Assembly (NCBI GenBank): GCA_018456245.1
Contig: JAGYHQ010000002.1
Location: 18,171 to 82,170 of the forward strand
Reading direction: 5' to 3'
Length of the DNA: 64,000 nucleotides
Origin: Tenacibaculum sp.
Lineage (GTDB): Bacteria; Bacteroidota; Bacteroidia; Flavobacteriales; Flavobacteriaceae
Part shown: in pieces, positions 1 through 64,000 of the stretch
Layout of the letters: each line of letters opens with the position of its first letter
Position numbering within the stretch: the first letter of the stretch is position 1
Notes under the pieces: generated by a model
What the model saw: only the letters and a program-made list of their open reading frames with translations
What the model was told of the DNA's origin: nothing
Database searches by the model: none
Position numbers and translations under genes: made by a program

Positions 1-106
1 AAATCCTGATGAACTTTTTGATAAGTCAGAAATTATAAGTAGATTAGAACGCGTAAAAGCAGAATTAATAAATATTAAAAATAAATTAGAATAAAAACAT
101 AGAATT

Positions 107-715
107 ATGAAAAAGTGGTTACCAGTAATTATTATTGCAGTAATAGTTTTAGGATTTTACAGATGGACAGTAGGTTTTAATAATAAAGCTGTAAAATTAA
201 ATGAAAATATAGAAGAATCTTGGGGAAATGTACAAAACTCTTATCAAAGAAGAAGTGATTTAATCGGTAATTTGGTAAAAACGGTACAAGGAGCAGCAGA
301 TTTTGAAAAAAGTACACTTACTTCAGTTATAGAAGCAAGATCAAAAGCTACATCAATAACTATTGACCCTACTAATATTACTCCAGAGCAGTTAAATCAA
401 TTTAATGAGGCACAAAGTGGTTTAAGTAGTGCTTTATCACGATTATTAGTTTCAGTAGAAAGATATCCTGATTTAAAAGCAAATCAGAACTTTTTAAAAT
501 TACAAGATGAATTGGCTAGTACTGAGAACCAAATTTTAACGGCTCGTACACGTTTTAATGAAGCTATTAAACCTTATAATATGCATATTAAAACATTCCC
601 TAATTCAATATTGGCAGGATGGTTTAATTTTGAGCCAAAACCTTATTTTAAATCGGATGAAGGAGCTGATAAAGCACCAGATGTAGATTTTAATTTTGGG
701 AATAAGGAAAAATAA
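107..715 (+). CDS. lemA: LemA family protein
   Basis: N-terminal TM helix then NxxVKLNENIEESWGNVQNSYQRRSDLIGNLV, typical LemA. Confidence 0.9.
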   Translation: MKKWLPVIIIAVIVLGFYRWTVGFNNKAVKLNENIEESWGNVQNSYQRRSDLIGNLVKTVQGAADFEKSTLTSVIEARSKATSITIDPTNITPEQLNQFNEAQSGLSSALSRLLVSVERYPDLKANQNFLKLQDELASTENQILTARTRFNEAIKPYNMHIKTFPNSILAGWFNFEPKPYFKSDEGADKAPDVDFNFGNKEK

Positions 716-1152
716 TGAGTAAACTTTCTAATTTTCTTTCATCTTCAGATGAACAAGAGATAGTTAAGGCAATTACTGAAGCAGAATTAAATACTTCTGG
801 AGAAATACGTGTTCATATTGAGGGAACTTCAAACAAACCTTATATGGAAAGAGCTGTAGAAGTATTTAATTCATTAGAAATGTATAATACTAAACAGCGA
901 AATGGGGTATTAATATACATTGCTGTTGAAGATAACCAGCTTGTTATCTATGGGGATGAGGGAATTTATAAAATTGCAGAAAGTAATTTTTGGGATGATA
1001 CTTGTAATTTGATAATTAATTCTTTTAAAGAAGGTAATCATAAAGAAGGGATAGTAAAAGGTGTTTTAGAAGTGGGGGAGAAATTAAAAACATTTTTTCC
1101 TTATAAAAAAGATGATATTGATGAATTACCTAACACTATTTCAAAAGGATAG
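715..1152 (+). CDS. TPM domain protein
   Basis: EAELNTSGEIRVHIE...GVLIYIAVEDNQLVIYGDEGI; overlaps the LemA stop. Confidence 0.8.
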   Translation: MSKLSNFLSSSDEQEIVKAITEAELNTSGEIRVHIEGTSNKPYMERAVEVFNSLEMYNTKQRNGVLIYIAVEDNQLVIYGDEGIYKIAESNFWDDTCNLIINSFKEGNHKEGIVKGVLEVGEKLKTFFPYKKDDIDELPNTISKG

Positions 1153-1947
1153 ATGAACATATTTAAGAAAAATATATTTTTTGTTGTTTTATTGCTTGGA
1201 GTTTTAAACTCTCTTCAGGCACAGTTTAATATTCCTGAAAAGCCTAAAATTCAAACAAGTGTTTATGATTACGTTGGGTTGTTACCTAGTCATCAAAAAA
1301 AAGCATTAGAAAATAAATTAATAAAGTATTCTGATAGTACCTCAACACAAATAGTTATAGGAATTATTCCTTCAACTAAGGGGGAGTATATAGGGATGCT
1401 TACACCACGTTGGGCTCATAAATGGGGTATAGGACAAGTAAAAGAAGATAACGGTATTTTTATTTTATTAGCAAAAAATGATAGAAAAATATGGATTTCA
1501 CCGGGTTATGGTGTAGAACATATTTTAACAGCAGGAACAACAGGAGATATTATAAGAAATGTAATTATTCCTGAATTTAGGACTGGTAATTATTACTTGG
1601 GTTTAAATAATGGAGTAGATGTTATTTTTAATTACTTAAATGGTACTTATAAAGCAAAACCAAACGAAAATACTGAAGAATTTCCTTTTTTCGTATTCAT
1701 AATTATAATTATTGCTTTAATGATATTATTATTTATTATATCAAAAAGTGGTTCTAATAATAGAAATAATAGAGGAGGAGGTTTTGGTAATAAAAAAAGA
1801 GGAGATTTTGTAGACTTTGGAGGTTTCTCAGGAGGTTATTATACAGGTGGTACTTACAGTAGTGAAGGTTTTGGTGGCTTTGGAGGTTTTTCAGGAGGTT
1901 TTGGAGGAGGAGGTTTCTCTGGTGGAGGAGCAGGTGGTAGTTGGTAA
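1153..1947 (+). CDS. TPM domain protein (YgcG-like) with signal peptide, TM helix and Gly-rich tail
   Basis: VYDYVGLLPSHQKKALENKLIKYSDSTSTQIVI; C-terminal GGFGGFSGGFGGGGFSGGG. Confidence 0.85.
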   Translation: MNIFKKNIFFVVLLLGVLNSLQAQFNIPEKPKIQTSVYDYVGLLPSHQKKALENKLIKYSDSTSTQIVIGIIPSTKGEYIGMLTPRWAHKWGIGQVKEDNGIFILLAKNDRKIWISPGYGVEHILTAGTTGDIIRNVIIPEFRTGNYYLGLNNGVDVIFNYLNGTYKAKPNENTEEFPFFVFIIIIIALMILLFIISKSGSNNRNNRGGGFGNKKRGDFVDFGGFSGGYYTGGTYSSEGFGGFGGFSGGFGGGGFSGGGAGGSW

Positions 1948-2478
1948 TTAAAACTTCATTTTATCATTAAATAATTTTCTTAACTTTTCTAATTTTGGAG
2001 GAATTACAGCACTACAATAGGTTTGTTCAGGATTTTTACTATAATAATTTTGATGATATTCTTCAGCCTTAAAATAAGTGGTTAGTTCAGTTATTTCTGT
2101 TACAATTTTATCTTTATAATGAAGTTGTAATTCTTTAATAATATTTTCGGCAGTTTTCTTTTGAATATCAGAATTATAAAAAATAATAGATCGATATTGA
2201 GTTCCAACATCCTCTCCTTGACGATTTAACGTTGTAGGAATATGGGTAGCCATAAAAATTAATAGAATATCTTCTAATGAAATATTTTTAGTATTAAATG
2301 AAAGTTTAATTACTTCGGCGTGTCCTGTTTCTCCTGTACAGACTTGCTCATAAGTAGGGTTTTCAGCTTGCCCTCCTGCATAACCAACTTCTATATCGGT
2401 TATTCCGTCAACTATTCTAAAAACTGATTCTGTGCACCAAAAGCATCCACCTCCTAATATTATTGTATCTGTTTTCAT
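1948..2478 (-). CDS. msrA: peptide-methionine (S)-S-oxide reductase
   Basis: GGGCFWCTE catalytic motif. Confidence 0.94.
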   Translation of the reverse strand: MKTDTIILGGGCFWCTESVFRIVDGITDIEVGYAGGQAENPTYEQVCTGETGHAEVIKLSFNTKNISLEDILLIFMATHIPTTLNRQGEDVGTQYRSIIFYNSDIQKKTAENIIKELQLHYKDKIVTEITELTTYFKAEEYHQNYYSKNPEQTYCSAVIPPKLEKLRKLFNDKMKF

Positions 2479-2493
2479 ATAATTTTTTGGAAA

Positions 2494-3807
2494 TTATTTT
2501 TGTCTGAAATAAATTCCTATTGGAACACCTGAAAAATTATAATGTTCTCTTAGTTTGTTTTCAATAAATCGTTTGTAAGGATCTTTTATATATTGAGGTA
2601 AATTTGCAAAAAATGCAAATTGTGGTGTATGCGTTGGTAATTGCATACAGTATTTAATTTTTATGTATTTACCTTTTGTTGCTGGTGGAGGATAATTTTC
2701 AATAATTTCAAGCATTGTTTCGTTTAGCTTGCTTGTTTGTATTTTACGAGTTCTATTTTGATGAACTTCAACAGCTGTTTCAATTGCTTTAAAAATACGT
2801 TGTTTTGTTAATGCTGATATAAATATGATAGGTACATCAGTAAATGGAGCAGTAATTTCTTTTATTCTACGCTCAAAATCACGTATTGTATTGGTTTCTT
2901 TTTCTATTAAATCCCACTTATTTACAAGGATTATAATTCCTTTTCTGTTTTTTTCAGCAAGCCAAAATATTTTTTCGTCTTGTCCCTCAAATCCACGAGT
3001 AGCATCAATAACAAGAATGGCAACGTCACAGTGTTCAATAGCACGAACTGCACGCATTACCGAATAAAATTCTAAATCTTCTTTAACTTTTGATTTTTTT
3101 CTAATTCCTGCTGTATCGACTAAATTAAAATCAAACCCAAAACGATTATATTTTGTATCAATACTATCACGGGTAGTTCCAGCAATATTTGTTACAATAT
3201 TTCTTTCTTCGCCAATTAAAGCATTTATAAATGATGATTTTCCTGCGTTAGGACGACCAACTACAGCAAAGCGAGGTAATTCATCTTCATTTTTATTATC
3301 ATCAGAAGGTTCAGGAATTTTTTCTGCTATTGCATCTAATAATTCTCCTGTTCCACTTCCGTTTATTGATGAAATAGTATAGTAATCTCCTAAGCCAAGA
3401 TTGTAAAATTCAACAGCATCAGCATCACGCATTGCATTATCAACTTTATTAACAGCAATAAATTTAGGTTTATTTACCTGACGTAAAATTTTTGCAACTT
3501 CATCGTCCATTGGTGTAATTCCTTGCTCAACATCAACAACAAAAACAATAATATCGGCTTCTTCAATGGCTAATTGAACTTGTTTACGAATTTCATCTTC
3601 AAAAATATCATCAGAGCCTATTACATATCCACCTGTATCAATTACAGAGAATTCTTTTCCGTTCCATTCTGATTTCCCGTAATGACGATCACGAGTTACA
3701 CCACTTACAGAGTCTACAATGGCATCTCTGCGTTTAATTAATCTATTAAAAAATGTTGATTTCCCTACATTTGGGCGACCTACTATTGCTACGATACTGT
3801 TATTCAT
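2494..3807 (-). CDS. der: ribosome biogenesis GTPase Der
   Basis: two tandem G domains ([18 protein letters not shown]). Confidence 0.97.
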
Positions 3808-3882
3808 TTTGCGAAGATAGTTTTAAAGTTTCAAAATTAGAAAGTTTAAAGTAATATTGTTCTTTTATTTTAGGATAAGTTT

Positions 3883-4767
3883 TTAGTCTTTATATCCAAA
3901 TCTTTTAAGTTGTCTTTCATCTGAACGCCAATTTTTGTTGACTTTCACATACAAATCTAAGAATATTTTTTTATCAAAAAACTTTTGTAAGTCTTTTCTT
4001 GCTTCTGTTCCTACTCGTTTTATGGCAGAGCCTTTGTGACCTATAATAATTCCTTTTTGAGTATCACGTTCCACCATAATAACTGCACGAATACGTATGA
4101 TTTCATCTTCTTCCTCAAAACTTTCGGTTTCAACTTCTACTGAATATGGAATTTCTTTTTTATAATGTTTTAGAATTTTTTCACGAATAGTTTCATTTAC
4201 AAAAAAGCGTTCTGGTTTATCGGTTAGTTGGTCTTTTGGATAAAATGCAGGTGATTGGGGTAGTAATTCAATTATTTTATTAAAAACGGCTTCAATATTA
4301 AAATTTTCTAATGCAGATATTACGTAAACAAAGGCATTAGGTAATTTATTTGTCCAATATTCAATTTTATTTTCTACTTCTTCGGGTGTTGATTTATCAA
4401 TTTTATTTAATAATAGAATAACAGGAATTTTACTATTTATTATTTTATTGAAAAAAGCTTCGTTTTTTAGTTCTTTTTCGCCAATTTCCACCATATATAT
4501 TAGTATATCGGCATCATCAAAGGCAGATTTTACAAAATCCATCATACTTTCTTGTAATTCGTATGCTGGTTTTATAATTCCGGGTGTGTCTGAAAAAACT
4601 ATTTGGTAATTTTCATCGTTTACAATTCCAAGTATTCTGTGCCTTGTAGTTTGTGCTTTTGATGTAATAATAGAAAGTTTTTCACCAACAAGTACATTCA
4701 TTAGTGTTGATTTTCCAACGTTTGGGTTTCCTATTATATTTACAAATCCTGCTTTATGTGTATTCAT
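3883..4767 (-). CDS. era: GTPase Era
   Basis: GNPNVGKST, KH domain IIGHKGSAIKRVGTEAR. Confidence 0.97.
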   Translation of the reverse strand: MNTHKAGFVNIIGNPNVGKSTLMNVLVGEKLSIITSKAQTTRHRILGIVNDENYQIVFSDTPGIIKPAYELQESMMDFVKSAFDDADILIYMVEIGEKELKNEAFFNKIINSKIPVILLLNKIDKSTPEEVENKIEYWTNKLPNAFVYVISALENFNIEAVFNKIIELLPQSPAFYPKDQLTDKPERFFVNETIREKILKHYKKEIPYSVEVETESFEEEDEIIRIRAVIMVERDTQKGIIIGHKGSAIKRVGTEARKDLQKFFDKKIFLDLYVKVNKNWRSDERQLKRFGYKD

Positions 4768-4820
4768 ATGGCAAAATTAATCTTTTTGTTTGGTATGATA
4801 TAATTAAAAATTAATTTATT

Positions 4821-4850
4821 TTGGTTAATCGAAAAAAGGTTGTATATTTG
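4821..4850 (+). promoter_or_regulatory. Bacteroidota-type promoter of the tRNA
   Basis: TTG at 4821-4823, 19 nt, TATATTTG (TAnnTTTG) at 4843-4850, 10 nt before the tRNA. Confidence 0.75.
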
Positions 4851-4860
4851 CAATCCAAAT

Positions 4861-4933
<73 letters not shown>

Positions 4934-4943
4934 CTTAGTTAAG

Positions 4944-4980
4944 CCTCAACTACCTAATTATTAGCAAGTTGAGGTTTTTT
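4944..4980 (+). terminator. rho-independent terminator downstream of the tRNA
   Basis: CCTCAACT / AGTTGAGG then TTTTTT. Confidence 0.8.
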
Positions 4981-5223
4981 ATTTTTAATTCTTCCCACTA
5001 ACTTCCCATTTTTTTATGGGTAGAATTTTATCTTTCCTATATTATCATTTCTTTATCAAAATATTTTTATTTAATTTAGATTCATATATAAATTCATTTT
5101 TAAGTGATGTACAATACAAAAAAATAAACTAAAATTATATTTATTGGTAATCAATTTATGTAGTTAAGTGGATATACTTACATCTTTTTTTTGAAATCAA
5201 ATTTAACATTAATATAAATTCAA

Positions 5224-5256
5224 TATGTCACAAATTTTTACTAAATTTGTGACATA
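5224..5256 (+). promoter_or_regulatory. 14-bp inverted repeat overlapping promoter of the AbiE-like operon
   Basis: TATGTCACAAATTT-ttact-AAATTTGTGACATA; TAAATTTG at 5242-5249 fits TAnnTTTG. Confidence 0.8.
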
Positions 5257-5273
5257 AATAATACATCTATATT

Positions 5274-5876
5274 TTGGAAAGTATTAACTTGCAAATAGAA
5301 AACAAAATAATTAAATCTTCTCGAGGTGAGATATTTTTTATTAGAGACTTTATAAAATACGGTTCAGAAGTTAATATTCGAAAGATACTTTCTCGTTTAG
5401 AAAAAGAATCTGTTATTGAACGCATTGCCTTTGGAATATACCTAAAACCTAAAAAAGATGAGGTGTTAGGTGTTATTTACCCGAATTTAGATGAAATTGC
5501 TTATAAAATTGCCAAACGAGATAAGGCTCGTATTGTGCCAACTGGTGCTTATGCTCTCTTTCTTTTGGGGCTGACAACTCAAATTCCTTTAAATACCGTT
5601 TATCTTACTGACGGTTCTCAACGAATAGTTAAAATTGGCAATCGTTCTATAAAATTTAAACGAACTGTTCCTAAAACTTTTGCTATTAAAGATGATTTAT
5701 TGCAACTTGTTGTACAATCATTAAAAGAAATAGGGCAAAAAAATTGTACAGAAGATTTTTTGCTGAAATTACAAAAATCGGTCATAAAAATATCTGACAA
5801 AACAATAGAAACCGAATTGAAATACGCACCGATGTGGGTTCAAAAAGAAATTAAAAAACTTTATAAACTTAATTAA
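5274..5876 (+). CDS. AbiEi-like antitoxin (DUF6088-type)
   Basis: winged-helix N-terminus, GTYAL-like IVPTGAYALFLLGLTTQIPLNTVYLTDG; adjacent to nucleotidyltransferase toxin. Confidence 0.8.
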   Translation: MESINLQIENKIIKSSRGEIFFIRDFIKYGSEVNIRKILSRLEKESVIERIAFGIYLKPKKDEVLGVIYPNLDEIAYKIAKRDKARIVPTGAYALFLLGLTTQIPLNTVYLTDGSQRIVKIGNRSIKFKRTVPKTFAIKDDLLQLVVQSLKEIGQKNCTEDFLLKLQKSVIKISDKTIETELKYAPMWVQKEIKKLYKLN

Positions 5877-5878
5877 AA

Positions 5879-6868
5879 ATGTGGATTGATTTAAACAAAG
5901 AACGAAAATTATTAAGTATTGAAAAAGTAAGTGCCTCAACAGGATTACCCAACTTTGCTATTGAAAAAGATTGGTGGGTTTGTTTGGTTTTAAAAGCTGT
6001 ATTTCAATCAAAATACGCAGAGTTTATCATTTTTAAGGGAGGAACATCTTTAAGTAAGGCTTATTCTTTAATTGAAAGATTTTCGGAAGATGTAGATTTA
6101 ATAATTGATAGAAAGTTATTAGGATATGAGGAGGTTAAGTCAAAAACACAGATCAAGAAACTTCGTAAAATTTCTGGAGGTTTTATTATAAATGAATTTA
6201 AGGAAGAACTCATAAAACAACTTAATGGATTAGGTGTTGAGGGAAAATTTTGTATTCAACACAAAACTTATGTAGATGATACAAGCGACCCTAATAGTTT
6301 AGAAATTTATTATGATTCAATATTTAATTTTAGTAATGATTATATTAAACCACGAGTATTATTAGAAATGAGTGCAAGGTCAATGACAGAACCATCTGAA
6401 CAAAAAGAAATAATATCGTGGATTGATGAGGAGTTTAAAAATACCGATTTTGCAGAAAATTCATTTAATGTTGAGGTTGTTATGCCTCAAAGAACTTTTT
6501 TAGAAAAAATATTTTTACTTCACGAGGAATTTAGAAAACCGAAAGACAGAATAAGAACTTACCGAATGACAAGGCATTTATATGATGTTGAAAAAATTGC
6601 AAATACTGAATATGGAAATATTGCTTTAAATAATAATATTCTGTTTAATGCTATTGTAGAACATCGCAAACATTTTACGCCTTTAAAAGGAGAAGATTAT
6701 AGTAAACATTTGAAAGGCTTTTTAAATATTTTACCTCCACAAGACTTAATAAAAAAATGGAAAGAAGATTATAAAAGTATGCAAGAAAATATGATTTCAG
6801 GCGAAAGTCTTCAATGGGAAGAATTACTTGATAATATTAAAAAAATTCAAAACAATATTAATATTTAA
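5879..6868 (+). CDS. AbiEii-like nucleotidyltransferase toxin
   Basis: FKGGTSLSKAYSLIERFSEDVDLII nucleotidyltransferase motif. Confidence 0.88.
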   Translation: MWIDLNKERKLLSIEKVSASTGLPNFAIEKDWWVCLVLKAVFQSKYAEFIIFKGGTSLSKAYSLIERFSEDVDLIIDRKLLGYEEVKSKTQIKKLRKISGGFIINEFKEELIKQLNGLGVEGKFCIQHKTYVDDTSDPNSLEIYYDSIFNFSNDYIKPRVLLEMSARSMTEPSEQKEIISWIDEEFKNTDFAENSFNVEVVMPQRTFLEKIFLLHEEFRKPKDRIRTYRMTRHLYDVEKIANTEYGNIALNNNILFNAIVEHRKHFTPLKGEDYSKHLKGFLNILPPQDLIKKWKEDYKSMQENMISGESLQWEELLDNIKKIQNNINI

Positions 6869-7086
6869 TTTCCTAACATAAAATAAAAGCGTGTTTAAAT
6901 AAATATGTAACAGATAATAAATACTTTGATATTGAAAACACAGATTATCCTTTTTCATACAAAAAAAACTCTGCATTACTTGTACTATTTTTTTCTAAAA
7001 ATAATAAGTATTTAACAACCGAAAATAGCACATTATTTAAATCATATTATCTTACAGCACCATCTCCAAGTTCTTTTGCACGAATA

Positions 7087-7428
7087 ATGTATAATCAAGG
7101 AATCTATATGCCTGTGGTGATTATAGGAGAAAAATTTCTTGGAATATTTGAACCAGAGCTAAGGTTAGTCGGGTTCAAAAGATTAAAAGTATCCACACTA
7201 GATAGTGATCATTCAAAAAACTATATAATTTTCTATTATGCTAATATTTCTCATATGGGCTTTGTAGAAGGTCATTTAAAAAATAAGAAATCTTTAAAAG
7301 AATATAAAGATTCCTATCTAAATAAAAATATTCTTAACATATTAGATATTGACGAATTTACTATTAATAAAGAATCCTTTACTATTAAAATGGAAACTAA
7401 TATTGTAAAAAATACTTTAATGAAGTAA
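7087..7428 (+). CDS. hypothetical protein (possibly fragmentary)
   Basis: 113-aa ORF, no recognised family. Confidence 0.35.
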   Translation: MYNQGIYMPVVIIGEKFLGIFEPELRLVGFKRLKVSTLDSDHSKNYIIFYYANISHMGFVEGHLKNKKSLKEYKDSYLNKNILNILDIDEFTINKESFTIKMETNIVKNTLMK

Positions 7429-7664
7429 AAAAAGATTTAGAAAAAAAGATGAAAAAGGAAATGAAAACTTAATTTATATAAATCTTCTAACTTTCTGAAC
7501 AATTTTAAAAATAAACAAATATTAAAACCTACAACAATCATTTTATACATAGTAACAATTGATACAATATTTTGATATTTTTCTCTTAAAGTTTATTCTT
7601 TACTATTTGAACATAATACACAACCACAATGTAAAAAAATTGAAAGATTTAACACAACACATTT

Positions 7665-7708
7665 CTTATTGACGAAAAGTGTCAAAACTTTCATTTTTCG
7701 TCAATAAG
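7665..7708 (+). promoter_or_regulatory. inverted repeat CTTATTGACGAAAA-N16-TTTTCGTCAATAAG
   Basis: perfect 14-bp arms; TATATTTG at 7712-7719 follows. Confidence 0.8.
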
Positions 7709-7732
7709 GAGTATATTTGTGAAAAATTTGTT

Positions 7733-8938
7733 ATGATAATAAGAGACACATACCTAAATAAATTACGAAAATTAAAAGATCAAAATTTAATTAAAGTCAT
7801 TACAGGTATAAGAAGATGTGGAAAATCAACATTGTTAGAAACCTTTAAAAATGAACTAATTTCTTCAGGTATTTCTGACAAGAATATTATTTTTATAAAT
7901 TTTGAAGAACGAGAAAATATAACATATTCATCTTGGGTTATTTTATATGATGAAATTATAGCAAAGGTAAATACTAATGAAAAATATTATATATTTTTAG
8001 ATGAGGTTCAACTTATTGATGACTTTGAAAAATTGGTTAATAGCTTATTTACCAAAAAAAATATTGATTTGTATGTTACAGGGTCAAATGCGTATCTTTT
8101 ATCAAGCGAATTAGCAACACTCTTAACAGGAAGATATATTGCTATCAATGTTCAACCATATTCGTTTAAAGAATATTTATTAGCAAATGAAAACACGCAA
8201 AATACTGACCGATTATTTCGTAAATATATAAATGAAAGTTCTTTTCCTGAATCAGTTACATTGTCAAAAAATAGTAACGATTTGGTTAATGATTATTTAC
8301 AATCTATATATGATACTGTCATTATTAAGGATATTGCACAACGACATAAATTACGAAATATAGATAATCTGCATCGTATTGTCAGTTTTTTGTTTGATTC
8401 TGTTGGTTCGTATATTTCACCTACAAATATTGCTAAACAACTTAATAACAACTCACAAAAAAGTATCTCACACAATACGATTAGTAAATATTTAGATTTT
8501 TTGACACAATCATATATTCTTTATAAAGCACCTCGTTACGATATTAAAGGGAAAGAACTTCTTTCAACAAATGAAAAATATTATATCGTTGATTTAGGAT
8601 TACGAAATATTACAACAACTAATAAATACGATACAGATTTGGGACATAAATTAGAAAATGTAGTTTATTTTGAATTATTAAGGCGTGGTGGTAAAGTATA
8701 TGTTGGAAAATACAAGGATAGAGAAATTGACTTTGTAGTGCAAAAACCAAACAATCAAATAGAATATTATCAAGTGGCATTTACAGTCAATAGCGAAAAA
8801 ACTTTTAAACGAGAAATTTCGGCTTTTGATAATATCAAAGATAGTTACCCAAAATATCTTTTAACTCTTGATTATGATACAAATAATATCAACGGAGTAA
8901 AAAAAGTAAATGTTATTGATTGGTTACTAGATGATTGA
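7733..8938 (+). CDS. AAA ATPase with DUF4143 domain
   Basis: TGIRRCGKSTLLETF Walker A, IFLDEVQ Walker B, ITGSNAYLLS, C-terminal nuclease-like REIDFVV; ATG at 7733 preferred over GTG 7679 because the inverted repeat overlaps the longer start. Confidence 0.88.
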   Translation: MIIRDTYLNKLRKLKDQNLIKVITGIRRCGKSTLLETFKNELISSGISDKNIIFINFEERENITYSSWVILYDEIIAKVNTNEKYYIFLDEVQLIDDFEKLVNSLFTKKNIDLYVTGSNAYLLSSELATLLTGRYIAINVQPYSFKEYLLANENTQNTDRLFRKYINESSFPESVTLSKNSNDLVNDYLQSIYDTVIIKDIAQRHKLRNIDNLHRIVSFLFDSVGSYISPTNIAKQLNNNSQKSISHNTISKYLDFLTQSYILYKAPRYDIKGKELLSTNEKYYIVDLGLRNITTTNKYDTDLGHKLENVVYFELLRRGGKVYVGKYKDREIDFVVQKPNNQIEYYQVAFTVNSEKTFKREISAFDNIKDSYPKYLLTLDYDTNNINGVKKVNVIDWLLDD

Positions 8939-8999
8939 GAAATTATAAGATATTTTTAAATTTTCAATAACTGTTTTTTGTTTAAAAATATTTATTTCA

Positions 9000-9593
9000 T
9001 TACTTCATCAATTTCTTAACCTTTTGAACAGTTCCAAGAGAAACACCATTTAGTTTCGCTATTTTACGCAATGAATTAACTCCTAATTTTAATTCTTTCT
9101 GCACTCCTTTGTATTTTGCTAAAAACACCTCATCGCTTTCTTTTGAGCCTTTTTCTCTACCTTTATAAACTCCTTTTTGTTTGGCTAATTCAATGCCTTG
9201 CCTTTGTCGTTCTAACATTATTGACCTTTCCATTTCTGCAATATTAGCCATAACAGATATAATCAACTTAAACGCACTGTTTGGCTTTCCTTTGACTAAA
9301 CTTTCAATTCCTAAATTATCTACCTTTAAAATGACTTTCTTTTCATTTAAATATTCTAATGTTCTTAAAATATCAAATAAATTCCTACCTAATCGGTCAA
9401 TGCTTGAAACTGATAAATAATTTATTGTTCCTTGCTCTATTTCTTCAATAAGTTTTTTCCCTTGTTCTCGTTTTTTGAAATCAACAGCACCTGATACCAC
9501 ATCAATAAACCATTTTTCTGATTGGTCTCCTTGTTCTCTTTGACGGTCAATCTTTTGTTTTTCTGTACTAACTCTTATATATCTTGCTTTCAT
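9000..9593 (-). CDS. serine recombinase/resolvase family protein
   Basis: YIRVSTEKQKIDRQ, SIDRLGRNLFDILRTLEYL, C-terminal HTH. Confidence 0.93.
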   Translation of the reverse strand: MKARYIRVSTEKQKIDRQREQGDQSEKWFIDVVSGAVDFKKREQGKKLIEEIEQGTINYLSVSSIDRLGRNLFDILRTLEYLNEKKVILKVDNLGIESLVKGKPNSAFKLIISVMANIAEMERSIMLERQRQGIELAKQKGVYKGREKGSKESDEVFLAKYKGVQKELKLGVNSLRKIAKLNGVSLGTVQKVKKLMK

Positions 9594-9610
9594 CTCTAAA
9601 AAGGCTTAAA

Positions 9611-9639
9611 AACACCCTTAAAATAGATATAAGGGTGTT
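9611..9639. terminator. terminator hairpin between ardA-like gene and recombinase
   Basis: AACACCCTT / AAGGGTGTT, T/A-rich on both sides. Confidence 0.75.
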
Positions 9640-9648
9640 GTTTTTTAT

Positions 9649-10179
9649 TTATATATTTCTAAAATAATGATTATCACTTGTTGAATAATCTAACATAATA
9701 TTCCATGCTGTTCGCTCCCAATCTACATGAATGTAGTTTGGTAGGTTTTTTGGAATGTCGCCACAATCTTCTAATAAATTACTTACAAAATGAACATCAT
9801 TATCATATTCCCCACAATAACATTCTTCAACCTTTTCAATAATTTTGTAAATATCTTTTTCATAACATCCTACACAGTTACAATACGCCTCAATTACTTC
9901 AAAATCATAACTACAATTTTCTATAATTTCCATTATTTCAAAAATTTCATCAGAAATATAGCTTTCTGAAATTAATCCCATTTCTTTAAATAAATCAGGA
10001 CATTCATAATCTTGAAACATAAATTCAGGGTCTTGCTCATCTTTATGAAGATTATACATTTCTTTTTTTAATTCCTCATAACTAGAATAGTCTTCTAAAT
10101 TAAGCCATTTACCATAAATACTTCCTTCGTTGTACTTTTTGTAAGTACCAACATAAATGTTTACATTTGTCATAGTCAA
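9649..10179 (-). CDS. ardA: ArdA-like antirestriction protein
   Basis: NVNIYVGTYKKYNEGSIYGKWLNLEDYSSYEEL; acidic DNA-mimic composition. Confidence 0.88.
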   Translation of the reverse strand: MTMTNVNIYVGTYKKYNEGSIYGKWLNLEDYSSYEELKKEMYNLHKDEQDPEFMFQDYECPDLFKEMGLISESYISDEIFEIMEIIENCSYDFEVIEAYCNCVGCYEKDIYKIIEKVEECYCGEYDNDVHFVSNLLEDCGDIPKNLPNYIHVDWERTAWNIMLDYSTSDNHYFRNI

Positions 10180-10216
10180 ACAATTTTTAATTAGTGTTAA
10201 AGTTTTTTGATTTTTT

Positions 10217-10250
10217 AGCCTTACGAATTGCCGTTCGTAGGGCTTTTTTT
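10217..10250 (+). terminator. terminator-like hairpin
   Basis: AGCCTTACGAA / TTCGTAGGGCT then T-run. Confidence 0.6.
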
Positions 10251-10627
10251 ATTACCCTATAAATATACAAAAAACAAATTAATTGTACTAATTTTAGCAT
10301 AGGTATTTTTAATATAATTATTAAAAATATATACCACACTTTTTAAAGTTAAAAATGTATAAGGTTAGACCATAACCTAAAAATAATACAAAAGGATTTT
10401 ACACATAAAAGTGATAAAAATAAAATGTAGATAAATAAATTGTTGGCTTTTTGTTTTGACTGAATTAAAACATAGAGGGGTACACAAAAAAATTAAATAC
10501 CCTCCCCCCTATTTTGTGTAAGGTGGTTATATATAAATCTGAATTTGGAAAAAAAAAATGAAAAAGGAGTGATATTTTTTCTTATATTGCTATCGAAAAT
10601 TTTGAGAAAAAAGCGTTAGCTTTTGGT

Positions 10628-10854
10628 CTGTTGTTCAGAAATCTACCAAATTTTAAAAACAGCAATACAGATTCAAAAAGTTGATGTTCACGTTATAAGC
10701 GTGGGCTGATATTATTCTTGTATTGCGTAGGCTTTGGTAGAGCCTCTGACAGCGAGATAGTTGAAAGTCCTCGCTTTTTTTGTATATGAAATTTAAAAAG
10801 AGTTAATTTTATTCTGCTGTCAGAAATCTACCAAATTTTTAATCAGCAATACAG
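10628..10854. ncRNA. candidate structured noncoding locus, three related stem-loops (two direct, one inverted)
   Basis: copies 10628-10670 and 10814-10854 share TCAGAAATCTACCAAATTTT and CAGCAATACAG; 10719-10752 carries the three blocks in reverse complement. Confidence 0.6.
10751..10781 (+). terminator. rho-independent terminator after the inverted copy
   Basis: AGCGAG / CTCGCT then TTTTTT. Confidence 0.7.
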
Positions 10855-10874
10855 GATAAATTAGCCTTTAGACG

Positions 10875-10907
10875 GCAGGGGAAGTGTTTTTACACACTTA
10901 CCTCTGC
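10875..10907 (+). promoter_or_regulatory. strong hairpin in leader of the methyltransferase cluster
   Basis: GCAGGGGAAGTGT / ACACTTaCCTCTGC, 13 bp with one bulge and one G-T pair. Confidence 0.6.
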
Positions 10908-11014
10908 TGTGTACATAGGCATTAATTTGTGTAAAGGAATAAAATTTTGTTCCACTCTTTCAGTGTATTATTAGTTTGCTTTTGGAACGAGGCAAACGAG
11001 TAAAATGCTCTGTA

Positions 11015-11659
11015 ATGGGAAAACCCCAAGTAAAGACCAAAAAGCGAGTGGCTGACCATGGCGAAGTATTTACTAACGAAAGAGAAGTAAATGCCATGCT
11101 TGATTTGGTAAAAAACCAATGCCAACGCATAGATGCGACTTTCCTTGAACCAGCTTGTGGTGATGGTAATTTTTTGATTGAAATATTAAGGCGAAAACTT
11201 GAACTTGTAGCAAACCACAAACGAAACTCATATTCTTATTGTAAAAATTTAGTTATTGCTGTTAGCAGTTTGTATGGTGTGGAATTATTAGAAGATAATG
11301 CACAAGCCTGCCGTGAAAGACTTTATAATAAAGTTGAACAAACTTTCCCAAAATCATTAAAGACTTCTAATGAGTATTTAGAAGTAATGAAAACAATTCA
11401 ATTTATTTTAGATAAGAACATTGTGTGTGGCAATGCCTTGGACTATACTAAAGCAAACGGAACAGCTATTGTGTTTTATGAATGGAAATTTATAAATGAA
11501 ACTGATGTAAAAATACGATGTTTTGATTTTGAAGTAGTCGCAGAACAAGGCAAACAAATGTCTTTATTTTCTGACACAAACAAGGAAGTAAGCATTCCAG
11601 AGCATAACCAAGAGTTTAAACCAATTCATTATTTAAAACTTTACACTTATGCTGAATGA
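11015..11659 (+). CDS. methyltransferase-like protein, motif I present, no recognisable NPPY
   Basis: HGEVFTNEREVNAML, FLEPACGDGNFLIEIL; start moved from TTG 10976 to ATG 11015. Confidence 0.75.
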   Translation: MGKPQVKTKKRVADHGEVFTNEREVNAMLDLVKNQCQRIDATFLEPACGDGNFLIEILRRKLELVANHKRNSYSYCKNLVIAVSSLYGVELLEDNAQACRERLYNKVEQTFPKSLKTSNEYLEVMKTIQFILDKNIVCGNALDYTKANGTAIVFYEWKFINETDVKIRCFDFEVVAEQGKQMSLFSDTNKEVSIPEHNQEFKPIHYLKLYTYAE

Positions 11660-13148
11660 TTTATACAACCCAGATGTGCTGAATTGCCTTGCTAATTTGA
11701 GCAACGATGAAGTATTTACACCACCTCACATAGCCAACAAAATGTTAGATTTATTACCCAAAGAATTATGGCGTAATAAAGAGGCGAAATTTCTTGACCC
11801 TTTTTGTAAAAGCGGTGTGTTTTTACGAGAAATAGCCAAACGACTTTTAAAAGGTTTAGAGAACGAAATACCTGACCTACAAGAGAGAGTAAACCATATA
11901 ATGCAACACCAAATTTATGGTATAGGCATTACCGAACTAACGGCTTTACTCTCTCGCAGGAGTTTGTATTGTGCGAAAAACACCCAAAGCGAACACAGTG
12001 TAACCCACATTTTTAACAATGAAAATGGAAACATAGCCTTTGACAATATCCCTCACACTTGGGATAAAAACGGAAAATGCGAATACTGTGGCGTAAGTGA
12101 TAGCATTTTAGGCGATGATAAACGAAAAGATTTAGAAGTACACGCCTACCAATTTATACATAACGAAAACCCTTTTGAAGATATGCAATTTGATGTAATT
12201 ATAGGAAATCCACCGTATCAGTTAAATGTTGGTGTAGAAAAGAAAAATTTTGCAATAGCCATTTATCAAAAGTTTATAGAACAAGCCATAAAAATGAAAC
12301 CTCATTATTTATGTATGATTGTACCAAGTAGATGGTTTGCAGGCGGAAGAGGTTTAGATAGTTTTAGGGAACAAATGCTTAATGATAGACGACTAAAAGA
12401 GATACACGATTATCCTAATGCATCAGAAGTTTTCCCTGGGGTAGAAATAAAAGGAGGGGTAAATTATTTTCTTTGGCAAAGTGATTATAAAGGAGATTGT
12501 TTGATAAAAACTTATGAAGAAAATAAGTGTGTTTCGGAAATGAAACGACCTCTAAAAGAAAAAAATACTGATATATTCATTAGAATAAACAGAGCAATTC
12601 CTATTTTAAGAAAGATAAGAGCATTTAATGAAGATAGTTTTAATAAAAACATTAGTGTACAAACTCCTTTTGGCTTGTTAAGTTCTTTTAAATCATATAA
12701 AAAGACATCTTTTGAAAATTCTATTAAAGTATTTGGAAATAAATTTATAGGATATGTAAAAGAAGAGCAGATTAAGAAAAATAAACAATGGATAAAAGAC
12801 CATAAAATACTTATTCCAAAAGCAATAGGGTCTGGAAATAGCAAAACCGATTGGTTAAAACCTATTTACGCAGAGCCTAATTCTTGTTGCACACAAACAT
12901 ACTTAATTATCGGACCTTTTGCGACTAAAAAACGATGTAAAAATGTAATGTCTTATATCAATACTAAATTTTTTCATTTTTGTTTAACCCTAATAAAAAA
13001 TACACAAGATGCAATGAGAGGAGTTTATGAATTTGTTCCACAACAAAACTTTGATGAAGAATGGACAGATGAAAAGTTATATAAAAAATATGGTTTAACG
13101 GAGGAGGAAATAGCGTTTATTGAGAGTATGATTAGACCTATGGAGTAA
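11649..13148 (+). CDS. Eco57I-like N6-adenine DNA methyltransferase
   Basis: EVFTPPHIANKMLD, FLDPFCKSGVFLREI, VIIGNPPYQ. Confidence 0.88.
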   Translation: MLNDLYNPDVLNCLANLSNDEVFTPPHIANKMLDLLPKELWRNKEAKFLDPFCKSGVFLREIAKRLLKGLENEIPDLQERVNHIMQHQIYGIGITELTALLSRRSLYCAKNTQSEHSVTHIFNNENGNIAFDNIPHTWDKNGKCEYCGVSDSILGDDKRKDLEVHAYQFIHNENPFEDMQFDVIIGNPPYQLNVGVEKKNFAIAIYQKFIEQAIKMKPHYLCMIVPSRWFAGGRGLDSFREQMLNDRRLKEIHDYPNASEVFPGVEIKGGVNYFLWQSDYKGDCLIKTYEENKCVSEMKRPLKEKNTDIFIRINRAIPILRKIRAFNEDSFNKNISVQTPFGLLSSFKSYKKTSFENSIKVFGNKFIGYVKEEQIKKNKQWIKDHKILIPKAIGSGNSKTDWLKPIYAEPNSCCTQTYLIIGPFATKKRCKNVMSYINTKFFHFCLTLIKNTQDAMRGVYEFVPQQNFDEEWTDEKLYKKYGLTEEEIAFIESMIRPME

Positions 13149-13160
13149 GTTTAATGAGAG

Positions 13161-13727
13161 TTGAGAATTATGAAAGAAAAAATATTAAAGGCTATTTACG
13201 ACACTTATAATCATTCAAAAGAATTATTTGATGATGCTGACTTTCTCTTACAAGCAGGAAAAAAAGAAAGAGCATATACCTTTTTTCATTTTTCATTTGA
13301 AGAAAGTGGTCGTTTTTTTATTCTATTAAAGGTGTTGTTTGAATATTTACAAGGAAACATAGAGGCTAAAAACTTAAATTACAAATATATCAAAACCAAT
13401 GGATATGAAAATCATATAAAAAAATTAGAAGAAGCAACATTAAAAATGATGATAATTCCTGTTTGGAATGCAATAATGAACGGAGATAAAGAAGCAGAAA
13501 AATTTATTCTAAATTTTTATAAAAGTTTAAAATCAAATATTGACAAATACAATGATAATAAAAACCATAGTATTTACTTATCTTACATTAATAATGATTT
13601 CAAATTACCCAAAGATTTGATAACAGATGATGATTTGCACGAAATCAAAGAATTAGCAGAAATACAAATTATTAATTTGGAAAAACTATTTAAATGGGAG
13701 GCATTTCCAAAACCTATGAGGACTTAA
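13161..13727 (+). CDS. AbiV-like abortive infection protein (HEPN-like)
   Basis: DADFLLQAGKKERAYTFFHFSFEESGRFFIL matches the AbiV pattern. Confidence 0.72.
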   Translation: MRIMKEKILKAIYDTYNHSKELFDDADFLLQAGKKERAYTFFHFSFEESGRFFILLKVLFEYLQGNIEAKNLNYKYIKTNGYENHIKKLEEATLKMMIIPVWNAIMNGDKEAEKFILNFYKSLKSNIDKYNDNKNHSIYLSYINNDFKLPKDLITDDDLHEIKELAEIQIINLEKLFKWEAFPKPMRT

Positions 13728-13777
13728 AAAAGTATAGGCACAACTTGATTGAACTAAAAAAACAAAAATCCTAAAAA

Positions 13778-16363
13778 ATGAACAACCTACTAAACCAAAA
13801 CAATATACCAAGAATATACGCTTATAGTGATGAGCGATTTAAGGGCTGTTTAAAAGTTGGTTATACAACAAGAACAGCAGAAGAACGAGTTAAGGAACAA
13901 TACCCTGTAAACACACCTTATCAATCGTGGAAAATAGAACACGAAGAACTTGCTTTGAGAAAGGACGACTCATTTTTTACTGACCACGAAATTCATAGAA
14001 GGCTTAAAAAAATGGGCTTTGAACAAATACGAGATGAAAAGGGTGTATTAACCGAGTTTTTTCGTTGTAGTTTAGATGAGGTTAAAAATGCTATTCTTTC
14101 AGAAAGAAAAAATAAAGATTTTGAGATAAGCCGAGTGAATGATTTCAAAATGCGTCCTGAACAAGAGGAGGCAGTGAATAAAACGGCTCACTATTTTAAG
14201 AGTTTTGAACGAGAAGACGACAATATTATTCCTCACTTTTTGTGGAATGCGAAAATGCGTTTTGGTAAAACTTTCGCATCGTATCAGTTAGCCCAAAAAA
14301 TGCAATGGAAAAAAGTTTTGGTTTTGACTTTTAAACCTGCTGTTCGTTCTTCGTGGCGTGAAGATTTACAATCTCATATTGACTTTCAAGGTTGGCAATT
14401 TGTATCGCAAGATGAAGATGACAAAAGCGAAAAAGATATTGATAGAAATAGACCTTTTGTGTATTTTGGTTCGTTTCAAGATGTATTAGGGAAAGACAAA
14501 AAAACAGGTGGAATAAAAATTAAAAATGAATGGATACACGCAGAAAACTGGGATTGTGTGATTTTTGATGAATATCACTTTGGGGCGTGGCGAGAAAAAT
14601 CCAAAGACCTTTTTGGAAAAAATGAGGCTGATTTAAAGGAGTTAATGAAACAAGAAATAGAAGAACAAAAAGAACTTGCCAAAGAAAGTGGCGAGGATTA
14701 TGTAGATTATTTTGATGAAGATTTAATACCGATTACAACTGACCATTATTTGTATTTATCAGGAACACCTTTTAGAGCCATAAGTGTAGGCGAATTTATT
14801 GAAGAACAGATTTTTAATTGGACATATTCTGATGAGCAAAAAGCCAAAGAAGAATGGAATGATAAGAATGGTAAAAATCCGTATTTATCTTTACCAAAAA
14901 TGGTAATGCTGACTTATCAACTTCCTCAAAACATTCAGCAAGTAGCAATCAAAGGCGAGTTTAATGAGTTTGATTTGAATGAATTTTTCAAAGCCAATGG
15001 AAAGGGTAAAAATGCCAAATTCAAATATGAAAATGAGGTGCAAAGTTGGTTGGATTTTATTCGTGGGCAGTATTGGGTAGAACAAGATTTAAAGTCTAAC
15101 AAAAAAGCACCGATGCCATTTTCTGATGCTCGTTTGATACATTCGTTGCAACATACATTTTGGTTTTTACCGAATGTAGCCTCTTGCTATGCAATGGGAA
15201 ACTTATTGGCTAAAAATACTTATTTTAATGATTATAAAATTGTCGTTTCGGCAGGAACACAAGCAGGAATTGGGGAACAAGCCTTACCACCTGTAAGAAA
15301 TGCAATGGGTAATAATTCTTTGGAAACTAAAACGATAACGCTTTCGTGTGGAAAACTTACAACAGGGGTAACAGTAAAAGAATGGAGTGGTGTTTTTATG
15401 TTGAGGAATACGCAAAGTCCTGAAACTTATTTTCAAACGGTGTTTAGAGTACAATCGCCTTGGACAATTAAAAATCCTGATAAAACTTCGCCAAACCGAG
15501 AAGAAATTATCAAAGAACAATGTTATGTTTTTGACTTTGCACCTAATAGAGCATTGAGCCAAATTGCGACATATAGTAGTCAATTAAATGCAAACCCAAA
15601 CGAAAATAAAAGTCCTGAACAAAAAGTTGCAGAGTTTATTAAATTCTTACCTATTTTGGCTTATGATGGTAGCGTAATGACTGAAATAGATGCAGGAAAA
15701 CTCTTGGATATAGCAATGAGTGGAACAACTGCTACACTATTGGCAAGGCGTTGGGAAAGTGCATTGCTTGTGAATGTGGATAATGTCACTTTACAACGCT
15801 TAATGGCAAATGAAAAGGCTATGAAGGCATTGATGAGTATTGAGGGATTTCGTTCGTTAAATAGTGAAATTGAAACGATTGTTGGGAAACCAGCGACTGA
15901 AATAAATAAACCCAAAGGGGAATGTATAAAGTGTAAACAAAAACCTTGCGTGTGTGCTAAACCACCAAGAATATGTCCGAAATGTAAAGAACAAAAACCT
16001 TGTAAGTGTAAAGAAGAAAAAAGTTTACGCAAAAAAATACAAGAGAAGTTGATAAAATTTGCTACTCGTATTCCTGTGTTTATGTATCTGTCAGAGTACA
16101 GAGAACAAACTCTTAAAGATGTGATTACGCAATTAGAACCTGATTTATTTAAAAAAGTAACAGGACTTTCGGTTGCAGATTTTGAGTTGTTAGAAAAGAT
16201 AGGTGTATTCAATGGGGCTTTGATGAATGATGCTGTGTTTAAGTTTAAACGCTATGAAGATGCCTCTTTGAGTTATACGGGTATTGCGACTTATGATAAT
16301 TTACCACAAGTCGGTTTATTTGATACTACGGTAACGAGTGAGGAATATGAGGAAATGAAGTAA
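13778..16363 (+). CDS. GIY-YIG (T5orf172-type) nuclease / SF2 helicase fusion with Cys-rich insert
   Basis: RIYAYSDERFKGCLKVGYTTRTAEERVKEQ; WNAKMRFGKTFASYQLA; CVIFDEYHFGAWRE. Confidence 0.85.
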   Translation: MNNLLNQNNIPRIYAYSDERFKGCLKVGYTTRTAEERVKEQYPVNTPYQSWKIEHEELALRKDDSFFTDHEIHRRLKKMGFEQIRDEKGVLTEFFRCSLDEVKNAILSERKNKDFEISRVNDFKMRPEQEEAVNKTAHYFKSFEREDDNIIPHFLWNAKMRFGKTFASYQLAQKMQWKKVLVLTFKPAVRSSWREDLQSHIDFQGWQFVSQDEDDKSEKDIDRNRPFVYFGSFQDVLGKDKKTGGIKIKNEWIHAENWDCVIFDEYHFGAWREKSKDLFGKNEADLKELMKQEIEEQKELAKESGEDYVDYFDEDLIPITTDHYLYLSGTPFRAISVGEFIEEQIFNWTYSDEQKAKEEWNDKNGKNPYLSLPKMVMLTYQLPQNIQQVAIKGEFNEFDLNEFFKANGKGKNAKFKYENEVQSWLDFIRGQYWVEQDLKSNKKAPMPFSDARLIHSLQHTFWFLPNVASCYAMGNLLAKNTYFNDYKIVVSAGTQAGIGEQALPPVRNAMGNNSLETKTITLSCGKLTTGVTVKEWSGVFMLRNTQSPETYFQTVFRVQSPWTIKNPDKTSPNREEIIKEQCYVFDFAPNRALSQIATYSSQLNANPNENKSPEQKVAEFIKFLPILAYDGSVMTEIDAGKLLDIAMSGTTATLLARRWESALLVNVDNVTLQRLMANEKAMKALMSIEGFRSLNSEIETIVGKPATEINKPKGECIKCKQKPCVCAKPPRICPKCKEQKPCKCKEEKSLRKKIQEKLIKFATRIPVFMYLSEYREQTLKDVITQLEPDLFKKVTGLSVADFELLEKIGVFNGALMNDAVFKFKRYEDASLSYTGIATYDNLPQVGLFDTTVTSEEYEEMK

Positions 16364-16384
16364 AAAATTAAAAAAATAAATATT

Positions 16385-17131
16385 ATGGAAATTTTAATAG
16401 GAATAGTAGTTGTAATAGGAATTGTAATTTTTATATCAAGAAATTCAAAATCAAATACACAAAAAGAAACACAGAAAACAGAACCTGATATTGATATTAA
16501 GAAACTTGTTCGGGAAATGTTTCAGCAAGTTTTTCCTAATGGACAAAAAGACATTCAAGAAGGTACAAATGCTTTACTTAATATTTTAAATCACTCTGTT
16601 GATAGAAAAACAGCAGAAGATATTTTTGTAAAATCATCAGTTATATGCCATGGTGCTAGTATTAAACAAGAATTTAATAAAGAACGGTTAAAAACACATT
16701 TAGCCCCTTATGCTTTGCATTATTTTAACAATGTATCATTTAATGAGTTTTACAATTATCTTATTTCAAGAAACTCCAAAGCATTACTACTGAATGAATT
16801 TTTCAATAGATTTAACGAAGAACAAAGTCGTTCAGGAACAGACCAAGATGAAATGCCACAAGGATATGGGGAGTTTGGATTAGATATAACAAATCCGATA
16901 CCTGTTAGGTCAGTGCCTGATAGTTATAATTATTTAAAAAGATTAAGAACTGCTTTTGATGATAAATTAACTTATGATAGAATTGGTTCTATGAATGCCC
17001 CAAATATTGAACAAATTATTGATGCTTATAATTTATATCTTGATAACAAAAAGATTGCAACGATATACATTTGTCCGTATAATAAAAAAACAAGTTCAAA
17101 AGCACCAAAAGGATTAAAATTAGTTTCTTAA
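16385..17131 (+). CDS. membrane-anchored hypothetical protein
   Basis: N-terminal TM helix MEILIGIVVVIGIVIFISRN. Confidence 0.6.
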   Translation: MEILIGIVVVIGIVIFISRNSKSNTQKETQKTEPDIDIKKLVREMFQQVFPNGQKDIQEGTNALLNILNHSVDRKTAEDIFVKSSVICHGASIKQEFNKERLKTHLAPYALHYFNNVSFNEFYNYLISRNSKALLLNEFFNRFNEEQSRSGTDQDEMPQGYGEFGLDITNPIPVRSVPDSYNYLKRLRTAFDDKLTYDRIGSMNAPNIEQIIDAYNLYLDNKKIATIYICPYNKKTSSKAPKGLKLVS

Positions 17132-17227
17132 AAAATAAATTCATAACTAAAATGAATAAATACAATCTAATAGATACATTTTTTATAGACCAAGAGATAA
17201 ATAAGTGAAATTTAAAAATATAAAATT

Positions 17228-18067
17228 ATGAGTGTAAGTAGAATTTGCCCTAATTGTTATAGACGAGAAGGTATAAGAGTGAATTTTGGCAACAATCATA
17301 GTGCCGAAAAAGAATTTCATCAACAACATTGGTGTGATTGTGGTTATAGTTCGCCAGAAGAAATGATGAAAGACCAAGATTTAGGATTTAGTGATGCTAA
17401 ATGGGTTCTTATTATTAAAGATTTTTTGAATACATATTACAATATAATATCAACAACAGTAATACCAAATAAAGATGAACACCTTAGACTTTTTCTAAAA
17501 TTATTAAAAAATAAGATAAATTGGTATGATTCATCCGCAGAACTTATACCAAAGAAACGTAATTTCAATGAATTCGAATATGTTCGGAATGGGAAACCTA
17601 AAAAACAACCTAAATTAAATATTTTTGATGATAATGGTTTGGAAGATGTACCTAATCAAGTTACTATTACAAAAACAAATTATAATTTAGATGAAGTACA
17701 ACTACTTATAGAATATGCTAAGGCTTGGAATAATTTAAATGTTTCATATTTAGAAAATATTTTATCTGATAATTTTGAATATAATTCACAATGGGTATTT
17801 GACACAATGTATGGAAAAGAAACATACATCGATTATTTAAAAGGTAAATTTAAGAGAATTAAAGAAACTAATGCCTTTCCACAAGCAGAAATAGGATATT
17901 ATAAAAATGCCTATGGAGTTAAGAATAAACCTTGTATTGTTATTAAACAAAATGATACCAAAGTATCTATTATTATGAAAATAAATAATGGAAAAATTAC
18001 AAATATTGATATGGTAGGTTTTCCAGACCCTAATACAGCAATTACATTTGATTATTTTCCTAAATAA
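17228..18067 (+). CDS. hypothetical protein, N-terminal Zn-ribbon-like and C-terminal NTF2/SnoaL-like region
   Basis: ICPNCYRREG...WCDCGYSSPEE; YAKAWNNLNVSYLENILSDNFEYNS. Confidence 0.55.
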   Translation: MSVSRICPNCYRREGIRVNFGNNHSAEKEFHQQHWCDCGYSSPEEMMKDQDLGFSDAKWVLIIKDFLNTYYNIISTTVIPNKDEHLRLFLKLLKNKINWYDSSAELIPKKRNFNEFEYVRNGKPKKQPKLNIFDDNGLEDVPNQVTITKTNYNLDEVQLLIEYAKAWNNLNVSYLENILSDNFEYNSQWVFDTMYGKETYIDYLKGKFKRIKETNAFPQAEIGYYKNAYGVKNKPCIVIKQNDTKVSIIMKINNGKITNIDMVGFPDPNTAITFDYFPK

Positions 18068-18098
18068 ATCACAATTTTAATAAAATAAACTTACAAAA

Positions 18099-19334
18099 AT
18101 GAAAAACAAAACACACACCATTTTAGGAGCAATTATCGGAGATGTAATAGGCTCTGTTTATGAATTTGCACACAACAAAAGAATTGATTTTGAATTGTTT
18201 AATGAACAATCACAATTTACCGATGATACTGTTTTAACTCTTGCTATTGCTGATGCTATTATGCACAGAAAAGATTTCGCTAAAACCGTATGGGACTATG
18301 GAAATAAATATAGTTGTGGTATGTTTCATCACTGGTTATCTTCCGACATATTAGAGCCCTACAGTAATTATAGTAATGGTTCTGCAATGCGAGTAAGTGC
18401 TGTTGGGTTTGCTTATGATACTATGGAAGAGGTGTTGAAAGTAGCCGAACAAACGGCGAGTATTACACATAATCACAAGGAAGGTATAAAAGGAGCACAA
18501 GCAATAGCAAGTGCTATTTTTCTTGCAAGACAAGGAAAAAGTAAAAAGGAAATTAAAGACTTTATTGAACAAACTTTTCATTATGATTTAAGTTTTACTC
18601 TTGATGAGATTAGAGCTGATTATGAATTTGATGCAACTTGCCAAGGCTCTGTTCCACAAGCAATAGTTGCATTTTTGGAAAGTACCGATTATGAAAATGC
18701 TATTCGTTTGGCAATTTCAATAGGTGGTGATAGTGATACCATTGCTTGTATGACTGGAGGTATTGCTATGGCATATTACAACAACATTCCTAATTACATT
18801 GTTGATTTTGTAATGAAACGATTACCACAAGAATTTATTGACACCATAAATGAATTTGAGGAGTATTTGAATAAACATAAGGCTATGTCATTAGAAAAAC
18901 AAAGAAAGTTTTGGGAAGAATTAAAAACAAGAGGTATAAAAAAATATCAAAAATATGCTCCTATTTTTGAAAATTTATATCAGAATAAAATAATTTATCA
19001 CGAAGGGATTACTAGAATTGTACGATTAGAGAATTTAGAAATAACAGATGAGTATTTTCAAGCAAAAGCCATAAAAGAAAAAGTGATTTTAACAAAGTCT
19101 CAAAAGGATAGATTTAGGAAATACAATACACTTGAAAAAGTGTTAAATAAAAGTGACAAGTGGACTTTTAGAGGAACTTGGGGAAATGCAATTATTTCAG
19201 AAAATCCTTTGAGGATAGGTTCTCCGTATGCAAATTTTGTAATATGGATAGAACCTAATTTTGTAAAAAATATTGAAAGACTTGCAGAGTATGGCGATGA
19301 TGAAGATGCTTTGAAATTATTATGGAATAGGTAA
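18099..19334 (+). CDS. ADP-ribosylglycohydrolase (DraG/ARH) family protein with C-terminal extension
   Basis: GAIIGDVIGSVYE, FTDDTVLTLAIADAI, SIGGDSDTIACMTGGIA. Confidence 0.92.
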   Translation: MKNKTHTILGAIIGDVIGSVYEFAHNKRIDFELFNEQSQFTDDTVLTLAIADAIMHRKDFAKTVWDYGNKYSCGMFHHWLSSDILEPYSNYSNGSAMRVSAVGFAYDTMEEVLKVAEQTASITHNHKEGIKGAQAIASAIFLARQGKSKKEIKDFIEQTFHYDLSFTLDEIRADYEFDATCQGSVPQAIVAFLESTDYENAIRLAISIGGDSDTIACMTGGIAMAYYNNIPNYIVDFVMKRLPQEFIDTINEFEEYLNKHKAMSLEKQRKFWEELKTRGIKKYQKYAPIFENLYQNKIIYHEGITRIVRLENLEITDEYFQAKAIKEKVILTKSQKDRFRKYNTLEKVLNKSDKWTFRGTWGNAIISENPLRIGSPYANFVIWIEPNFVKNIERLAEYGDDEDALKLLWNR

Positions 19335-19355
19335 GGGAAATTTAAAAAGAAAATT

Positions 19356-20333
19356 ATGAGTTTAAGATTAATATATAACACCGTTGTGATTTCTAAATCA
19401 ACTATAAAAAATAAATATAAAGGAGGATTAGAAAAATTTAGAAATGATATTACTTACGGAACATTTCAAGAAGATAACGAATTAATTAGTGTCAGTTTTA
19501 TGAACCCTAATGATGCGTATTGGTATTGTTGTAAATTAAACGAAAACGGACTTCATTATAATAAAGATGAAAATTATTCAACGGATTTTGTTAGGGTTTG
19601 TATGATAATGGGAAAATCGTGGAAAGCCGACTGGTTAGAAGTTGAAAGGCGAGATTTTTGGTTAAAAGGGGTATTACCAACACATACTTGCAAGGTAGTT
19701 TGGAGAAAACACAAAGTTTTCAACAATGATAATGAATTATGTATATGGTGGAATAACCTTAACGATGCGTGGAAAAATATCTTATATTACAATTATAAAT
19801 ATAATGATGTTGAGGATAAAGTAAAAACATTATATCATAAAATGCCCTACTACATACAGTTTATAGTAGATATTAATGAGAATGATTTAGAGAAAATGAT
19901 ATTAATGGAGGAAATTTGGATTTCTGGACTAAAAAACGAGGGAATAAGAGAAATTAAAAACCTTATTCCGTTAAAATACTTTAAAAATTTAAAAAATTTA
20001 GCTTGGAACGTAACTAATCTAGAAGAATTATTAGGAGTAGAGGATTTAATAAATTTAGAACATATTGGGGGACATGGTCATTTTTCTGATATATACAGAT
20101 TAAACAAACTTAAAAAATTGAAGAGTGTATTTATTAGTAGTAAAAATATTAAAAGTATAAAATCACTATATAATTTAAAATTAGAGTACCTAAACATAAA
20201 TCATGGTGATATTCCTAATAGAAATGAATTTATAGAATACAAAAAGAATAATCCTAAATGTTTTATTGATACATCATTTGGGTATAGTATAGATTTTGGT
20301 GATATTCCTAATAGAAGAATTAATGTAGAATAA
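19356..20333 (+). CDS. leucine-rich-repeat-like protein
   Basis: LKNLAWNVTNLEELLGVEDLINLEHIGG...LNKLKKLKSVFIS. Confidence 0.6.
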   Translation: MSLRLIYNTVVISKSTIKNKYKGGLEKFRNDITYGTFQEDNELISVSFMNPNDAYWYCCKLNENGLHYNKDENYSTDFVRVCMIMGKSWKADWLEVERRDFWLKGVLPTHTCKVVWRKHKVFNNDNELCIWWNNLNDAWKNILYYNYKYNDVEDKVKTLYHKMPYYIQFIVDINENDLEKMILMEEIWISGLKNEGIREIKNLIPLKYFKNLKNLAWNVTNLEELLGVEDLINLEHIGGHGHFSDIYRLNKLKKLKSVFISSKNIKSIKSLYNLKLEYLNINHGDIPNRNEFIEYKKNNPKCFIDTSFGYSIDFGDIPNRRINVE

Positions 20334-20335
20334 AA

Positions 20336-20767
20336 ATGAAAAAAGATATTTTTAATTTACAGCGATTTATAGAGACTCAAAACAGTAGTTACGAAATAGC
20401 CTTAAATGAAATAAAAAACGAAAGAAAACAAAGTCATTGGATGTGGTATATATTTCCTCAATTTAAGGGATTGGGAAGAAGTTACACTGCTGAAAAATAC
20501 GCTATTCAAAGTAAAGAAGAAGCGATTGCCTATTTTCAAAATCCTATACTTAAAGAAAGATTGATAGCAATTACAACAGCATTTTTACATATTGAAAACA
20601 AAACAGCCTATGAGATTTTAGGCAGTCCTGATGACTTAAAAATGAAATCTTCAATGACATTGTTTAATGCTATACAAAACGAAACTACTATTTTTAAAAA
20701 AGTTCTTGATAAATTTTATAATTCAATTAACTGTGAACACACACTAAACGAATTAAATACCCCATAA
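20336..20767 (+). CDS. DUF1810 family protein
   Basis: LQRFIETQNSSYEIALNEIKNERKQSHWMWYIFPQFKGLG. Confidence 0.88.
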   Translation: MKKDIFNLQRFIETQNSSYEIALNEIKNERKQSHWMWYIFPQFKGLGRSYTAEKYAIQSKEEAIAYFQNPILKERLIAITTAFLHIENKTAYEILGSPDDLKMKSSMTLFNAIQNETTIFKKVLDKFYNSINCEHTLNELNTP

Positions 20768-20961
20768 ATACACTTTACAATAAAAGGTAAGAAAAAGATA
20801 ATAAAGTAAATATCATTGCGCAGTTTTATTACTTTTAAACAACAGATAATCTAGTTTAAAGTACACCATTATGTATATGAGTTTTTATCTGTTTTTATTT
20901 TGTTTAACGTACTACCTTGTTTTTTAACAGATAAATTTAGAAATATTATATATACTTCTCT

Positions 20962-21001
20962 TATTGACGAAAAATATAATTTTTTGGACTTTTCGTCAAT
21001 A
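20962..21001 (+). repeat. second copy of inverted repeat TATTGACGAAAA-N16-TTTTCGTCAATA
   Basis: 12-bp arms identical to those at 7665-7708, same 16-nt spacer length. Confidence 0.75.
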
Positions 21002-21073
21002 GGGAGTGTTCTTAACTCACTAGAATTTTGTAAATAGTTTTTTTTATAAGTACACTTTTTTCACTTTTTACAC

Positions 21074-22024
21074 TTATAAAAGCAAATTAAAAAAATCTGC
21101 CATATCCAATCCTTCTTCTTTTTGTTTTTCAGTTGCTGTTTTTTCTAATAAATCAGAAACTTTAAAAGTAGCATTTTTAAGTTTACTTTGTATCTCATAG
21201 GCTTTTGTTTCCCATTCTTTAAAGGTATCACCATTATTGGATAAATCAGGAAATAAAACAACCTTTCTATCTTCTAAAACTTTACATTTTTGAAAATTTA
21301 AACTACTCTTGTTATAAACTGCCAACCATATAAAATTTGATTCTTTGGGAGAGCCTAAATATAAGGTGTTGTAAATTGCTGTTTTTGGAGCTTCTACTAA
21401 TCCTATGTAATGATACGGATATAGCTTTAGTAAATGCTCCCCAAACAGACAACTAACTTTTAAATCTTGTTGGTCGTAATTTTTTAACCATTGAGGAATA
21501 GTGTTTTTACCTCTTATTAAATCATTCTTAATTATTGAGTGTAAAAAAGATGTTTTTATAGTGTGATTTTCAGCATCAAATTGCTTGACTTGTATAGCCC
21601 TAACATTATTATTTATATCAATAAAAGGAAAAGTTATAGCACCTTTCATATAATCTTTTGTTATTGTTCCTAAATAATACATAGAGATTACTTCTTCAAC
21701 TTTAGCGACTGGAAAATTACCTAATAGGTTATTGATAAATGTGTTATCAGAATAGCCTTTTAAAGTAGTTTCTAATATTTCATTTGGTATAAAAACTTTA
21801 TTTTTAGGTTTTGAATCGTAATATTTTATAGTGTTATTTATTTTTAATCCATCTTTGTAAGGATTAAGATGATATTTACATTTATTTTCCCTATCACAAC
21901 GACCATATTTATAATCTAAATAATTATCAGTTTCTTTATCAATATAACGAACAAAAGTCTTCTTTCTACATTGAGGGCAATTATATTTTTTACTTCCTTT
22001 CTCTAATGAATATTTATAACTCAT
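21074..22024 (-). CDS. Zn-finger/Toprim-like protein of mobile elements (DUF6371-like)
   Basis: KKYNCPQCRKKTFVRYIDKETDNYL...GRCDRENKCKYHLNPY; followed by Toprim-like region. Confidence 0.65.
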   Translation of the reverse strand: MSYKYSLEKGSKKYNCPQCRKKTFVRYIDKETDNYLDYKYGRCDRENKCKYHLNPYKDGLKINNTIKYYDSKPKNKVFIPNEILETTLKGYSDNTFINNLLGNFPVAKVEEVISMYYLGTITKDYMKGAITFPFIDINNNVRAIQVKQFDAENHTIKTSFLHSIIKNDLIRGKNTIPQWLKNYDQQDLKVSCLFGEHLLKLYPYHYIGLVEAPKTAIYNTLYLGSPKESNFIWLAVYNKSSLNFQKCKVLEDRKVVLFPDLSNNGDTFKEWETKAYEIQSKLKNATFKVSDLLEKTATEKQKEEGLDMADFFNLLL

Positions 22025-22027
22025 ATT

Positions 22028-23485
22028 TTAAAAATTCACATCGTTTTCAATATTACTTAAATATGCAACATTACCTTTGTTAATCCTTTTAACTTCTATT
22101 TTATTGTTTTCTAAACGCCTTTTAAAGTTTGATTTATTTACAGGTTTAAATCCATCTTCTAAACAATAATTTCTATATTCAATGTATAAATCTTTAATTT
22201 TTATAAAGACTTCAATATTAGGTTTGTAATTATTTTCATCTAAAAACATTTTCACACTATCAGATTGTTTTTTATAATCTTCAACAGCTTTGTCAGCACC
22301 CTCTGAATATGTGAAATTTTTATTTTTTAACAATCTATTTAACCCTTCTAAAACCCAATTAAAAACTCCTGATAATTCATTTCCAATTATTTTAGTATGC
22401 AAATTTTTATCCTGTTTTTCTTCAGGTATAGTAACTTTAAAAGGAACTATTAGAAAACGCCTAAAAAAAGCATTTGTTTGTTCTACTTCTCTTGGTAGAA
22501 TATTACTGTTAAAGATAAGTTTAGCATATTGTTTTAAGATGTAAGGCTTTCCATACGGAGACCTCGCTGTAATAGGTTCTCCACTCGCTAATTGTTTGAA
22601 AATAGCACTTTCTAATTTACCATTAATTTCACTGGCATAATTAAGTAATTTATTACCTATTTCAGCTCTATAATACCCATTCTCGTTTGTTAAATCTTGT
22701 AATGAATAATTACTTGTATTTTCTTTCCCTAATAAGGCATTTACGACATCAAAGAAAACACTTTTACCATTTGCTCCACTACCATACAAGATTAAAACTT
22801 TTTCTAATTTTAATTTGTCATTTCCATTTTTAATAAAAAGACTACCTAAGTATTCAGATAAAATATTTTGTAAGGATTTATCAGGCAGAACAGTGTTTAA
22901 ATACTCTTGAAAAATAGGTGCTTTTGCATCAGGCTCATAATTAAAAGGTAATTGATAAGTGAAAAAATCTTTTTGATTAAAAGGTCTTAATTCTGTTTTA
23001 TTATCAATATCAAAAGTGCCATTTAATAAATTTATAGAAACTTTGTTAGGAGATACACTTTCTGTTTCTAAAAATGTATCGCTTATAAACTGTTTATATA
23101 ATTGCTCCTTAAAATTAAAATCTTTTTCTGTAAAGTAAGGAACTCCCATTTTTTTAGCAATTTCTCCTAGGAAATGTTTAAATAATTCTTCATTTATAAT
23201 TTCCCAATAAGCACCATTGTATAAATATATATCACTATTTTGTTTGCAAAGCCCCCAATTTTTAGCCCTTACTTCTTTGTTTAATTCATCTATTACTATT
23301 ATACGATAATGCTTTTGTTGAATTTTGAAGTTTTCTATCTTCTTGGTATTAGCTTTTTTTTCAAAATCTATTTTTTGGAAACTATTTTTCAATTCATTTA
23401 AAATTTCCTTTGCTTTTCTTGCCTTTGAAGTTGTTAAATTTTTCAATTCTTCTTTTGCTAAACTATTAAATTTTGGTTCTACCAT
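22028..23485 (-). CDS. P4/D5-type primase-helicase (SF3 helicase)
   Basis: LILYGSGANGKSVFFDVVNALLG; LIFNSNILPREVEQTNAFFRRFLIVPF. Confidence 0.88.
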   Translation of the reverse strand: MVEPKFNSLAKEELKNLTTSKARKAKEILNELKNSFQKIDFEKKANTKKIENFKIQQKHYRIIVIDELNKEVRAKNWGLCKQNSDIYLYNGAYWEIINEELFKHFLGEIAKKMGVPYFTEKDFNFKEQLYKQFISDTFLETESVSPNKVSINLLNGTFDIDNKTELRPFNQKDFFTYQLPFNYEPDAKAPIFQEYLNTVLPDKSLQNILSEYLGSLFIKNGNDKLKLEKVLILYGSGANGKSVFFDVVNALLGKENTSNYSLQDLTNENGYYRAEIGNKLLNYASEINGKLESAIFKQLASGEPITARSPYGKPYILKQYAKLIFNSNILPREVEQTNAFFRRFLIVPFKVTIPEEKQDKNLHTKIIGNELSGVFNWVLEGLNRLLKNKNFTYSEGADKAVEDYKKQSDSVKMFLDENNYKPNIEVFIKIKDLYIEYRNYCLEDGFKPVNKSNFKRRLENNKIEVKRINKGNVAYLSNIENDVNF

Positions 23486-23565
23486 ATTCTTATTTTTTTA
23501 ATTAAATTTTGTGTAAAAAGTGTAAAAAGTTATGTTGTAAAAAACTTTTATATTTTTTTAATTTT

Positions 23566-23898
23566 CTACTCATTGTTGGATTTCATAAACTCATCTATTT
23601 GATTTTGGCTATACATAGGACTTACTCCTATTTTTTTAATAGGAACTAATAAACCTTCATTTTTCCATCTATTTAATGTGCTTCTACTTTTTCTTAGAAT
23701 TACACAAACTTCATCAATAGTCAATAATTTGTTGTTCTCTTCTTTACGAGTTTGAGGGAGTAGTGTTTTCTCCATTTTGTATTCTATTTTAGAATAGACT
23801 TTTAAAGCAATTTTATCTGTTATTCTTTCTATAATATTATTTACATAATTGTTTGGTAATACTTCTAATTTAGAAGGAGTGATTATCTCTTTTTTCAT
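23566..23898 (-). CDS. excisionase-like HTH DNA-binding protein
   Basis: LLTIDEVCVILRKSRSTLNRWKNEGLLVPIKKIG. Confidence 0.8.
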   Translation of the reverse strand: MKKEIITPSKLEVLPNNYVNNIIERITDKIALKVYSKIEYKMEKTLLPQTRKEENNKLLTIDEVCVILRKSRSTLNRWKNEGLLVPIKKIGVSPMYSQNQIDEFMKSNNE

Positions 23899-24029
23899 AA
23901 TATTTATATTTTATTTTTTACAAATTTGAGAATAAAAAAATGCTTAAAATAAAAAACTAACCCTAAGGTTAGTTTAAAAATGATTGTTAAGTAGTTTGTT
24001 TTAAGGGGATTTTTTATAAAAATAAATTT

Positions 24030-25115
24030 TTATGTTAGTTTTTCAATTATATTATCTATCATTTTATTTTTTATTCTATTTTTAGAAGATGGGGTGTGTT
24101 TCATTTTGATGTAGTCTATATATTTACCGTTCCATAAAAAACACATTGATACTTTTTTCCATTTATCTTTAGGATTTATTATTATCTCTTTTTCAATTAA
24201 CTTATTTATAAAATAAAATAGTAAACCTTTACTTTCAATCCAATTAACCCTTTGTATTACTTCATGTGTATTATCAAATATTTTCACAAAATAAGGATTG
24301 TTGATTTCTTTTATACATCCTTTATTTATTAAGTTTTTTCTTATACTTGATAATTTAAGTGATTTTGAATAATCGTTGGGTAAGGATGATTCAAAGGATT
24401 TTTCAAGTGTTTTTGTTTTAAAGAAACTTATAAAATGACGATTGATAGTTTTAATTTTATTTTTTGTAGCTTGGTCTAAATATTCAAAGTAAGAATATGT
24501 TAAATTTTTTAAAGCAATAGTCATCTTTTCAATAATTAAAATATAGTTTTTTTCATCATATTCTTCAGATTTCTTCTTTAAGTTATTTAAATTTAATAGA
24601 GTATTACATATATTACTTACTACAGTGTCAATATAGCTTCTAGGGTTTTTAGTATTATTTATTTGTCTTAAAACAACGCTTGTTTCATCGCTAATATATT
24701 TTTCAAATAAATCTTCTAAATAATCTATAAAACAATATTTCTCTAACAGATCTTTATATAGGTTAATGTTATCTGTATTTTGTGTTAAATACTTATGTTG
24801 TGTATATATATGCGAATTATCTCTCAAATATTTTTTGTTTATACAAACAAGTTCTCCTTTTTCTCTGTTGTTATAAATTTCAAAATAGCTTCTAATATCC
24901 ATTAGATACAAATTCTTTTTTTTAAAAGCATTATAATGTTCTTCTAAAAAGATATTATTTTTTGTCTCTTTTGCTAATTTTGAAAAAGGAAACTCTTTAA
25001 CACTTGTTAAGTTAAAATCAGATTTGTGTAAAAGGAATAATTCTCTTAAATTTTTTAATCTTTCTTCTATATTGTTTTGTTCTTGTTTAGTAAATATCCA
25101 ATTATTTATTTCCAT
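24030..25115 (-). CDS. hypothetical protein translationally coupled to the integrase
   Basis: 361-aa ORF overlapping the integrase stop by 14 nt; no recognised domain. Confidence 0.6.
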   Translation of the reverse strand: MEINNWIFTKQEQNNIEERLKNLRELFLLHKSDFNLTSVKEFPFSKLAKETKNNIFLEEHYNAFKKKNLYLMDIRSYFEIYNNREKGELVCINKKYLRDNSHIYTQHKYLTQNTDNINLYKDLLEKYCFIDYLEDLFEKYISDETSVVLRQINNTKNPRSYIDTVVSNICNTLLNLNNLKKKSEEYDEKNYILIIEKMTIALKNLTYSYFEYLDQATKNKIKTINRHFISFFKTKTLEKSFESSLPNDYSKSLKLSSIRKNLINKGCIKEINNPYFVKIFDNTHEVIQRVNWIESKGLLFYFINKLIEKEIIINPKDKWKKVSMCFLWNGKYIDYIKMKHTPSSKNRIKNKMIDNIIEKLT

Positions 25116-26403
25116 CTTTTTTATCGTTTTCCCAATGTTCTCTCATTTTTTCTACATGTTCTTTTTGACCTATTTTTACATAATGTAAAAATTGTTTATC
25201 ACTTGAATGCCCAGTAATGGCTTTAATTGTTTCATCTGGCAGTTTTCCATAGTGATTTGATACAAAAGACCTTCTGCAAATATGTGAACTTACGAGTTCG
25301 TATTTTGGATATATCCCCCTTTCATCTCTATTTGTTTTAGGGTTTCTTTTGTCTCCTAATATCATTTCATTAATATTTGCCATTTTACAGAGAACTTTTA
25401 TATTTTTATTAAAAAGGATTTCTCGGCTTTTTTTATTAATTTCTATTCTAGGTAATTCACCATTTCGTTTATCTAATATTTTTTGAAACTGTGGATGTAT
25501 AGGAATTACAATAGGTTTCTTTGTTTTCTGTTGTTCTACAATTTTTATATTATTATCAATGATTTCTAATCTGTTGTAGTCGTTAAAATCACTTATTCGT
25601 AATCCTGTCCGTAGTCCAATAATAAACATATCTCTTATAATATCTAATCGTTCATCCTCTATCTTTAAGTTATATATTAAATTAATTTCATTTTCCGTTA
25701 AATATGGGTCAAGTGTTTCTTGTCTTCTGAATGTAAATTTTCTATTTTTATATTCTTTATTAATATCTATATTTTGTGATTCAGCTTCTCTACAAAATGT
25801 CTTTATTTGACTGATGTATTTTTCTATAGTACTATTTCCATATTGACCTTCAATAGATAAAAAACTGACAAATCTTTTATGAAAACTTAAATTAATATCC
25901 TTATGAAGTAATCTGCATTTATCATATTCTTCAAACTCTATAATTCTTGTAAGAGTAGTATTGTATTTTCTTATTGTTTTTTCATCTAAGACTTTTCCTG
26001 TTGCTATATTTATTCTAGTTTTAGATTCTTCAATAAACTTCTTAACAAATGGAACAAAATACACCTTATAATTATCTTGCTCATCTTTTGGTCTGTTATG
26101 GAAAATTTCTATCTGACGATTTAGCCAATATGTATCAATGGTTTCTCCATTACTAAAAGATGTGTTAAATTCGTTTAATATAAAATCTTTTAAATCAGAT
26201 ATTTTATCAAATAATTCTTTTTTAGGAAATTTATCTGTAACCGAATTAAAGTTTTGTTTTTTATTAGACCACCATTTTTTCTTTACTAAGATATTTGATT
26301 TGGCAAATATATCATTCCGTTTCCCTTTGTTGGAATAAAATAACCTAACATATAGGTTTATGGGGTCTCTTTTAGTTTTATCAACAAGTCTAATACTAGC
26401 CAT
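25102..26403 (-). CDS. tyrosine recombinase (integrase of the tRNA-fMet element)
   Basis: FIIGLRTGLRISDF, SSHICRRSFVSNHYG, ITGHSSDKQFLHYVKIG. Confidence 0.93.
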   Translation of the reverse strand: MASIRLVDKTKRDPINLYVRLFYSNKGKRNDIFAKSNILVKKKWWSNKKQNFNSVTDKFPKKELFDKISDLKDFILNEFNTSFSNGETIDTYWLNRQIEIFHNRPKDEQDNYKVYFVPFVKKFIEESKTRINIATGKVLDEKTIRKYNTTLTRIIEFEEYDKCRLLHKDINLSFHKRFVSFLSIEGQYGNSTIEKYISQIKTFCREAESQNIDINKEYKNRKFTFRRQETLDPYLTENEINLIYNLKIEDERLDIIRDMFIIGLRTGLRISDFNDYNRLEIIDNNIKIVEQQKTKKPIVIPIHPQFQKILDKRNGELPRIEINKKSREILFNKNIKVLCKMANINEMILGDKRNPKTNRDERGIYPKYELVSSHICRRSFVSNHYGKLPDETIKAITGHSSDKQFLHYVKIGQKEHVEKMREHWENDKKDGNK

Positions 26404-26617
26404 TTTCTTGGGTAAAAATCAATTAAATATTCTTTCTTACAAAGATAATATTTTACTTTAAATCTTCCCACTATCTTCCCATTTTTTATGAAATAGGTTG
26501 AAATATTGGTATTTTATAGTATTTTATAGAAAAGTTATTTTTAGATTTAAAAAATTGTAAATCAGAATTATATGTGCTATTTTATGTTATTGTGTTTTAT
26601 TATGAATTATAATTGGC

Positions 26618-26634
26618 AGTCCAGTTCCCGCTAC
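26618..26634 (+). repeat. attR-like direct repeat of the tRNA 3' end
   Basis: agtccagttcccgctac identical to 4918-4934. Confidence 0.85.
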
Positions 26635-26640
26635 ATAGCA

Positions 26641-26679
26641 ACGCTTAAAGTCAGTAACAACAAGACTTTAAGCGTTTTT
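26641..26679 (+). terminator. rho-independent terminator next to attR
   Basis: ACGCTTAAAGTC / GACTTTAAGCGT then T-run. Confidence 0.8.
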
Positions 26680-26756
26680 GGTTAAAAAAGCGTGTCAATA
26701 ACTCACTAAAGATGTTTAATATTTTGCAACTGGTTTAAATCAGATGTAAAAAAAAA

Positions 26757-27923
26757 ATGTCAAAACTTCAAAAAAGCACACAAAGTATCGAGTTTGTAGA
26801 TTTTATTCCTGCAGAGCTCAAAGAGAATAAGACTTGGGAGGTGGTTTATTATATGAAACATCCTATTACAAAAGATTTAAAACGCATTCGACATAGAGTA
26901 AAGCCTTTAAAAAGCACTATTGAAAGGCGAAAACTAGCAAAACGAATGATTGTCAACATTAACAAAAAATTATATAGTGGTTGGAATAAATTTATAGAAG
27001 AAAGTAATACCAAATCGTTTGCTAAAGTTTTTGATGTTTTTGATACCTACCTAATGACTATTAAAAAACAAGTCAAAAAAGAAACATTGCGAAAAGATAC
27101 TTTGCGTTCCTACACAAGTTTTATAAATAACATAAAAAACTATCTGATAGAAAATAATTTACAAGACATTTTTGTACACGATTGGAACGAAGAATTATTA
27201 CAAAATTTTTTAGATGAAATATTTTTTGAGCGTGATAATTCAGCACGAACTCATAATAATTATCTGCGTTTTATAAATACCTTTTCTCTTTGGATGATTA
27301 AGCGAAAATACATCAATGTAAATCCTGCTACAAACATTGATAGAATTAAAGAAGGAACAAAAAAACGCATTGTCATATCACACAAAGACAGAGAAACAAT
27401 CTTAAACTATATGAAAGAAAATCACTATAACTATTATGTTTTATGTTACACAGCATTTTATACACTTATCCGAAGAACTGAAATTACAAAAATTTTAGTT
27501 TCAGATGTTTTCTTAAAAAACAGAATTATAAATATTAGAGCAGATATATCAAAAAATGGAAAAGAACAAGTTGTAACAATCCCTAAGCCACTTATAAATG
27601 TATTGATTGAGCATCTATCAAAAGCAAAAAACTCAGATTATTTATTTTCTGCCGATAATTTTATTCCGGGACCAACACAATTAAATCCGAAAAAAATATC
27701 TGATGAATGGGCAAAACTTCGTAGGAAGTTAAAATTTTCCGATAAATATCAGTGGTATTCTTTAAAAGATACAGGAATTACAAACTACTTAACATTAGGC
27801 TTACCATTAATAGATGTTAAGAACCAAGCAAGGCATCACTCTATAACTCAAACTGAAACTTACACGCCGAAAAACATCGTTAAAGCAGTTAAAAGTATTG
27901 AAAGTGCGAGTTTAGATTTTTAA
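26757..27923 (+). CDS. tyrosine recombinase (prophage integrase)
   Basis: YTAFYTLIRRTEITKI, YSLKDTGITNYL, ARHHSITQTETYTPKN. Confidence 0.88.
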   Translation: MSKLQKSTQSIEFVDFIPAELKENKTWEVVYYMKHPITKDLKRIRHRVKPLKSTIERRKLAKRMIVNINKKLYSGWNKFIEESNTKSFAKVFDVFDTYLMTIKKQVKKETLRKDTLRSYTSFINNIKNYLIENNLQDIFVHDWNEELLQNFLDEIFFERDNSARTHNNYLRFINTFSLWMIKRKYINVNPATNIDRIKEGTKKRIVISHKDRETILNYMKENHYNYYVLCYTAFYTLIRRTEITKILVSDVFLKNRIINIRADISKNGKEQVVTIPKPLINVLIEHLSKAKNSDYLFSADNFIPGPTQLNPKKISDEWAKLRRKLKFSDKYQWYSLKDTGITNYLTLGLPLIDVKNQARHHSITQTETYTPKNIVKAVKSIESASLDF

Positions 27924-29689
27924 CCTAAAGTCTCACTTTCAATTTCAACTTCCCAATATTCTTCTGATAGTCTACGTTTACGTATTTTCTTGTAAAGATG
28001 TTTTTTTCCATATTTAAATCGTCCATCTCCAATGCTAAAAGGTTCTACAACACTTACAGGAAACTTATCTTTATAAGTTTCAGAATTTAACCTAAAGTGT
28101 AGCCATTTTTTCCAAAACCTCTCGTAAATTTCATTAAGTAAATACGTTCTATTGGCAACTTTAGGAACGCTTACAGGTAATCCGTTCTGTAGCCCATCAT
28201 ATAAAAACAGTTTAAAATCGTTGGTATCATTATCCTTAAAAGCTGTAAAAATCTCATTTTTAGCTCTTATAGGCATAATTTCTAATTCCATATCAATTTT
28301 GGTAATATCTTCATCTCTAAAACCTTGTATATTACTTTGTACACCATTTTTTCCAACCCAAAAAGACTCATTACTTGTAATTAGTTTGTATAGTTTATTT
28401 TGGTTAAAAAATCGTTTCGGATTTTCAAGTTCAAAACGGCTTTCATCTCTAAAAGAAATATCTAAAAATTTACTTTCAATATAATTCATCGTAACTACAT
28501 TCTTATTAAAAGTAACCTCTAAATTAAGCCAGTTTTTAACTTTATTTAATAGTTTTCCAAAGGTCATTTTAGGCATAATTTCAGCTAAAGTAAAACTGTT
28601 AGGAAATTCATTTAATTGCCCATCTATAACCGAAAAATCAATCCTGTTAAATCTCTCAATATTACCAATTCCATTTGAAGGGTTGTCAGTACTCTTTCTC
28701 AATTTTAAAGATAAATACAATCTGCCTTTATCTTCATCATTTTTAACATTTATTATTAATGATTTTTTAATTCTATTTTCTGTAGAACTGTATAAAACCT
28801 TATCATTTTGTTTAATTACAAATTCAAAAACACTAATATCAACAGGAAACCTAAAAAATATTTTCATTTTATAAGAGCCTATTTTGTTTAATGAAAAATA
28901 TTCAGAATAATCAGCAATAACAAAACCAAGATTCCAAAGTTCGCTTGTGTTTTTAAATTGAAAAAAAGGAGGTAGTTCGGAACTAAATTTCTCTAAAAAT
29001 TTATCAGTGTACATAAGTAGTTTATTATTTGCTGTATCGCTCACAAAACTACCCTGCATTACCATTCCTGCACTTTCAAAGCCTGTTTTTAAAACACCCA
29101 GTAAATAAGGAAACGGAGTTAAAACATTTCTGTTTTTAGCAAGTGGTTTACCATCTTCAGTTACCCAAGAATTAGTAACAAACCTATCATTTTTATATTG
29201 ATTAACAAATCCTTCAAATTTTTCATATTTGGATTTTGATTTCAAGTCATTATCAATAACCATTGGGAAATTATAATTTACCTCTGGGTAACTTTTTGTA
29301 ATTACTTCTTTCGCATGACTTGTTATTGATTTTGTTTCAATAGCATCAAAAGGTAATTCATTCAATGGTGTATCTAACAATTCAATAGTTGTTTGCCCAT
29401 AATAAATAGTACCCTCTAAAGTGTTATTAGCAAATGACGTAATAATAAAATACGCATCCTCAAAATTATTATCTATTAGAAGTTTACCATAATGTTTTAG
29501 ATTGTAATTAGCACTATTCTCTAAATCTAAAAAACCAAGTTTTTCAGAAGTTTTATCATCAACTTTTTTTGAAAACGGCCAGGAGTAATTTTTTACAAAA
29601 AAATTATAGAATAACGGATTTTCTTCTACTAATGTAATTCTTGTTTCTGTTAAATTTAGTTCAAAATCTTTACCATAAAATACTATCAT
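27920..29689 (-). CDS. phage tail/baseplate-region protein
   Basis: 589 aa, position after tape measure in tail module. Confidence 0.5.
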   Translation of the reverse strand: MIVFYGKDFELNLTETRITLVEENPLFYNFFVKNYSWPFSKKVDDKTSEKLGFLDLENSANYNLKHYGKLLIDNNFEDAYFIITSFANNTLEGTIYYGQTTIELLDTPLNELPFDAIETKSITSHAKEVITKSYPEVNYNFPMVIDNDLKSKSKYEKFEGFVNQYKNDRFVTNSWVTEDGKPLAKNRNVLTPFPYLLGVLKTGFESAGMVMQGSFVSDTANNKLLMYTDKFLEKFSSELPPFFQFKNTSELWNLGFVIADYSEYFSLNKIGSYKMKIFFRFPVDISVFEFVIKQNDKVLYSSTENRIKKSLIINVKNDEDKGRLYLSLKLRKSTDNPSNGIGNIERFNRIDFSVIDGQLNEFPNSFTLAEIMPKMTFGKLLNKVKNWLNLEVTFNKNVVTMNYIESKFLDISFRDESRFELENPKRFFNQNKLYKLITSNESFWVGKNGVQSNIQGFRDEDITKIDMELEIMPIRAKNEIFTAFKDNDTNDFKLFLYDGLQNGLPVSVPKVANRTYLLNEIYERFWKKWLHFRLNSETYKDKFPVSVVEPFSIGDGRFKYGKKHLYKKIRKRRLSEEYWEVEIESETLG

Positions 29690-31659
29690 AATTCTTCTTT
29701 ATTTTCAAATGTTAAAGTGAATGATTTTAAGAAATTATTTGTTTTAAATAATTCTAATTTTTTAGTGGTTGATTTTACCTTTCTTAAATTATTATTATGA
29801 CTTATATAAATGTTAGAAGAACGCAACATTTCACGCAACGAATTAATCTCATTATCTGAGTAAATATAACCTGTATTTACCGAGTATTTTTCACGTTCCT
29901 TAACTTCTAAAACAGATGTTTCTATAATTTTAAAATCCTTCCTAAAATCAAATGAATTGTCTTTAAAGTTTGAAGAGCTAACAAATTCCCCTGTACACTC
30001 AAAACAATCCCAACAACCCCATTTATTTTCCCAGTAAATAAATGTTTGTTCTTTATCTTCTGGTTTTATAACAACATTTACATCAACATTACTTACCGAA
30101 ATGGTAATTTCATCACCAACGTTCAAATTTAATGTTGTAACAGGTATAATAGCAGTATAAAAAGGCTCTATACTGTTATTAAAAGTGTATGTTTTTGTAA
30201 TAGCTCCATTAATTTTTATTGTATTAACAGGAACGTATTTACTTCCTAAAAAACTAAAATGTACAATACCATTTTTAGTACAAAAAATAGTTTGCGATTG
30301 TTCAGACAACCAATTTTTACTTAACGAAACCTTTGTTCCTTTAATAAATTGGATGTTCTGTAAATTAATCGTTTGCACATTTACATCAGCAAATAATTCC
30401 GTTTCATTAATTTCAAAATTTAATGGAATAGGGATGTAAGGCTTAAATAAACTAACTGTTTTATTAAAAGTAGGAGGTAGGTCACCAATCATACGTTTAG
30501 CTTCTAAACCTATACGCTTTTTAGCCACACCATTAAAAAATGGTAAATTATAGATAATCTCTTTGTATTCATTATAATTTGATGATACCTTTATTTGTAA
30601 GTGAGTGTCAGTACGTCCAGATGATACCTTTATAACATTATCATAATCATCAGTAAAATATAGTTTATCATTCTGTAAGGTTTCCTGTGCAAAGACATAC
30701 ACTTGTAATTTTACTTTTACAACTTTAATAACATCACCATTTCTTATAGATACACTTGCATAATAAGTACCAACTGATAAGTTATTTAAGTTATGTATTC
30801 CAATATCTAATACACCTACACCTTTACCTGCTGAAGTTTTTGAAAGTTTTATCCATGATTTATCAGCAGATGCCGTCCAGTTGTTTGATGAATTTAATTC
30901 AATACGTTTTGTAGGTGGGGTTATACCCGAAATAGTATATCCAAAATTTAAATTTAACGGAGTAGCATACAAATAATCAACTCCAGTTTCTGATTCTGAA
31001 ATAATAAGACTTACAGGTAATTTTGTTGTTGTAACGCCATCACTAATAGTAATATTAGCGGTATGTGTACCTACATTAATTCCGTTAGGAATAACAGAAA
31101 CTCTAAAATTACCATTACCACTCCCAGAAGTTTTAGAAACAGCTAACCAATTAGTGTTTTCTGTAACGGTCCAGGGATTTTCAGACGTAACATTAACATT
31201 AATAGCTGAAGGCACTGAGCCTCCTAATTTATAATTAAATGATAAATCTGCAGGAGTTACGTTTAATATTACAGCTTTACTAATTGATATGTTTACGGTA
31301 AATTCCCCAACAAGTGTTTTTCTTTGTTTCGGTTTCCAAGTATCAGGTGTATCATCACCATAATCAGGATTATCTGATATTTCTTCCGTATCAGGTAATA
31401 AACCCCAATTTTCAATTAAATATAGTTTAACTAATGCTTTATGATTTCCTATAGGTAGGTTATTTGCACTCGTATTTATATGTATTTTTGCAGAAGTACT
31501 TGTAAAACCAGAGCCATAAACCCAATTAACATTACTTTCAATTTCATAACTGTAATTTTCAAAAAGATATTCAGGTGCATCATAGGAAATAATCCTCGCA
31601 GGAGGTAAGCTTGTACCTTTTTTATAACTAAAATTTAAAACATTTGGTGTAATAGCCAT
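29686..31659 (-). CDS. phage tail protein with BACON-like repeats
   Basis: repeated LSFNYKLGGSVPSAINVNVTSENPWTVTENTNWLAVSKTSGSGNGNFRVSV pattern, ~3 copies. Confidence 0.75.
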   Translation of the reverse strand: MAITPNVLNFSYKKGTSLPPARIISYDAPEYLFENYSYEIESNVNWVYGSGFTSTSAKIHINTSANNLPIGNHKALVKLYLIENWGLLPDTEEISDNPDYGDDTPDTWKPKQRKTLVGEFTVNISISKAVILNVTPADLSFNYKLGGSVPSAINVNVTSENPWTVTENTNWLAVSKTSGSGNGNFRVSVIPNGINVGTHTANITISDGVTTTKLPVSLIISESETGVDYLYATPLNLNFGYTISGITPPTKRIELNSSNNWTASADKSWIKLSKTSAGKGVGVLDIGIHNLNNLSVGTYYASVSIRNGDVIKVVKVKLQVYVFAQETLQNDKLYFTDDYDNVIKVSSGRTDTHLQIKVSSNYNEYKEIIYNLPFFNGVAKKRIGLEAKRMIGDLPPTFNKTVSLFKPYIPIPLNFEINETELFADVNVQTINLQNIQFIKGTKVSLSKNWLSEQSQTIFCTKNGIVHFSFLGSKYVPVNTIKINGAITKTYTFNNSIEPFYTAIIPVTTLNLNVGDEITISVSNVDVNVVIKPEDKEQTFIYWENKWGCWDCFECTGEFVSSSNFKDNSFDFRKDFKIIETSVLEVKEREKYSVNTGYIYSDNEINSLREMLRSSNIYISHNNNLRKVKSTTKKLELFKTNNFLKSFTLTFENKEEL

Positions 31660-31662
31660 ATT

Positions 31663-34600
31663 TTATTGAATTTTAGCACTTTCACGTGCATTACTTAATT
31701 TTATTTCTCTTGTTTTTAATTGCTCAATATTATCATCACCTATTAAGGCTGTAGCAATAATTCCGCTATCTAAATGATTATTTAAGCGTGTAATTTGTTC
31801 TAATAATAAAGCGTTCATATTATTGTCGGATGAAGTTGTAACAAAATCACTACTTGCAGTTTCATTAGTTTGTGACGTATGCCCACCTTCATAATAACCT
31901 TTAATATTAGCTTTACGTTCATTTTCAAGCCAAGTAATAGTTGGTGCATATTTAGGGCTTTGCGTCATAAATTTTGGTGCAACCCATTCATCATCGTGTA
32001 CAACACCAGTTACTGCTCCAAATTCATCATTGTAAATTGCTTGGGAGCCTGTATAACCACCGTAATAATATCCTTTAGGAGCCGATGTACTTTTTATTTT
32101 ATTAACAGAAGCTAAACCACTTGCCAATACAGTTGCTGTACTAACAATTTTCGAGGCAGTAGCAAAAGGCTCTGGTAAAACTGATTTAGTTGTCCAAACT
32201 TCAGTAACCCCTTGGTAAGTGTTTATGGTAGCTTGTGCTATCGCTGCAGCCTTTCCTGCAGCAGTATGCTCTCCTAATAATTTAGCTATACCACCAAACA
32301 TGTTAGCGTATTCTTGGCTTCGTTGCTTATTAACCAAAAATTCTCTTTGTTTAGATTCTTCATCTAATTTAGCTTTATTTTCTTGGAATATTCTTTCTGT
32401 TTTCTCTGTTTTTAATCTATACTTTTTATTTATTTCTGCTTTTAATTTTTCTGCTCCTTCATAATTTTTAACTTTTTCAAGCTCCTTGTTTCTTGCAATA
32501 TCTATTTCAATTAATGCAATTGCACGAGTTTTTTCAAGTAATCTTAATTCTCGATTTTCTTTATTTTGTTCTTCATTAGCCAACCTATCATATTTTTCCT
32601 CTTCATCAGCAATTCTATTTTCATCTTCAATTGCTTTTAATTCTTCTCTAAATTCAGCAGCTCGTTGTTTTTTAAGCTCTTGTTTTTCAAGAGCCTTTTC
32701 ATTTTCAAGTTGGGTAATAGCATCTTCACGTTGGGTTATTTGCTCAAGAGTTAGCAGTTTTTTATCCTCTTCTGACAGTGTGTATTTTTCTATTTCCTTA
32801 GCATACTTGTTATCTATTTCAGCAAGTTCTCTATCTATACCTTGTTTTGCTCGTAATTCGCGTTCCTCACGTTTTTGTTTTAATAACGCATTAATTTCTT
32901 CTTCAGCTTTATTAAATAACTCTTTTTTCTTTTCTAAAAACCTACGTTTCTTTGCTAATCGTTTTTTTCTTTCTTCTTCTAGTTTTTCTTTTTCTTCTTC
33001 CGTAAGTTCTTTATCCTTGTTATTTCCATTACCCGTATTATCAGGGTTTATTCCAGTATTTTTATTTAGTTCTTTTTCTAACTTAATACTAGAACCTTCT
33101 TTAATTTTTTGTAATTCATTGTAATAAGATTTAGCTTCAGATAATTTTTCTTCATAAGCTTCTTTAGTTCCTAAAAACTTATCTAATAAACTTGCATTAG
33201 CTATTTTTTTCTCTAAACGTTCTATGTTTTGTCCTGCTGAAATTAATAAATGTTCAGCTTCTTTTTGGGCATCGGCATTAAATTTCTTAACACTTTCAGA
33301 AACGTGTTGTACAGCTTTAGTTGTTCCTTCAACTCCTGCTTTTTTTTTCAATGTTTCAAGTGAAGTAGTCATTTGTTTAATACCAACTAAAATACCAGAC
33401 ATCACCTCTTTTCCAACAGCTTTAATATCTGCTAACATTGAAGGAAAACCGCTACCAGACGCATCAAATAAATCAGCCATTGCAGTTTCTAAATTCCTGT
33501 TAGCACGGCTTAACCGTTCTGTAGCTTCTTCGCTTTCTGTTAGTTGGTCATTTTGCTTGTCAAGTGCTGTATTTAATTGTTTTACAATTTCTTCAAAGCC
33601 TCCTGCATCTTCTCCTGCACCTTTAAAAACATCAGCAATTAGTTGTTGTTGCTGCTGAAAATTTAAACCAACATTATTAGCTTCTTTTATAATTTCTTCT
33701 AATGCTTGTTTTGTAGTTTTCGTTCCGTTTTTTAATCCTTTAGCAATTTCATCGGTAAACTTCTGCCCAAAAGCATTACTCAAAGCATCTCTTTGAGTTT
33801 TAGTCATTTCTTTTAATGACAGGTTAGCTTCTTTTATAGTATCTAATAATTTATCAGAAAAAACACCTCCTTTTGCTTCTTGTGTAGCAATTTTTACAAA
33901 TTCTTCAGCCGAATAACCTGCATTTTTAAACTGAATAGGGTATTCCCTTATTTTCTCTAAAAAATCTCCATTCACATCAGCTCCTTTAACAAACCCTTTT
34001 TCTATAAGATTAAGGGCTTCATTAAATGAAATTTCCATTTGTTTTGATAGGGTAGTAGCTCCTTTTAAAACCTCGTTAAAATCCTTATTAAAAGTATCGG
34101 CAACTCCTTGTACATTAGCTCTAAATGTTGATAATTCTTCGCCTTTTAAATTAGTAAATTTTTCAGTAAGTTTAATACTTTCAGAAATAGCAATATTGTA
34201 ATCTAACCACATTTTACCAGCTCCTAAAACCGCTGTAATTCCAGCAATCGTAGCACCAATAGGTGTAGTAATAAATGCCCATGCAGCCTTTGTTACTCCT
34301 TTTATACCTGTGGTAATACCATTAAACCCTTTCTTTACCAAATCCATATCGCCACACAAAAAACCTCTCATTAATTTTTGATAACCATTTTTCAAATCAT
34401 CAATAACACAAACTTGTTTACCAACACTTTCACTTATATCATCATATTTCGTTTTGGTATCGGCAAGTTGTTTGTTAAGTCGTTTAAATTCATCCGAATT
34501 AATATCAGTTTTTTGTAACTCTTTCTGTAAACGATTTATTTTGTTATTTAGCCCATCAAGGGTATGTTCATTTTCTTCTAAAAGTTCATTAGTATCATGA

Positions 34601-34980
34601 ATTTCTTTTTGTATTCGCTCATAACTTGCTTTGGCTTGGTCAAGTTCCTTTTTCGTTTCAGCAAACTTGGGGTCAGTAGTTTCAAGTTTACTTAACTCTT
34701 TTTGTAGGCGTTTTATTTTCAGAGTAGTTCCTTCAAGAGTAGTTTCATTTTCTCGTAAAGCATTACTCTGATTATCAATAGCAGTTTTAATTTCATCATA
34801 ACGCTTTCGTGCCTTGTCAAGTTCCTTTATTTTTTCTTGAAATTTAGGATCTTTTTCATTTAAGTGTCGAAGTTGACTTCTTAATTCGCCAATAGACTTC
34901 CCAACGCCCCCAAGGGTGTCTTTTACTTCTTTACCATTAATGTAAATAGATAACTGACGAGTGATTTTCTTATCTGCCAT
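31663..34980 (-). CDS. phage tail tape measure protein
   Basis: 1105 aa, coiled-coil ends, internal hydrophobic segment, tail-module position. Confidence 0.85.
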   Translation of the reverse strand: MADKKITRQLSIYINGKEVKDTLGGVGKSIGELRSQLRHLNEKDPKFQEKIKELDKARKRYDEIKTAIDNQSNALRENETTLEGTTLKIKRLQKELSKLETTDPKFAETKKELDQAKASYERIQKEIHDTNELLEENEHTLDGLNNKINRLQKELQKTDINSDEFKRLNKQLADTKTKYDDISESVGKQVCVIDDLKNGYQKLMRGFLCGDMDLVKKGFNGITTGIKGVTKAAWAFITTPIGATIAGITAVLGAGKMWLDYNIAISESIKLTEKFTNLKGEELSTFRANVQGVADTFNKDFNEVLKGATTLSKQMEISFNEALNLIEKGFVKGADVNGDFLEKIREYPIQFKNAGYSAEEFVKIATQEAKGGVFSDKLLDTIKEANLSLKEMTKTQRDALSNAFGQKFTDEIAKGLKNGTKTTKQALEEIIKEANNVGLNFQQQQQLIADVFKGAGEDAGGFEEIVKQLNTALDKQNDQLTESEEATERLSRANRNLETAMADLFDASGSGFPSMLADIKAVGKEVMSGILVGIKQMTTSLETLKKKAGVEGTTKAVQHVSESVKKFNADAQKEAEHLLISAGQNIERLEKKIANASLLDKFLGTKEAYEEKLSEAKSYYNELQKIKEGSSIKLEKELNKNTGINPDNTGNGNNKDKELTEEEKEKLEEERKKRLAKKRRFLEKKKELFNKAEEEINALLKQKREERELRAKQGIDRELAEIDNKYAKEIEKYTLSEEDKKLLTLEQITQREDAITQLENEKALEKQELKKQRAAEFREELKAIEDENRIADEEEKYDRLANEEQNKENRELRLLEKTRAIALIEIDIARNKELEKVKNYEGAEKLKAEINKKYRLKTEKTERIFQENKAKLDEESKQREFLVNKQRSQEYANMFGGIAKLLGEHTAAGKAAAIAQATINTYQGVTEVWTTKSVLPEPFATASKIVSTATVLASGLASVNKIKSTSAPKGYYYGGYTGSQAIYNDEFGAVTGVVHDDEWVAPKFMTQSPKYAPTITWLENERKANIKGYYEGGHTSQTNETASSDFVTTSSDNNMNALLLEQITRLNNHLDSGIIATALIGDDNIEQLKTREIKLSNARESAKIQ

Positions 34981-35060
34981 AAAAAAAAGTTTGCAAAATT
35001 TTATTCTTAAAACTTATGCAAACTTTCAATTTTTTATGTTGTTAAAATAGGACAATATTT

Positions 35061-35387
35061 TTATATCAAAAAAGAAACATTTATAATGTAAATCCAAAAC
35101 CAAACACCAAACAACCCTGTAATAAAATAACCGATTGCTTTTCTTCTATTTCTTTTTTTACTTTCGGCACTAATAGGAAATTTTTCTGGCATACTACAAG
35201 AATAACCATTAAATGCTTTGAGGCGTTCTTCTGTTTGTTTATTCCAGTTGATATACCCTCTATAAATAACCCATAAACATCCTAATATAGGCACAAAAAT
35301 ACTAATTTCAATAGCCCATAATAGTTTTACCCATACATATTCTTTTACGATTCTTGGATAATCTTCTATGTTATAAATTGTTTCCAT
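35061..35387 (-). CDS. small membrane protein, next to toxin-antitoxin pair
   Basis: two hydrophobic segments. Confidence 0.5.
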   Translation of the reverse strand: METIYNIEDYPRIVKEYVWVKLLWAIEISIFVPILGCLWVIYRGYINWNKQTEERLKAFNGYSCSMPEKFPISAESKKRNRRKAIGYFITGLFGVWFWIYIINVSFLI

Positions 35388-35656
35388 TATTTAAATAATT
35401 CAGAGTGTGTACCTAAACGAATCAATAATAAATCATTATTTATTTTTTCATAAATTAATACTAAATCAGGTTTAATATGACAATCTCTACAACCTTGATA
35501 ATTTCCTTTCAATGCGTGGTCACAATACTTTTGTGGTAATTCTTTATCATTTATAAGAAAATGTAAAACTTCAACCCACGAATCAGAGACTAACTCCAAA
35601 TAATGCTTTTTTAAGTCCCTTTTAAATTTGCCAGATAATACTAATTCTCTACTCAT
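35387..35656 (-). CDS. YafQ/RelE-family toxin
   Basis: LSGKFKRDLKK...LPQKYCDHALKGNYQGCRDCHIKPDLVLIYEK. Confidence 0.92.
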   Translation of the reverse strand: MSRELVLSGKFKRDLKKHYLELVSDSWVEVLHFLINDKELPQKYCDHALKGNYQGCRDCHIKPDLVLIYEKINNDLLLIRLGTHSELFK

Positions 35657-35933
35657 TTGCTATTTTTTTCATTGCTTGTAAAGCATCTTCCAAAGTACCA
35701 TAACGCTCAGCTGTTGCGTATTCTCGCCTTGCATCCTCTATTGCTTGTTTAGTTTCCTCATTAGGTTCTCTCACTTGTTCCCAATCTAAACTTAAAGGTA
35801 TTGCTCGGGTATGTGCCACTTGTTTTAAAAATAGCCTAATAGCTTGTGCTGGTGATATTCCGTAACTATCAAAAACACTAAAAGCGGTTTCTTTTAATTC
35901 TTCATCTAATCTTATATTATAACTTGCTTGCAT
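35649..35933 (-). CDS. RelB/DinJ-family antitoxin
   Basis: YNIRLDEELKETAFSVFDSYGISPAQAIRLFLKQV. Confidence 0.92.
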   Translation of the reverse strand: MQASYNIRLDEELKETAFSVFDSYGISPAQAIRLFLKQVAHTRAIPLSLDWEQVREPNEETKQAIEDARREYATAERYGTLEDALQAMKKIANE

Positions 35934-35952
35934 TGTATTGTTTTTTAATTAC

Positions 35953-35976
35953 ATTGTATTACAAATGTAATACAAT
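35953..35976 (-). promoter_or_regulatory. palindromic operator of the RelB/YafQ pair
   Basis: ATTGTATTAC-aaat-GTAATACAAT upstream of antitoxin start. Confidence 0.7.
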
Positions 35977-35993
35977 ATTTTAAATATAACAAA

Positions 35994-36368
35994 CTAAAAA
36001 GTAACTATTTTCATCATTTGCTCCCCACGAATTTCAGCAATATCATCAGCAAGTTGTTCCAAAACATTTGCTTCTGTTATGGATTTATTCAAAAAGCCCT
36101 GTTGCTTATATAAGCGAAGTTTCAAACCATTGCTACGCACTCCATCAAAACCAAAATGATGCTTAAACCCATAATGTGGCATTTTAATAACTAAACGCTG
36201 AAGTTCGGTGCCGTCCATTTTTGCTAATACGGTACTTTTTAAAATTGCAGAATTTCCCTGTGTAGTCTCAAACCCTCTCTTTACTAAATTTCGCAAGGCA
36301 CTACGTAATTTTCGTGCTGCCTTTCTACCTGCTTGTTGCTCTAATATTTTCTGTTCGTTAAAGTCCAT
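35994..36368 (-). CDS. phage virion-assembly protein (HK97 gp10-like)
   Basis: size, charge and position between terminase and tail genes. Confidence 0.45.
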   Translation of the reverse strand: MDFNEQKILEQQAGRKAARKLRSALRNLVKRGFETTQGNSAILKSTVLAKMDGTELQRLVIKMPHYGFKHHFGFDGVRSNGLKLRLYKQQGFLNKSITEANVLEQLADDIAEIRGEQMMKIVTF

Positions 36369-36436
36369 GTTACTAATAATATATGGCTAAAATAAACCCA
36401 CAATATGCCTTAAGATAGGACATCATATTTAATAGG

Positions 36437-37957
36437 TTATTTCCCCACAATAACATTAAAATCCCAATAATCTTTTTCTTTCTTTAAAAGTTCTTTAAAC
36501 AGTGCATAAATAGGAATATCAAAAGCGTCAGATAAATGCGTTGTATGCTGTTGTTTCATAGTCGCATTTTTCTCATCTTTTTTCACTTTTTGAATTCCGT
36601 TTCGTCCTTCAGTAGCTTCTGCTCGTTCCATAGATAAAATTAAATCTGGGCAGTTTCCTTCATTAATTCTAATTTTTTTAAAACGAGACCTTGTTTCTTT
36701 TAGCATTATATTAACCAAAATAAACTTATCGTTATGAGGAGCAACAGGTTTGTGTTTGGATTTGTTGTAAACAGTCCAACCTTTTTCTTGTAGCAATTTA
36801 ACCAAAACATCACCGTAAGTCTCATTTGTTCCTTTTTTAAATTTCGCATTCCCATCGTGACCATAATATAAATGAATAACTTTTTTTAAAAAGGGCTTGT
36901 AATATTCATCAAAGTCATTTACTAAATCTTCTAAATCTTGTGTTTCGCTTTGTTGCGATGCCCAAAACTCCTTCAAAACACGATATTCTTGTGGCAAATT
37001 TTGACTAACAACAGCAGACAAGAAAACGCCCCAATCAATAGAAAGTATCAAAGGATGACCTTGTACCAAATCAGCATCTTGGCGACAATTAAGATGAGCC
37101 ATAGTGTAATCGGCAGTGATAGATTCTAAATATTCATTATCATAAGCTGTGTAATAATGTCGTTTTGGTTTCAGTTGTAAATAAAAACCATTCTGAATTT
37201 CAGTCGGACGAATGTTCCTAATTTCCGCATCATAAATCAAATCCGAAGGCGACTCATCTTTCATTTCATCAAACCACTCTTTACGCAAATTCAGTTTATT
37301 AATCAAAGCAGAAGCCTTTATAAAAGCGTATTTTTTAGGTTTCTTTTTCGCCACATCTTCCATATCCGTAAACCACTTTCCTTTTTTAGTCAGTGGTGTA
37401 GAACTCGCATAAACTTCAGCCCCCAAAAGTGATGCATCTTTAAAACGAGCTTCTACAGCTCTGTTGGTTGTTTTTACATTATTAAACAATTTCACAGGGT
37501 CAAAAAGTGCTGCCTCATCGCCAATAATACCAAAAGAGTTCAATCCACGCCCACTATTAGGATTGTCCAAATTGACCATTTGAAAAATCGCCCCATTTGA
37601 AAAGTGAATAATATTATCCCATTTATCTGGCGTATAAAGAGGTTCGGCAAATCCGTAGCGTTTTCCGTTTTTTCCAACGACATAATCCGTACCTTCATAA
37701 AGCCCCAGAACCCTTAATCCTTTTTTAGTAGAAGGCAAAGTTCGTGATAAAATCTGCTGATAAGTAGAACCAACCAAAGCAAACGATGCTTGTGGCATTT
37801 GCTTAACCATTTCTTTCATAAAGAAAGCCAAAATAAATGACTTACCAGTTCCACGACCCCATTCTAAAAAGATTTTTGTCTTTTTTAAAACGGTAACAGC
37901 CAAAACTGCTGCAGCCTGTGCTGCGTTCAAAACTACTCGTAAAAATTTATCACTCAT
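36437..37957 (-). CDS. terminase large subunit
   Basis: LEWGRGTGKSFILAFFMKEM Walker A; FGIIGDEAALFDP Walker B-like; ILSIDWGVFLS nuclease-like. Confidence 0.88.
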   Translation of the reverse strand: MSDKFLRVVLNAAQAAAVLAVTVLKKTKIFLEWGRGTGKSFILAFFMKEMVKQMPQASFALVGSTYQQILSRTLPSTKKGLRVLGLYEGTDYVVGKNGKRYGFAEPLYTPDKWDNIIHFSNGAIFQMVNLDNPNSGRGLNSFGIIGDEAALFDPVKLFNNVKTTNRAVEARFKDASLLGAEVYASSTPLTKKGKWFTDMEDVAKKKPKKYAFIKASALINKLNLRKEWFDEMKDESPSDLIYDAEIRNIRPTEIQNGFYLQLKPKRHYYTAYDNEYLESITADYTMAHLNCRQDADLVQGHPLILSIDWGVFLSAVVSQNLPQEYRVLKEFWASQQSETQDLEDLVNDFDEYYKPFLKKVIHLYYGHDGNAKFKKGTNETYGDVLVKLLQEKGWTVYNKSKHKPVAPHNDKFILVNIMLKETRSRFKKIRINEGNCPDLILSMERAEATEGRNGIQKVKKDEKNATMKQQHTTHLSDAFDIPIYALFKELLKKEKDYWDFNVIVGK

Positions 37958-38507
37958 TACTTACTTCTTCGTGTGGAATGTCCTCAATTTCCAAATTATT
38001 AAAATCAAGTGTACCTTTTGCTAATTGATTAACAATAGCATCAGCCACACGCTTGTCAATAGTAAACTTCACAGGTTTATTTTCTAATTTCTCTGGGTTA
38101 AAGTCAATATCGTTACCATTATCAAGGTCACCATATTTACCCATAAGTTCCAAGGCTTTACCCATTGCTTTTAAATCCTTGGCTTTTATAGCCATTTGAA
38201 AAAACTTGTGTGAATATTCATATAAAATAGCAAGTGTTCCTTCTCGTTGAGTTTTCAGTACATTTCCGAAAAGGCGTTCGGCATTTTGTAGATCACGAAA
38301 CCCTTGTGCTCGTGCATAACCAAACTTATCACAAAGCACTTCAACCGCTTGTGTTTTACTATGGAATTGCAATCGTAAAGTCCAAGCAGACAACCAACGC
38401 TCACGGATTTGCTGTTGCTTTTCCGTGAGCGTATATTTTTCAGAATCTACATAATAAGCGTAAATTTTATCAAATGTAGAATCGCCTGTTTTTACGAGTG
38501 CATTCAT
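37950..38507 (-). CDS. terminase small subunit-like
   Basis: immediately upstream of and overlapping TerL; helical DNA-binding-like protein. Confidence 0.6.
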   Translation of the reverse strand: MNALVKTGDSTFDKIYAYYVDSEKYTLTEKQQQIRERWLSAWTLRLQFHSKTQAVEVLCDKFGYARAQGFRDLQNAERLFGNVLKTQREGTLAILYEYSHKFFQMAIKAKDLKAMGKALELMGKYGDLDNGNDIDFNPEKLENKPVKFTIDKRVADAIVNQLAKGTLDFNNLEIEDIPHEEVSNE

Positions 38508-38577
38508 TTATAATTATTAATTGTAAATGGTTAATAATTAACGAGAGCATTAATAATTAACCATTGATAATTGAACA

Positions 38578-39066
38578 TTAATCAATATCGTTCCATTTCA
38601 AAGGATTAACCCCACAACAAGCCTTATTCTTTACAGAAAACTCACAACGATAACCACAAAGTCCTTCAACAAATACGGGACCGACTTTAAAAAAGTGAAA
38701 ACTATTCTTATCAACTAAAAATCCACTATCAAAGCGTTCAGATAAAATTCGTGTTTCCATATCAAAACAAATCTGCTGACATAATTCTAATACTTCATTT
38801 TGAGCCTCGTAATCATCTAAATTCCCAGTACGAGTATTTGGTTTACCAAGTATAGTAAATGCTGTTGTATGGTTATGAAAGGTTTTAACTTTATCGCCTT
38901 GTGTCTGCGTTTCTACAGCATCAATAAGCATTACAGGAAGTTCTACACCTTTACGAAATGCTCCTGTAACTTCATTTACATTCCAACGATAACAACTATT
39001 AATTTCCTCGTGCTGTTTTGCCAAATTTTCTAAATAATTAACGATACCTAAAAATGTTCCTTTCAT
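38578..39066 (-). CDS. phage hypothetical (tail-terminator-like)
   Basis: position; no firm family. Confidence 0.4.
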   Translation of the reverse strand: MKGTFLGIVNYLENLAKQHEEINSCYRWNVNEVTGAFRKGVELPVMLIDAVETQTQGDKVKTFHNHTTAFTILGKPNTRTGNLDDYEAQNEVLELCQQICFDMETRILSERFDSGFLVDKNSFHFFKVGPVFVEGLCGYRCEFSVKNKACCGVNPLKWNDID

Positions 39067-39070
39067 ATAA

Positions 39071-39853
39071 TTACTGTTTATTATTCATTGATAATTGTTC
39101 CGATAATTCACTTAAAAAAGTATAAACATTAGTGCGTTTTGTTTCTTCATAAGTTCCAAATTTCCCTCCTGCTAACTGCAAAATTAATTTACCAAAACCA
39201 CTACTGTTTGGTAACTTTTGCCCCCTCTCTTTGGTAGGGGTGGGGTGGGCTTTTGGAAATACTCTCGGGTATTGTTTTGTAATATAAGTTTTACAACCTT
39301 GGTAAGCCATTGCTACAACCAGTAATTTCTTTAAGGATACATTTTTAAAGGCATTCGCTCTACGAGCTAAATCATGTTTGTCAAACGTAATTCGTTTACC
39401 TTGTTTATCCGTTTTCCTATACAAAACAGCACACAAATACTGTAAATACTCTTTATCTTTCGTTTTATGCCAACCTAAAAACAAATCATCACAATGTGCA
39501 AATTCATCAATGGTAATATTAGTAAGTCTATCCGCAGGAGGTAATATTTTTTTAGTATTGATAATTGGTAACTGATAATTGATAATTGAATAAGGAAACT
39601 TCGTCAATCCCACTTCATTATAAACCCATTCATAATGCTCTTTTAAATCTGAAAATTTTACATTACGGATAACCTTATACAACTTACGATATTTCCAAAA
39701 TTGCCAAGGGCGAATATCCATTAAAATAAAAAGAACTCTATAATCAAAAAAAAGCCCTCTTTTTTCACTATTAAACAATAGTGCTAATTGTCTAAGTTGT
39801 AACTCACTTAAATCGTTCCACTCTTTAGGTATGTTTAGGTTTATAATTTTCAT
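39071..39853 (-). CDS. phage hypothetical protein with repeat-derived inserts
   Basis: contains SIINYQLPIIN and AHPTPTKERGQ encoded by Bacteroidota-type repeats. Confidence 0.55.
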   Translation of the reverse strand: MKIINLNIPKEWNDLSELQLRQLALLFNSEKRGLFFDYRVLFILMDIRPWQFWKYRKLYKVIRNVKFSDLKEHYEWVYNEVGLTKFPYSIINYQLPIINTKKILPPADRLTNITIDEFAHCDDLFLGWHKTKDKEYLQYLCAVLYRKTDKQGKRITFDKHDLARRANAFKNVSLKKLLVVAMAYQGCKTYITKQYPRVFPKAHPTPTKERGQKLPNSSGFGKLILQLAGGKFGTYEETKRTNVYTFLSELSEQLSMNNKQ

Positions 39854-39859
39854 ATTTAT

Positions 39860-40366
39860 TTATGAATTAAAAGGAACTCGCTCTATTGCTTTTGTAACTT
39901 TATTAATTAGTACATAAAAAACAATCATCATAATAATTATAACAATTCCTAAAAAACCAATAGCGTAAAAGAAATATTGAGGTTTAAATTCACGGTTGTT
40001 TTCATTTTCAGTTTTAATATCGTTTTTAATATCCTCTCGTATGCTTTCAAGTTTCTCATTTATTTCGGCAGATATACAATCTATACGCTGATTACCTTTT
40101 TTATCATAAACAACACGAGCAACTGTTTTTGTTTCGTAATTAACCCGGGTTATAATAGTATCTTTATACCGTACGTTGGGTATAACAATACTCAACGAGT
40201 CGCCTTTGCGTTTAATTTCTTTTCGGTCAGTAATAGTAGTTTTTTTAGTATTATCAGTTGTAAGTACCTTTTTGTAGCTCTCACAACTAATAAATAGTAA
40301 AATGGGTAATAAATATTTTAAAACTTTCATACTTTCTAATTTTCTAAACAATAATTCTATAAACAT
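39860..40366 (-). CDS. candidate unimolecular spanin (lipobox plus C-terminal TM)
   Basis: YLLPILLFISCES lipobox; C-terminal FFYAIGFLGIVIIIMMIVFYVLI; next to endolysin. Confidence 0.6.
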   Translation of the reverse strand: MFIELLFRKLESMKVLKYLLPILLFISCESYKKVLTTDNTKKTTITDRKEIKRKGDSLSIVIPNVRYKDTIITRVNYETKTVARVVYDKKGNQRIDCISAEINEKLESIREDIKNDIKTENENNREFKPQYFFYAIGFLGIVIIIMMIVFYVLINKVTKAIERVPFNS

Positions 40367-40901
40367 TATTACTTCTATTAAGCCATCCTCGTAAAAACTT
40401 CTTATTAATAGGTCTAACAGTTGTTAAATATCGGTAACGTTCATCACGGAGTTGTTTTAAACAATATAATTCAGCTTTATGGATGTGAGATATTGTTTCT
40501 CGTCCAAAAATACCATCAACTCTAACACCAATACAGCTTTGAATAATCTTTACAGCTTGTTTAACCCCCATATTATAAGCCATATCAACATAAAATAATC
40601 TACATTTATACGGAACTAAATTCGCTTTACTATTAATGTAATAATTGGTAAAAGCAAATAAACAGGCTTCATCTTCGGTTAAGTGTTTAAAAAACTCAAA
40701 GTCGTAATCAAATTTTTTAGCGTGTAGGTTCCATGCAATTCCCCAAATAGTCCAACCTCCTAAATCCCCACTAACATTATGCATTTTACCGCCACCTTCC
40801 CAACGCATTAACACAGGAAATACTTTTTCTTTAAAAAAAGTAAAATCATTCGGGAATTTCTTTGCTACTTTTAAATAATATTCAAAGGTTAAATGTTTCA
40901 T
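40344..40901 (-). CDS. endolysin, glycoside hydrolase 108-like
   Basis: LMRWEGGGKMHNVSGDLGGWTIWGIA; VDGIFGRETI. Confidence 0.88.
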   Translation of the reverse strand: MKHLTFEYYLKVAKKFPNDFTFFKEKVFPVLMRWEGGGKMHNVSGDLGGWTIWGIAWNLHAKKFDYDFEFFKHLTEDEACLFAFTNYYINSKANLVPYKCRLFYVDMAYNMGVKQAVKIIQSCIGVRVDGIFGRETISHIHKAELYCLKQLRDERYRYLTTVRPINKKFLRGWLNRSNNVYRIIV

Positions 40902-40904
40902 TTT

Positions 40905-41258
40905 TTAAGGATGACTTTTTTTATAGGTATCAAAAGCCTTTTTTAATGATTCGTATTTGGTTTTCCAAAGTTCTTCAACATTCTGTAACTTTTCTCTTAA
41001 TAAATTTATTTCCTTACTATGTAAGGCTTTTAAACTTTCAATTTCTTTCCTATGAGAATCTTTTAAATCAGAAATCTCTTTCCTTAATTCATCATATTTC
41101 TTATTAGCGTCATCAACATACTTGTCGTAGGCTAATTGCATACTATTAAGAGCATCTAACTTATTCTTCTTTCGTTGTTTAAAAGAGTCGTAAAAACCGC
41201 CAACACCAAATATGGTAGTTATAATAGTTGTAAAGTGTTCTGTAAAAAAATTACTCAT
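40905..41258 (-). CDS. small coiled-coil protein, possible holin-region protein
   Basis: hydrophobic N-terminus TTIITTIFGVGGFYDSF then coiled coil. Confidence 0.45.
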   Translation of the reverse strand: MSNFFTEHFTTIITTIFGVGGFYDSFKQRKKNKLDALNSMQLAYDKYVDDANKKYDELRKEISDLKDSHRKEIESLKALHSKEINLLREKLQNVEELWKTKYESLKKAFDTYKKSHP

Positions 41259-41296
41259 AAAAAAATAAATTAATTAATTAATATAGTTATTAGTAA

Positions 41297-41728
41297 CTAT
41301 GTTGGTATTTGAATTTGTTTTGAATAGAAGAAACCTCCGATTAGTCTAATCACATAGTGAGTTAGATAATTTTTAAATTTCTTTTTAGGAGCGATTTTAT
41401 TTCGCCAAATAAGACGTTCGTTATCTGCGAATAAACGAGCCTTATACAAATTATTATCAAAATGTTGTATTTGCCCAATCTTATCAACCCATAACTTATC
41501 GTGCAATAAATCGCCAATAAAACCACTATCTATTGGCGATAATATCGACCATAAAAATTTAGGGATAGAAGCCAAATCCGTTTTAAAGCCTTTCTCTATT
41601 TTCAAAACATAACCGTCAGATAAGGTAATATCAATATCTTCCGTAACTTCAAAAGTGCGTTCGCCCTTTTCATTAGGTAAATATTGAATAGGTATATATT
41701 TTGGTTGTTCTAAAAAATTTAATTTCAT
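41297..41728 (-). CDS. DUF1353 family phage protein
   Basis: IEKGFKTDLASIPKFLWSILSP...GDLLHDKLW. Confidence 0.85.
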   Translation of the reverse strand: MKLNFLEQPKYIPIQYLPNEKGERTFEVTEDIDITLSDGYVLKIEKGFKTDLASIPKFLWSILSPIDSGFIGDLLHDKLWVDKIGQIQHFDNNLYKARLFADNERLIWRNKIAPKKKFKNYLTHYVIRLIGGFFYSKQIQIPT

Positions 41729-41782
41729 TTATATATATATTTTTATTATCAATTTCCTCCCTTTGGGAGGGGTAGAGTGGAC

Positions 41783-42301
41783 TTATTCAAATTTGAATTG
41801 AACCCCTAAAGGTTCTCCGTTTAATTTCCAATTTTTTAAAACAAAATCTTGAGCTAATCTTAAATTAACAACATCAAGTTCTGGATTAAATTCCAAAGCA
41901 TCTCCAATATTATCTTTATGGAAATAGCGTTGAATTGAATTATAATTCGGATAGCCAACCTCTATTTTTTCAGTACCTTTTAGTTTACCTCCTTTTTGTA
42001 AATAGGCAAATAAATCTTGGGTAGTACCGTCAATAGTTACATAAGTAGGCGTATCGGAATCCTTTGTAAATTCCAAAGTATCAGAATCTAAAACTTTGAT
42101 TTTTTCTTGGCTTACCTCTTTGATGTCATTTTCTTCTTTAATAAAATGTACGTCTTCATAGGTTTGGCAAAGCCAAAAAGATACTTTTAATTTTTGTAAC
42201 AAAGGAATGTCTGAAAACTCCCCAGATGATACAAAAACATTCTTAACGATTTCTCCTGTAATAGGATTTACATAATTTGAATTTTTTGGTATTAATTTCA
42301 T
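41783..42301 (-). CDS. phage hypothetical (tail appendage region)
   Basis: position. Confidence 0.4.
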   Translation of the reverse strand: MKLIPKNSNYVNPITGEIVKNVFVSSGEFSDIPLLQKLKVSFWLCQTYEDVHFIKEENDIKEVSQEKIKVLDSDTLEFTKDSDTPTYVTIDGTTQDLFAYLQKGGKLKGTEKIEVGYPNYNSIQRYFHKDNIGDALEFNPELDVVNLRLAQDFVLKNWKLNGEPLGVQFKFE

Positions 42302-42318
42302 TTTTTTTACGACTTATT

Positions 42319-42948
42319 TTAAATTCTATTATTAGTAAGGGTAGCTGAAATATTTTCAAACTGATTTTTTTCAATTGATATATTCCAACCGGTATACCAA
42401 TATTCTTGATAAGATCCCCATTGAGATAAGAATACCTTAGATACAATTACCTTTGGCTGTGTCCAAACAGTATTTAACTCGCCTATATATATACAATCTT
42501 TAGAGTCAGAAGCTCCGAACCTAACAGTATAATTAACGAGATCTTCAGAACCAATAGTTTGGCAACTAACCGTTTCCCATCCTCTACTACTATTATATCC
42601 CGAAATAATCATTGTAAAACTACCTCCTGATTTAAAATCAAAAACATCAACCCATATTTTAACAGTTGTAGAAGTTTTACTTACAGGTAATTTAATTTTT
42701 ATAGCCCCAGTATCTCTACCAATTGCACTCATATAAAAAGCATCTGGAGGAGAAAAAGTAGAAAACCCTTCAGGAGTTTTAGGAGATTCATGATTTTCAA
42801 GTATAACAGGATTTTTTCCCATTAAATCATCGTACTTATTTTTTAAAAAGTTAAGATTATCAATAATCTTTTTAAAAGTAGTCCTTATACCATCGCCTCT
42901 ACCATCATTGGCAGATGTTCCTAAATTAAAATCTGTTAACCACCTCAT
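42319..42948 (-). CDS. phage appendage/receptor-binding-like protein
   Basis: WLTDFNLGTSANDGRGDGIRTTFKKIIDNLNFL N-terminus typical of phage appendage proteins. Confidence 0.5.
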   Translation of the reverse strand: MRWLTDFNLGTSANDGRGDGIRTTFKKIIDNLNFLKNKYDDLMGKNPVILENHESPKTPEGFSTFSPPDAFYMSAIGRDTGAIKIKLPVSKTSTTVKIWVDVFDFKSGGSFTMIISGYNSSRGWETVSCQTIGSEDLVNYTVRFGASDSKDCIYIGELNTVWTQPKVIVSKVFLSQWGSYQEYWYTGWNISIEKNQFENISATLTNNRI

Positions 42949-42980
42949 ATTTACAATTGTTTATTGTTTATTGACAATTG

Positions 42981-43097
42981 TTAGTCAATATCACTTGTTA
43001 TTATATTATTATCTGCTGTTAATTTTTCTGTATCACTTTTAAAAAAAGCTATTACACCATTTACACCTTGTTTCAATACTGAATATATCCGTATCAT
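42981..43097 (-). CDS. small phage ORF (38 aa)
   Basis: MIRIYSVLKQGVNGVIAFFKSDTEKLTADNNIITSDID; preceded by the TAGGAC motif. Confidence 0.45.
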   Translation of the reverse strand: MIRIYSVLKQGVNGVIAFFKSDTEKLTADNNIITSDID

Positions 43098-43141
43098 AGT
43101 TCAAAAGTCTTTATTATTTAATTCTTAAAATAGGACAACAA

Positions 43142-44086
43142 TTATATCCCTATAATTCCATTTGTTTTAGTGATTTGTATATAATCTTTTTTATCTTCTT
43201 GGCTTTTGGTATTTGGTTCGTTCTGTTTCAATAAACCAACTGCCATTTTCAAATATTCTTCACCTTCAATCTTCTTGTTTTCTTTGAATTTTGAATTTGT
43301 TTTAAATTCTTTCGCAATGGCTTTTTCATAAGGAAGAACATCAAATCGCATTTTCATTCCTTGTGCATCTAATACGAACATACCAGAATCCAACACATCC
43401 ATAATCGTAAATGCCACGATAGACTGCTGTAAATATTCTTTTAGTTTTCGGTCATTTTCATTCAATTTTGAACTTTGAACTTTCAAACTTTTTAACTTTT
43501 CATCCCCAACCACAGGACGAATAAACCTATCTTCAACCATTCGCATTTTTGGTTTCAGAGCCATAAAAGTCTGGCGAGAATTAAATATGTAATAATACTT
43601 ATTAAAAGTTTCGCTATTATTGACAAGCAGTTCATTATAAACCGAATAACACGCACTATTTACCCATTTCGGAAAATGTTGGGAGTGTTGCTCCATATAA
43701 AGCAAAAGTTCATCAAGTGCCTCGTGTGCCGATGTCAAAAAAGAGCGTTGCAACTCTTTGAATTGCTTGTCTGTTGCTGTTTTGGTATGCTCATTATCCA
43801 CCACTTGAATACCACTATTGGTAATTTGTACTGCACCGATAGGCAAATACAAAAAGTAACCATAATTCGCCACAACCTCACGAGTCAAATCCAATGCTTC
43901 TTTAAAAACCTCGTTTGTATCTGTCTGCGGGGACGCCCCGCTAAACTCATCAAGTTGCTCCAACCCAATCGCAGGTTTTAAAAACGAGCGTTCAGCCTTT
44001 TTTAAATAAGGTTTTACATTTTCTATTTCTACCGAGCCATTTACCGATAAATGTTCTCGCAAGGTCGCTGTATCTTGTATTAGCAT
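43142..44086 (-). CDS. DUF6712-like phage protein
   Basis: VKPYLKKAERSFLKPAIGLEQLDEF. Confidence 0.6.
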   Translation of the reverse strand: MLIQDTATLREHLSVNGSVEIENVKPYLKKAERSFLKPAIGLEQLDEFSGASPQTDTNEVFKEALDLTREVVANYGYFLYLPIGAVQITNSGIQVVDNEHTKTATDKQFKELQRSFLTSAHEALDELLLYMEQHSQHFPKWVNSACYSVYNELLVNNSETFNKYYYIFNSRQTFMALKPKMRMVEDRFIRPVVGDEKLKSLKVQSSKLNENDRKLKEYLQQSIVAFTIMDVLDSGMFVLDAQGMKMRFDVLPYEKAIAKEFKTNSKFKENKKIEGEEYLKMAVGLLKQNEPNTKSQEDKKDYIQITKTNGIIGI

Positions 44087-44092
44087 TTCTCT

Positions 44093-44329
44093 TTATTTAA
44101 TAAATATTACATTCTTATTTTTAAATATTTCAGGAGTATTATTAGGACAGCCACCCGTTCTATATTTATCATATTTAGTAATAAAATCATCAAACATAGA
44201 GGCATTTTCTACATAAAATTTATCAGATAAATAATCATTCTCATTATTAAAATCTTCAACTAAATTTTTAGGAATCCAATACCAATGACAATCACTATCT
44301 TGTAATTTTTTTACAAATATTTTTTCCAT
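44093..44329 (-). CDS. small phage hypothetical protein
   Basis: 78-aa ORF in operon. Confidence 0.4.
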   Translation of the reverse strand: MEKIFVKKLQDSDCHWYWIPKNLVEDFNNENDYLSDKFYVENASMFDDFITKYDKYRTGGCPNNTPEIFKNKNVIFIK

Positions 44330-44341
44330 TTTTATCTAAAA

Positions 44342-45688
44342 TTAATAATTAACTTGCTTTTCCGTTCCAGTAGGGTTTTTATCCAAAGTCGTAAGTGTTG
44401 TATTTTCAAATGCTCCGATTAGGTTTTCGTCCCAACCATTATACTGCTGGATAAACTCAAAAGGTTCAAGGGTTGTTTCTCTGTCGGAGTGTTTCATTGC
44501 CGATAAAATATACCAACTCTCACGCTTATCAGAACCACTACCTGCACCGAGTTTGCCCCCAGGGATTCCTGCACCAATAATTGAGGGGTCAACACCAGTG
44601 GCTGTAAGTCCTGCTTGTATTCCTGCCGATGTATCGTCTAAATATTTACCATCTGTATTTTTTGCGGACACATCTGTAATTTTTAAGCCAGGCTGTGGAT
44701 TTCCATTTTCATCTTTATAAATCAGCGACATTATAGATGCACCTCCATTTTCAGCACCTCGCAAATTTTGGTCTAACTCTTGGATAAATTCCGAACGAAT
44801 TTCTTGGCGTTTTTCTGGTGTAAAACTTTGCCAATCCTCTTTGTATTTTCGCTCAAAATATTCTTCAAATACCTCTATATGAAAATTGATATTTGCCTTA
44901 TCTTTTAAAAATGCCTGTTTAAATTTCGGAATAGAATTGATAATATCCAGCCAACCACTCTCAATAATAGAATGCCATTCGGGGTCGGGATAATAACTCT
45001 CGTGTATCAACGGATAATAAATCGGTCTAATAAAATTACGAATTTTCTTTGCCTTGCAATATTCACGCACTTCATCAGCAGACCAATCGTTATCAATCAG
45101 AGCAATTTTATCTACATATTTGCTATCCAAATTCACACCATCAGCCCACTTGGTAGAAATATAAACATTTTCAATCGCTCGACTTTTCTCGTTCATTAGT
45201 TCAAATCGGCAGTTAGCCGTTTGTTGCCGTTTTACACGAACGATTTTTTTAAAGTCGTTACTCAAAACATACTCTGGAAAGGCAATCGCAAAATATTCAA
45301 GGTCGATAATGGTTTCTTTCCAAAATCGTTTCATATGATTTCGTACAAAAAACTGATGCAACTCTGGATATTGTCGTGTACTTTTAGGAATGATTTGGCG
45401 TTTGCCACTCTCGTCAAAAGTTTCTTCGGCAAGTACAAAGCCACTTCCGTAGTGTGCTTTTCGGTTAGTTCTAAGTCCAGAGCGTAACGCTCCGGCAGGT
45501 TTTATTTGCTTGAGTAATTTTTGAGGAAAGTCGTTATTACTGCCCCAACTCGCAACTTTACCGTCAGAGTCTTCCGTATTTATGATTGTTCTGGTAACGG
45601 TAGCATCGTTTTTGTTTTTTGAAAACTTAACGACAGCCTTGCTGTTACCTCCTGTTATTGCAAAATCTCCGTAAAATACTGTCCCCAT
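44342..45688 (-). CDS. phage portal-like protein
   Basis: size, position, KLLKQIKPAGALRSGLRTNRKAHYGSGF; C-terminal GIQAGLTATGVDPSIIGAG. Confidence 0.6.
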   Translation of the reverse strand: MGTVFYGDFAITGGNSKAVVKFSKNKNDATVTRTIINTEDSDGKVASWGSNNDFPQKLLKQIKPAGALRSGLRTNRKAHYGSGFVLAEETFDESGKRQIIPKSTRQYPELHQFFVRNHMKRFWKETIIDLEYFAIAFPEYVLSNDFKKIVRVKRQQTANCRFELMNEKSRAIENVYISTKWADGVNLDSKYVDKIALIDNDWSADEVREYCKAKKIRNFIRPIYYPLIHESYYPDPEWHSIIESGWLDIINSIPKFKQAFLKDKANINFHIEVFEEYFERKYKEDWQSFTPEKRQEIRSEFIQELDQNLRGAENGGASIMSLIYKDENGNPQPGLKITDVSAKNTDGKYLDDTSAGIQAGLTATGVDPSIIGAGIPGGKLGAGSGSDKRESWYILSAMKHSDRETTLEPFEFIQQYNGWDENLIGAFENTTLTTLDKNPTGTEKQVNY

Positions 45689-46023
45689 TAATAAATAACT
45701 TTTTGTCCGTTAATTGAAATTATCAATCTGATATGAATAGTCCTAATATCACCATTTTGTAATTCAACATTTCGTGTTCTGTTTTCAAAATGATTAGGAT
45801 TACGCTTTCTTTTGGTACTACTTTGAGCAATCGCCAAGTAATTCGGATTTTTACTTTTTGCCCTTACATACTTGGTTACTTTCTTGTATTCATAGAGTTT
45901 GCCCCCTGTTTTTGAGTTCCGTTGTAATGTTCTAAACGAAATATCAAAAGGAATAGCCCTACCATTATGGTCGGTACTATCTATAATTTTGAGAGCATCA
46001 GAAAGTGTAATTTCATTTTTCAT
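45688..46023 (-). CDS. phage hypothetical protein
   Basis: internal ATG at 46021-46023 preferred over the longer ORF start. Confidence 0.5.
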   Translation of the reverse strand: MKNEITLSDALKIIDSTDHNGRAIPFDISFRTLQRNSKTGGKLYEYKKVTKYVRAKSKNPNYLAIAQSSTKRKRNPNHFENRTRNVELQNGDIRTIHIRLIISINGQKVIY

Positions 46024-46366
46024 ACTCCAAAATTCCGACAAATAAAAATTTTAAAATAGGACAACATTTTTTGAGACAAAAAGTATTTTTTTAAGACATT
46101 TTCATAAAAAAACAATGATACAACTTCAAAAAAGTATCATTTTTTGAGTAAAAAACAGGCTAAAATCTCATTTTTTTAAATTTAAAAAATTGAATTTCAA
46201 AAACTTAAATCAAAAACAACCCCTTAAAAATATCTTTTTTGACGTTTGACCACGCCGTCCCCTTTGAAAAATGACAATTGCCATAGTCAAAAATTTTAGG
46301 ATATATGAATTTTTACCCTGTGAAATAGGGTAAAACTACATTATTTTATCGTGAAGTAATTTAAGT

Positions 46367-46606
46367 TTATAAAGGTTTGAAACACCAACAAAAAGAAGTG
46401 GGTGTTATCTGCTGTGGCTCATAGCCTAACGAGGTAAGGATGTTATAAAGGTCATCAGTGTCAATACAATTAACAGGGAACACTTCAAATAAAATAGAAA
46501 GGAACTCGTTAGAACTCAAACACAGTTCTTCGGGTGCATCGTCAACAGTAGTAGGTTGGTAATACTTTTTGATAAAGTTCTTTATATCGTTGGTTTTATC
46601 AATCAT
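46367..46606 (-). CDS. small phage hypothetical protein
   Basis: 79-aa ORF downstream of structured intergenic region. Confidence 0.45.
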   Translation of the reverse strand: MIDKTNDIKNFIKKYYQPTTVDDAPEELCLSSNEFLSILFEVFPVNCIDTDDLYNILTSLGYEPQQITPTSFCWCFKPL

Positions 46607-46618
46607 AATAAAAAAGTA

Positions 46619-46761
46619 AGACAGGTGTTGTCAGGCTCACAAATCCATTATAAATAATATAGACAGGTTAAAGCCTCTGGACATTACTGTTACCAGACAC
46701 CTGTCTATATATTGAATTGATAATACCAATTTCTTCAATTGGATTTGTGATTTGACAACAC
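46619..46761. other. nested inverted-repeat structure, candidate RNA element or DNA site
   Basis: GTGTTGTCA/TGACAACAC, CACAAATCCA/TGGATTTGTG, ATATAGACAGGT/ACCTGTCTATAT nested. Confidence 0.65.
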
Positions 46762-46768
46762 AAAAGTA

Positions 46769-48058
46769 CTAATTATTAAAATAGAAATCTAAATCTTTAT
46801 CAGATAATATTTCGCCATTTTTAAGCACTTGATAATCCAAATCATTATCTCGTACATATTTAACCCAACGCCTTACAATAACATCAGCGTAACGCTCGTC
46901 AAGTTCTATTCCGTAGCAGTTTCGCCACGTTTGTTCAGAGGCAATAAGTGTTGAGCCACTACCTAAAAAACTATCACCAATAATATCGCCTTGCTGACTA
47001 CTATTTTTTAATAAATACTTTATCAAATCCAAAGGCTTCATTGTTGGATGGTCGGCATTACGTAAAGGCTTATCAAACTCAAGAATAGTTGTCTGTTTTC
47101 GGTCATTATACCATTGATGACTTGCACCTGTTTTCCAACCATATAAAATAGGCTCGTGTTTCCAATGGTAATCCTGTCGGCTCATAACAATACCATTTTT
47201 CAGCCAAATAAGACACTGACTTAATTTGAAACCTGCATCAAATAATCCTCTACGAAAATTCGCACCTTCAGTATCAGCGTGAAATATATAATACGAACCG
47301 CCTTCTTTGGTATGCTTGTATATTTCAGTATAGAAATTAAGCAAGAATTTATAAAACGAATCGTTATCCATTGAGTCGTTTTTAATCTTCAATTTATCTT
47401 TTGTCCCTCCTTCATAATTTACATTATACGGAGGGTCGGTCACAATTAAGTCGTATTTTTCATTTCGTAACAGTGTGTTATAACTCTGTGCTAATGTACT
47501 ATCTCCACAAAGCAAACGATGTTTTATATTCTTTTGCAGACTTCTAAATTCGTATAAATCGCCAAGTTTGGATATAGGTTCAGCAGGAGGTTCAACATCC
47601 AGTTCATCCTCGTTTTCTTCTTCTGTTTTGAGTTCTTCTGGAATAATATCCTGTGGAATTTCAATATTATCTACATCTAAACCAAGTTCAAGCAAATCAA
47701 TATCGGCAAAAATTTCTTCTAAAATATCCATATCCCAATAACCAACAGACACATTAGAAGTAATGTTGTATTCTTTAAATTCCTGCTCCGTTAAAGCTCT
47801 ATTCGGAACACGAACATCAATCACTTCATCTCCACGGTCAAGTTCCATAAGAACCTTAATTCGTTGGTGTCCTGCAATCACTATATTATCCGTATTAATT
47901 GCAGGAATTTCAGCCAAGTTAAACTTTTCTAAACTTCGTTTTAATTTTTCCAATCGCTCTGGTGTACATTTACGAGGATTGTAATTGTAAGGTACTAATT
48001 CCAACACTTTTCGTTGTTCAGTGTGCCATTCAATAGGAGGTAAGTTTGTCATAATCAC
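46769..48058 (-). CDS. ParB-like domain / DNA methyltransferase fusion
   Basis: ParB-like IVIAGHQRIKVLMEL; TDPPYNVNYEGG; GDSFLGSGSTLIASEQTWRNCYGIELD. Confidence 0.93.
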   Translation of the reverse strand: MIMTNLPPIEWHTEQRKVLELVPYNYNPRKCTPERLEKLKRSLEKFNLAEIPAINTDNIVIAGHQRIKVLMELDRGDEVIDVRVPNRALTEQEFKEYNITSNVSVGYWDMDILEEIFADIDLLELGLDVDNIEIPQDIIPEELKTEEENEDELDVEPPAEPISKLGDLYEFRSLQKNIKHRLLCGDSTLAQSYNTLLRNEKYDLIVTDPPYNVNYEGGTKDKLKIKNDSMDNDSFYKFLLNFYTEIYKHTKEGGSYYIFHADTEGANFRRGLFDAGFKLSQCLIWLKNGIVMSRQDYHWKHEPILYGWKTGASHQWYNDRKQTTILEFDKPLRNADHPTMKPLDLIKYLLKNSSQQGDIIGDSFLGSGSTLIASEQTWRNCYGIELDERYADVIVRRWVKYVRDNDLDYQVLKNGEILSDKDLDFYFNN

Positions 48059-48794
48059 TATTTATCAATTTATCAAGTTCAATAATATCTTGGTCCAGGA
48101 TTAATAATTTGGCATTATTTTTTTCAATTTGAACATCAATTTTAGTTCTTTTGGCAATTGTCAAATTTTCCTTTAAACTTTCAATATTCAGCCTTTCTAA
48201 CTTCTTGGTAATTTTACTTTTATTAGCACGTTTATTGTTTCTGCGTTGTAACAGTTGAGCAGGAGATAAATCGGTAAAATCAGAGGTTTTTGGCAGTAAT
48301 ACAACCTTATGATTAACATAATGCTCAAGTATCTTTTGAATGTTGTCAATTTCATCAAAAAGGCGTTCTATTTCAATACAGATTTTCAAAGCACGAATTT
48401 CATCGTCTTTATGTAAATCATTAAGTTGTAATTTCAATGATACAGCCTTTTGGAAGTTATCTCGTTGCAATCGTGCCACTTCGTGCAAATCCTTATGAAG
48501 TTGATTCAACTTGTAAAAAAATAGGGGAGTAGTTGCCTTTTTTTCTTGATTATTAACTTTTAAATCATCCGTTTTAGACTTATTTAAATTAGTAATTTTT
48601 TGACTATCAGTATTTATTATTTCTTGATTATCTTTTAATTTACTCAACTCATAAGTCAATTTATCAGCATTAGCTTTGGTTTCTTTTTTCAAAAAAAGAC
48701 GAATAAGATTAGGTTTTGCACCTTTAAGAGTTTGATACAAAGCTATGCCTTTTTGGTAATCCTGCCCGTTATTTAACCATTCTTGTACTTTCAT
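48030..48794 (-). CDS. phage coiled-coil hypothetical protein
   Basis: Lys/Glu/Leu-rich helical sequence. Confidence 0.5.
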   Translation of the reverse strand: MKVQEWLNNGQDYQKGIALYQTLKGAKPNLIRLFLKKETKANADKLTYELSKLKDNQEIINTDSQKITNLNKSKTDDLKVNNQEKKATTPLFFYKLNQLHKDLHEVARLQRDNFQKAVSLKLQLNDLHKDDEIRALKICIEIERLFDEIDNIQKILEHYVNHKVVLLPKTSDFTDLSPAQLLQRRNNKRANKSKITKKLERLNIESLKENLTIAKRTKIDVQIEKNNAKLLILDQDIIELDKLINSDYDKLTSY

Positions 48795-48915
48795 AATTTC
48801 TTGGTTCTCGTCCCACGAGCAAAAATGGCAATTGTCAAATTTTTATAATAGGACATAAAAAAACACTCATTAAATGAGTGTTTTTAAATCAAAAATAATA
48901 CATGAAAATAGTAAA

Positions 48916-49485
48916 TTAAGCAGCCTGTGTTGTAATTGTACCAGAATAAATAGGAGCATCGTAATTCTGTTTATCACTAACAACTATTGTTGATGTATTT
49001 TCTCCTTCAACTGTACCATCAATTAAGGCAGACATTTCTTTAAATTTACCTCCAAATCTTGAAGAACCAATTTGTCTTATTTGTCCAGAAGCATATTCTA
49101 CTGCTAATACAATTACATCTCTACCTTTAAACATGCGTTTAAAACCTAAAATTTCAGCTTTACTTCCTAATAATTGAAATGTTAGTTTGTTTTCAATTGC
49201 AGGAGATTTATTCACGTCTCCTATTTGGGTAGATTCTAATTTAACAGTTTCAGCAATCGCTTTAACTTTAGTAAAACCGAAACCATCTTTAAAAGTATGA
49301 GGAGTAGTAATAGTCACTAAATCTGCTAAACTTTCAGCAGGATTTTTACTTTCACTACAACGAGTTTTAGGTTCTGTTAATGTTTGGAAGTGGTCAAGTA
49401 ATGCAACATATACTTCTGTATGGGAAAATCCACCAGACACTTCGCATTCGCCAGTGCCTCCAATTTTTTCAATTTTAATTGCCAT
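48916..49485 (-). CDS. phage tail-tube-like protein
   Basis: size, position after capsid, beta-rich sequence. Confidence 0.5.
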   Translation of the reverse strand: MAIKIEKIGGTGECEVSGGFSHTEVYVALLDHFQTLTEPKTRCSESKNPAESLADLVTITTPHTFKDGFGFTKVKAIAETVKLESTQIGDVNKSPAIENKLTFQLLGSKAEILGFKRMFKGRDVIVLAVEYASGQIRQIGSSRFGGKFKEMSALIDGTVEGENTSTIVVSDKQNYDAPIYSGTITTQAA

Positions 49486-49487
49486 AA

Positions 49488-50024
49488 TTAGTCTATTTTT
49501 TTAAGTCCGTAAAATTTAGCTTCAATCAGAGAATCCATTAAAACATTATCTTTAATAGCATCTTCTGATTTATGTTTAACTCCTTTAAACCTAAAATTAT
49601 CAACTATAAATTGATAACCTTTGTAAGTAGGTTTATGAAGTTCAGAATTAACTTCATCACAATCAATTGACGATTGCCATTTATTCATTAAATCCTCTAT
49701 TTCATCATCCTTTGCTGAAATATCATTTTTCAATGTTTCATTTTCAGCATTTTTATCTTTTAATTGTTGTTGTAAGTCAGAAATAGTTTCATCCTTTACT
49801 GAAATATCTCCTTTCAATGTTTCATTTTCAGCATCTCTATCTGTTAACTGTTTTTGTAAGTCAGCAATAGTTTCATCTTTTGCTGAAATATCTTCTTTCA
49901 GTGTCTCATTTTCAGCATCTTTATCTGTTAATTGTTGTTGTAAATCAACAATAATTTCTTTATCTGTTTTATCAACAGCAGGGGCTTCTGATATCCCTGC
50001 TGATGATGTTTTTGTTTTTGCCAT
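49488..50024 (-). CDS. coiled-coil protein with three 28-aa tandem repeats
   Basis: LQQQLTDKDAENETLKEDISAKDETIAD repeated three times. Confidence 0.7.
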   Translation of the reverse strand: MAKTKTSSAGISEAPAVDKTDKEIIVDLQQQLTDKDAENETLKEDISAKDETIADLQKQLTDRDAENETLKGDISVKDETISDLQQQLKDKNAENETLKNDISAKDDEIEDLMNKWQSSIDCDEVNSELHKPTYKGYQFIVDNFRFKGVKHKSEDAIKDNVLMDSLIEAKFYGLKKID

Positions 50025-50053
50025 AATTTAAATATTAATTAATTTGGTTTAAG

Positions 50054-50998
50054 TTACCATTTTGCTACATATACCAATTGGTTGTAACCGAATCCAAGTC
50101 CTTCCCACCAGTCAGCCATTAAGAATACTTCTCGTTTACTTTCTTCTACTTTTGGTTTTTTCATTCCGTTAGTTCTTCTTAAATATAAGAAGTTATCTAC
50201 TGGAGTAGCCCAAATGTAGTTCTCACCAGCCATTGAAGGTAAGCCTACTAATTCAACATTTGTAAAATCAACTACTGGTTTTGCAGGGTTGTAGTTTACA
50301 TCTTGTCCGTGAGTGTTTCGCTTATCTCTATGATACCAACGTAATACCTTCTCTGGCATATACACACGCATTTTAGTTCCATTTAATAACGGATCAATAT
50401 TATCAACAAATTCTTCAATAATATCAAGAGCATTACTTTGTGTAATTGCACCTGATAAAGCTACGCTATTCATTGTAGAATCAGCGATACCTGCTTCTAA
50501 TAAAGTTTTAACACCGTCTAAAACTTGTGACGAAGAACCTGCAGTTCCTTCTGTAGGAGCTTCATATTTACCTTTAAAGTAAGCCTGTAATTCTAAATCT
50601 TGCTTTAATTGTGGTAATACCTCTTTTTCTATTAAGAAACGAACTAACGGCCATTTTGCACGTTCTTGTTCATTTAAATTTTGTAAAAATCCAAGCCAAG
50701 AGCCTTTTACTTCGTCTGGGAATAGGCTTAAATCAAGTTTAATATTTCTTAATTTAATCTCTTTTGGTTCAAAAGAAAGGTCGCCTTTTGGAGTAAATTT
50801 CTTTTGAAATTGTTGTACTATTTCACCTAATCGTGTATGTGCAAAACGATAAGTGTCGCCATCATAAATTATAGGTTTAGCAAAACTTGTTGTTACTGCT
50901 GGGGTTCTTAAAGCTGATAATAATCGCTTTTCATTTTGTCCTTCTGGAATGTAGTGTTCGCCAAATTGCTGAACTATTTTTGTTGTACTTACTGACAT
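50054..50998 (-). CDS. major capsid protein
   Basis: downstream of protease-scaffold; IVQQFQKKFTPKGDLSFEPKEIKLRNIKLDLSLFPDEVKGSW. Confidence 0.7.
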   Translation of the reverse strand: MSVSTTKIVQQFGEHYIPEGQNEKRLLSALRTPAVTTSFAKPIIYDGDTYRFAHTRLGEIVQQFQKKFTPKGDLSFEPKEIKLRNIKLDLSLFPDEVKGSWLGFLQNLNEQERAKWPLVRFLIEKEVLPQLKQDLELQAYFKGKYEAPTEGTAGSSSQVLDGVKTLLEAGIADSTMNSVALSGAITQSNALDIIEEFVDNIDPLLNGTKMRVYMPEKVLRWYHRDKRNTHGQDVNYNPAKPVVDFTNVELVGLPSMAGENYIWATPVDNFLYLRRTNGMKKPKVEESKREVFLMADWWEGLGFGYNQLVYVAKW

Positions 50999-51024
50999 AA
51001 TATTTTTAATTGATATTTGTTTGT

Positions 51025-52356
51025 TTAATTATTCATTGCATCAGAAATATCAATACCTCCAATGATATTACTTGTAGTTTCATCATCATCAGTCCCTGCA
51101 ATTGGATTTGTTGGTTTTTGAGCCAATGAACCATATTCAGTAACTAATGCTGATAATTTTTCAACTCCTTCAACAGTATTCATCTCTGTTGCATTTTCTA
51201 CATCAGCATTTTTAAGTGCTTTCTGAACTGCATCAGTAACTGCGTTAACCTCCGAATTAGTTTTATTTAATGAAGTTTCGGTTGCCATCAATTTTTCAGA
51301 TGTTTGTTTGTTTTTAGCTAAAGCTGACTCTATTGCCTGTGCCTGTGCATCGGTCAATAATAGCCCTGTTTCATTTTCAGCATCTGAAAACTTTTCTCCT
51401 AAAATTGCCTCTATCAAAGGCACATTTAAATTTGCCATATTTATTTTAGTATTTAATTGTTGGTTTTTATTATTCGTTTTTTTGTCGGCTTTTGATAGGC
51501 TTATAACCTTATCAATCGCAGTTTCAAGCGTTCCTATTTCGTCAATCAAACCTAATTCTAATGATTTATCGGCTTTGTAGGTTGCACCACTTAAAACATC
51601 ATCATTAAGGTTCGGACGAGCCGATTTCATATCTTTATGAAAATCCTCTGTAATAGGATCTAAAACATTCTTGATGTAGTTTTCTGGTTTTCCTGCCAAT
51701 AAATCCTCAAAGTTTTTGTTTTTATCAGTGGATTTGGTTGCGTAGGCTGTAATGACTTTAGCCCCTTGTTTTTCGTAGTAACCACGGAAGTCTACGAATG
51801 AAATCACTGTCCCAATAGAACCGATAGCATCGCATCGTTTGTTAGCAATAATATGATTACTCGCAGAACCGATATAATATGCAGCACTGCACATCATTCC
51901 ATCAGTATAAGCCACAACAGGCTTTTCAAATGACTTTATAAAATCATAAAATTCAGCAGTTCCTGCCACTTGACCGCCCCCACTGTCGATATCCAAAACA
52001 ATACCTGTACAATTTGGATTATTTCCGTAGGAACTCATCAACCCCATCATATCTTTTGTTCCCATAGGACCACAAAACTGACTATACTTGTAAATAGGAT
52101 TTTTAACAGGAATTACAGCCACAAAAGGCTCTTTTTGATTTGATGATACTTTGGAATTTGCCAATGCCTTTACCGTTCCATTTGCATTATGACTTATTAA
52201 ATAATGCACTTTTTTAGGTTCTTTTACTTCTACCGAAAAATCGCCTTTTTTCAAAATAGCATAAAGCAATGGTAATATTGAATCTTTATAATTAGACTCA
52301 ATAAACCATTTACCGTTAAGTAATGAAAATAAATTATTTACACCCATAATTTGCAT
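51025..52356 (-). CDS. S49 (SppA-like) peptidase fused to capsid scaffold
   Basis: IVLDIDSGGGQVAGTAEF, YTDGMMCSAAYYIGSAS; C-terminal coiled scaffold. Confidence 0.9.
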   Translation of the reverse strand: MQIMGVNNLFSLLNGKWFIESNYKDSILPLLYAILKKGDFSVEVKEPKKVHYLISHNANGTVKALANSKVSSNQKEPFVAVIPVKNPIYKYSQFCGPMGTKDMMGLMSSYGNNPNCTGIVLDIDSGGGQVAGTAEFYDFIKSFEKPVVAYTDGMMCSAAYYIGSASNHIIANKRCDAIGSIGTVISFVDFRGYYEKQGAKVITAYATKSTDKNKNFEDLLAGKPENYIKNVLDPITEDFHKDMKSARPNLNDDVLSGATYKADKSLELGLIDEIGTLETAIDKVISLSKADKKTNNKNQQLNTKINMANLNVPLIEAILGEKFSDAENETGLLLTDAQAQAIESALAKNKQTSEKLMATETSLNKTNSEVNAVTDAVQKALKNADVENATEMNTVEGVEKLSALVTEYGSLAQKPTNPIAGTDDDETTSNIIGGIDISDAMNN

Positions 52357-52408
52357 TTAATGATACAAACATACTTTGGCGTAAATTCTTAAAATAGGAC
52401 AATAAATT

Positions 52409-52597
52409 TTAAGGAATAATAATCTGTATTTTTGGGTTTGAAAACGGATTTATTCTTGTGAATTCTATTTTTGGAGCATAAAATATTCTACCATCATAAC
52501 ATTTTATTTGTAGAGTCAATGGCTTTCCTGTTGGTTTATATTCTTGTAAAAATACACCTTCTATTCCAGAGGTGTGTCTATAATAGATTTGTTCCAT
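52409..52597 (-). CDS. small phage hypothetical protein
   Basis: 62-aa ORF in operon. Confidence 0.4.
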   Translation of the reverse strand: MEQIYYRHTSGIEGVFLQEYKPTGKPLTLQIKCYDGRIFYAPKIEFTRINPFSNPKIQIIIP

Positions 52598-52599
52598 AT

Positions 52600-53064
52600 T
52601 TACAAATATACAGGTTTTTGTGGTATTGTTCCTTCTACTTTTATTTTAAATAAACATCCATCTTCGTATTTAACGCCATTTATAGCTCTATAAGAAAATT
52701 CTAACGGACAAGTTGGTGAACCATATAATATTTGGTCTCCGTAGTGTTTTATCCCTAAAATTGCTACTTTTTTATGGATGCAATCATTAAAATAACTATC
52801 AATTTCCTTGCTTTGTGTTGCTACTTCAAATTCAGCTTTTATATTGTAGGAAGTTCCAGATTTACCTGTTCTCGGAGTAGCATTAATCTTAATAGTTTCA
52901 GCAACGGGTAAAATATCTAATCCTGTATTTTTAGGAGTAATAATTATTTTATCAGAATTATCATTGGTTAAAACAGCGGGGCAGTAGGCAAACTCATCTA
53001 CCATTATTATTTGAGCGACAAACCAACCTCCTTCTTGTTCGGGTTTAAAAATTTCTACATCCAT
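52600..53064 (-). CDS. phage hypothetical protein
   Basis: 154-aa ORF in operon. Confidence 0.5.
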   Translation of the reverse strand: MDVEIFKPEQEGGWFVAQIIMVDEFAYCPAVLTNDNSDKIIITPKNTGLDILPVAETIKINATPRTGKSGTSYNIKAEFEVATQSKEIDSYFNDCIHKKVAILGIKHYGDQILYGSPTCPLEFSYRAINGVKYEDGCLFKIKVEGTIPQKPVYL

Positions 53065-53171
53065 AATTTGTATTTTAGGACAAAAAATAATTTTTGTAAT
53101 TGTATCCTACTCCGAAACCCTTATAAATTAAGAGCTTGTTAATAGGACACAATTACTAAAAATAATATTTG

Positions 53172-53678
53172 TCATTTTTTTATATATCTATAATATTGTC
53201 GGTAAACTGATTCTCTACATAAATCATCTTCAGTAATTTCATAATAATTTAAAAATTGAGAAATCGCTTTAATAGTATTTTGTTTTACAATCGAATCATG
53301 TTTATCATCATACACCTTTAAATGATTGTTCTTTGATACTTCTATATAGCTATACAAATCATTTAAGAATACTTTTTTCAGTACAGTTTGCAACCTACAT
53401 AATTTTGTTTTTGAAATTGAAAATCCTACTCCAGATACTGTTGATGACGGAATGGTAATAGAGTAGAAGTCGTCTTTTTCTAAAGTAGTTTTTGTAGGTC
53501 TATATTCTTTATCTAAAACATCAATTACATAGGCACCAAGCCACGAATCACGAGATGCTGTGTATGTGGCTCCAAATTTATTTGTTAAATATTTTTTTAA
53601 ATAACTATTTAAAGGAAGACGTAAAGTAACAGAACCAATCATATCAAAGAAATTATTTAAATAAAAAGACTGTTCCAA
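53172..53678 (-). CDS. phage hypothetical protein
   Basis: 168-aa ORF. Confidence 0.5.
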   Translation of the reverse strand: MEQSFYLNNFFDMIGSVTLRLPLNSYLKKYLTNKFGATYTASRDSWLGAYVIDVLDKEYRPTKTTLEKDDFYSITIPSSTVSGVGFSISKTKLCRLQTVLKKVFLNDLYSYIEVSKNNHLKVYDDKHDSIVKQNTIKAISQFLNYYEITEDDLCRESVYRQYYRYIKK

Positions 53679-53683
53679 AAATA

Positions 53684-53929
53684 CTAAATATTTATAATTT
53701 TTTCTTCATAAATATTACTATTTAAAAGTTTAGTATATAATGTTTTACATTTTTTTACTTCATCAATCACTTCAAAATAAACTCCTTTATTTTTAAGCTC
53801 CTGTATTACAGTGTTTAAATCGGTAAATTCAACAGGAGCTAATTCTGATATAACTCCGTTTTTTGTATTTTTTAAAACTCGTTCAAATACTTTTATTTTT
53901 TTAATTTCCTTATCATTCTTTTTAGCCAT
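53684..53929 (-). CDS. small phage hypothetical protein
   Basis: 81-aa ORF. Confidence 0.45.
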   Translation of the reverse strand: MAKKNDKEIKKIKVFERVLKNTKNGVISELAPVEFTDLNTVIQELKNKGVYFEVIDEVKKCKTLYTKLLNSNIYEEKIINI

Positions 53930-54013
53930 AACTTATAATATTTGGTTAATCTTAAACAAAGTAACTTTTTAAACTTTTCTTAAAATAGGACGACTTTCCA
54001 GAGGTATGTGTAA

Positions 54014-54270
54014 TTTCCAACATTTTCGTTCCACAGTTCCAACATTTTAATTAACTCTCTAAAAGTTAGATAATTAAATAAAATTAATGACGTTGGACTT
54101 TGTGGAACAATTCTTAAAATGTTGGAACGAAAAAAATAGCGTTCCACATTTTCCAACAAAAAAATTATAAAAAAAACAGAAAAATATTAATATAACTTAC
54201 TGAATATTAAATATATACTATAGATAAAATCTATATTGTTGGAATTGTGGAACTGTGGAACACTTTTAAT
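54014..54270. repeat. GTTCCAAC/GTTCCAC iteron cluster
   Basis: ~11 copies in both orientations, with perfect 15-bp inverted repeat 54036-54050 / 54114-54128. Confidence 0.7.
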
Positions 54271-54556
54271 CTCGCAACCTCTAACGTTATTAGTTTTTTA
54301 TTTTGGGGTGGCGGGGTTGGGATATTTTATGTCTGTTTTTAATAAATCATTATTTATACTGAAATATTCCTTGAAAATAATTCCACAATTCCACTTAAAA
54401 AATTACTCCCTTTTTAAAATCAAAACTCTAACGAGTTTTAAATTTAAAAAGGGTAGGAGTGGAATCAAACTCTGAATAACTGCCTCTAAATGGCTAAAAA
54501 CAAAAAAACCACCCCATAAAGGAGTGGTTAAAATCAAGTATTCATAAGTGTATTAA

Positions 54557-54967
54557 TCAAACGAACTGAACTTGACCTAATTCTTCTGCAAAATTATGTA
54601 ATGCAACCTCTATTTTTTGAGATGTTTTTTTACTTGGTTTTCTATATCCTTGTACGTATTGACTTAATTGAGTTTGATTAACTCCTGTTAATCGTTCTAA
54701 TGAAGCGTAACTAAACATTTTTGAATAATATTCTAAAAACGAAGCTAAATCATATTTAAAAGTAAATTCTAAACCTTGTGGAAAGGTTAAATTGTCTTCC
54801 TTATAAATTTCCTTTATTTCTTCTAATGAATTATGAAAATCAGCAATTGCTTCTTTTACCGTTTTTCCTTCGCCAAAAAGCCCAAAATCTAAATCATAAT
54901 CAATATCAGGATTAATAACTAATTCGTAACGGTTTTCACATTTTTGTACTATTACTTCTACTTTCAT
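54557..54967 (-). CDS. hicB: HicB-family antitoxin with HTH
   Basis: FGLFGEGKTVKEAIADFHNSLEEI; SLERLTGVNQTQLSQYVQGYRKPSKKT. Confidence 0.9.
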   Translation of the reverse strand: MKVEVIVQKCENRYELVINPDIDYDLDFGLFGEGKTVKEAIADFHNSLEEIKEIYKEDNLTFPQGLEFTFKYDLASFLEYYSKMFSYASLERLTGVNQTQLSQYVQGYRKPSKKTSQKIEVALHNFAEELGQVQFV

Positions 54968-54993
54968 CTTATTATTTTTTTATAGGGGGTTGA

Positions 54994-55182
54994 TTATAAT
55001 TCAACCCCTGATTGTTTTCCTATTGCTCTTTTTGTCCCTTCTCTTGCGTCTTCGGTGTTGTGCCTTGAAACTGCAAATCTTTTGTTGGTAATAGGGCTAA
55101 ACCACCATTCGTGATTGCTACCCTGTCGGTCAATATAACAACCTGCTTTTTTTAGTTTCTTTTTAATTTCTGAATACTTCAT
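54994..55182 (-). CDS. hicA: HicA-family toxin
   Basis: MKYSEIKKKLKKAGCYIDRQGSNHEWWFSP. Confidence 0.92.
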   Translation of the reverse strand: MKYSEIKKKLKKAGCYIDRQGSNHEWWFSPITNKRFAVSRHNTEDAREGTKRAIGKQSGVEL

Positions 55183-55217
55183 TATTTAGTTCTTTGATTA
55201 ATACACTACAAATATAA

Positions 55218-55237
55218 TGCTATTATTTTTAATAGCA
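55218..55237 (-). promoter_or_regulatory. palindromic operator upstream of hicA
   Basis: TGCTATTA-tttt-TAATAGCA. Confidence 0.6.
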
Positions 55238-55245
55238 AAATATTT

Positions 55246-56295
55246 TTATTTTTTTTCAAATGGTAAATATTTAAATATATGTTCAATAACTGGGAGCGTC
55301 CAACCATCACCCAATAAACTCGCTGATTGATTTCGTGTTAAAATACTCGTCCAACCATCTGGAAAGCCTTGCAATCGCTCCAATTCTGTTTGATTAAGAA
55401 TCCGAATTTCAAAGCCTTGTAATTTGTACAAATTTTCATTACTCGCCAAAAGACAAGGAGACTTTCCCTTGGTAACTCGACCACGACGAGTCGTACTCGT
55501 TGGAAAGTTCAGATTTAAACAATCATCTTCCGTTAACACATCAAATCCTTTTTTAGTGTTGGTTTTTACTCGGACTTCGTTTTTTTCAACATAAACGATA
55601 TTCAAAAATGCCCCAAATTTTGAACGCTTGTATAATTTTTCTTGATTCCGAATCGGACGACTTTCGCTTTCTAACAAACAATATGCTTTCTCTCTATCAG
55701 TAGAACCATTGACAATAATATCTTTGAATTTGATATTCTTATTTTGTGGTCCAGGGATATCAGTAATTAAATCGCCAAATAGTCCAAAAGGCTTGGTTCT
55801 CGCATTCGTCCAATAATATCGGTTTCGGAGTTGAGCTGTTACCAAGGACGAATTAATTTTAACAGGATAAACACCCATTGCTCTACTCATTATACCAATA
55901 TCTGTTTTACTCGCTGATGCCACATTCTCTTGAAAAAATATAACCTTCGGATTTAGTGACTTTACATATTCGTAAATTTCAATAAAACACCAGAATAAAG
56001 AACTATTATCGCCTTTCAGACCTTTTCGTTTTCCTGCTACACTCAAATCTTTACAAGGACTGCCACTTAATATTAAATCAATTTGTGTCCAAGGAATACG
56101 CCATTCTTTCCATTTACGTACATCGCCCAACTGAATTGTATTCGGATAATGATGTTGTGTCAATTTTATAGCAACCTTTTTAATTTCACTACTGTAATAT
56201 TTATCAACCTTTATTCCGACATTTTCCAACGCTGTTTGCCCTGTACTCATTCCGTCAAATAACGATAATACAGTTATACCTTTTTTGGATTTCAT
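55246..56295 (-). CDS. C5-cytosine DNA methyltransferase, Dnmt3-like motifs
   Basis: VLSLFDGMSTGQTALENVG; LILSGSPCKDLSVAGKRKGL; FFQENVASASKTD. Confidence 0.9.
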   Translation of the reverse strand: MKSKKGITVLSLFDGMSTGQTALENVGIKVDKYYSSEIKKVAIKLTQHHYPNTIQLGDVRKWKEWRIPWTQIDLILSGSPCKDLSVAGKRKGLKGDNSSLFWCFIEIYEYVKSLNPKVIFFQENVASASKTDIGIMSRAMGVYPVKINSSLVTAQLRNRYYWTNARTKPFGLFGDLITDIPGPQNKNIKFKDIIVNGSTDREKAYCLLESESRPIRNQEKLYKRSKFGAFLNIVYVEKNEVRVKTNTKKGFDVLTEDDCLNLNFPTSTTRRGRVTKGKSPCLLASNENLYKLQGFEIRILNQTELERLQGFPDGWTSILTRNQSASLLGDGWTLPVIEHIFKYLPFEKK

Positions 56296-56660
56296 AATAT
56301 TTTACCTAATAGCAAAGTGAAATATGCAACACCTTCTTCTGCACCCCATTCAGTTTTTCCTCTACTTATTTTTAATCCTTTATACTCAACTTTTAAAGTT
56401 GGTGCATTTTTACGATAACCATTTTTAAAAATAATCACATAATAATCCTTAACAGCAGTATCAATAATTTCATTATCCCAACTTGGATGATAGGCATATT
56501 TTAGTGCTTCACATAATTCTAATTCTGTAACATCATTACCAGAATCTTCTAATAATCTTTTTGACCAATAAGGCTTAATTTCTCTATATTCTTCCTTTTT
56601 TTTGCCAAGTTTTATTAAATCAAACCATTGCTTTTTTATTGTGAGATGTAAAGTTTTCAT
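56292..56660 (-). CDS. ASCH-domain-like protein
   Basis: LHLTIKKQWFDLIKLGKKKEEYREIKPYWSKRL. Confidence 0.78.
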   Translation of the reverse strand: MKTLHLTIKKQWFDLIKLGKKKEEYREIKPYWSKRLLEDSGNDVTELELCEALKYAYHPSWDNEIIDTAVKDYYVIIFKNGYRKNAPTLKVEYKGLKISRGKTEWGAEEGVAYFTLLLGKIL

Positions 56661-56702
56661 AATTTACTTATTTTTATTTAATAAATAGAGACCTCTTTAT
56701 AT

Positions 56703-56843
56703 TTAATAGGCTTCATATTCTTCTATTTCTTCTGTATTTCTACGAATATAATCTCCACAACTTTCTAAACTACCATAGTGTAATAATCCTCCTGCGTGAA
56801 AAACTTCCCAGTTGCCATCGCTTCTTTTTACTATTTCAATCAT
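56703..56843 (-). CDS. small phage ORF (46 aa)
   Basis: MIEIVKRSDGNWEVFHAGGLLHYGSLESCGDYIRRNTEEIEEYEAY. Confidence 0.5.
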   Translation of the reverse strand: MIEIVKRSDGNWEVFHAGGLLHYGSLESCGDYIRRNTEEIEEYEAY

Positions 56844-56855
56844 AATTTCTATTTT

Positions 56856-57422
56856 TTAAATTATTTTTAAATCTTTTAATCTTGTGGATATACCTACTAA
56901 ATATCCATTTTCGTTAATGCGACAATAAGCTGTTGCTATTCCTTGATTTTTCCAACCTTGATAAAACTTGTTATTTTGATACACCTCACAAAATTTTTGC
57001 ATCCAATCATAAAAAAAATCTTCTATTGGTAAACAAAGAGGAAAGCACTGCATTACCTGTTCTTTCATTTCTTTTTCGTTTAGAACTCCAACACCTCTAA
57101 AATTTAAGTAATATTCTTTATTCAAAGTTTTTATTATAGTGTAATAACCGCCCATTAACCAATCACCGTGAGAAAACACCCAAACTAAACAAGGCTTAAC
57201 AACAGAACTCCTGCGTTTTAATAAAATATTTCTATGAATTTTATTAGTCCTTTGTTCGTGGACTTCTTCCCAAGTTACTGCTTCCCATTTAGGAGGTTCT
57301 ACACCTAAACAATGAAGATGTTTTTTTTCCCAATAAGCAACATTTTTAGGCAACTCAACTCCTCGTTTTCCTATTTTATTCCACCAAAAATCGGCAACAC
57401 TTCGTGACATTTTTGTGTACAT
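56856..57422 (-). CDS. phage hypothetical protein
   Basis: 188-aa ORF in early operon. Confidence 0.5.
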   Translation of the reverse strand: MYTKMSRSVADFWWNKIGKRGVELPKNVAYWEKKHLHCLGVEPPKWEAVTWEEVHEQRTNKIHRNILLKRRSSVVKPCLVWVFSHGDWLMGGYYTIIKTLNKEYYLNFRGVGVLNEKEMKEQVMQCFPLCLPIEDFFYDWMQKFCEVYQNNKFYQGWKNQGIATAYCRINENGYLVGISTRLKDLKII

Positions 57423-57437
57423 TTTATTACTTTATTT

Positions 57438-57650
57438 TTATCCATTCTCTCTATTATAAATCAACCGATACAACTCATAAATTTTAGTATAAACCTCTTT
57501 ATTGTTGTAAATTTCAGTTCCTTCTTTTGGGTTTCCTTTATTCTCAACGACTATTTTCAGTCGCTTTCCGTAATTGTCAAGTGGCTTCGGATAAATTCTG
57601 ATACCATTTGATATACACCAATTAAACTCTTTTGCTGGACATTGTTCCAT
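57438..57650 (-). CDS. small phage hypothetical protein
   Basis: 70-aa ORF. Confidence 0.45.
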   Translation of the reverse strand: MEQCPAKEFNWCISNGIRIYPKPLDNYGKRLKIVVENKGNPKEGTEIYNNKEVYTKIYELYRLIYNRENG

Positions 57651-57652
57651 AA

Positions 57653-60600
57653 CTAATAAGGTACTCCATCAAGGATATTATTATCCGTTCCAAAATCTGC
57701 CGACTCGTCTTTTTCTAAAAACACAAGTCCTTTATCCTTCATCATCGTATAGTTAAAAGCGTAACAACTCTGACTTCCTGCTGTTTTAAATCGCTTACTT
57801 TTTATAGGGCCAAGAAAATAAGGACGAGACCTAAAATAATTTTTTATAGTAGTTTCACCGATTACATCAACACCTTCTCGTGTTGTAGCCTCTTTGTTGT
57901 AATGCTGGTAAATCGTCTTCATTCGTAAGTACAATATTTCGTCACCATTTTCATTTTTGTAAACAGAGTATTCTTTTTCATTAAGTTTAACATCTCTATT
58001 TCTGTCGATAACAAAATCAAAGTTTTCAGTAATTTGACTTCTATTGTATAAAAATTCAATAATATTCCAAAAACTTGTAAGCCCATTACTATCAGATATT
58101 TGTTGTGAGTTATCAATAATTAAATCAACACACAATTCCTTGATTTTTTCTTCTGTAAAATCAGCAGGAAATTCAATCTTATCTTTCAAAATCTGATAAG
58201 TAGAAAACAGCACAGCAACATTCCCAAATATTCGCTCTTGGTACTGCTCATCTTTCAGAAGTTCTTTTAAGGTTCGTTCTGAATTAGGGTGTACCTTGGG
58301 TAACGCATTCGTAAAATATTGCCTGTGCTGTAAAATATCTGAGGTTAAAGAACTCACGCCCTCGTTTGTCCAACGGAGTAACTTTGCATAATTTGTCTTT
58401 TCTTCTGGCGAATAGTTTTTATTCTTAAAAAACAAGGAAACCGTACGAGTTGCCAAAGCGTTTTCCATTCGTGTAGGCATAAATTGTCCTGCATAATAAA
58501 TTGCCGAATTTACTTTATCGTAAGTGGTTCTATTAGTTCCGACCCCACTTCCTTTTTCTCGTCCAATTCCGTTCCACGAACCCATAAGTCCATTAAAAAC
58601 ATCTTCTTTTACATTTTTATCTTGGTATTCATCACAAAACTGAACCGTATTCGTTACTCGTGATAATCGTCTTGAAAAACCAACGTGAGTGGCTTGTGTC
58701 AAATCCAAAGGAGGTAATCGGTAATAAAAGAAATTTTGTAATATCTTTCCAAATCCAGACTTTCCACTATCTTTTTCGCCAAACCCACCCAATAACGGAA
58801 AGAAATCGTACAGCGATAAAAATACATCTCTAAACATCGCACCAAAACAAAACAGAATTCCAATTTTACCACGGTCGCCAAAAACCAAATCAACTTGGTT
58901 CATCCAATCTTGTAAATCAATACTCGCTTCTTTAAATACAAAATATCGGTCATTTTCGTATTTGTCATCGCCCTCTTGATTATCATCGTGCATTACTGAA
59001 AAAGCAGGGGAGTAATAGTTGTCTATTTTCTGATTGTATTCGTTTGTCGTTTGGTCTATTCCATCTAATTTGATAATTCCGTATTTGTTAGTATGTCGGA
59101 ATTTACCTTCCCAAAAAACCCCATTAGCAAATGCAAAAAAACCTTTTTTATTCCAACCAAGTGTAAGGAGTTCCAAAGCTGGTTCAAATTGTTGCTCGTA
59201 GCGATAAACAAACTTATCAAAATGCTCGGTACGGATACCATTATGTGTTAAAAATGTAAATCCTCCAATACGAAATAAATATTTCCTAAATTCTGAAAAG
59301 TTGGCCAACATATCCGAATCAAAATCCACGAGCTTCTTTTTACCTCTGTTGTTGGTTATTTCGCATAAACGCTTATTTTCCTTATCGCCTTGAATGTGAA
59401 ATAATGGTTCTAATTTAAAATTAGTTCCCTGGATAAAAACATTATCTCTTACCAAAAAATAATAGCCTTTTGGAGTTGTAACAAATCCGTGACCTTCTCT
59501 ATATTCTTCTTGATTTGCTCCTTCAGGTAATGTAACATTTGCAGGAGCTAATCCGTTATCGTTACGTTCTCTATTTTTCTCACTTTCTCGTAGTTCAAAT
59601 TTTCCTATTTCTGTCTTTAAACTTGAAACGGTAACGCCTAATAATTTAGATATTTGCTTAATATATTCGGTGCGTTTAATTTCATTTTTTATCTTGAATA
59701 AACTTTCCGAAATTTCCGTTACAGCTTGTGATTTTTTGTTGGGGTCAATTTTTATCAGCGACTTTATTTCCTGTTCGCCCTCTTTTTTAAGATTCTTAAT
59801 ATCTTCAAGGATAAGTTTATTATCCGAAGTAATTTGCTTTAATTCATCGCCTTGTAAATTAGTAGCATCAATCAGCGTATCTTCTAATGCACGAACTTGT
59901 TTGCGAACAGAAGCATTAATTTCATCAACTTCATCTTGGTATCTATCACGAACAAAATCATATTGCAATGCTTTATAAATTAAGGCATCTTTTTTGTTCT
60001 CGTTAATCCATTTCGCAATATCTTTTGATTTACGACTGAATGAATCAGGGTCTTCGCCATCAGGCAACAAACAAATAGAAACCGACAATCCAATTGATAA
60101 CAATGTATCAATATCACCTCCTTTTTTTAGCATTGCATTAAGTCCTGCTGTGTCGTTATCTCTTAATAATATAACCTCTGTCGCATATTTTTTTAAAAGT
60201 TTGGCATGGTGTTCAGTTAGGGCAGTTCCACATGAGGCTACTGTATTGTCGCATTCATTTTGATGTAATGAAATAACATCGGTATAACCTTCAGTAAGTA
60301 TTGCAGTTCCTGTTTTACTGATGCTTTGTTTTGCTTGAAAAAGTCCGTATAAAACCTTTGACTTATCATATATTAAACTCGCTGAAGAGTTAATATATTT
60401 AGGATATTTTAAAACGTCAACAGCATTAGAACGTCTACCTCCAAAACCGACAATTGTGCCTTTTTCATTGTGGATAGGGAAGATAATTCGGTTTTTAAAT
60501 ACATCGTAACTTGATGAATCTTTGGTTTTACATAAGCCCAAATCTTTAGCAACACCGAACATTCCGTTTTCTATCGCCCATTTGGTTAAATTATTGTCAT

Positions 60601-61096
60601 TACTACTAAAACCAATTTGAAAAGTTACAAGGCTGTCATTATTATAACCTCGTTCATTCAACATCATATCCGTAGCCCAATGCTTTTCTTTGTTATCACA
60701 TAACTTTTTAAACGCATTTACAAAACTACGAGATACTTTTTCCGTAAAAGAAAACATCTCAGCCTTTTGGTCAAGTTTGCGTTGTACCTCTGGTGATACT
60801 TCTTCCTTTTCTAAATAAATATTGTTTTCCTTGGCAATGAACTCAACAGCATCTAAGAATTCCGAACGTTGATGTAACATTACAAATTTAATTCCATCAC
60901 CTGCAATTCCTGTGGCAAAGCACTTAAACATTTGTTTTGTTGGAGACACCATAAAAGAAGGTGTTTTCTCTTCTTTAAACGGACTTAAACCTTGGTAATT
61001 TGCACCTTTTTTTGTTAATGATATACCACAACGTTCTATAATAGTAACAATATCTGTTTCTCTAACTCTGTCTATTGATGATTCTGTATATTTCAT
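57653..61096 (-). CDS. DnaG-like primase / helicase-like fusion
   Basis: YQGLSPFKEEKTPSFMVSPTKQMFKCF; Toprim AILTEGYTDVISLHQ; GGFGEKDSGKSGFGKIL Walker A. Confidence 0.85.
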   Translation of the reverse strand: MKYTESSIDRVRETDIVTIIERCGISLTKKGANYQGLSPFKEEKTPSFMVSPTKQMFKCFATGIAGDGIKFVMLHQRSEFLDAVEFIAKENNIYLEKEEVSPEVQRKLDQKAEMFSFTEKVSRSFVNAFKKLCDNKEKHWATDMMLNERGYNNDSLVTFQIGFSSNDNNLTKWAIENGMFGVAKDLGLCKTKDSSSYDVFKNRIIFPIHNEKGTIVGFGGRRSNAVDVLKYPKYINSSASLIYDKSKVLYGLFQAKQSISKTGTAILTEGYTDVISLHQNECDNTVASCGTALTEHHAKLLKKYATEVILLRDNDTAGLNAMLKKGGDIDTLLSIGLSVSICLLPDGEDPDSFSRKSKDIAKWINENKKDALIYKALQYDFVRDRYQDEVDEINASVRKQVRALEDTLIDATNLQGDELKQITSDNKLILEDIKNLKKEGEQEIKSLIKIDPNKKSQAVTEISESLFKIKNEIKRTEYIKQISKLLGVTVSSLKTEIGKFELRESEKNRERNDNGLAPANVTLPEGANQEEYREGHGFVTTPKGYYFLVRDNVFIQGTNFKLEPLFHIQGDKENKRLCEITNNRGKKKLVDFDSDMLANFSEFRKYLFRIGGFTFLTHNGIRTEHFDKFVYRYEQQFEPALELLTLGWNKKGFFAFANGVFWEGKFRHTNKYGIIKLDGIDQTTNEYNQKIDNYYSPAFSVMHDDNQEGDDKYENDRYFVFKEASIDLQDWMNQVDLVFGDRGKIGILFCFGAMFRDVFLSLYDFFPLLGGFGEKDSGKSGFGKILQNFFYYRLPPLDLTQATHVGFSRRLSRVTNTVQFCDEYQDKNVKEDVFNGLMGSWNGIGREKGSGVGTNRTTYDKVNSAIYYAGQFMPTRMENALATRTVSLFFKNKNYSPEEKTNYAKLLRWTNEGVSSLTSDILQHRQYFTNALPKVHPNSERTLKELLKDEQYQERIFGNVAVLFSTYQILKDKIEFPADFTEEKIKELCVDLIIDNSQQISDSNGLTSFWNIIEFLYNRSQITENFDFVIDRNRDVKLNEKEYSVYKNENGDEILYLRMKTIYQHYNKEATTREGVDVIGETTIKNYFRSRPYFLGPIKSKRFKTAGSQSCYAFNYTMMKDKGLVFLEKDESADFGTDNNILDGVPY

Positions 61097-61248
61097 TATT
61101 GTGGCTCATTTATAAAATTTAAAAAATCAGTGAACTGTCTTTTGGTTAAAAAACCTTTTACAACCCATTTTCCTTTAAAATTTTTAAATACTTCTACATC
61201 ATTAACTAAATATTTAAGGTTGTTTATTTTTATTATATCTAATTCCAT
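61096..61248 (-). CDS. small phage ORF (50 aa) coupled to primase by TAATG
   Basis: MELDIIKINNLKYLVNDVEVFKNFKGKWVVKGFLTKRQFTDFLNFINEPQ. Confidence 0.5.
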   Translation of the reverse strand: MELDIIKINNLKYLVNDVEVFKNFKGKWVVKGFLTKRQFTDFLNFINEPQ

Positions 61249-61252
61249 AGCA

Positions 61253-61804
61253 TTAGTATTTTAGGTCTGTCCAATGAATTATTTTACCTGTAAAATCCTC
61301 ATTAAACCATTCAAAAAAATCATCAACAGAGTCAAAACCATCATTAATTGCTAACTTTTCTATTTGTTTTTTTGTTAGTTTATGATTATCTATTTCTATT
61401 TTAAAAATCCTCTTATTTTTAGTAACATAACTGTATTTTGTTTCTGTCATAATCATTTCAGAAATTTTAATTTTTTGAATTGATTTTACTTTTATAATAG
61501 GAGCAAATTGTATATAAGGAGCATGTGGATGAAATTCATTTGAAATATCTAATTTAAATTCAATATCATTACCAACTTTCCATTTATTTTTTGTGTCTTT
61601 TCTGATAGTATGAAGTTTGGGCTGATATGTGTTGATTATATAATCTCTTGGAATTAACCTTCCAAAGAATCTTATAAAATCGGCTGCTTTCATTTCAATT
61701 CCTTTTTGCAGAAAACATTCCCAAATTTTTTCTACAAAAAATGTCTGCTTCTTTATTACTTCTTTTGTTTTTCCTGGGAAAAATGCTTTAAATAATAATG
61801 TCAT
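61253..61804 (-). CDS. ASCH-like phage protein
   Basis: PKLHTIRKDTKNKWKVGNDIEFKLDIS...APIIKVKSIQKIKI. Confidence 0.55.
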   Translation of the reverse strand: MTLLFKAFFPGKTKEVIKKQTFFVEKIWECFLQKGIEMKAADFIRFFGRLIPRDYIINTYQPKLHTIRKDTKNKWKVGNDIEFKLDISNEFHPHAPYIQFAPIIKVKSIQKIKISEMIMTETKYSYVTKNKRIFKIEIDNHKLTKKQIEKLAINDGFDSVDDFFEWFNEDFTGKIIHWTDLKY

Positions 61805-61809
61805 AATTT

Positions 61810-62052
61810 CTATAAATTTTCCGTGTGAGTAAAAGAATAACTGAGTGAATTATGTTTAGTGCTACCACATTGTTCGCAACAAATATTTTTAGGTGTTCTA
61901 TTATATACTTGTTCGTTTAGGTAATTAACATTTAATTTACCTTCGTAACTTACTGTAAAAGTATTTCTATAAATCACTGTTTCATCAGTAATACCGTGGT
62001 TTTTACAACTAACAACTACGGTTATAAATTTCATTCTAATTTCTTCACTCAT
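61810..62052 (-). CDS. small phage protein with CxxC
   Basis: CCEQCGSTKHN. Confidence 0.4.
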   Translation of the reverse strand: MSEEIRMKFITVVVSCKNHGITDETVIYRNTFTVSYEGKLNVNYLNEQVYNRTPKNICCEQCGSTKHNSLSYSFTHTENL

Positions 62053-62247
62053 TGTATTTCTAATTGGATACTGTAATTAAATCCTTGTAATTCTTTCATT
62101 GGTTTTGTTAATTCAAAAAATGGGGGGAGCGTATATTATTTTTTTACGTGATAAAACTCTAACACCTTTTTGTCGTTTAATAACTCTATGTAAATAATAG
62201 CGTCTATTATTTTGTTGTTTTTTTGTTTTCACTTTTTTAAAATTTTA

Positions 62248-62484
62248 TTATTCCCTTTTTACATTGTGTTCGTCATTAACACTAAATCCTCGTTCTAAAT
62301 CATATTTTTTTAATATATGTTCATCTTGTTTTGTTATTCGCACTCTTAAATTCTTTATTTGATGCCTATAAAAACGTTTTAAATTTTCATAATTCATTTC
62401 AGAATATTCATCTTTCCGCCCTATTAATGATATTATATTCATATAATACCTGTCTAATTCTTTAATTAATATTGGCATATTCAT
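62248..62484 (-). CDS. small phage hypothetical protein
   Basis: 78-aa ORF overlapping the regulator gene. Confidence 0.4.
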   Translation of the reverse strand: MNMPILIKELDRYYMNIISLIGRKDEYSEMNYENLKRFYRHQIKNLRVRITKQDEHILKKYDLERGFSVNDEHNVKRE

Positions 62485-63082
62485 ATCTTATCACGTTTTG
62501 GTTTAATGCTTTCATTATATAGGCTGTTTTGGTATTTACTCCAGCTTTTTTGTAAAGTCGGCGTTTAATAACATCAAAATGAGATATACAAATTCCTAAT
62601 GTTGATGCTATTGCTTTATCTGGCATATCTTTACCAAACATATCTGATATTACTATCTCTCTTGGCGTTAAGGCATTGCCATTAATGGTAATTTCCTTAT
62701 TCCAAGCAAGTGAGGGACAGTTTTGCTTATCTCTAAAGTTTTCGGGGTTGTTAAGTCTTCCGTTAATAATGTCTGGCGTAGTATCTAAATCACCATAAAC
62801 GTAGTAGGTGTATAGCTCTACTTGTCTATAAAAATCGCTCGTTATGTTTTTTAAGAATGCCATTGCATTATCATCTTGTAAATAAGCCTCTTTTAATAAT
62901 TCAAAATATTTACTTGGTAGGTCTGTAAAATAGTGGCTACTTCCATTTTTCACCCATATTACCCTTTTTATTTTGTTCTTTTTAACTCCTACAAATTCAA
63001 TGTTAGAGTCTGATTGTAAAATCCCTGCTACTATTTGTTCGCAAGGTTTAAAAACTGTACTTTTGCCGTGATTGTTTAACAT
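62462..63082 (-). CDS. LuxR/GerE-type HTH regulator
   Basis: LTPREIVISDMFGKDMPDKAIASTLGICISHFDVIKRRLYKKAGVNTKTAYIMKA. Confidence 0.8.
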   Translation of the reverse strand: MLNNHGKSTVFKPCEQIVAGILQSDSNIEFVGVKKNKIKRVIWVKNGSSHYFTDLPSKYFELLKEAYLQDDNAMAFLKNITSDFYRQVELYTYYVYGDLDTTPDIINGRLNNPENFRDKQNCPSLAWNKEITINGNALTPREIVISDMFGKDMPDKAIASTLGICISHFDVIKRRLYKKAGVNTKTAYIMKALNQNVIRYEYANIN

Positions 63083-63116
63083 ATCGTTTAAAATTTTCTG
63101 TTAAATGATTAATATT

Positions 63117-63143
63117 ATCCGTAGTTCCCGCTACGGATTTTTT
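63117..63143 (+). terminator. hairpin plus T-run resembling the tRNA att core
   Basis: ATCCGTAG-TTCCCG-CTACGGAT then T-run. Confidence 0.6.
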
Positions 63144-63146
63144 GTT

Positions 63147-63422
63147 TTATTCTTTATCTTCGTCAGATTTTTTGCTGTATTGAAAACATAACTGATTTGC
63201 TATGTGATTAAATTCTAATTGATTTTTATCATCATTTACAAGTTTATTATAAACGTTTGTAGGAGCAACATTTGCCAATGCATGAAAAAAATCTGTTAAG
63301 TTGTTTTCTCCTTCTATTAATTCTGTTTTATCAATAGCATACTCACTTTCTTCATCAAATAATAATTGTAAAACTTCGGTAATTTTTAATGCATATATAT
63401 GCGATTGTGGTATTTTTCCCAT
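63147..63422 (-). CDS. small phage hypothetical protein
   Basis: 91-aa ORF in early operon. Confidence 0.45.
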   Translation of the reverse strand: MGKIPQSHIYALKITEVLQLLFDEESEYAIDKTELIEGENNLTDFFHALANVAPTNVYNKLVNDDKNQLEFNHIANQLCFQYSKKSDEDKE

Positions 63423-63671
63423 TTTTATATATTTTGTTGTTATTGCTTTTTAAAAACCCCTCTAAAAAGAGAGGTTTTTTTTTGATCTGGTACTGTGTAT
63501 TTGCTTACCCACAGTTAAGTAACAAAGAACTTGCATTTATAGTTCGCCAACTTGAATTTTTAAAAGAGAGAAGCGGTTACCAGAACCTCTGAATATTTAA
63601 GTTGTTAGGCTTACAGCTCCTTTACTGTTTTATTTCTCTCTTTATGGTATATTTAAGAACAGCCACTTCTT

Positions 63672-63854
63672 TTATTCAAATATTTTTTTAACTTTTGATA
63701 ACTCCTTTAATTTTTTAATTTCAATAGCTTTAAAAGTTTCGGGTGATGCAATTCGTGATAAAAGTGTATTTCTTGAAACTCCTATTTCAACACAAAACCT
63801 TGACTTATTTAAATCCACTGATAAAAACTCTTTAATTTCTTTTGTTAATCTCAT
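63672..63854 (-). CDS. small HTH protein
   Basis: NKSRFCVEIGVSRNTLLSRIASPETFKAIEIKKLKEL. Confidence 0.5.
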   Translation of the reverse strand: MRLTKEIKEFLSVDLNKSRFCVEIGVSRNTLLSRIASPETFKAIEIKKLKELSKVKKIFE

Positions 63855-64000
63855 ATAGCATTATTAAATTTGTTACTTATTTTTTTGTACCAAAAACAAA
63901 GTATTTTTATTTCGGTACAATAATATGTAATATATCGCATATAATAAAATAATTATGCGAAAAAATGCATTTACAATTTTGGAAAAATGATATATGATAT

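Follow-up and report, generated by a model that had tools for sequence, protein, structure and literature searches.

A 173-nt RNA element encoded at positions 10609–10781 (+ strand) of the window, by which we mean the whole 64,000-nucleotide stretch of Tenacibaculum DNA analyzed here, is almost certainly a representative of a new and widely spread family of structured leader RNAs. On the strength of comparative sequence analysis, we consider it probable, at roughly two chances in three, that the element functions as a transcription attenuator located in the leader of the downstream mRNA. Related RNAs are carried by about one fifth of genus genomes and by 15% of the Bacteroidota genomes sampled, yet they fall outside every family in Rfam 15. 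They precede genes for SusC-like nutrient receptors, ECF sigma factors, secreted proteins, and restriction systems, the control of which is poorly understood in Bacteroidota. The family is a candidate for a new class of riboswitch or attenuator, and the presence of covariation on two rival folds makes the proposed switch directly testable.

Architecture of the Element

An earlier note on this region described a triplicated stem-loop comprising two direct copies (A and C) and one inverted copy (B). The repeat blocks underlying that description are present: TCAGAAATCTACCAAATTTTAAA at 10635–10657 recurs at 10820–10842 with one mismatch, CAGCAATACAG forms the end of both A (10670) and C (10854), and B carries the reverse complements TGTATTGC (10719–10726), TTTGGTAGA (10733–10741), and TCTGACAGC (10745–10753). 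The local stems AAAT/ATTT (in A and C) and AGGCT/AGCCT (in B) also exist and enclose complementary 7-nt loops, and all three segments are free of ORFs of at least 60 aa. However, alignment of the window copy with its relatives assigns A to the 5′ arm and B to the 3′ arm of a single bipartite element of ~170–185 nt, and places C in the 5′ domain of another copy. The difference between the A and B stems, previously read as a compensatory change, does not involve homologous hairpins; A and B pair with each other. Genuine compensation is observed between whole elements, with TCTACCAAA/TTTGGTAGA in the window being replaced by TCTGGTAAA/TTTACCAGA and TCTGACA/TGTCAGA in sister copies from the same genome. 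That the repeats exceed chance expectation is borne out by folding relative to shuffled sequences (z = −4.3 for the A-B leader and −6.1 for B-C) and by the existence of related elements in many genomes; single-sequence fold z scores for the three copies are −4.3, −7.5, and −6.5.

The complete element (match to covariance model R2, 121 bits, E = 7.7e-22) was itself part of the set used for model building, and independent evidence is therefore provided by its relatives. All of its parts lie on the + strand. The 5′ half can close into a hairpin, D5, whose strands AAGCGTTAGCTTTTGGTCTGT (10611–10631) and ACAGATTCAAAAAGTTGATGTT (10667–10688) pair with a predicted energy of −18.8 kcal/mol. Its loop bears the 5′ arms of P1 (10630–10639, within A), P2 (TCTACCAAA, 10642–10650, which includes the CTACCAA loop singled out earlier), and P3 (GCAATACA, 10662–10669), together with the local AAAT/ATTT hairpin Ha (10639–10653), which is 90% paired. 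At the apex, TTCACG (10687–10692) is the 5′ strand of an apical hairpin whose 3′ strand, AAGCGTGGGCT (10697–10707), doubles as the 5′ strand of a second large hairpin, T, and so the two hairpins compete for it. The T loop contains the 3′ arms, namely TGTATTGC of P3 (within B), TTTGGTAGA of P2, and TCTGACAGC of P1, and the local AGGCT/AGCCT hairpin Hb (10729–10745), whose pairing is conserved. T is closed by its 3′ strand at 10766–10776 and, with the adjoining U-run (AGTCCTCGCTT and U-run, 10766–10781), constitutes a predicted intrinsic terminator. A GCGAG/CTCGC stem followed by T7 is also present at ~10752–10781, in keeping with the terminator earlier noted after B. By family standards, the T stem in the window is a weak one (−13.0 kcal/mol, including a U·U mismatch).

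Covariation Supports Two Mutually Exclusive Folds

When the 5′ and 3′ arms are paired throughout as a rod, 89.7% of cells are paired across 84 distinct sequences, compared with 70.2% for shuffled partners and 35–41% when the strands are slid relative to one another. Cells in which both nucleotides have changed number 521 versus 156 among the 84 distinct elements, and all four Watson-Crick pair types are represented in P1. In strand-permutation tests, z scores of −31.7, −18.4, −23.7, and −9.0 were obtained for P1, P2, P3/P4, and the apical hairpin, respectively. Comparable signals link the extreme 5′ strand to the strand preceding the apex (D5, z = −17.3) and the 3′ strand of the apex to the strand at the 3′ end (T, z = −15.9 and −16.7). 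For P1, P2, P3, D5, T, and the apical hairpin, 0/20000 permutations reach the observed value. Shared ancestry is retained in the signal by these permutations, but we argue that ancestry alone does not produce the covariation, because two control strand pairs are flat (z = −0.7 and −0.9). Absence of conservation among homologues or of covariation had been named beforehand as the outcome that would count against the element, and the opposite of both is strongly evident.

D5 and T are helices that a plain rod cannot accommodate. A model with a single rod closed by a stem between the 5′ and 3′ ends was discarded, since this end stem shows no covariation, the changes in its 3′ strand tracking those in the apex 3′ strand; T and D5 took its place. 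The T stem is typically 10–16 bp long and is followed within 8 nt by at least five T residues in 71/85 copies, which is the form of an intrinsic terminator. P1, P2, and P3 place complementary sequences in the loops of both D5 and T, so that loop-to-loop joining of these hairpins is also possible. The nature of the pairs differs among helices: P2 is nearly devoid of G·U (1 in 602 pairs), a scarcity that would suit a loop-loop contact, whereas T and the apical hairpin contain frequent G·U pairs (14% and 19%, respectively), in line with pairing at the RNA level. The local hairpins AAAT/ATTT and AGGCT/AGCCT are conserved across relatives, as are the internal-loop nucleotides GAAA...UUUC and GGU...ACC. 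Many copies carry a further hairpin just past the U-run, with loop nucleotides that complement the T 3′ strand (z = −5.9).

A Second, Partly Degenerate Copy in the Window

Segment C (10814–10854) lies within a 5′ domain spanning 10795–10866 (+ strand) that begins with AAAAAGAGTTAATTTTATTCTG, which aligns to the family consensus AAAAAGCGTTAGCTTTTATTCTG. Comparison with that consensus reveals the same P1, P2, and P3 5′ arm letters as in the complete element, and a D5-like stem closed by CAGGATAAATTAGCC. Because covariance models assign it only 16–17 bits (R2, 16 bits, E = 0.17), we regard this copy as degenerate. Its 3′ half has been replaced, and the sole remainder (10949–10997, + strand) consists of a GTTCC strand at 10949–10953 and a hairpin, GTTTGC-TTTTGGAACGAG-GCAAAC (10974–10997), with a GGAAC loop complementary to that strand, an arrangement that matches the downstream loop pairing of the family. 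This hairpin ends 17 nt upstream of the first in-frame ATG of the methyltransferase gene (11015), and the region 10790–11010 folds with z = −7.0. In folding, B pairs with either A or C, as the earlier note had stated. On the opposite strand (10692–10870), B and C resemble an antisense element at 18–21 bits because the rod is nearly palindromic; such an element would overlap the sense copy, with arm B common to both. Elsewhere in the window, a weak R2 match at 48663–48755 (+ strand; 23.7 bits, E = 0.005) has the element ends AGCATTAGCTTT ... GCTATGCCTTTTT but no arms, and is possibly a decayed copy.

Distribution and Family Status

A blastn search of the source genome with 10400–11000 recovered two more places at 70–74% identity, and a search with one of these sister copies yielded a fourth copy in that genome and additional copies in other families. 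Covariance models likewise find four element places in the genome. The first model, built from 8 copies, gave full-length matches in 35/151 family genomes (sampled at nearly one per genus) and in 4/4 genomes of one genus outside the family. With the second, built from 85 copies, matches were obtained in 34/168 genus genomes and in 45/299 phylum genomes, the latter reaching into other families and more distant classes. Carrying genomes usually have 1–8 copies. A pattern scan of named genomes detected the element in Flavobacterium, Zunongwangia, Flagellimonas, Leeuwenhoekiella, Aequorivita, Aquimarina, Chryseobacterium, Kaistella, and Sinomicrobium, among others. A pattern scan of viral contigs gave three matches inside coding sequence, apparently by chance; blastn against phages and plasmids returned short matches of low significance only.

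The earlier failure to recognize a known family is borne out for Rfam 15. At the gathering threshold, the window gives only a tRNA located elsewhere, and 20 element loci give only tRNA and DUF805b RNA, both outside the element; in E-value mode, only weak matches to unrelated families appear. A transcript map of Flavobacterium psychrophilum contains 64 structured 5′ regions, some of which lack an Rfam match (PMC9723704). We found no description of the element in the literature searched, and one may exist beyond the literature covered.

Leader Position and Downstream Genes

An exact match to the Bacteroidota −7 box TAnnTTTG occurs between −100 and −12 relative to the element in 111/132 copies, compared with 2/132 in a control stretch, and the density of this motif climbs steeply between −80 and −20. 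In the window, the candidate box TGAATTTG (10540–10547, + strand) lies 69 nt upstream of the element and is weak, having one mismatch to the motif. The first downstream gene lies a median of 137 nt away and shares the strand of the element in 124/133 cases. These positions indicate that the element constitutes a 5′ mRNA leader.

Sequence motifs identify 20 SusC-like proteins, 8 ECF sigma factors, and 18 lipoprotein-like proteins among the products of 124 first genes, and by a crude test 83/124 are secreted, versus 34% of all ORFs at the same loci. Pfam analysis of selected downstream genes revealed a TonB receptor, an ECF sigma factor, TssD, a GmrSD restriction enzyme, a type III modification methylase, a HEPN protein, and DUF805. 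Such diversity of first genes is unusual for regulation by a single ligand. It also speaks against the earlier suggestion of a guide-like RNA dedicated to the cluster in the window, and a CRISPR/tracrRNA or other guide function, which would call for a constantly linked nuclease, is not supported, as unrelated genes follow the element at most loci. One genome (G452) carries a family of secreted β-propeller genes with one leader copy per gene (L180–L187). A T9SS sorting tail is present in the one β-propeller protein examined from it, and two leader-gene units follow in succession within 2.4 kb at one locus (L187, 1831–4357).

As previously noted, the element in the window precedes a cluster of methyltransferase (MmeI/Eco57I-like), AbiV, and T5orf172-ResIII helicase genes. 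The first of these (11015–11659, + strand) encodes an MmeI-like DNA methyltransferase domain, with the first in-frame ATG at 11015 in an ORF open from a TTG at 10976. The whole cluster (11015–16363), which contains two methyltransferase parts, the AbiV HEPN gene, and the helicase, has the appearance of a type IIG enzyme divided among several genes; separate parts of one 1359-aa PADLOC model are matched by the second methyltransferase and by the helicase. Directly upstream on the − strand (9000–10179), genes for a serine resolvase and an ArdA-like antirestriction protein point away from the restriction cluster, and an AAA_14/DUF4143 ATPase at 7679–8938 is a very strong match to the PADLOC candidate defense family PDC-S01.

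A Proposed Terminator Switch

The features that favor attenuation are a leader situated after a promoter and before genes on the same strand, a stem followed by a U-run, and an exclusive antiterminator conserved by covariation, in which the 5′ strand of T has its second partner in the apical hairpin. In the terminated state, D5 and T would both form and RNA polymerase would halt at the U-run. In the read-through state, the arms would be zipped into a long rod with an apical cap, which would block T and permit polymerase to enter the genes; the loop located soon after the U-run in many relatives may then catch the freed 3′ strand of T. In the window, the complete leader and the partly degenerate second 5′ domain would govern the methyltransferase/AbiV/helicase restriction cluster. 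The rod state is predicted to be lower in energy than D5 plus T by a median of 6.7 kcal/mol (5.5 kcal/mol in the window), and therefore both states should be reachable. Masking the 5′ arm and the apex strand causes T to be favored in 77/85 copies, so whatever stops the 5′ arm from pairing would be expected to promote termination. Possibly, the loop interaction formed by P1–P3 and the T hairpin are compatible with each other and do not compete. The attenuator-like role suggested in the earlier note receives comparative support as a prediction, and the interpretation given there is, as a whole, partly supported.

The most serious alternative, which we nonetheless judge unlikely, is that T is an ordinary terminator and that the compact two-hairpin transcript is an independent small RNA acting in trans, with the downstream gene having its own promoter. 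A clear promoter where the element begins and a U-run where it finishes would suit such an RNA, and a free product of ~200 nt is expected whenever T forms. However, sense −7 motifs are nearly absent from the interval between the U-run and the gene (0–4 per 20-nt bin, ~140 loci). The same-strand placement of the next gene, often within 45–140 nt, and the conserved downstream loop complementary to the 3′ strand of T also favor a leader over a free-standing RNA.

Less probable still is an attenuator set by a cognate antisense or trans-acting RNA in the style of pT181/pIP501 or CopA-CopT, in which the hypervariable arms would serve as addresses private to each operon. Support for this view comes from a genome with nine copies, whose leaders precede related secreted proteins. 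Among these copies, the non-arm parts average 95% identity and the 5′ arms 63%, and every one of the nine pairs best with itself (mean of about −38 kcal/mol versus about −18 kcal/mol for swapped partners). The topology of loop-loop contact plus lower stems resembles that of CopA-CopT, and the near-complete intolerance of P2 to G·U is likewise in keeping with it. Conversely, the downstream proteins in this genome share a mean identity of only ~33%, and because of this divergence, drift of the arms by time alone may suffice; a claim that the arms evolve faster than neutrally was withdrawn on the same grounds. A selected need for private arm addresses is possible. Antisense promoters were sought as TAnnTTTG, the only promoter type examined, and are at background save for 12/141 loci at +20 to +39, where the motif falls within sequence conserved in a single clade. 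In L037, L047, L050, and similar loci, TTTCAAAGCTATCTTC is conserved at about +20 to +39 past the element and reads TAGCTTTG on the opposite strand, which in that clade could be an antisense promoter. Nor does the source genome contain a partner for TTGGTAGATTTCTGA at up to one mismatch beyond A and C, and these results weigh against the antisense RNA pair that had been entertained earlier.

A DNA-level function, as a mobile or recombination hairpin akin to integron attC sites, REP/RAYT elements, or serine-resolvase sites, appears very unlikely. This was a first idea (attC/REP), invited by the several dispersed copies per genome, the location of some copies near contig ends, and the serine resolvase gene 1 kb upstream of the window copy. 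It was dropped in view of the close upstream promoter, the U-run, and the G·U pairs in T and the apical helix; same-strand genes follow, and two alternative helix sets are sensible only in single-stranded RNA. Inspection by eye revealed neither inverted RYYYAAC...GTTRRRY ends of the attC type nor, at the other loci looked at, a neighboring resolvase. Least plausible of all is a leader-peptide attenuator, in which ribosome stalling on a translated short ORF selects the fold, as the best-conserved ATG column is occupied in 35/85 copies but not in the other 50, no reading frame is conserved, and in the window this ATG opens a frame of only four codons (ATG TTC ACG TTA TAA).

Within the attenuator reading, a more ambitious version can be envisioned, although we find it fairly unlikely. 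The family could constitute a phylum-wide bistable leader in which the terminator and antiterminator are two hairpins of a single molecule, fused loop to loop by hypervariable arms that are private to each operon and act as its address, and in which on/off heterogeneity is made possible without DNA inversion. If this were true, on/off variation would be conferred on surface receptors and restriction systems, both of which face phages.

Comparison with Known Systems

Among RNAs already described from these bacteria, DUF805b RNA (RF02914) resembles the element in being a Bacteroidota cis-regulatory RNA near start codons. It differs in being a 35-nt hairpin (GGCGGAAgCCGAAAAgCC with a GAGUAGG tail) that usually occurs alone, the upstream DNA having no special fold at most matches. 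DUF805b RNA reportedly stems from a 2017 study of 224 candidate RNAs. In one genome (G121) it lies 10–30 nt downstream of the element at three places, and at L068 it scores below the cut-off; it is absent from the source genome of the window at E 0.001. It was rejected as a component of the element, being usually independent and, where the two co-occur, located downstream. Many DUF805b RNAs (L151–L179, e.g., L159, L166, and L171) are found directly behind a σ54-like promoter, TTTGGCACG-N4-TTGAAA, which would place that family in a σ54 regulon. Flavo-1 RNA (RF01705; named in PMC9723704) is, like the element, a structured Flavobacteriaceae RNA without an assigned function, and gives no match in the window or in the 20 element loci.

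Parallels are also offered by plasmid systems. CopA-CopT of plasmid R1 and the pT181/pIP501 systems control replication genes by antisense RNA, the latter by attenuation. As in the element, two hairpins with complementary loops can be converted to extended pairing, the pairing sequences are variable and private, and terminator/antiterminator logic is employed. Unlike these systems, the element holds both partners in one molecule and precedes chromosomal genes, and an antisense promoter is not found in most of its copies. With attenuators and terminator riboswitches, the element shares a 5′ leader position, a terminator stem with a U-run, and a strand with two mutually exclusive partners. It departs from the known examples of these classes in lacking an Rfam 15 match, in the unusual diversity of the genes it would regulate, in its hypervariable arms, and in its antiterminator, which would be a rod of ~30 bp assembled from the loops of two hairpins.

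Follow-up and report, generated by a model that had tools for sequence, protein, structure and literature searches.

The question raised by this locus is whether a short motif repeated between the late genes of a Tenacibaculum prophage is a phage-specific late promoter or activator site, as the original prediction proposed, and which protein would read it. We analysed a window of 64,000 nucleotides (the whole stretch of DNA under study), whose end is also the end of its contig. The prophage opens with a plus-strand integrase gene, continues with minus-strand tail, terminase, portal, capsid and head-protease genes, and passes into an early region that encodes a DnaG-type primase (57653-61096) and a LuxR-type regulator (62462-63082). 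With its integrase, the phage is temperate. Relatives at 66-79% terminase identity are present in IMG/VR and in other genomes, and the named carriers include Polaribacter, Tenacibaculum, Arenibacter, Galbibacter, Aquimarina and Zunongwangia. The closest isolate is Polaribacter phage Leef_1 (Helgolandviridae), with 48% terminase identity.

We identified minus-strand copies of the motif at 35041, 36409, 43124, 46050, 48842, 52388 and 53979, with 0-3 mismatches to the 15-mer. The heptamer GTCCTAT occurs 11 times in the window in minus orientation and not once in plus orientation. The 15-mer alone is weakly enriched (16 matches in the window against 8.5 expected when three mismatches are allowed), and it is the TTTG at a fixed spacing that makes the motif decisive. 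TTTG starts exactly 18 nt past the 15-mer in six of the seven copies, the seventh having TTAG, and the binomial chance of finding it at one spacing in six of seven sites is about 4e-12 per offset. Using a scoring matrix built from 64 sites, all of them in other phages, we ranked approximately 128,000 window positions and recovered the seven copies as the top seven, with scores from 40.0 down to 10.4 bits; the next-best position scored 3.1 bits. The same matrix applied to 40 simulated windows gave a mean maximum of 6.0 and reached 16.6 in one of them, so the weakest site (53979, 10.4 bits) leans on its position and its homologues. Nine copies had been listed originally, and the matrix ranking and the fit to the composite element described below confirmed these seven (Table 1). 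The other two failed on both counts and were dropped from the set: the copy at 53072 scored 0.7 bits and the copy at 53138 fell outside the 16 best matrix scores, and neither fits the composite. Both the GTCCTAT count and the matrix scan bore out the earlier statement that the early region (54.5-64 kb) holds no copy. The unannotated 38-aa ORF that had been pointed out behind one copy (42981-43097) is also real, with tblastn matches in eight of ten closer relatives (47-71% identity) and a 38-codon ORF following the box in a ninth, G304.

Table 1. Features of the prophage late promoters and of the genes discussed with them (matrix scores in bits; starts predicted with the spacing rule of PMC6847099).
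Feature	Sequence	Position	Strand	Remarks
Site 1 box	GTCCTATTTTAAG	53979..53991	-	10.4 bits, rank 7; box G at 53991; genes 53684-53929, 53172-53642, 52600-53064
Site 1 -7 element	TTACTTTG	53957..53964	-	Predicted start ~53952
Site 2 box	GTCCTATTTTAAG	52388..52400	-	34.2 bits; box G at 52400; head maturation protease 51025-52356 and capsid genes
Site 2 -7 element	TATGTTTG	52366..52373	-	Predicted start ~52361
Site 3 box	GTCCTATTATAAA	48842..48854	-	40.0 bits, rank 1; box G at 48854; gene 48030-48794
Site 3 -7 element	CATTTTTG	48820..48827	-	Predicted start ~48815
Site 4 box	GTCCTATTTTAAA	46050..46062	-	32.2 bits; box G at 46062; gene 45688-46023 and portal-like 44342-45688
Site 4 -7 element	GAATTTTG	46028..46035	-	Predicted start 46023 = A of ATG, predicted leaderless (d=4, 111 aa)
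Site 5 box	GTCCTATTTTAAG	43124..43136	-	30.4 bits; box G at 43136; 38-aa ORF and 42319-42948
Site 5 -7 element	GACTTTTG	43102..43109	-	Predicted start 43097 = A of ATG, predicted leaderless (d=4)
Site 6 box	GTCCTATCTTAAG	36409..36421	-	17.5 bits; box G at 36421; gene 35994-36368
Site 6 -7 element	TATTTTAG	36387..36394	-	Predicted start ~36382
Site 7 box	GTCCTATTTTAAC	35041..35053	-	25.1 bits; box G at 35053; tape-measure gene 31663-34980
Site 7 -7 element	AAAGTTTG	35019..35026	-	Predicted start ~35014
38-aa ORF		42981..43097	-	Directly past site 5 box; conserved in related phages
g53172, orphan 156-aa protein		53172..53642	-	Preferred candidate box reader; accompanies the box, also in phages that lack LuxR
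Possible host-type -7 element of g53172 itself	TATTTTTG	53676..53683	-	Compare the host-type promoter of g53172 in distant phages
LuxR/NarL-type HTH protein, early		62462..63082	-	Second candidate reader, or a regulator higher up in a cascade
Tyrosine integrase		26757..27923	+	PF00589, E=4.5e-14; tail-gene end of prophage

The search of related phages that had been suggested as a check recovered the same composite in ten relatives and a GTCCTTTT variant in deeper ones. In the eleven phages formed by these ten relatives and the window phage, the pattern GTCCTAT[TC][TCA][TA]A occurs 71 times. Every one of the 71 sites has TT at offset 31-32 from the box G and 69 have A at offset 28, TTTG being the dominant form of the -7 core. 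All of them are followed by an ORF within 2-50 nt, and at 34 of the 71 an ATG stands exactly 4 nt past TTTG, where Flavobacterium start sites fall. Approximately 25 sites lie directly behind a hairpin and T-run in a simple scan, as does the site 3 box (48842..48854) in the window, an arrangement that would fuse a terminator to the next promoter. The composite has the layout T-GTCCTATTTTAAA-N14-(T)AnnTTTG-N4-start, the start being predicted, and each motif copy is its upstream half.

The downstream half can be read against the primary promoter of Flavobacterium, which has a -33 TTTG and a -7 TANNTTTG element, the latter refined to TAHHTTTG (PMC6847099). In F. johnsoniae, the residues T-12, A-11, T-8, T-7, T-6 and G-5 are nearly invariant, the -33 TTTG is weak as well, transcription starts 4 or 5 nt past the -7 element and 87% of the leaders are longer than 10 nt (PMC6847099). 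When the start rule is applied to the phage sites, the box falls at about -39 to -27, where the host promoter has its -33 element, and TTTG takes the part of the host -7 element. Like the host promoter, the phage sites keep A-11, T-8, T-7 and mostly T-6 and G-5, with the predicted start 4-5 nt downstream; they differ from it in being degenerate at -12, -9 and -5, with T-12 kept in 31 of the 71 sites and G present at -9 in 19. The -33 TTTG is absent, its region being a GTCCTATTTTAAA or GTCCTTTT box at all sites. The loss of T-12 and the G at -9, set against the host consensus, fit promoters that need the help of an activator. Thus, the earlier statement that the motif does not match the host TAnnTTTG promoter holds for the box itself but not for the element as a whole, since every copy is followed, at a constant spacing, by a host-type nAnnTTTG. 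The same start rule, combined with the 34 ATGs located 4 nt past TTTG, predicts leaderless mRNAs. About half of the transcripts in the window phage's clade should lack a leader and start at the A of the AUG, unlike the great majority in F. johnsoniae. One consequence for annotation is that the start predicted at 46023, on the A of an ATG, would make the listed TTG start at 46041 wrong.

Phages at approximately 48% terminase identity do not carry GTCCTAT but have GTCCTTTT at the same spacing before the same genes. A scan for GTCCTAT alone had indicated that relatives at about 50% terminase identity are without the box, a reading overturned by the GTCCTTTT variant in their upstream regions. K-mer clustering over whole phages with genes unmasked was swamped by coding repeats and worked on gene-upstream regions only; de novo 7-mer enrichment upstream of genes ranked TGTCCTT or GTCCTTT first or among the first in Leef_1, G030, G591, G605, G598 and G613. 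Among the Duneviridae, Cellulophaga phage Ingeline has GTCCTTTTAA boxes, several of them with a TAnnATTG-type -7 element, and Flavobacterium phage 6H has, by eye, a ATGTCTTAAA variant that is spaced similarly from TTTG-like elements. Leef_1, Ingeline and 6H share with the window phage related virion genes, the LuxR-type protein and a homologue of g53172, an orphan protein encoded next to the late genes, yet their box letters differ from those of the window: GTCCTTTT boxes at the window phage's spacing in Leef_1 and Ingeline, and a GTCTTAAA variant in 6H. The paper that describes these phages notes LuxR genes and does not mention promoters (PMC8776804), and our searches of a collection of open-access papers found no late promoter or late activator described for Bacteroidota phages. 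The terminase operon is inverted in G101, G275 and G287, and there a separate box with the right spacing precedes it on the other strand. This shows that the element has a direction and goes with its transcription unit.

We also scanned large collections for the DNA pattern alone. Among 2.9 million viral contigs (IMG/VR), GTCCTATTTTA-N20-TTTG-N4-ATG retrieved 25 stretches and the GTCCTTTTTT version of the composite 71, whereas controls with the spacing shifted by 2 nt retrieved 0 and 2, respectively. Homologues of the window phage's late proteins are encoded at 70 of the 95 loci fetched in this way. The element was not equally abundant in host regions: across the 1.59 Mb of the host genome the strict composite has 5 copies, every one inside the window phage, and at least three strict copies were present in only 4 of 295 genomes, all four carrying the same prophage type. 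Outside this phage type, the strict composite occurs as single copies only, in 5 of the 295 genomes. A chance or low-complexity artefact in a genome of 30% GC might have been suspected from the weak enrichment of the 15-mer, but it is refuted by the spacing controls, as well as by the fixed TTTG and TT spacing, the matrix ranking and the pattern scans, and its probability is negligible.

The original proposal of a phage-specific late promoter or activator site has strong support: the copies share the strand of the late genes that they precede, keep a constant distance to the -7 element, recur in relatives and are nearly missing from hosts. Judged from these sequence features, the composite element is almost certainly a phage late promoter. 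The account that we consider likely for the whole is activation by a phage protein at the box. Made before the late phase, this protein would bind the box (about -39 to -27), take over or support the contact that the primary sigma factor makes at -33, and thereby recruit the host RNA polymerase to the weak -7 element. Each block of virion genes would be started from its own copy of the box, many of them right behind a terminator. The reader would most likely be g53172, which the early LuxR-type protein may turn on. The rigid spacing between a phage box in the -33 region and a weakened host -7 element points to an activator that contacts the polymerase at a fixed place.

Very probably, the box is read by an activator that the phage itself encodes, and not by a repressor or a host factor. 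A phage repressor that used the box as an operator, holding all late promoters in the prophage state until its release turned them on, would suit a temperate phage with an integrase, and a site over the -33 region could block the polymerase. Simple blocking does not, however, need a constant distance between box and -7 element, which is kept in 71 sites and is expected of polymerase contact, and weak -7 elements with no -33 TTTG kept would leave little basal promoter to repress; we regard this mode of control as improbable. A host regulator or a host alternative sigma factor borrowed by the phage would account for the host type of the -7 element, but it is very improbable given that the strict composite is found nowhere else in the window's own genome and only as isolated copies in the few other genomes outside the same phage type. 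Rigid spacing of the two elements would also be expected if a phage-encoded sigma factor recognised box and -7 together. Yet the residues A-11, T-8 and T-7 of the host sigma consensus persist in the -7 half, and a Pfam scan of the phage proteins, covering part of the early ones, gave no sigma-factor family, making a factor of this kind quite improbable.

The identity of the activator is less clear-cut. The original prediction named the LuxR-type ORF at 62462-63082 as the reader, and the same promoter could indeed be served by this LuxR/NarL-type early protein and its homologues acting as class II activators over the -33 region. It is an early gene with a NarL/GerE domain and a NarL-type HTH recognised by both sequence and fold, and it is present in 15 of the 15 first-set phages with the early region in the record (39-57% identity), where most other early genes vary. 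The presence patterns are against it, because G617 and G619, which otherwise have nothing in common with the window phage, encode homologues but have neither the box nor g53172, and no homologue was detected in G613, G614 (one box) or genome G350, which carry both the box and g53172. Typical NarL/LuxR binding sites have dyad symmetry. The GTCCTATTTTAAA box consensus, by inspection, has neither an inverted repeat nor dyad symmetry. A LuxR-type reader is thus possible but not favoured, and we hold it doubtful.

The presence patterns favour g53172 instead. This protein is in 16 of the 16 phages of the first set and in nearly every box-bearing record tested; it has 7 carriers among the 295 related genomes, all with box sites and including G350, in which the LuxR homologue was not detected. 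In G616, which has three boxes, g53172 was undetected on a 31-kb, possibly incomplete contig. The gene adjoins the late genes, and linkage could therefore explain part of why the two occur together. In many of the more distant phages, g53172 lies about 1 kb before the head-protease box and has its own host-type promoter (often CATTGGATT...TATATTTG), a place and a predicted timing that are those expected of a late activator. This promoter might be a target of the LuxR-type protein. In the window phage's clade, g53172 is itself located behind a box. Searches of Pfam, PHROGs and PDB sequences gave the protein no recognisable DNA-binding domain or annotation; its predicted structure (pLDDT 81) had no convincing match in the PDB, and the match in BFVD was the Leef_1 homologue only. 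On balance, g53172 is the most likely candidate for the box reader, with about an even chance of being the protein predicted to bind there. More speculatively, and with a probability that we would place well below even, g53172 may be the first representative of a family of phage transcription factors with a new fold. Such proteins would capture the primary sigma factor of Bacteroidota through a box at -39 to -27 and, in Helgolandviridae and Duneviridae, run a late transcriptome that mostly lacks leaders, the early LuxR-type protein being the opening step of the cascade.

These results provide a precise definition of the late promoter for a large group of flavobacterial phages, together with two named candidate regulators, and would correct the start codons of some genes. 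They also predict many late mRNAs without leaders in the Bacteroidota, a phylum that, to our knowledge, makes no use of Shine-Dalgarno sequences. The DNA signature alone retrieves the same phage group from metagenomes and could, in principle, supply a phage-switchable promoter for Flavobacterium and its relatives.

Mu C, P2 Ogr and lambda Q are late activators encoded at the border between early and late genes. The position of g53172 just before the late operons resembles theirs, and a cascade from an early regulator is plausible here too, but no similarity of sequence, profile or fold to these proteins was found. Neither g53172 nor the LuxR-type protein had a Pfam or PHROG match to the Mor/C family. 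A further difference from lambda Q is that the signal described here stands upstream, as a promoter box that recurs in front of several operons. In the middle promoters of T4, the -35 element gives way to a MotA box that is centred at -30 and lies 12+/-1 bp from the -10, and sigma appropriation by MotA and AsiA needs a good match to the -10 (PMC2988021). The late promoters of the window phage are alike in that a phage box replaces the -35 region, stands at a near-fixed distance from a host-type -10 and serves one temporal class of genes; at 71 of 71 sites, one and the same spacing separates the box from the host-type element. They differ in box sequence, in the Bacteroidota-type sigma factor of the host, in serving late rather than middle genes and in a -7 half that is weak, as opposed to the good -10 of T4. 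No homologues of MotA or AsiA were recovered when part of the early proteins was scanned, g53172 having no PDB or Pfam match and the LuxR-type protein matching NarL/GerE only. Given this lack of a MotA or AsiA match and the weak match of the -7 element, the system in the window is not a member of the T4 system, but by analogy it is one that works like the T4 middle promoters.

The spacer TTGACAATTGCCA, which at 48820-48842 lies between the late-promoter box and the host-type -7 element, is also present at many sites in the related phage sequences L009-L014. Because this spacer is repeated at several promoters, both inside one phage and across phages, the pattern suggests that whole promoter cassettes were copied together with inserted genes. 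The gene for the N4/N6-type DNA methyltransferase (see the table) is a patchy insert among the late genes of relatives. Both toxin-antitoxin pairs are preceded by a host-type TAnnTTTG element, and the phage box is absent upstream of either.

Toxin-antitoxin pairs and DNA methyltransferases of the prophage
Feature	Coordinates	Location
Toxin-antitoxin pair YafQ/RelB	35387-35933	inside tail region
Toxin-antitoxin pair HicA + HicB-like HTH protein	54557-55182	early/late border
DNA methyltransferase, N4/N6 type	46769-48058	late region
DNA methyltransferase, C5 type	55246-56295	early region

The promoter predictions also bear on gene annotation. A 38-aa ORF at 42981-43097 (MIRIYSVLKQGVNGV...) is 47-71% identical among related phages, and its first base coincides exactly with the predicted transcription start. 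Conservation and position together make it a real gene, one overlooked by length cut-offs. The correct start of the gene listed as 45688-46041 should be 46023, the ATG at which the predicted transcript begins, 18 nt downstream of the listed TTG. For g53172, the orphan candidate reader of the box (listed as 53172-53678), the ATG at 53642 agrees better with homologues than the TTG at 53678.

Upstream of g53172 homologues (e.g., L213, L194, L219, G101 and G287) we noted another kind of conserved promoter, in which TATATTTG comes after CATTGGATT. This promoter, which frequently has a degenerate GTCC box at a distance greater by one base, is possibly the target of the early LuxR-type protein. In the prophages of G101, G275 and G287 (L035-L042, L170-L172), the TerS-TerL operon is oriented opposite to the remaining late genes. 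Their GGACA...TGTCC hairpin, followed by T-runs, consists of two back-to-back boxes; promoter box and terminator therefore have letters in common.

The phages of G617 and G619 (L238-L243), of about 51 kb, have only the LuxR-type protein (35-37%) in common with the window phage; a different type of late promoter must operate in them. Flavobacterium phage 6H (L271), a member of the Duneviridae, carries a variant box, ATGTCTTAAA, 5' of several late genes. The distance from this variant to TTTG-like elements is similar to that of the phage box, and ATGTCTTAAA reads as a truncated version of that box.
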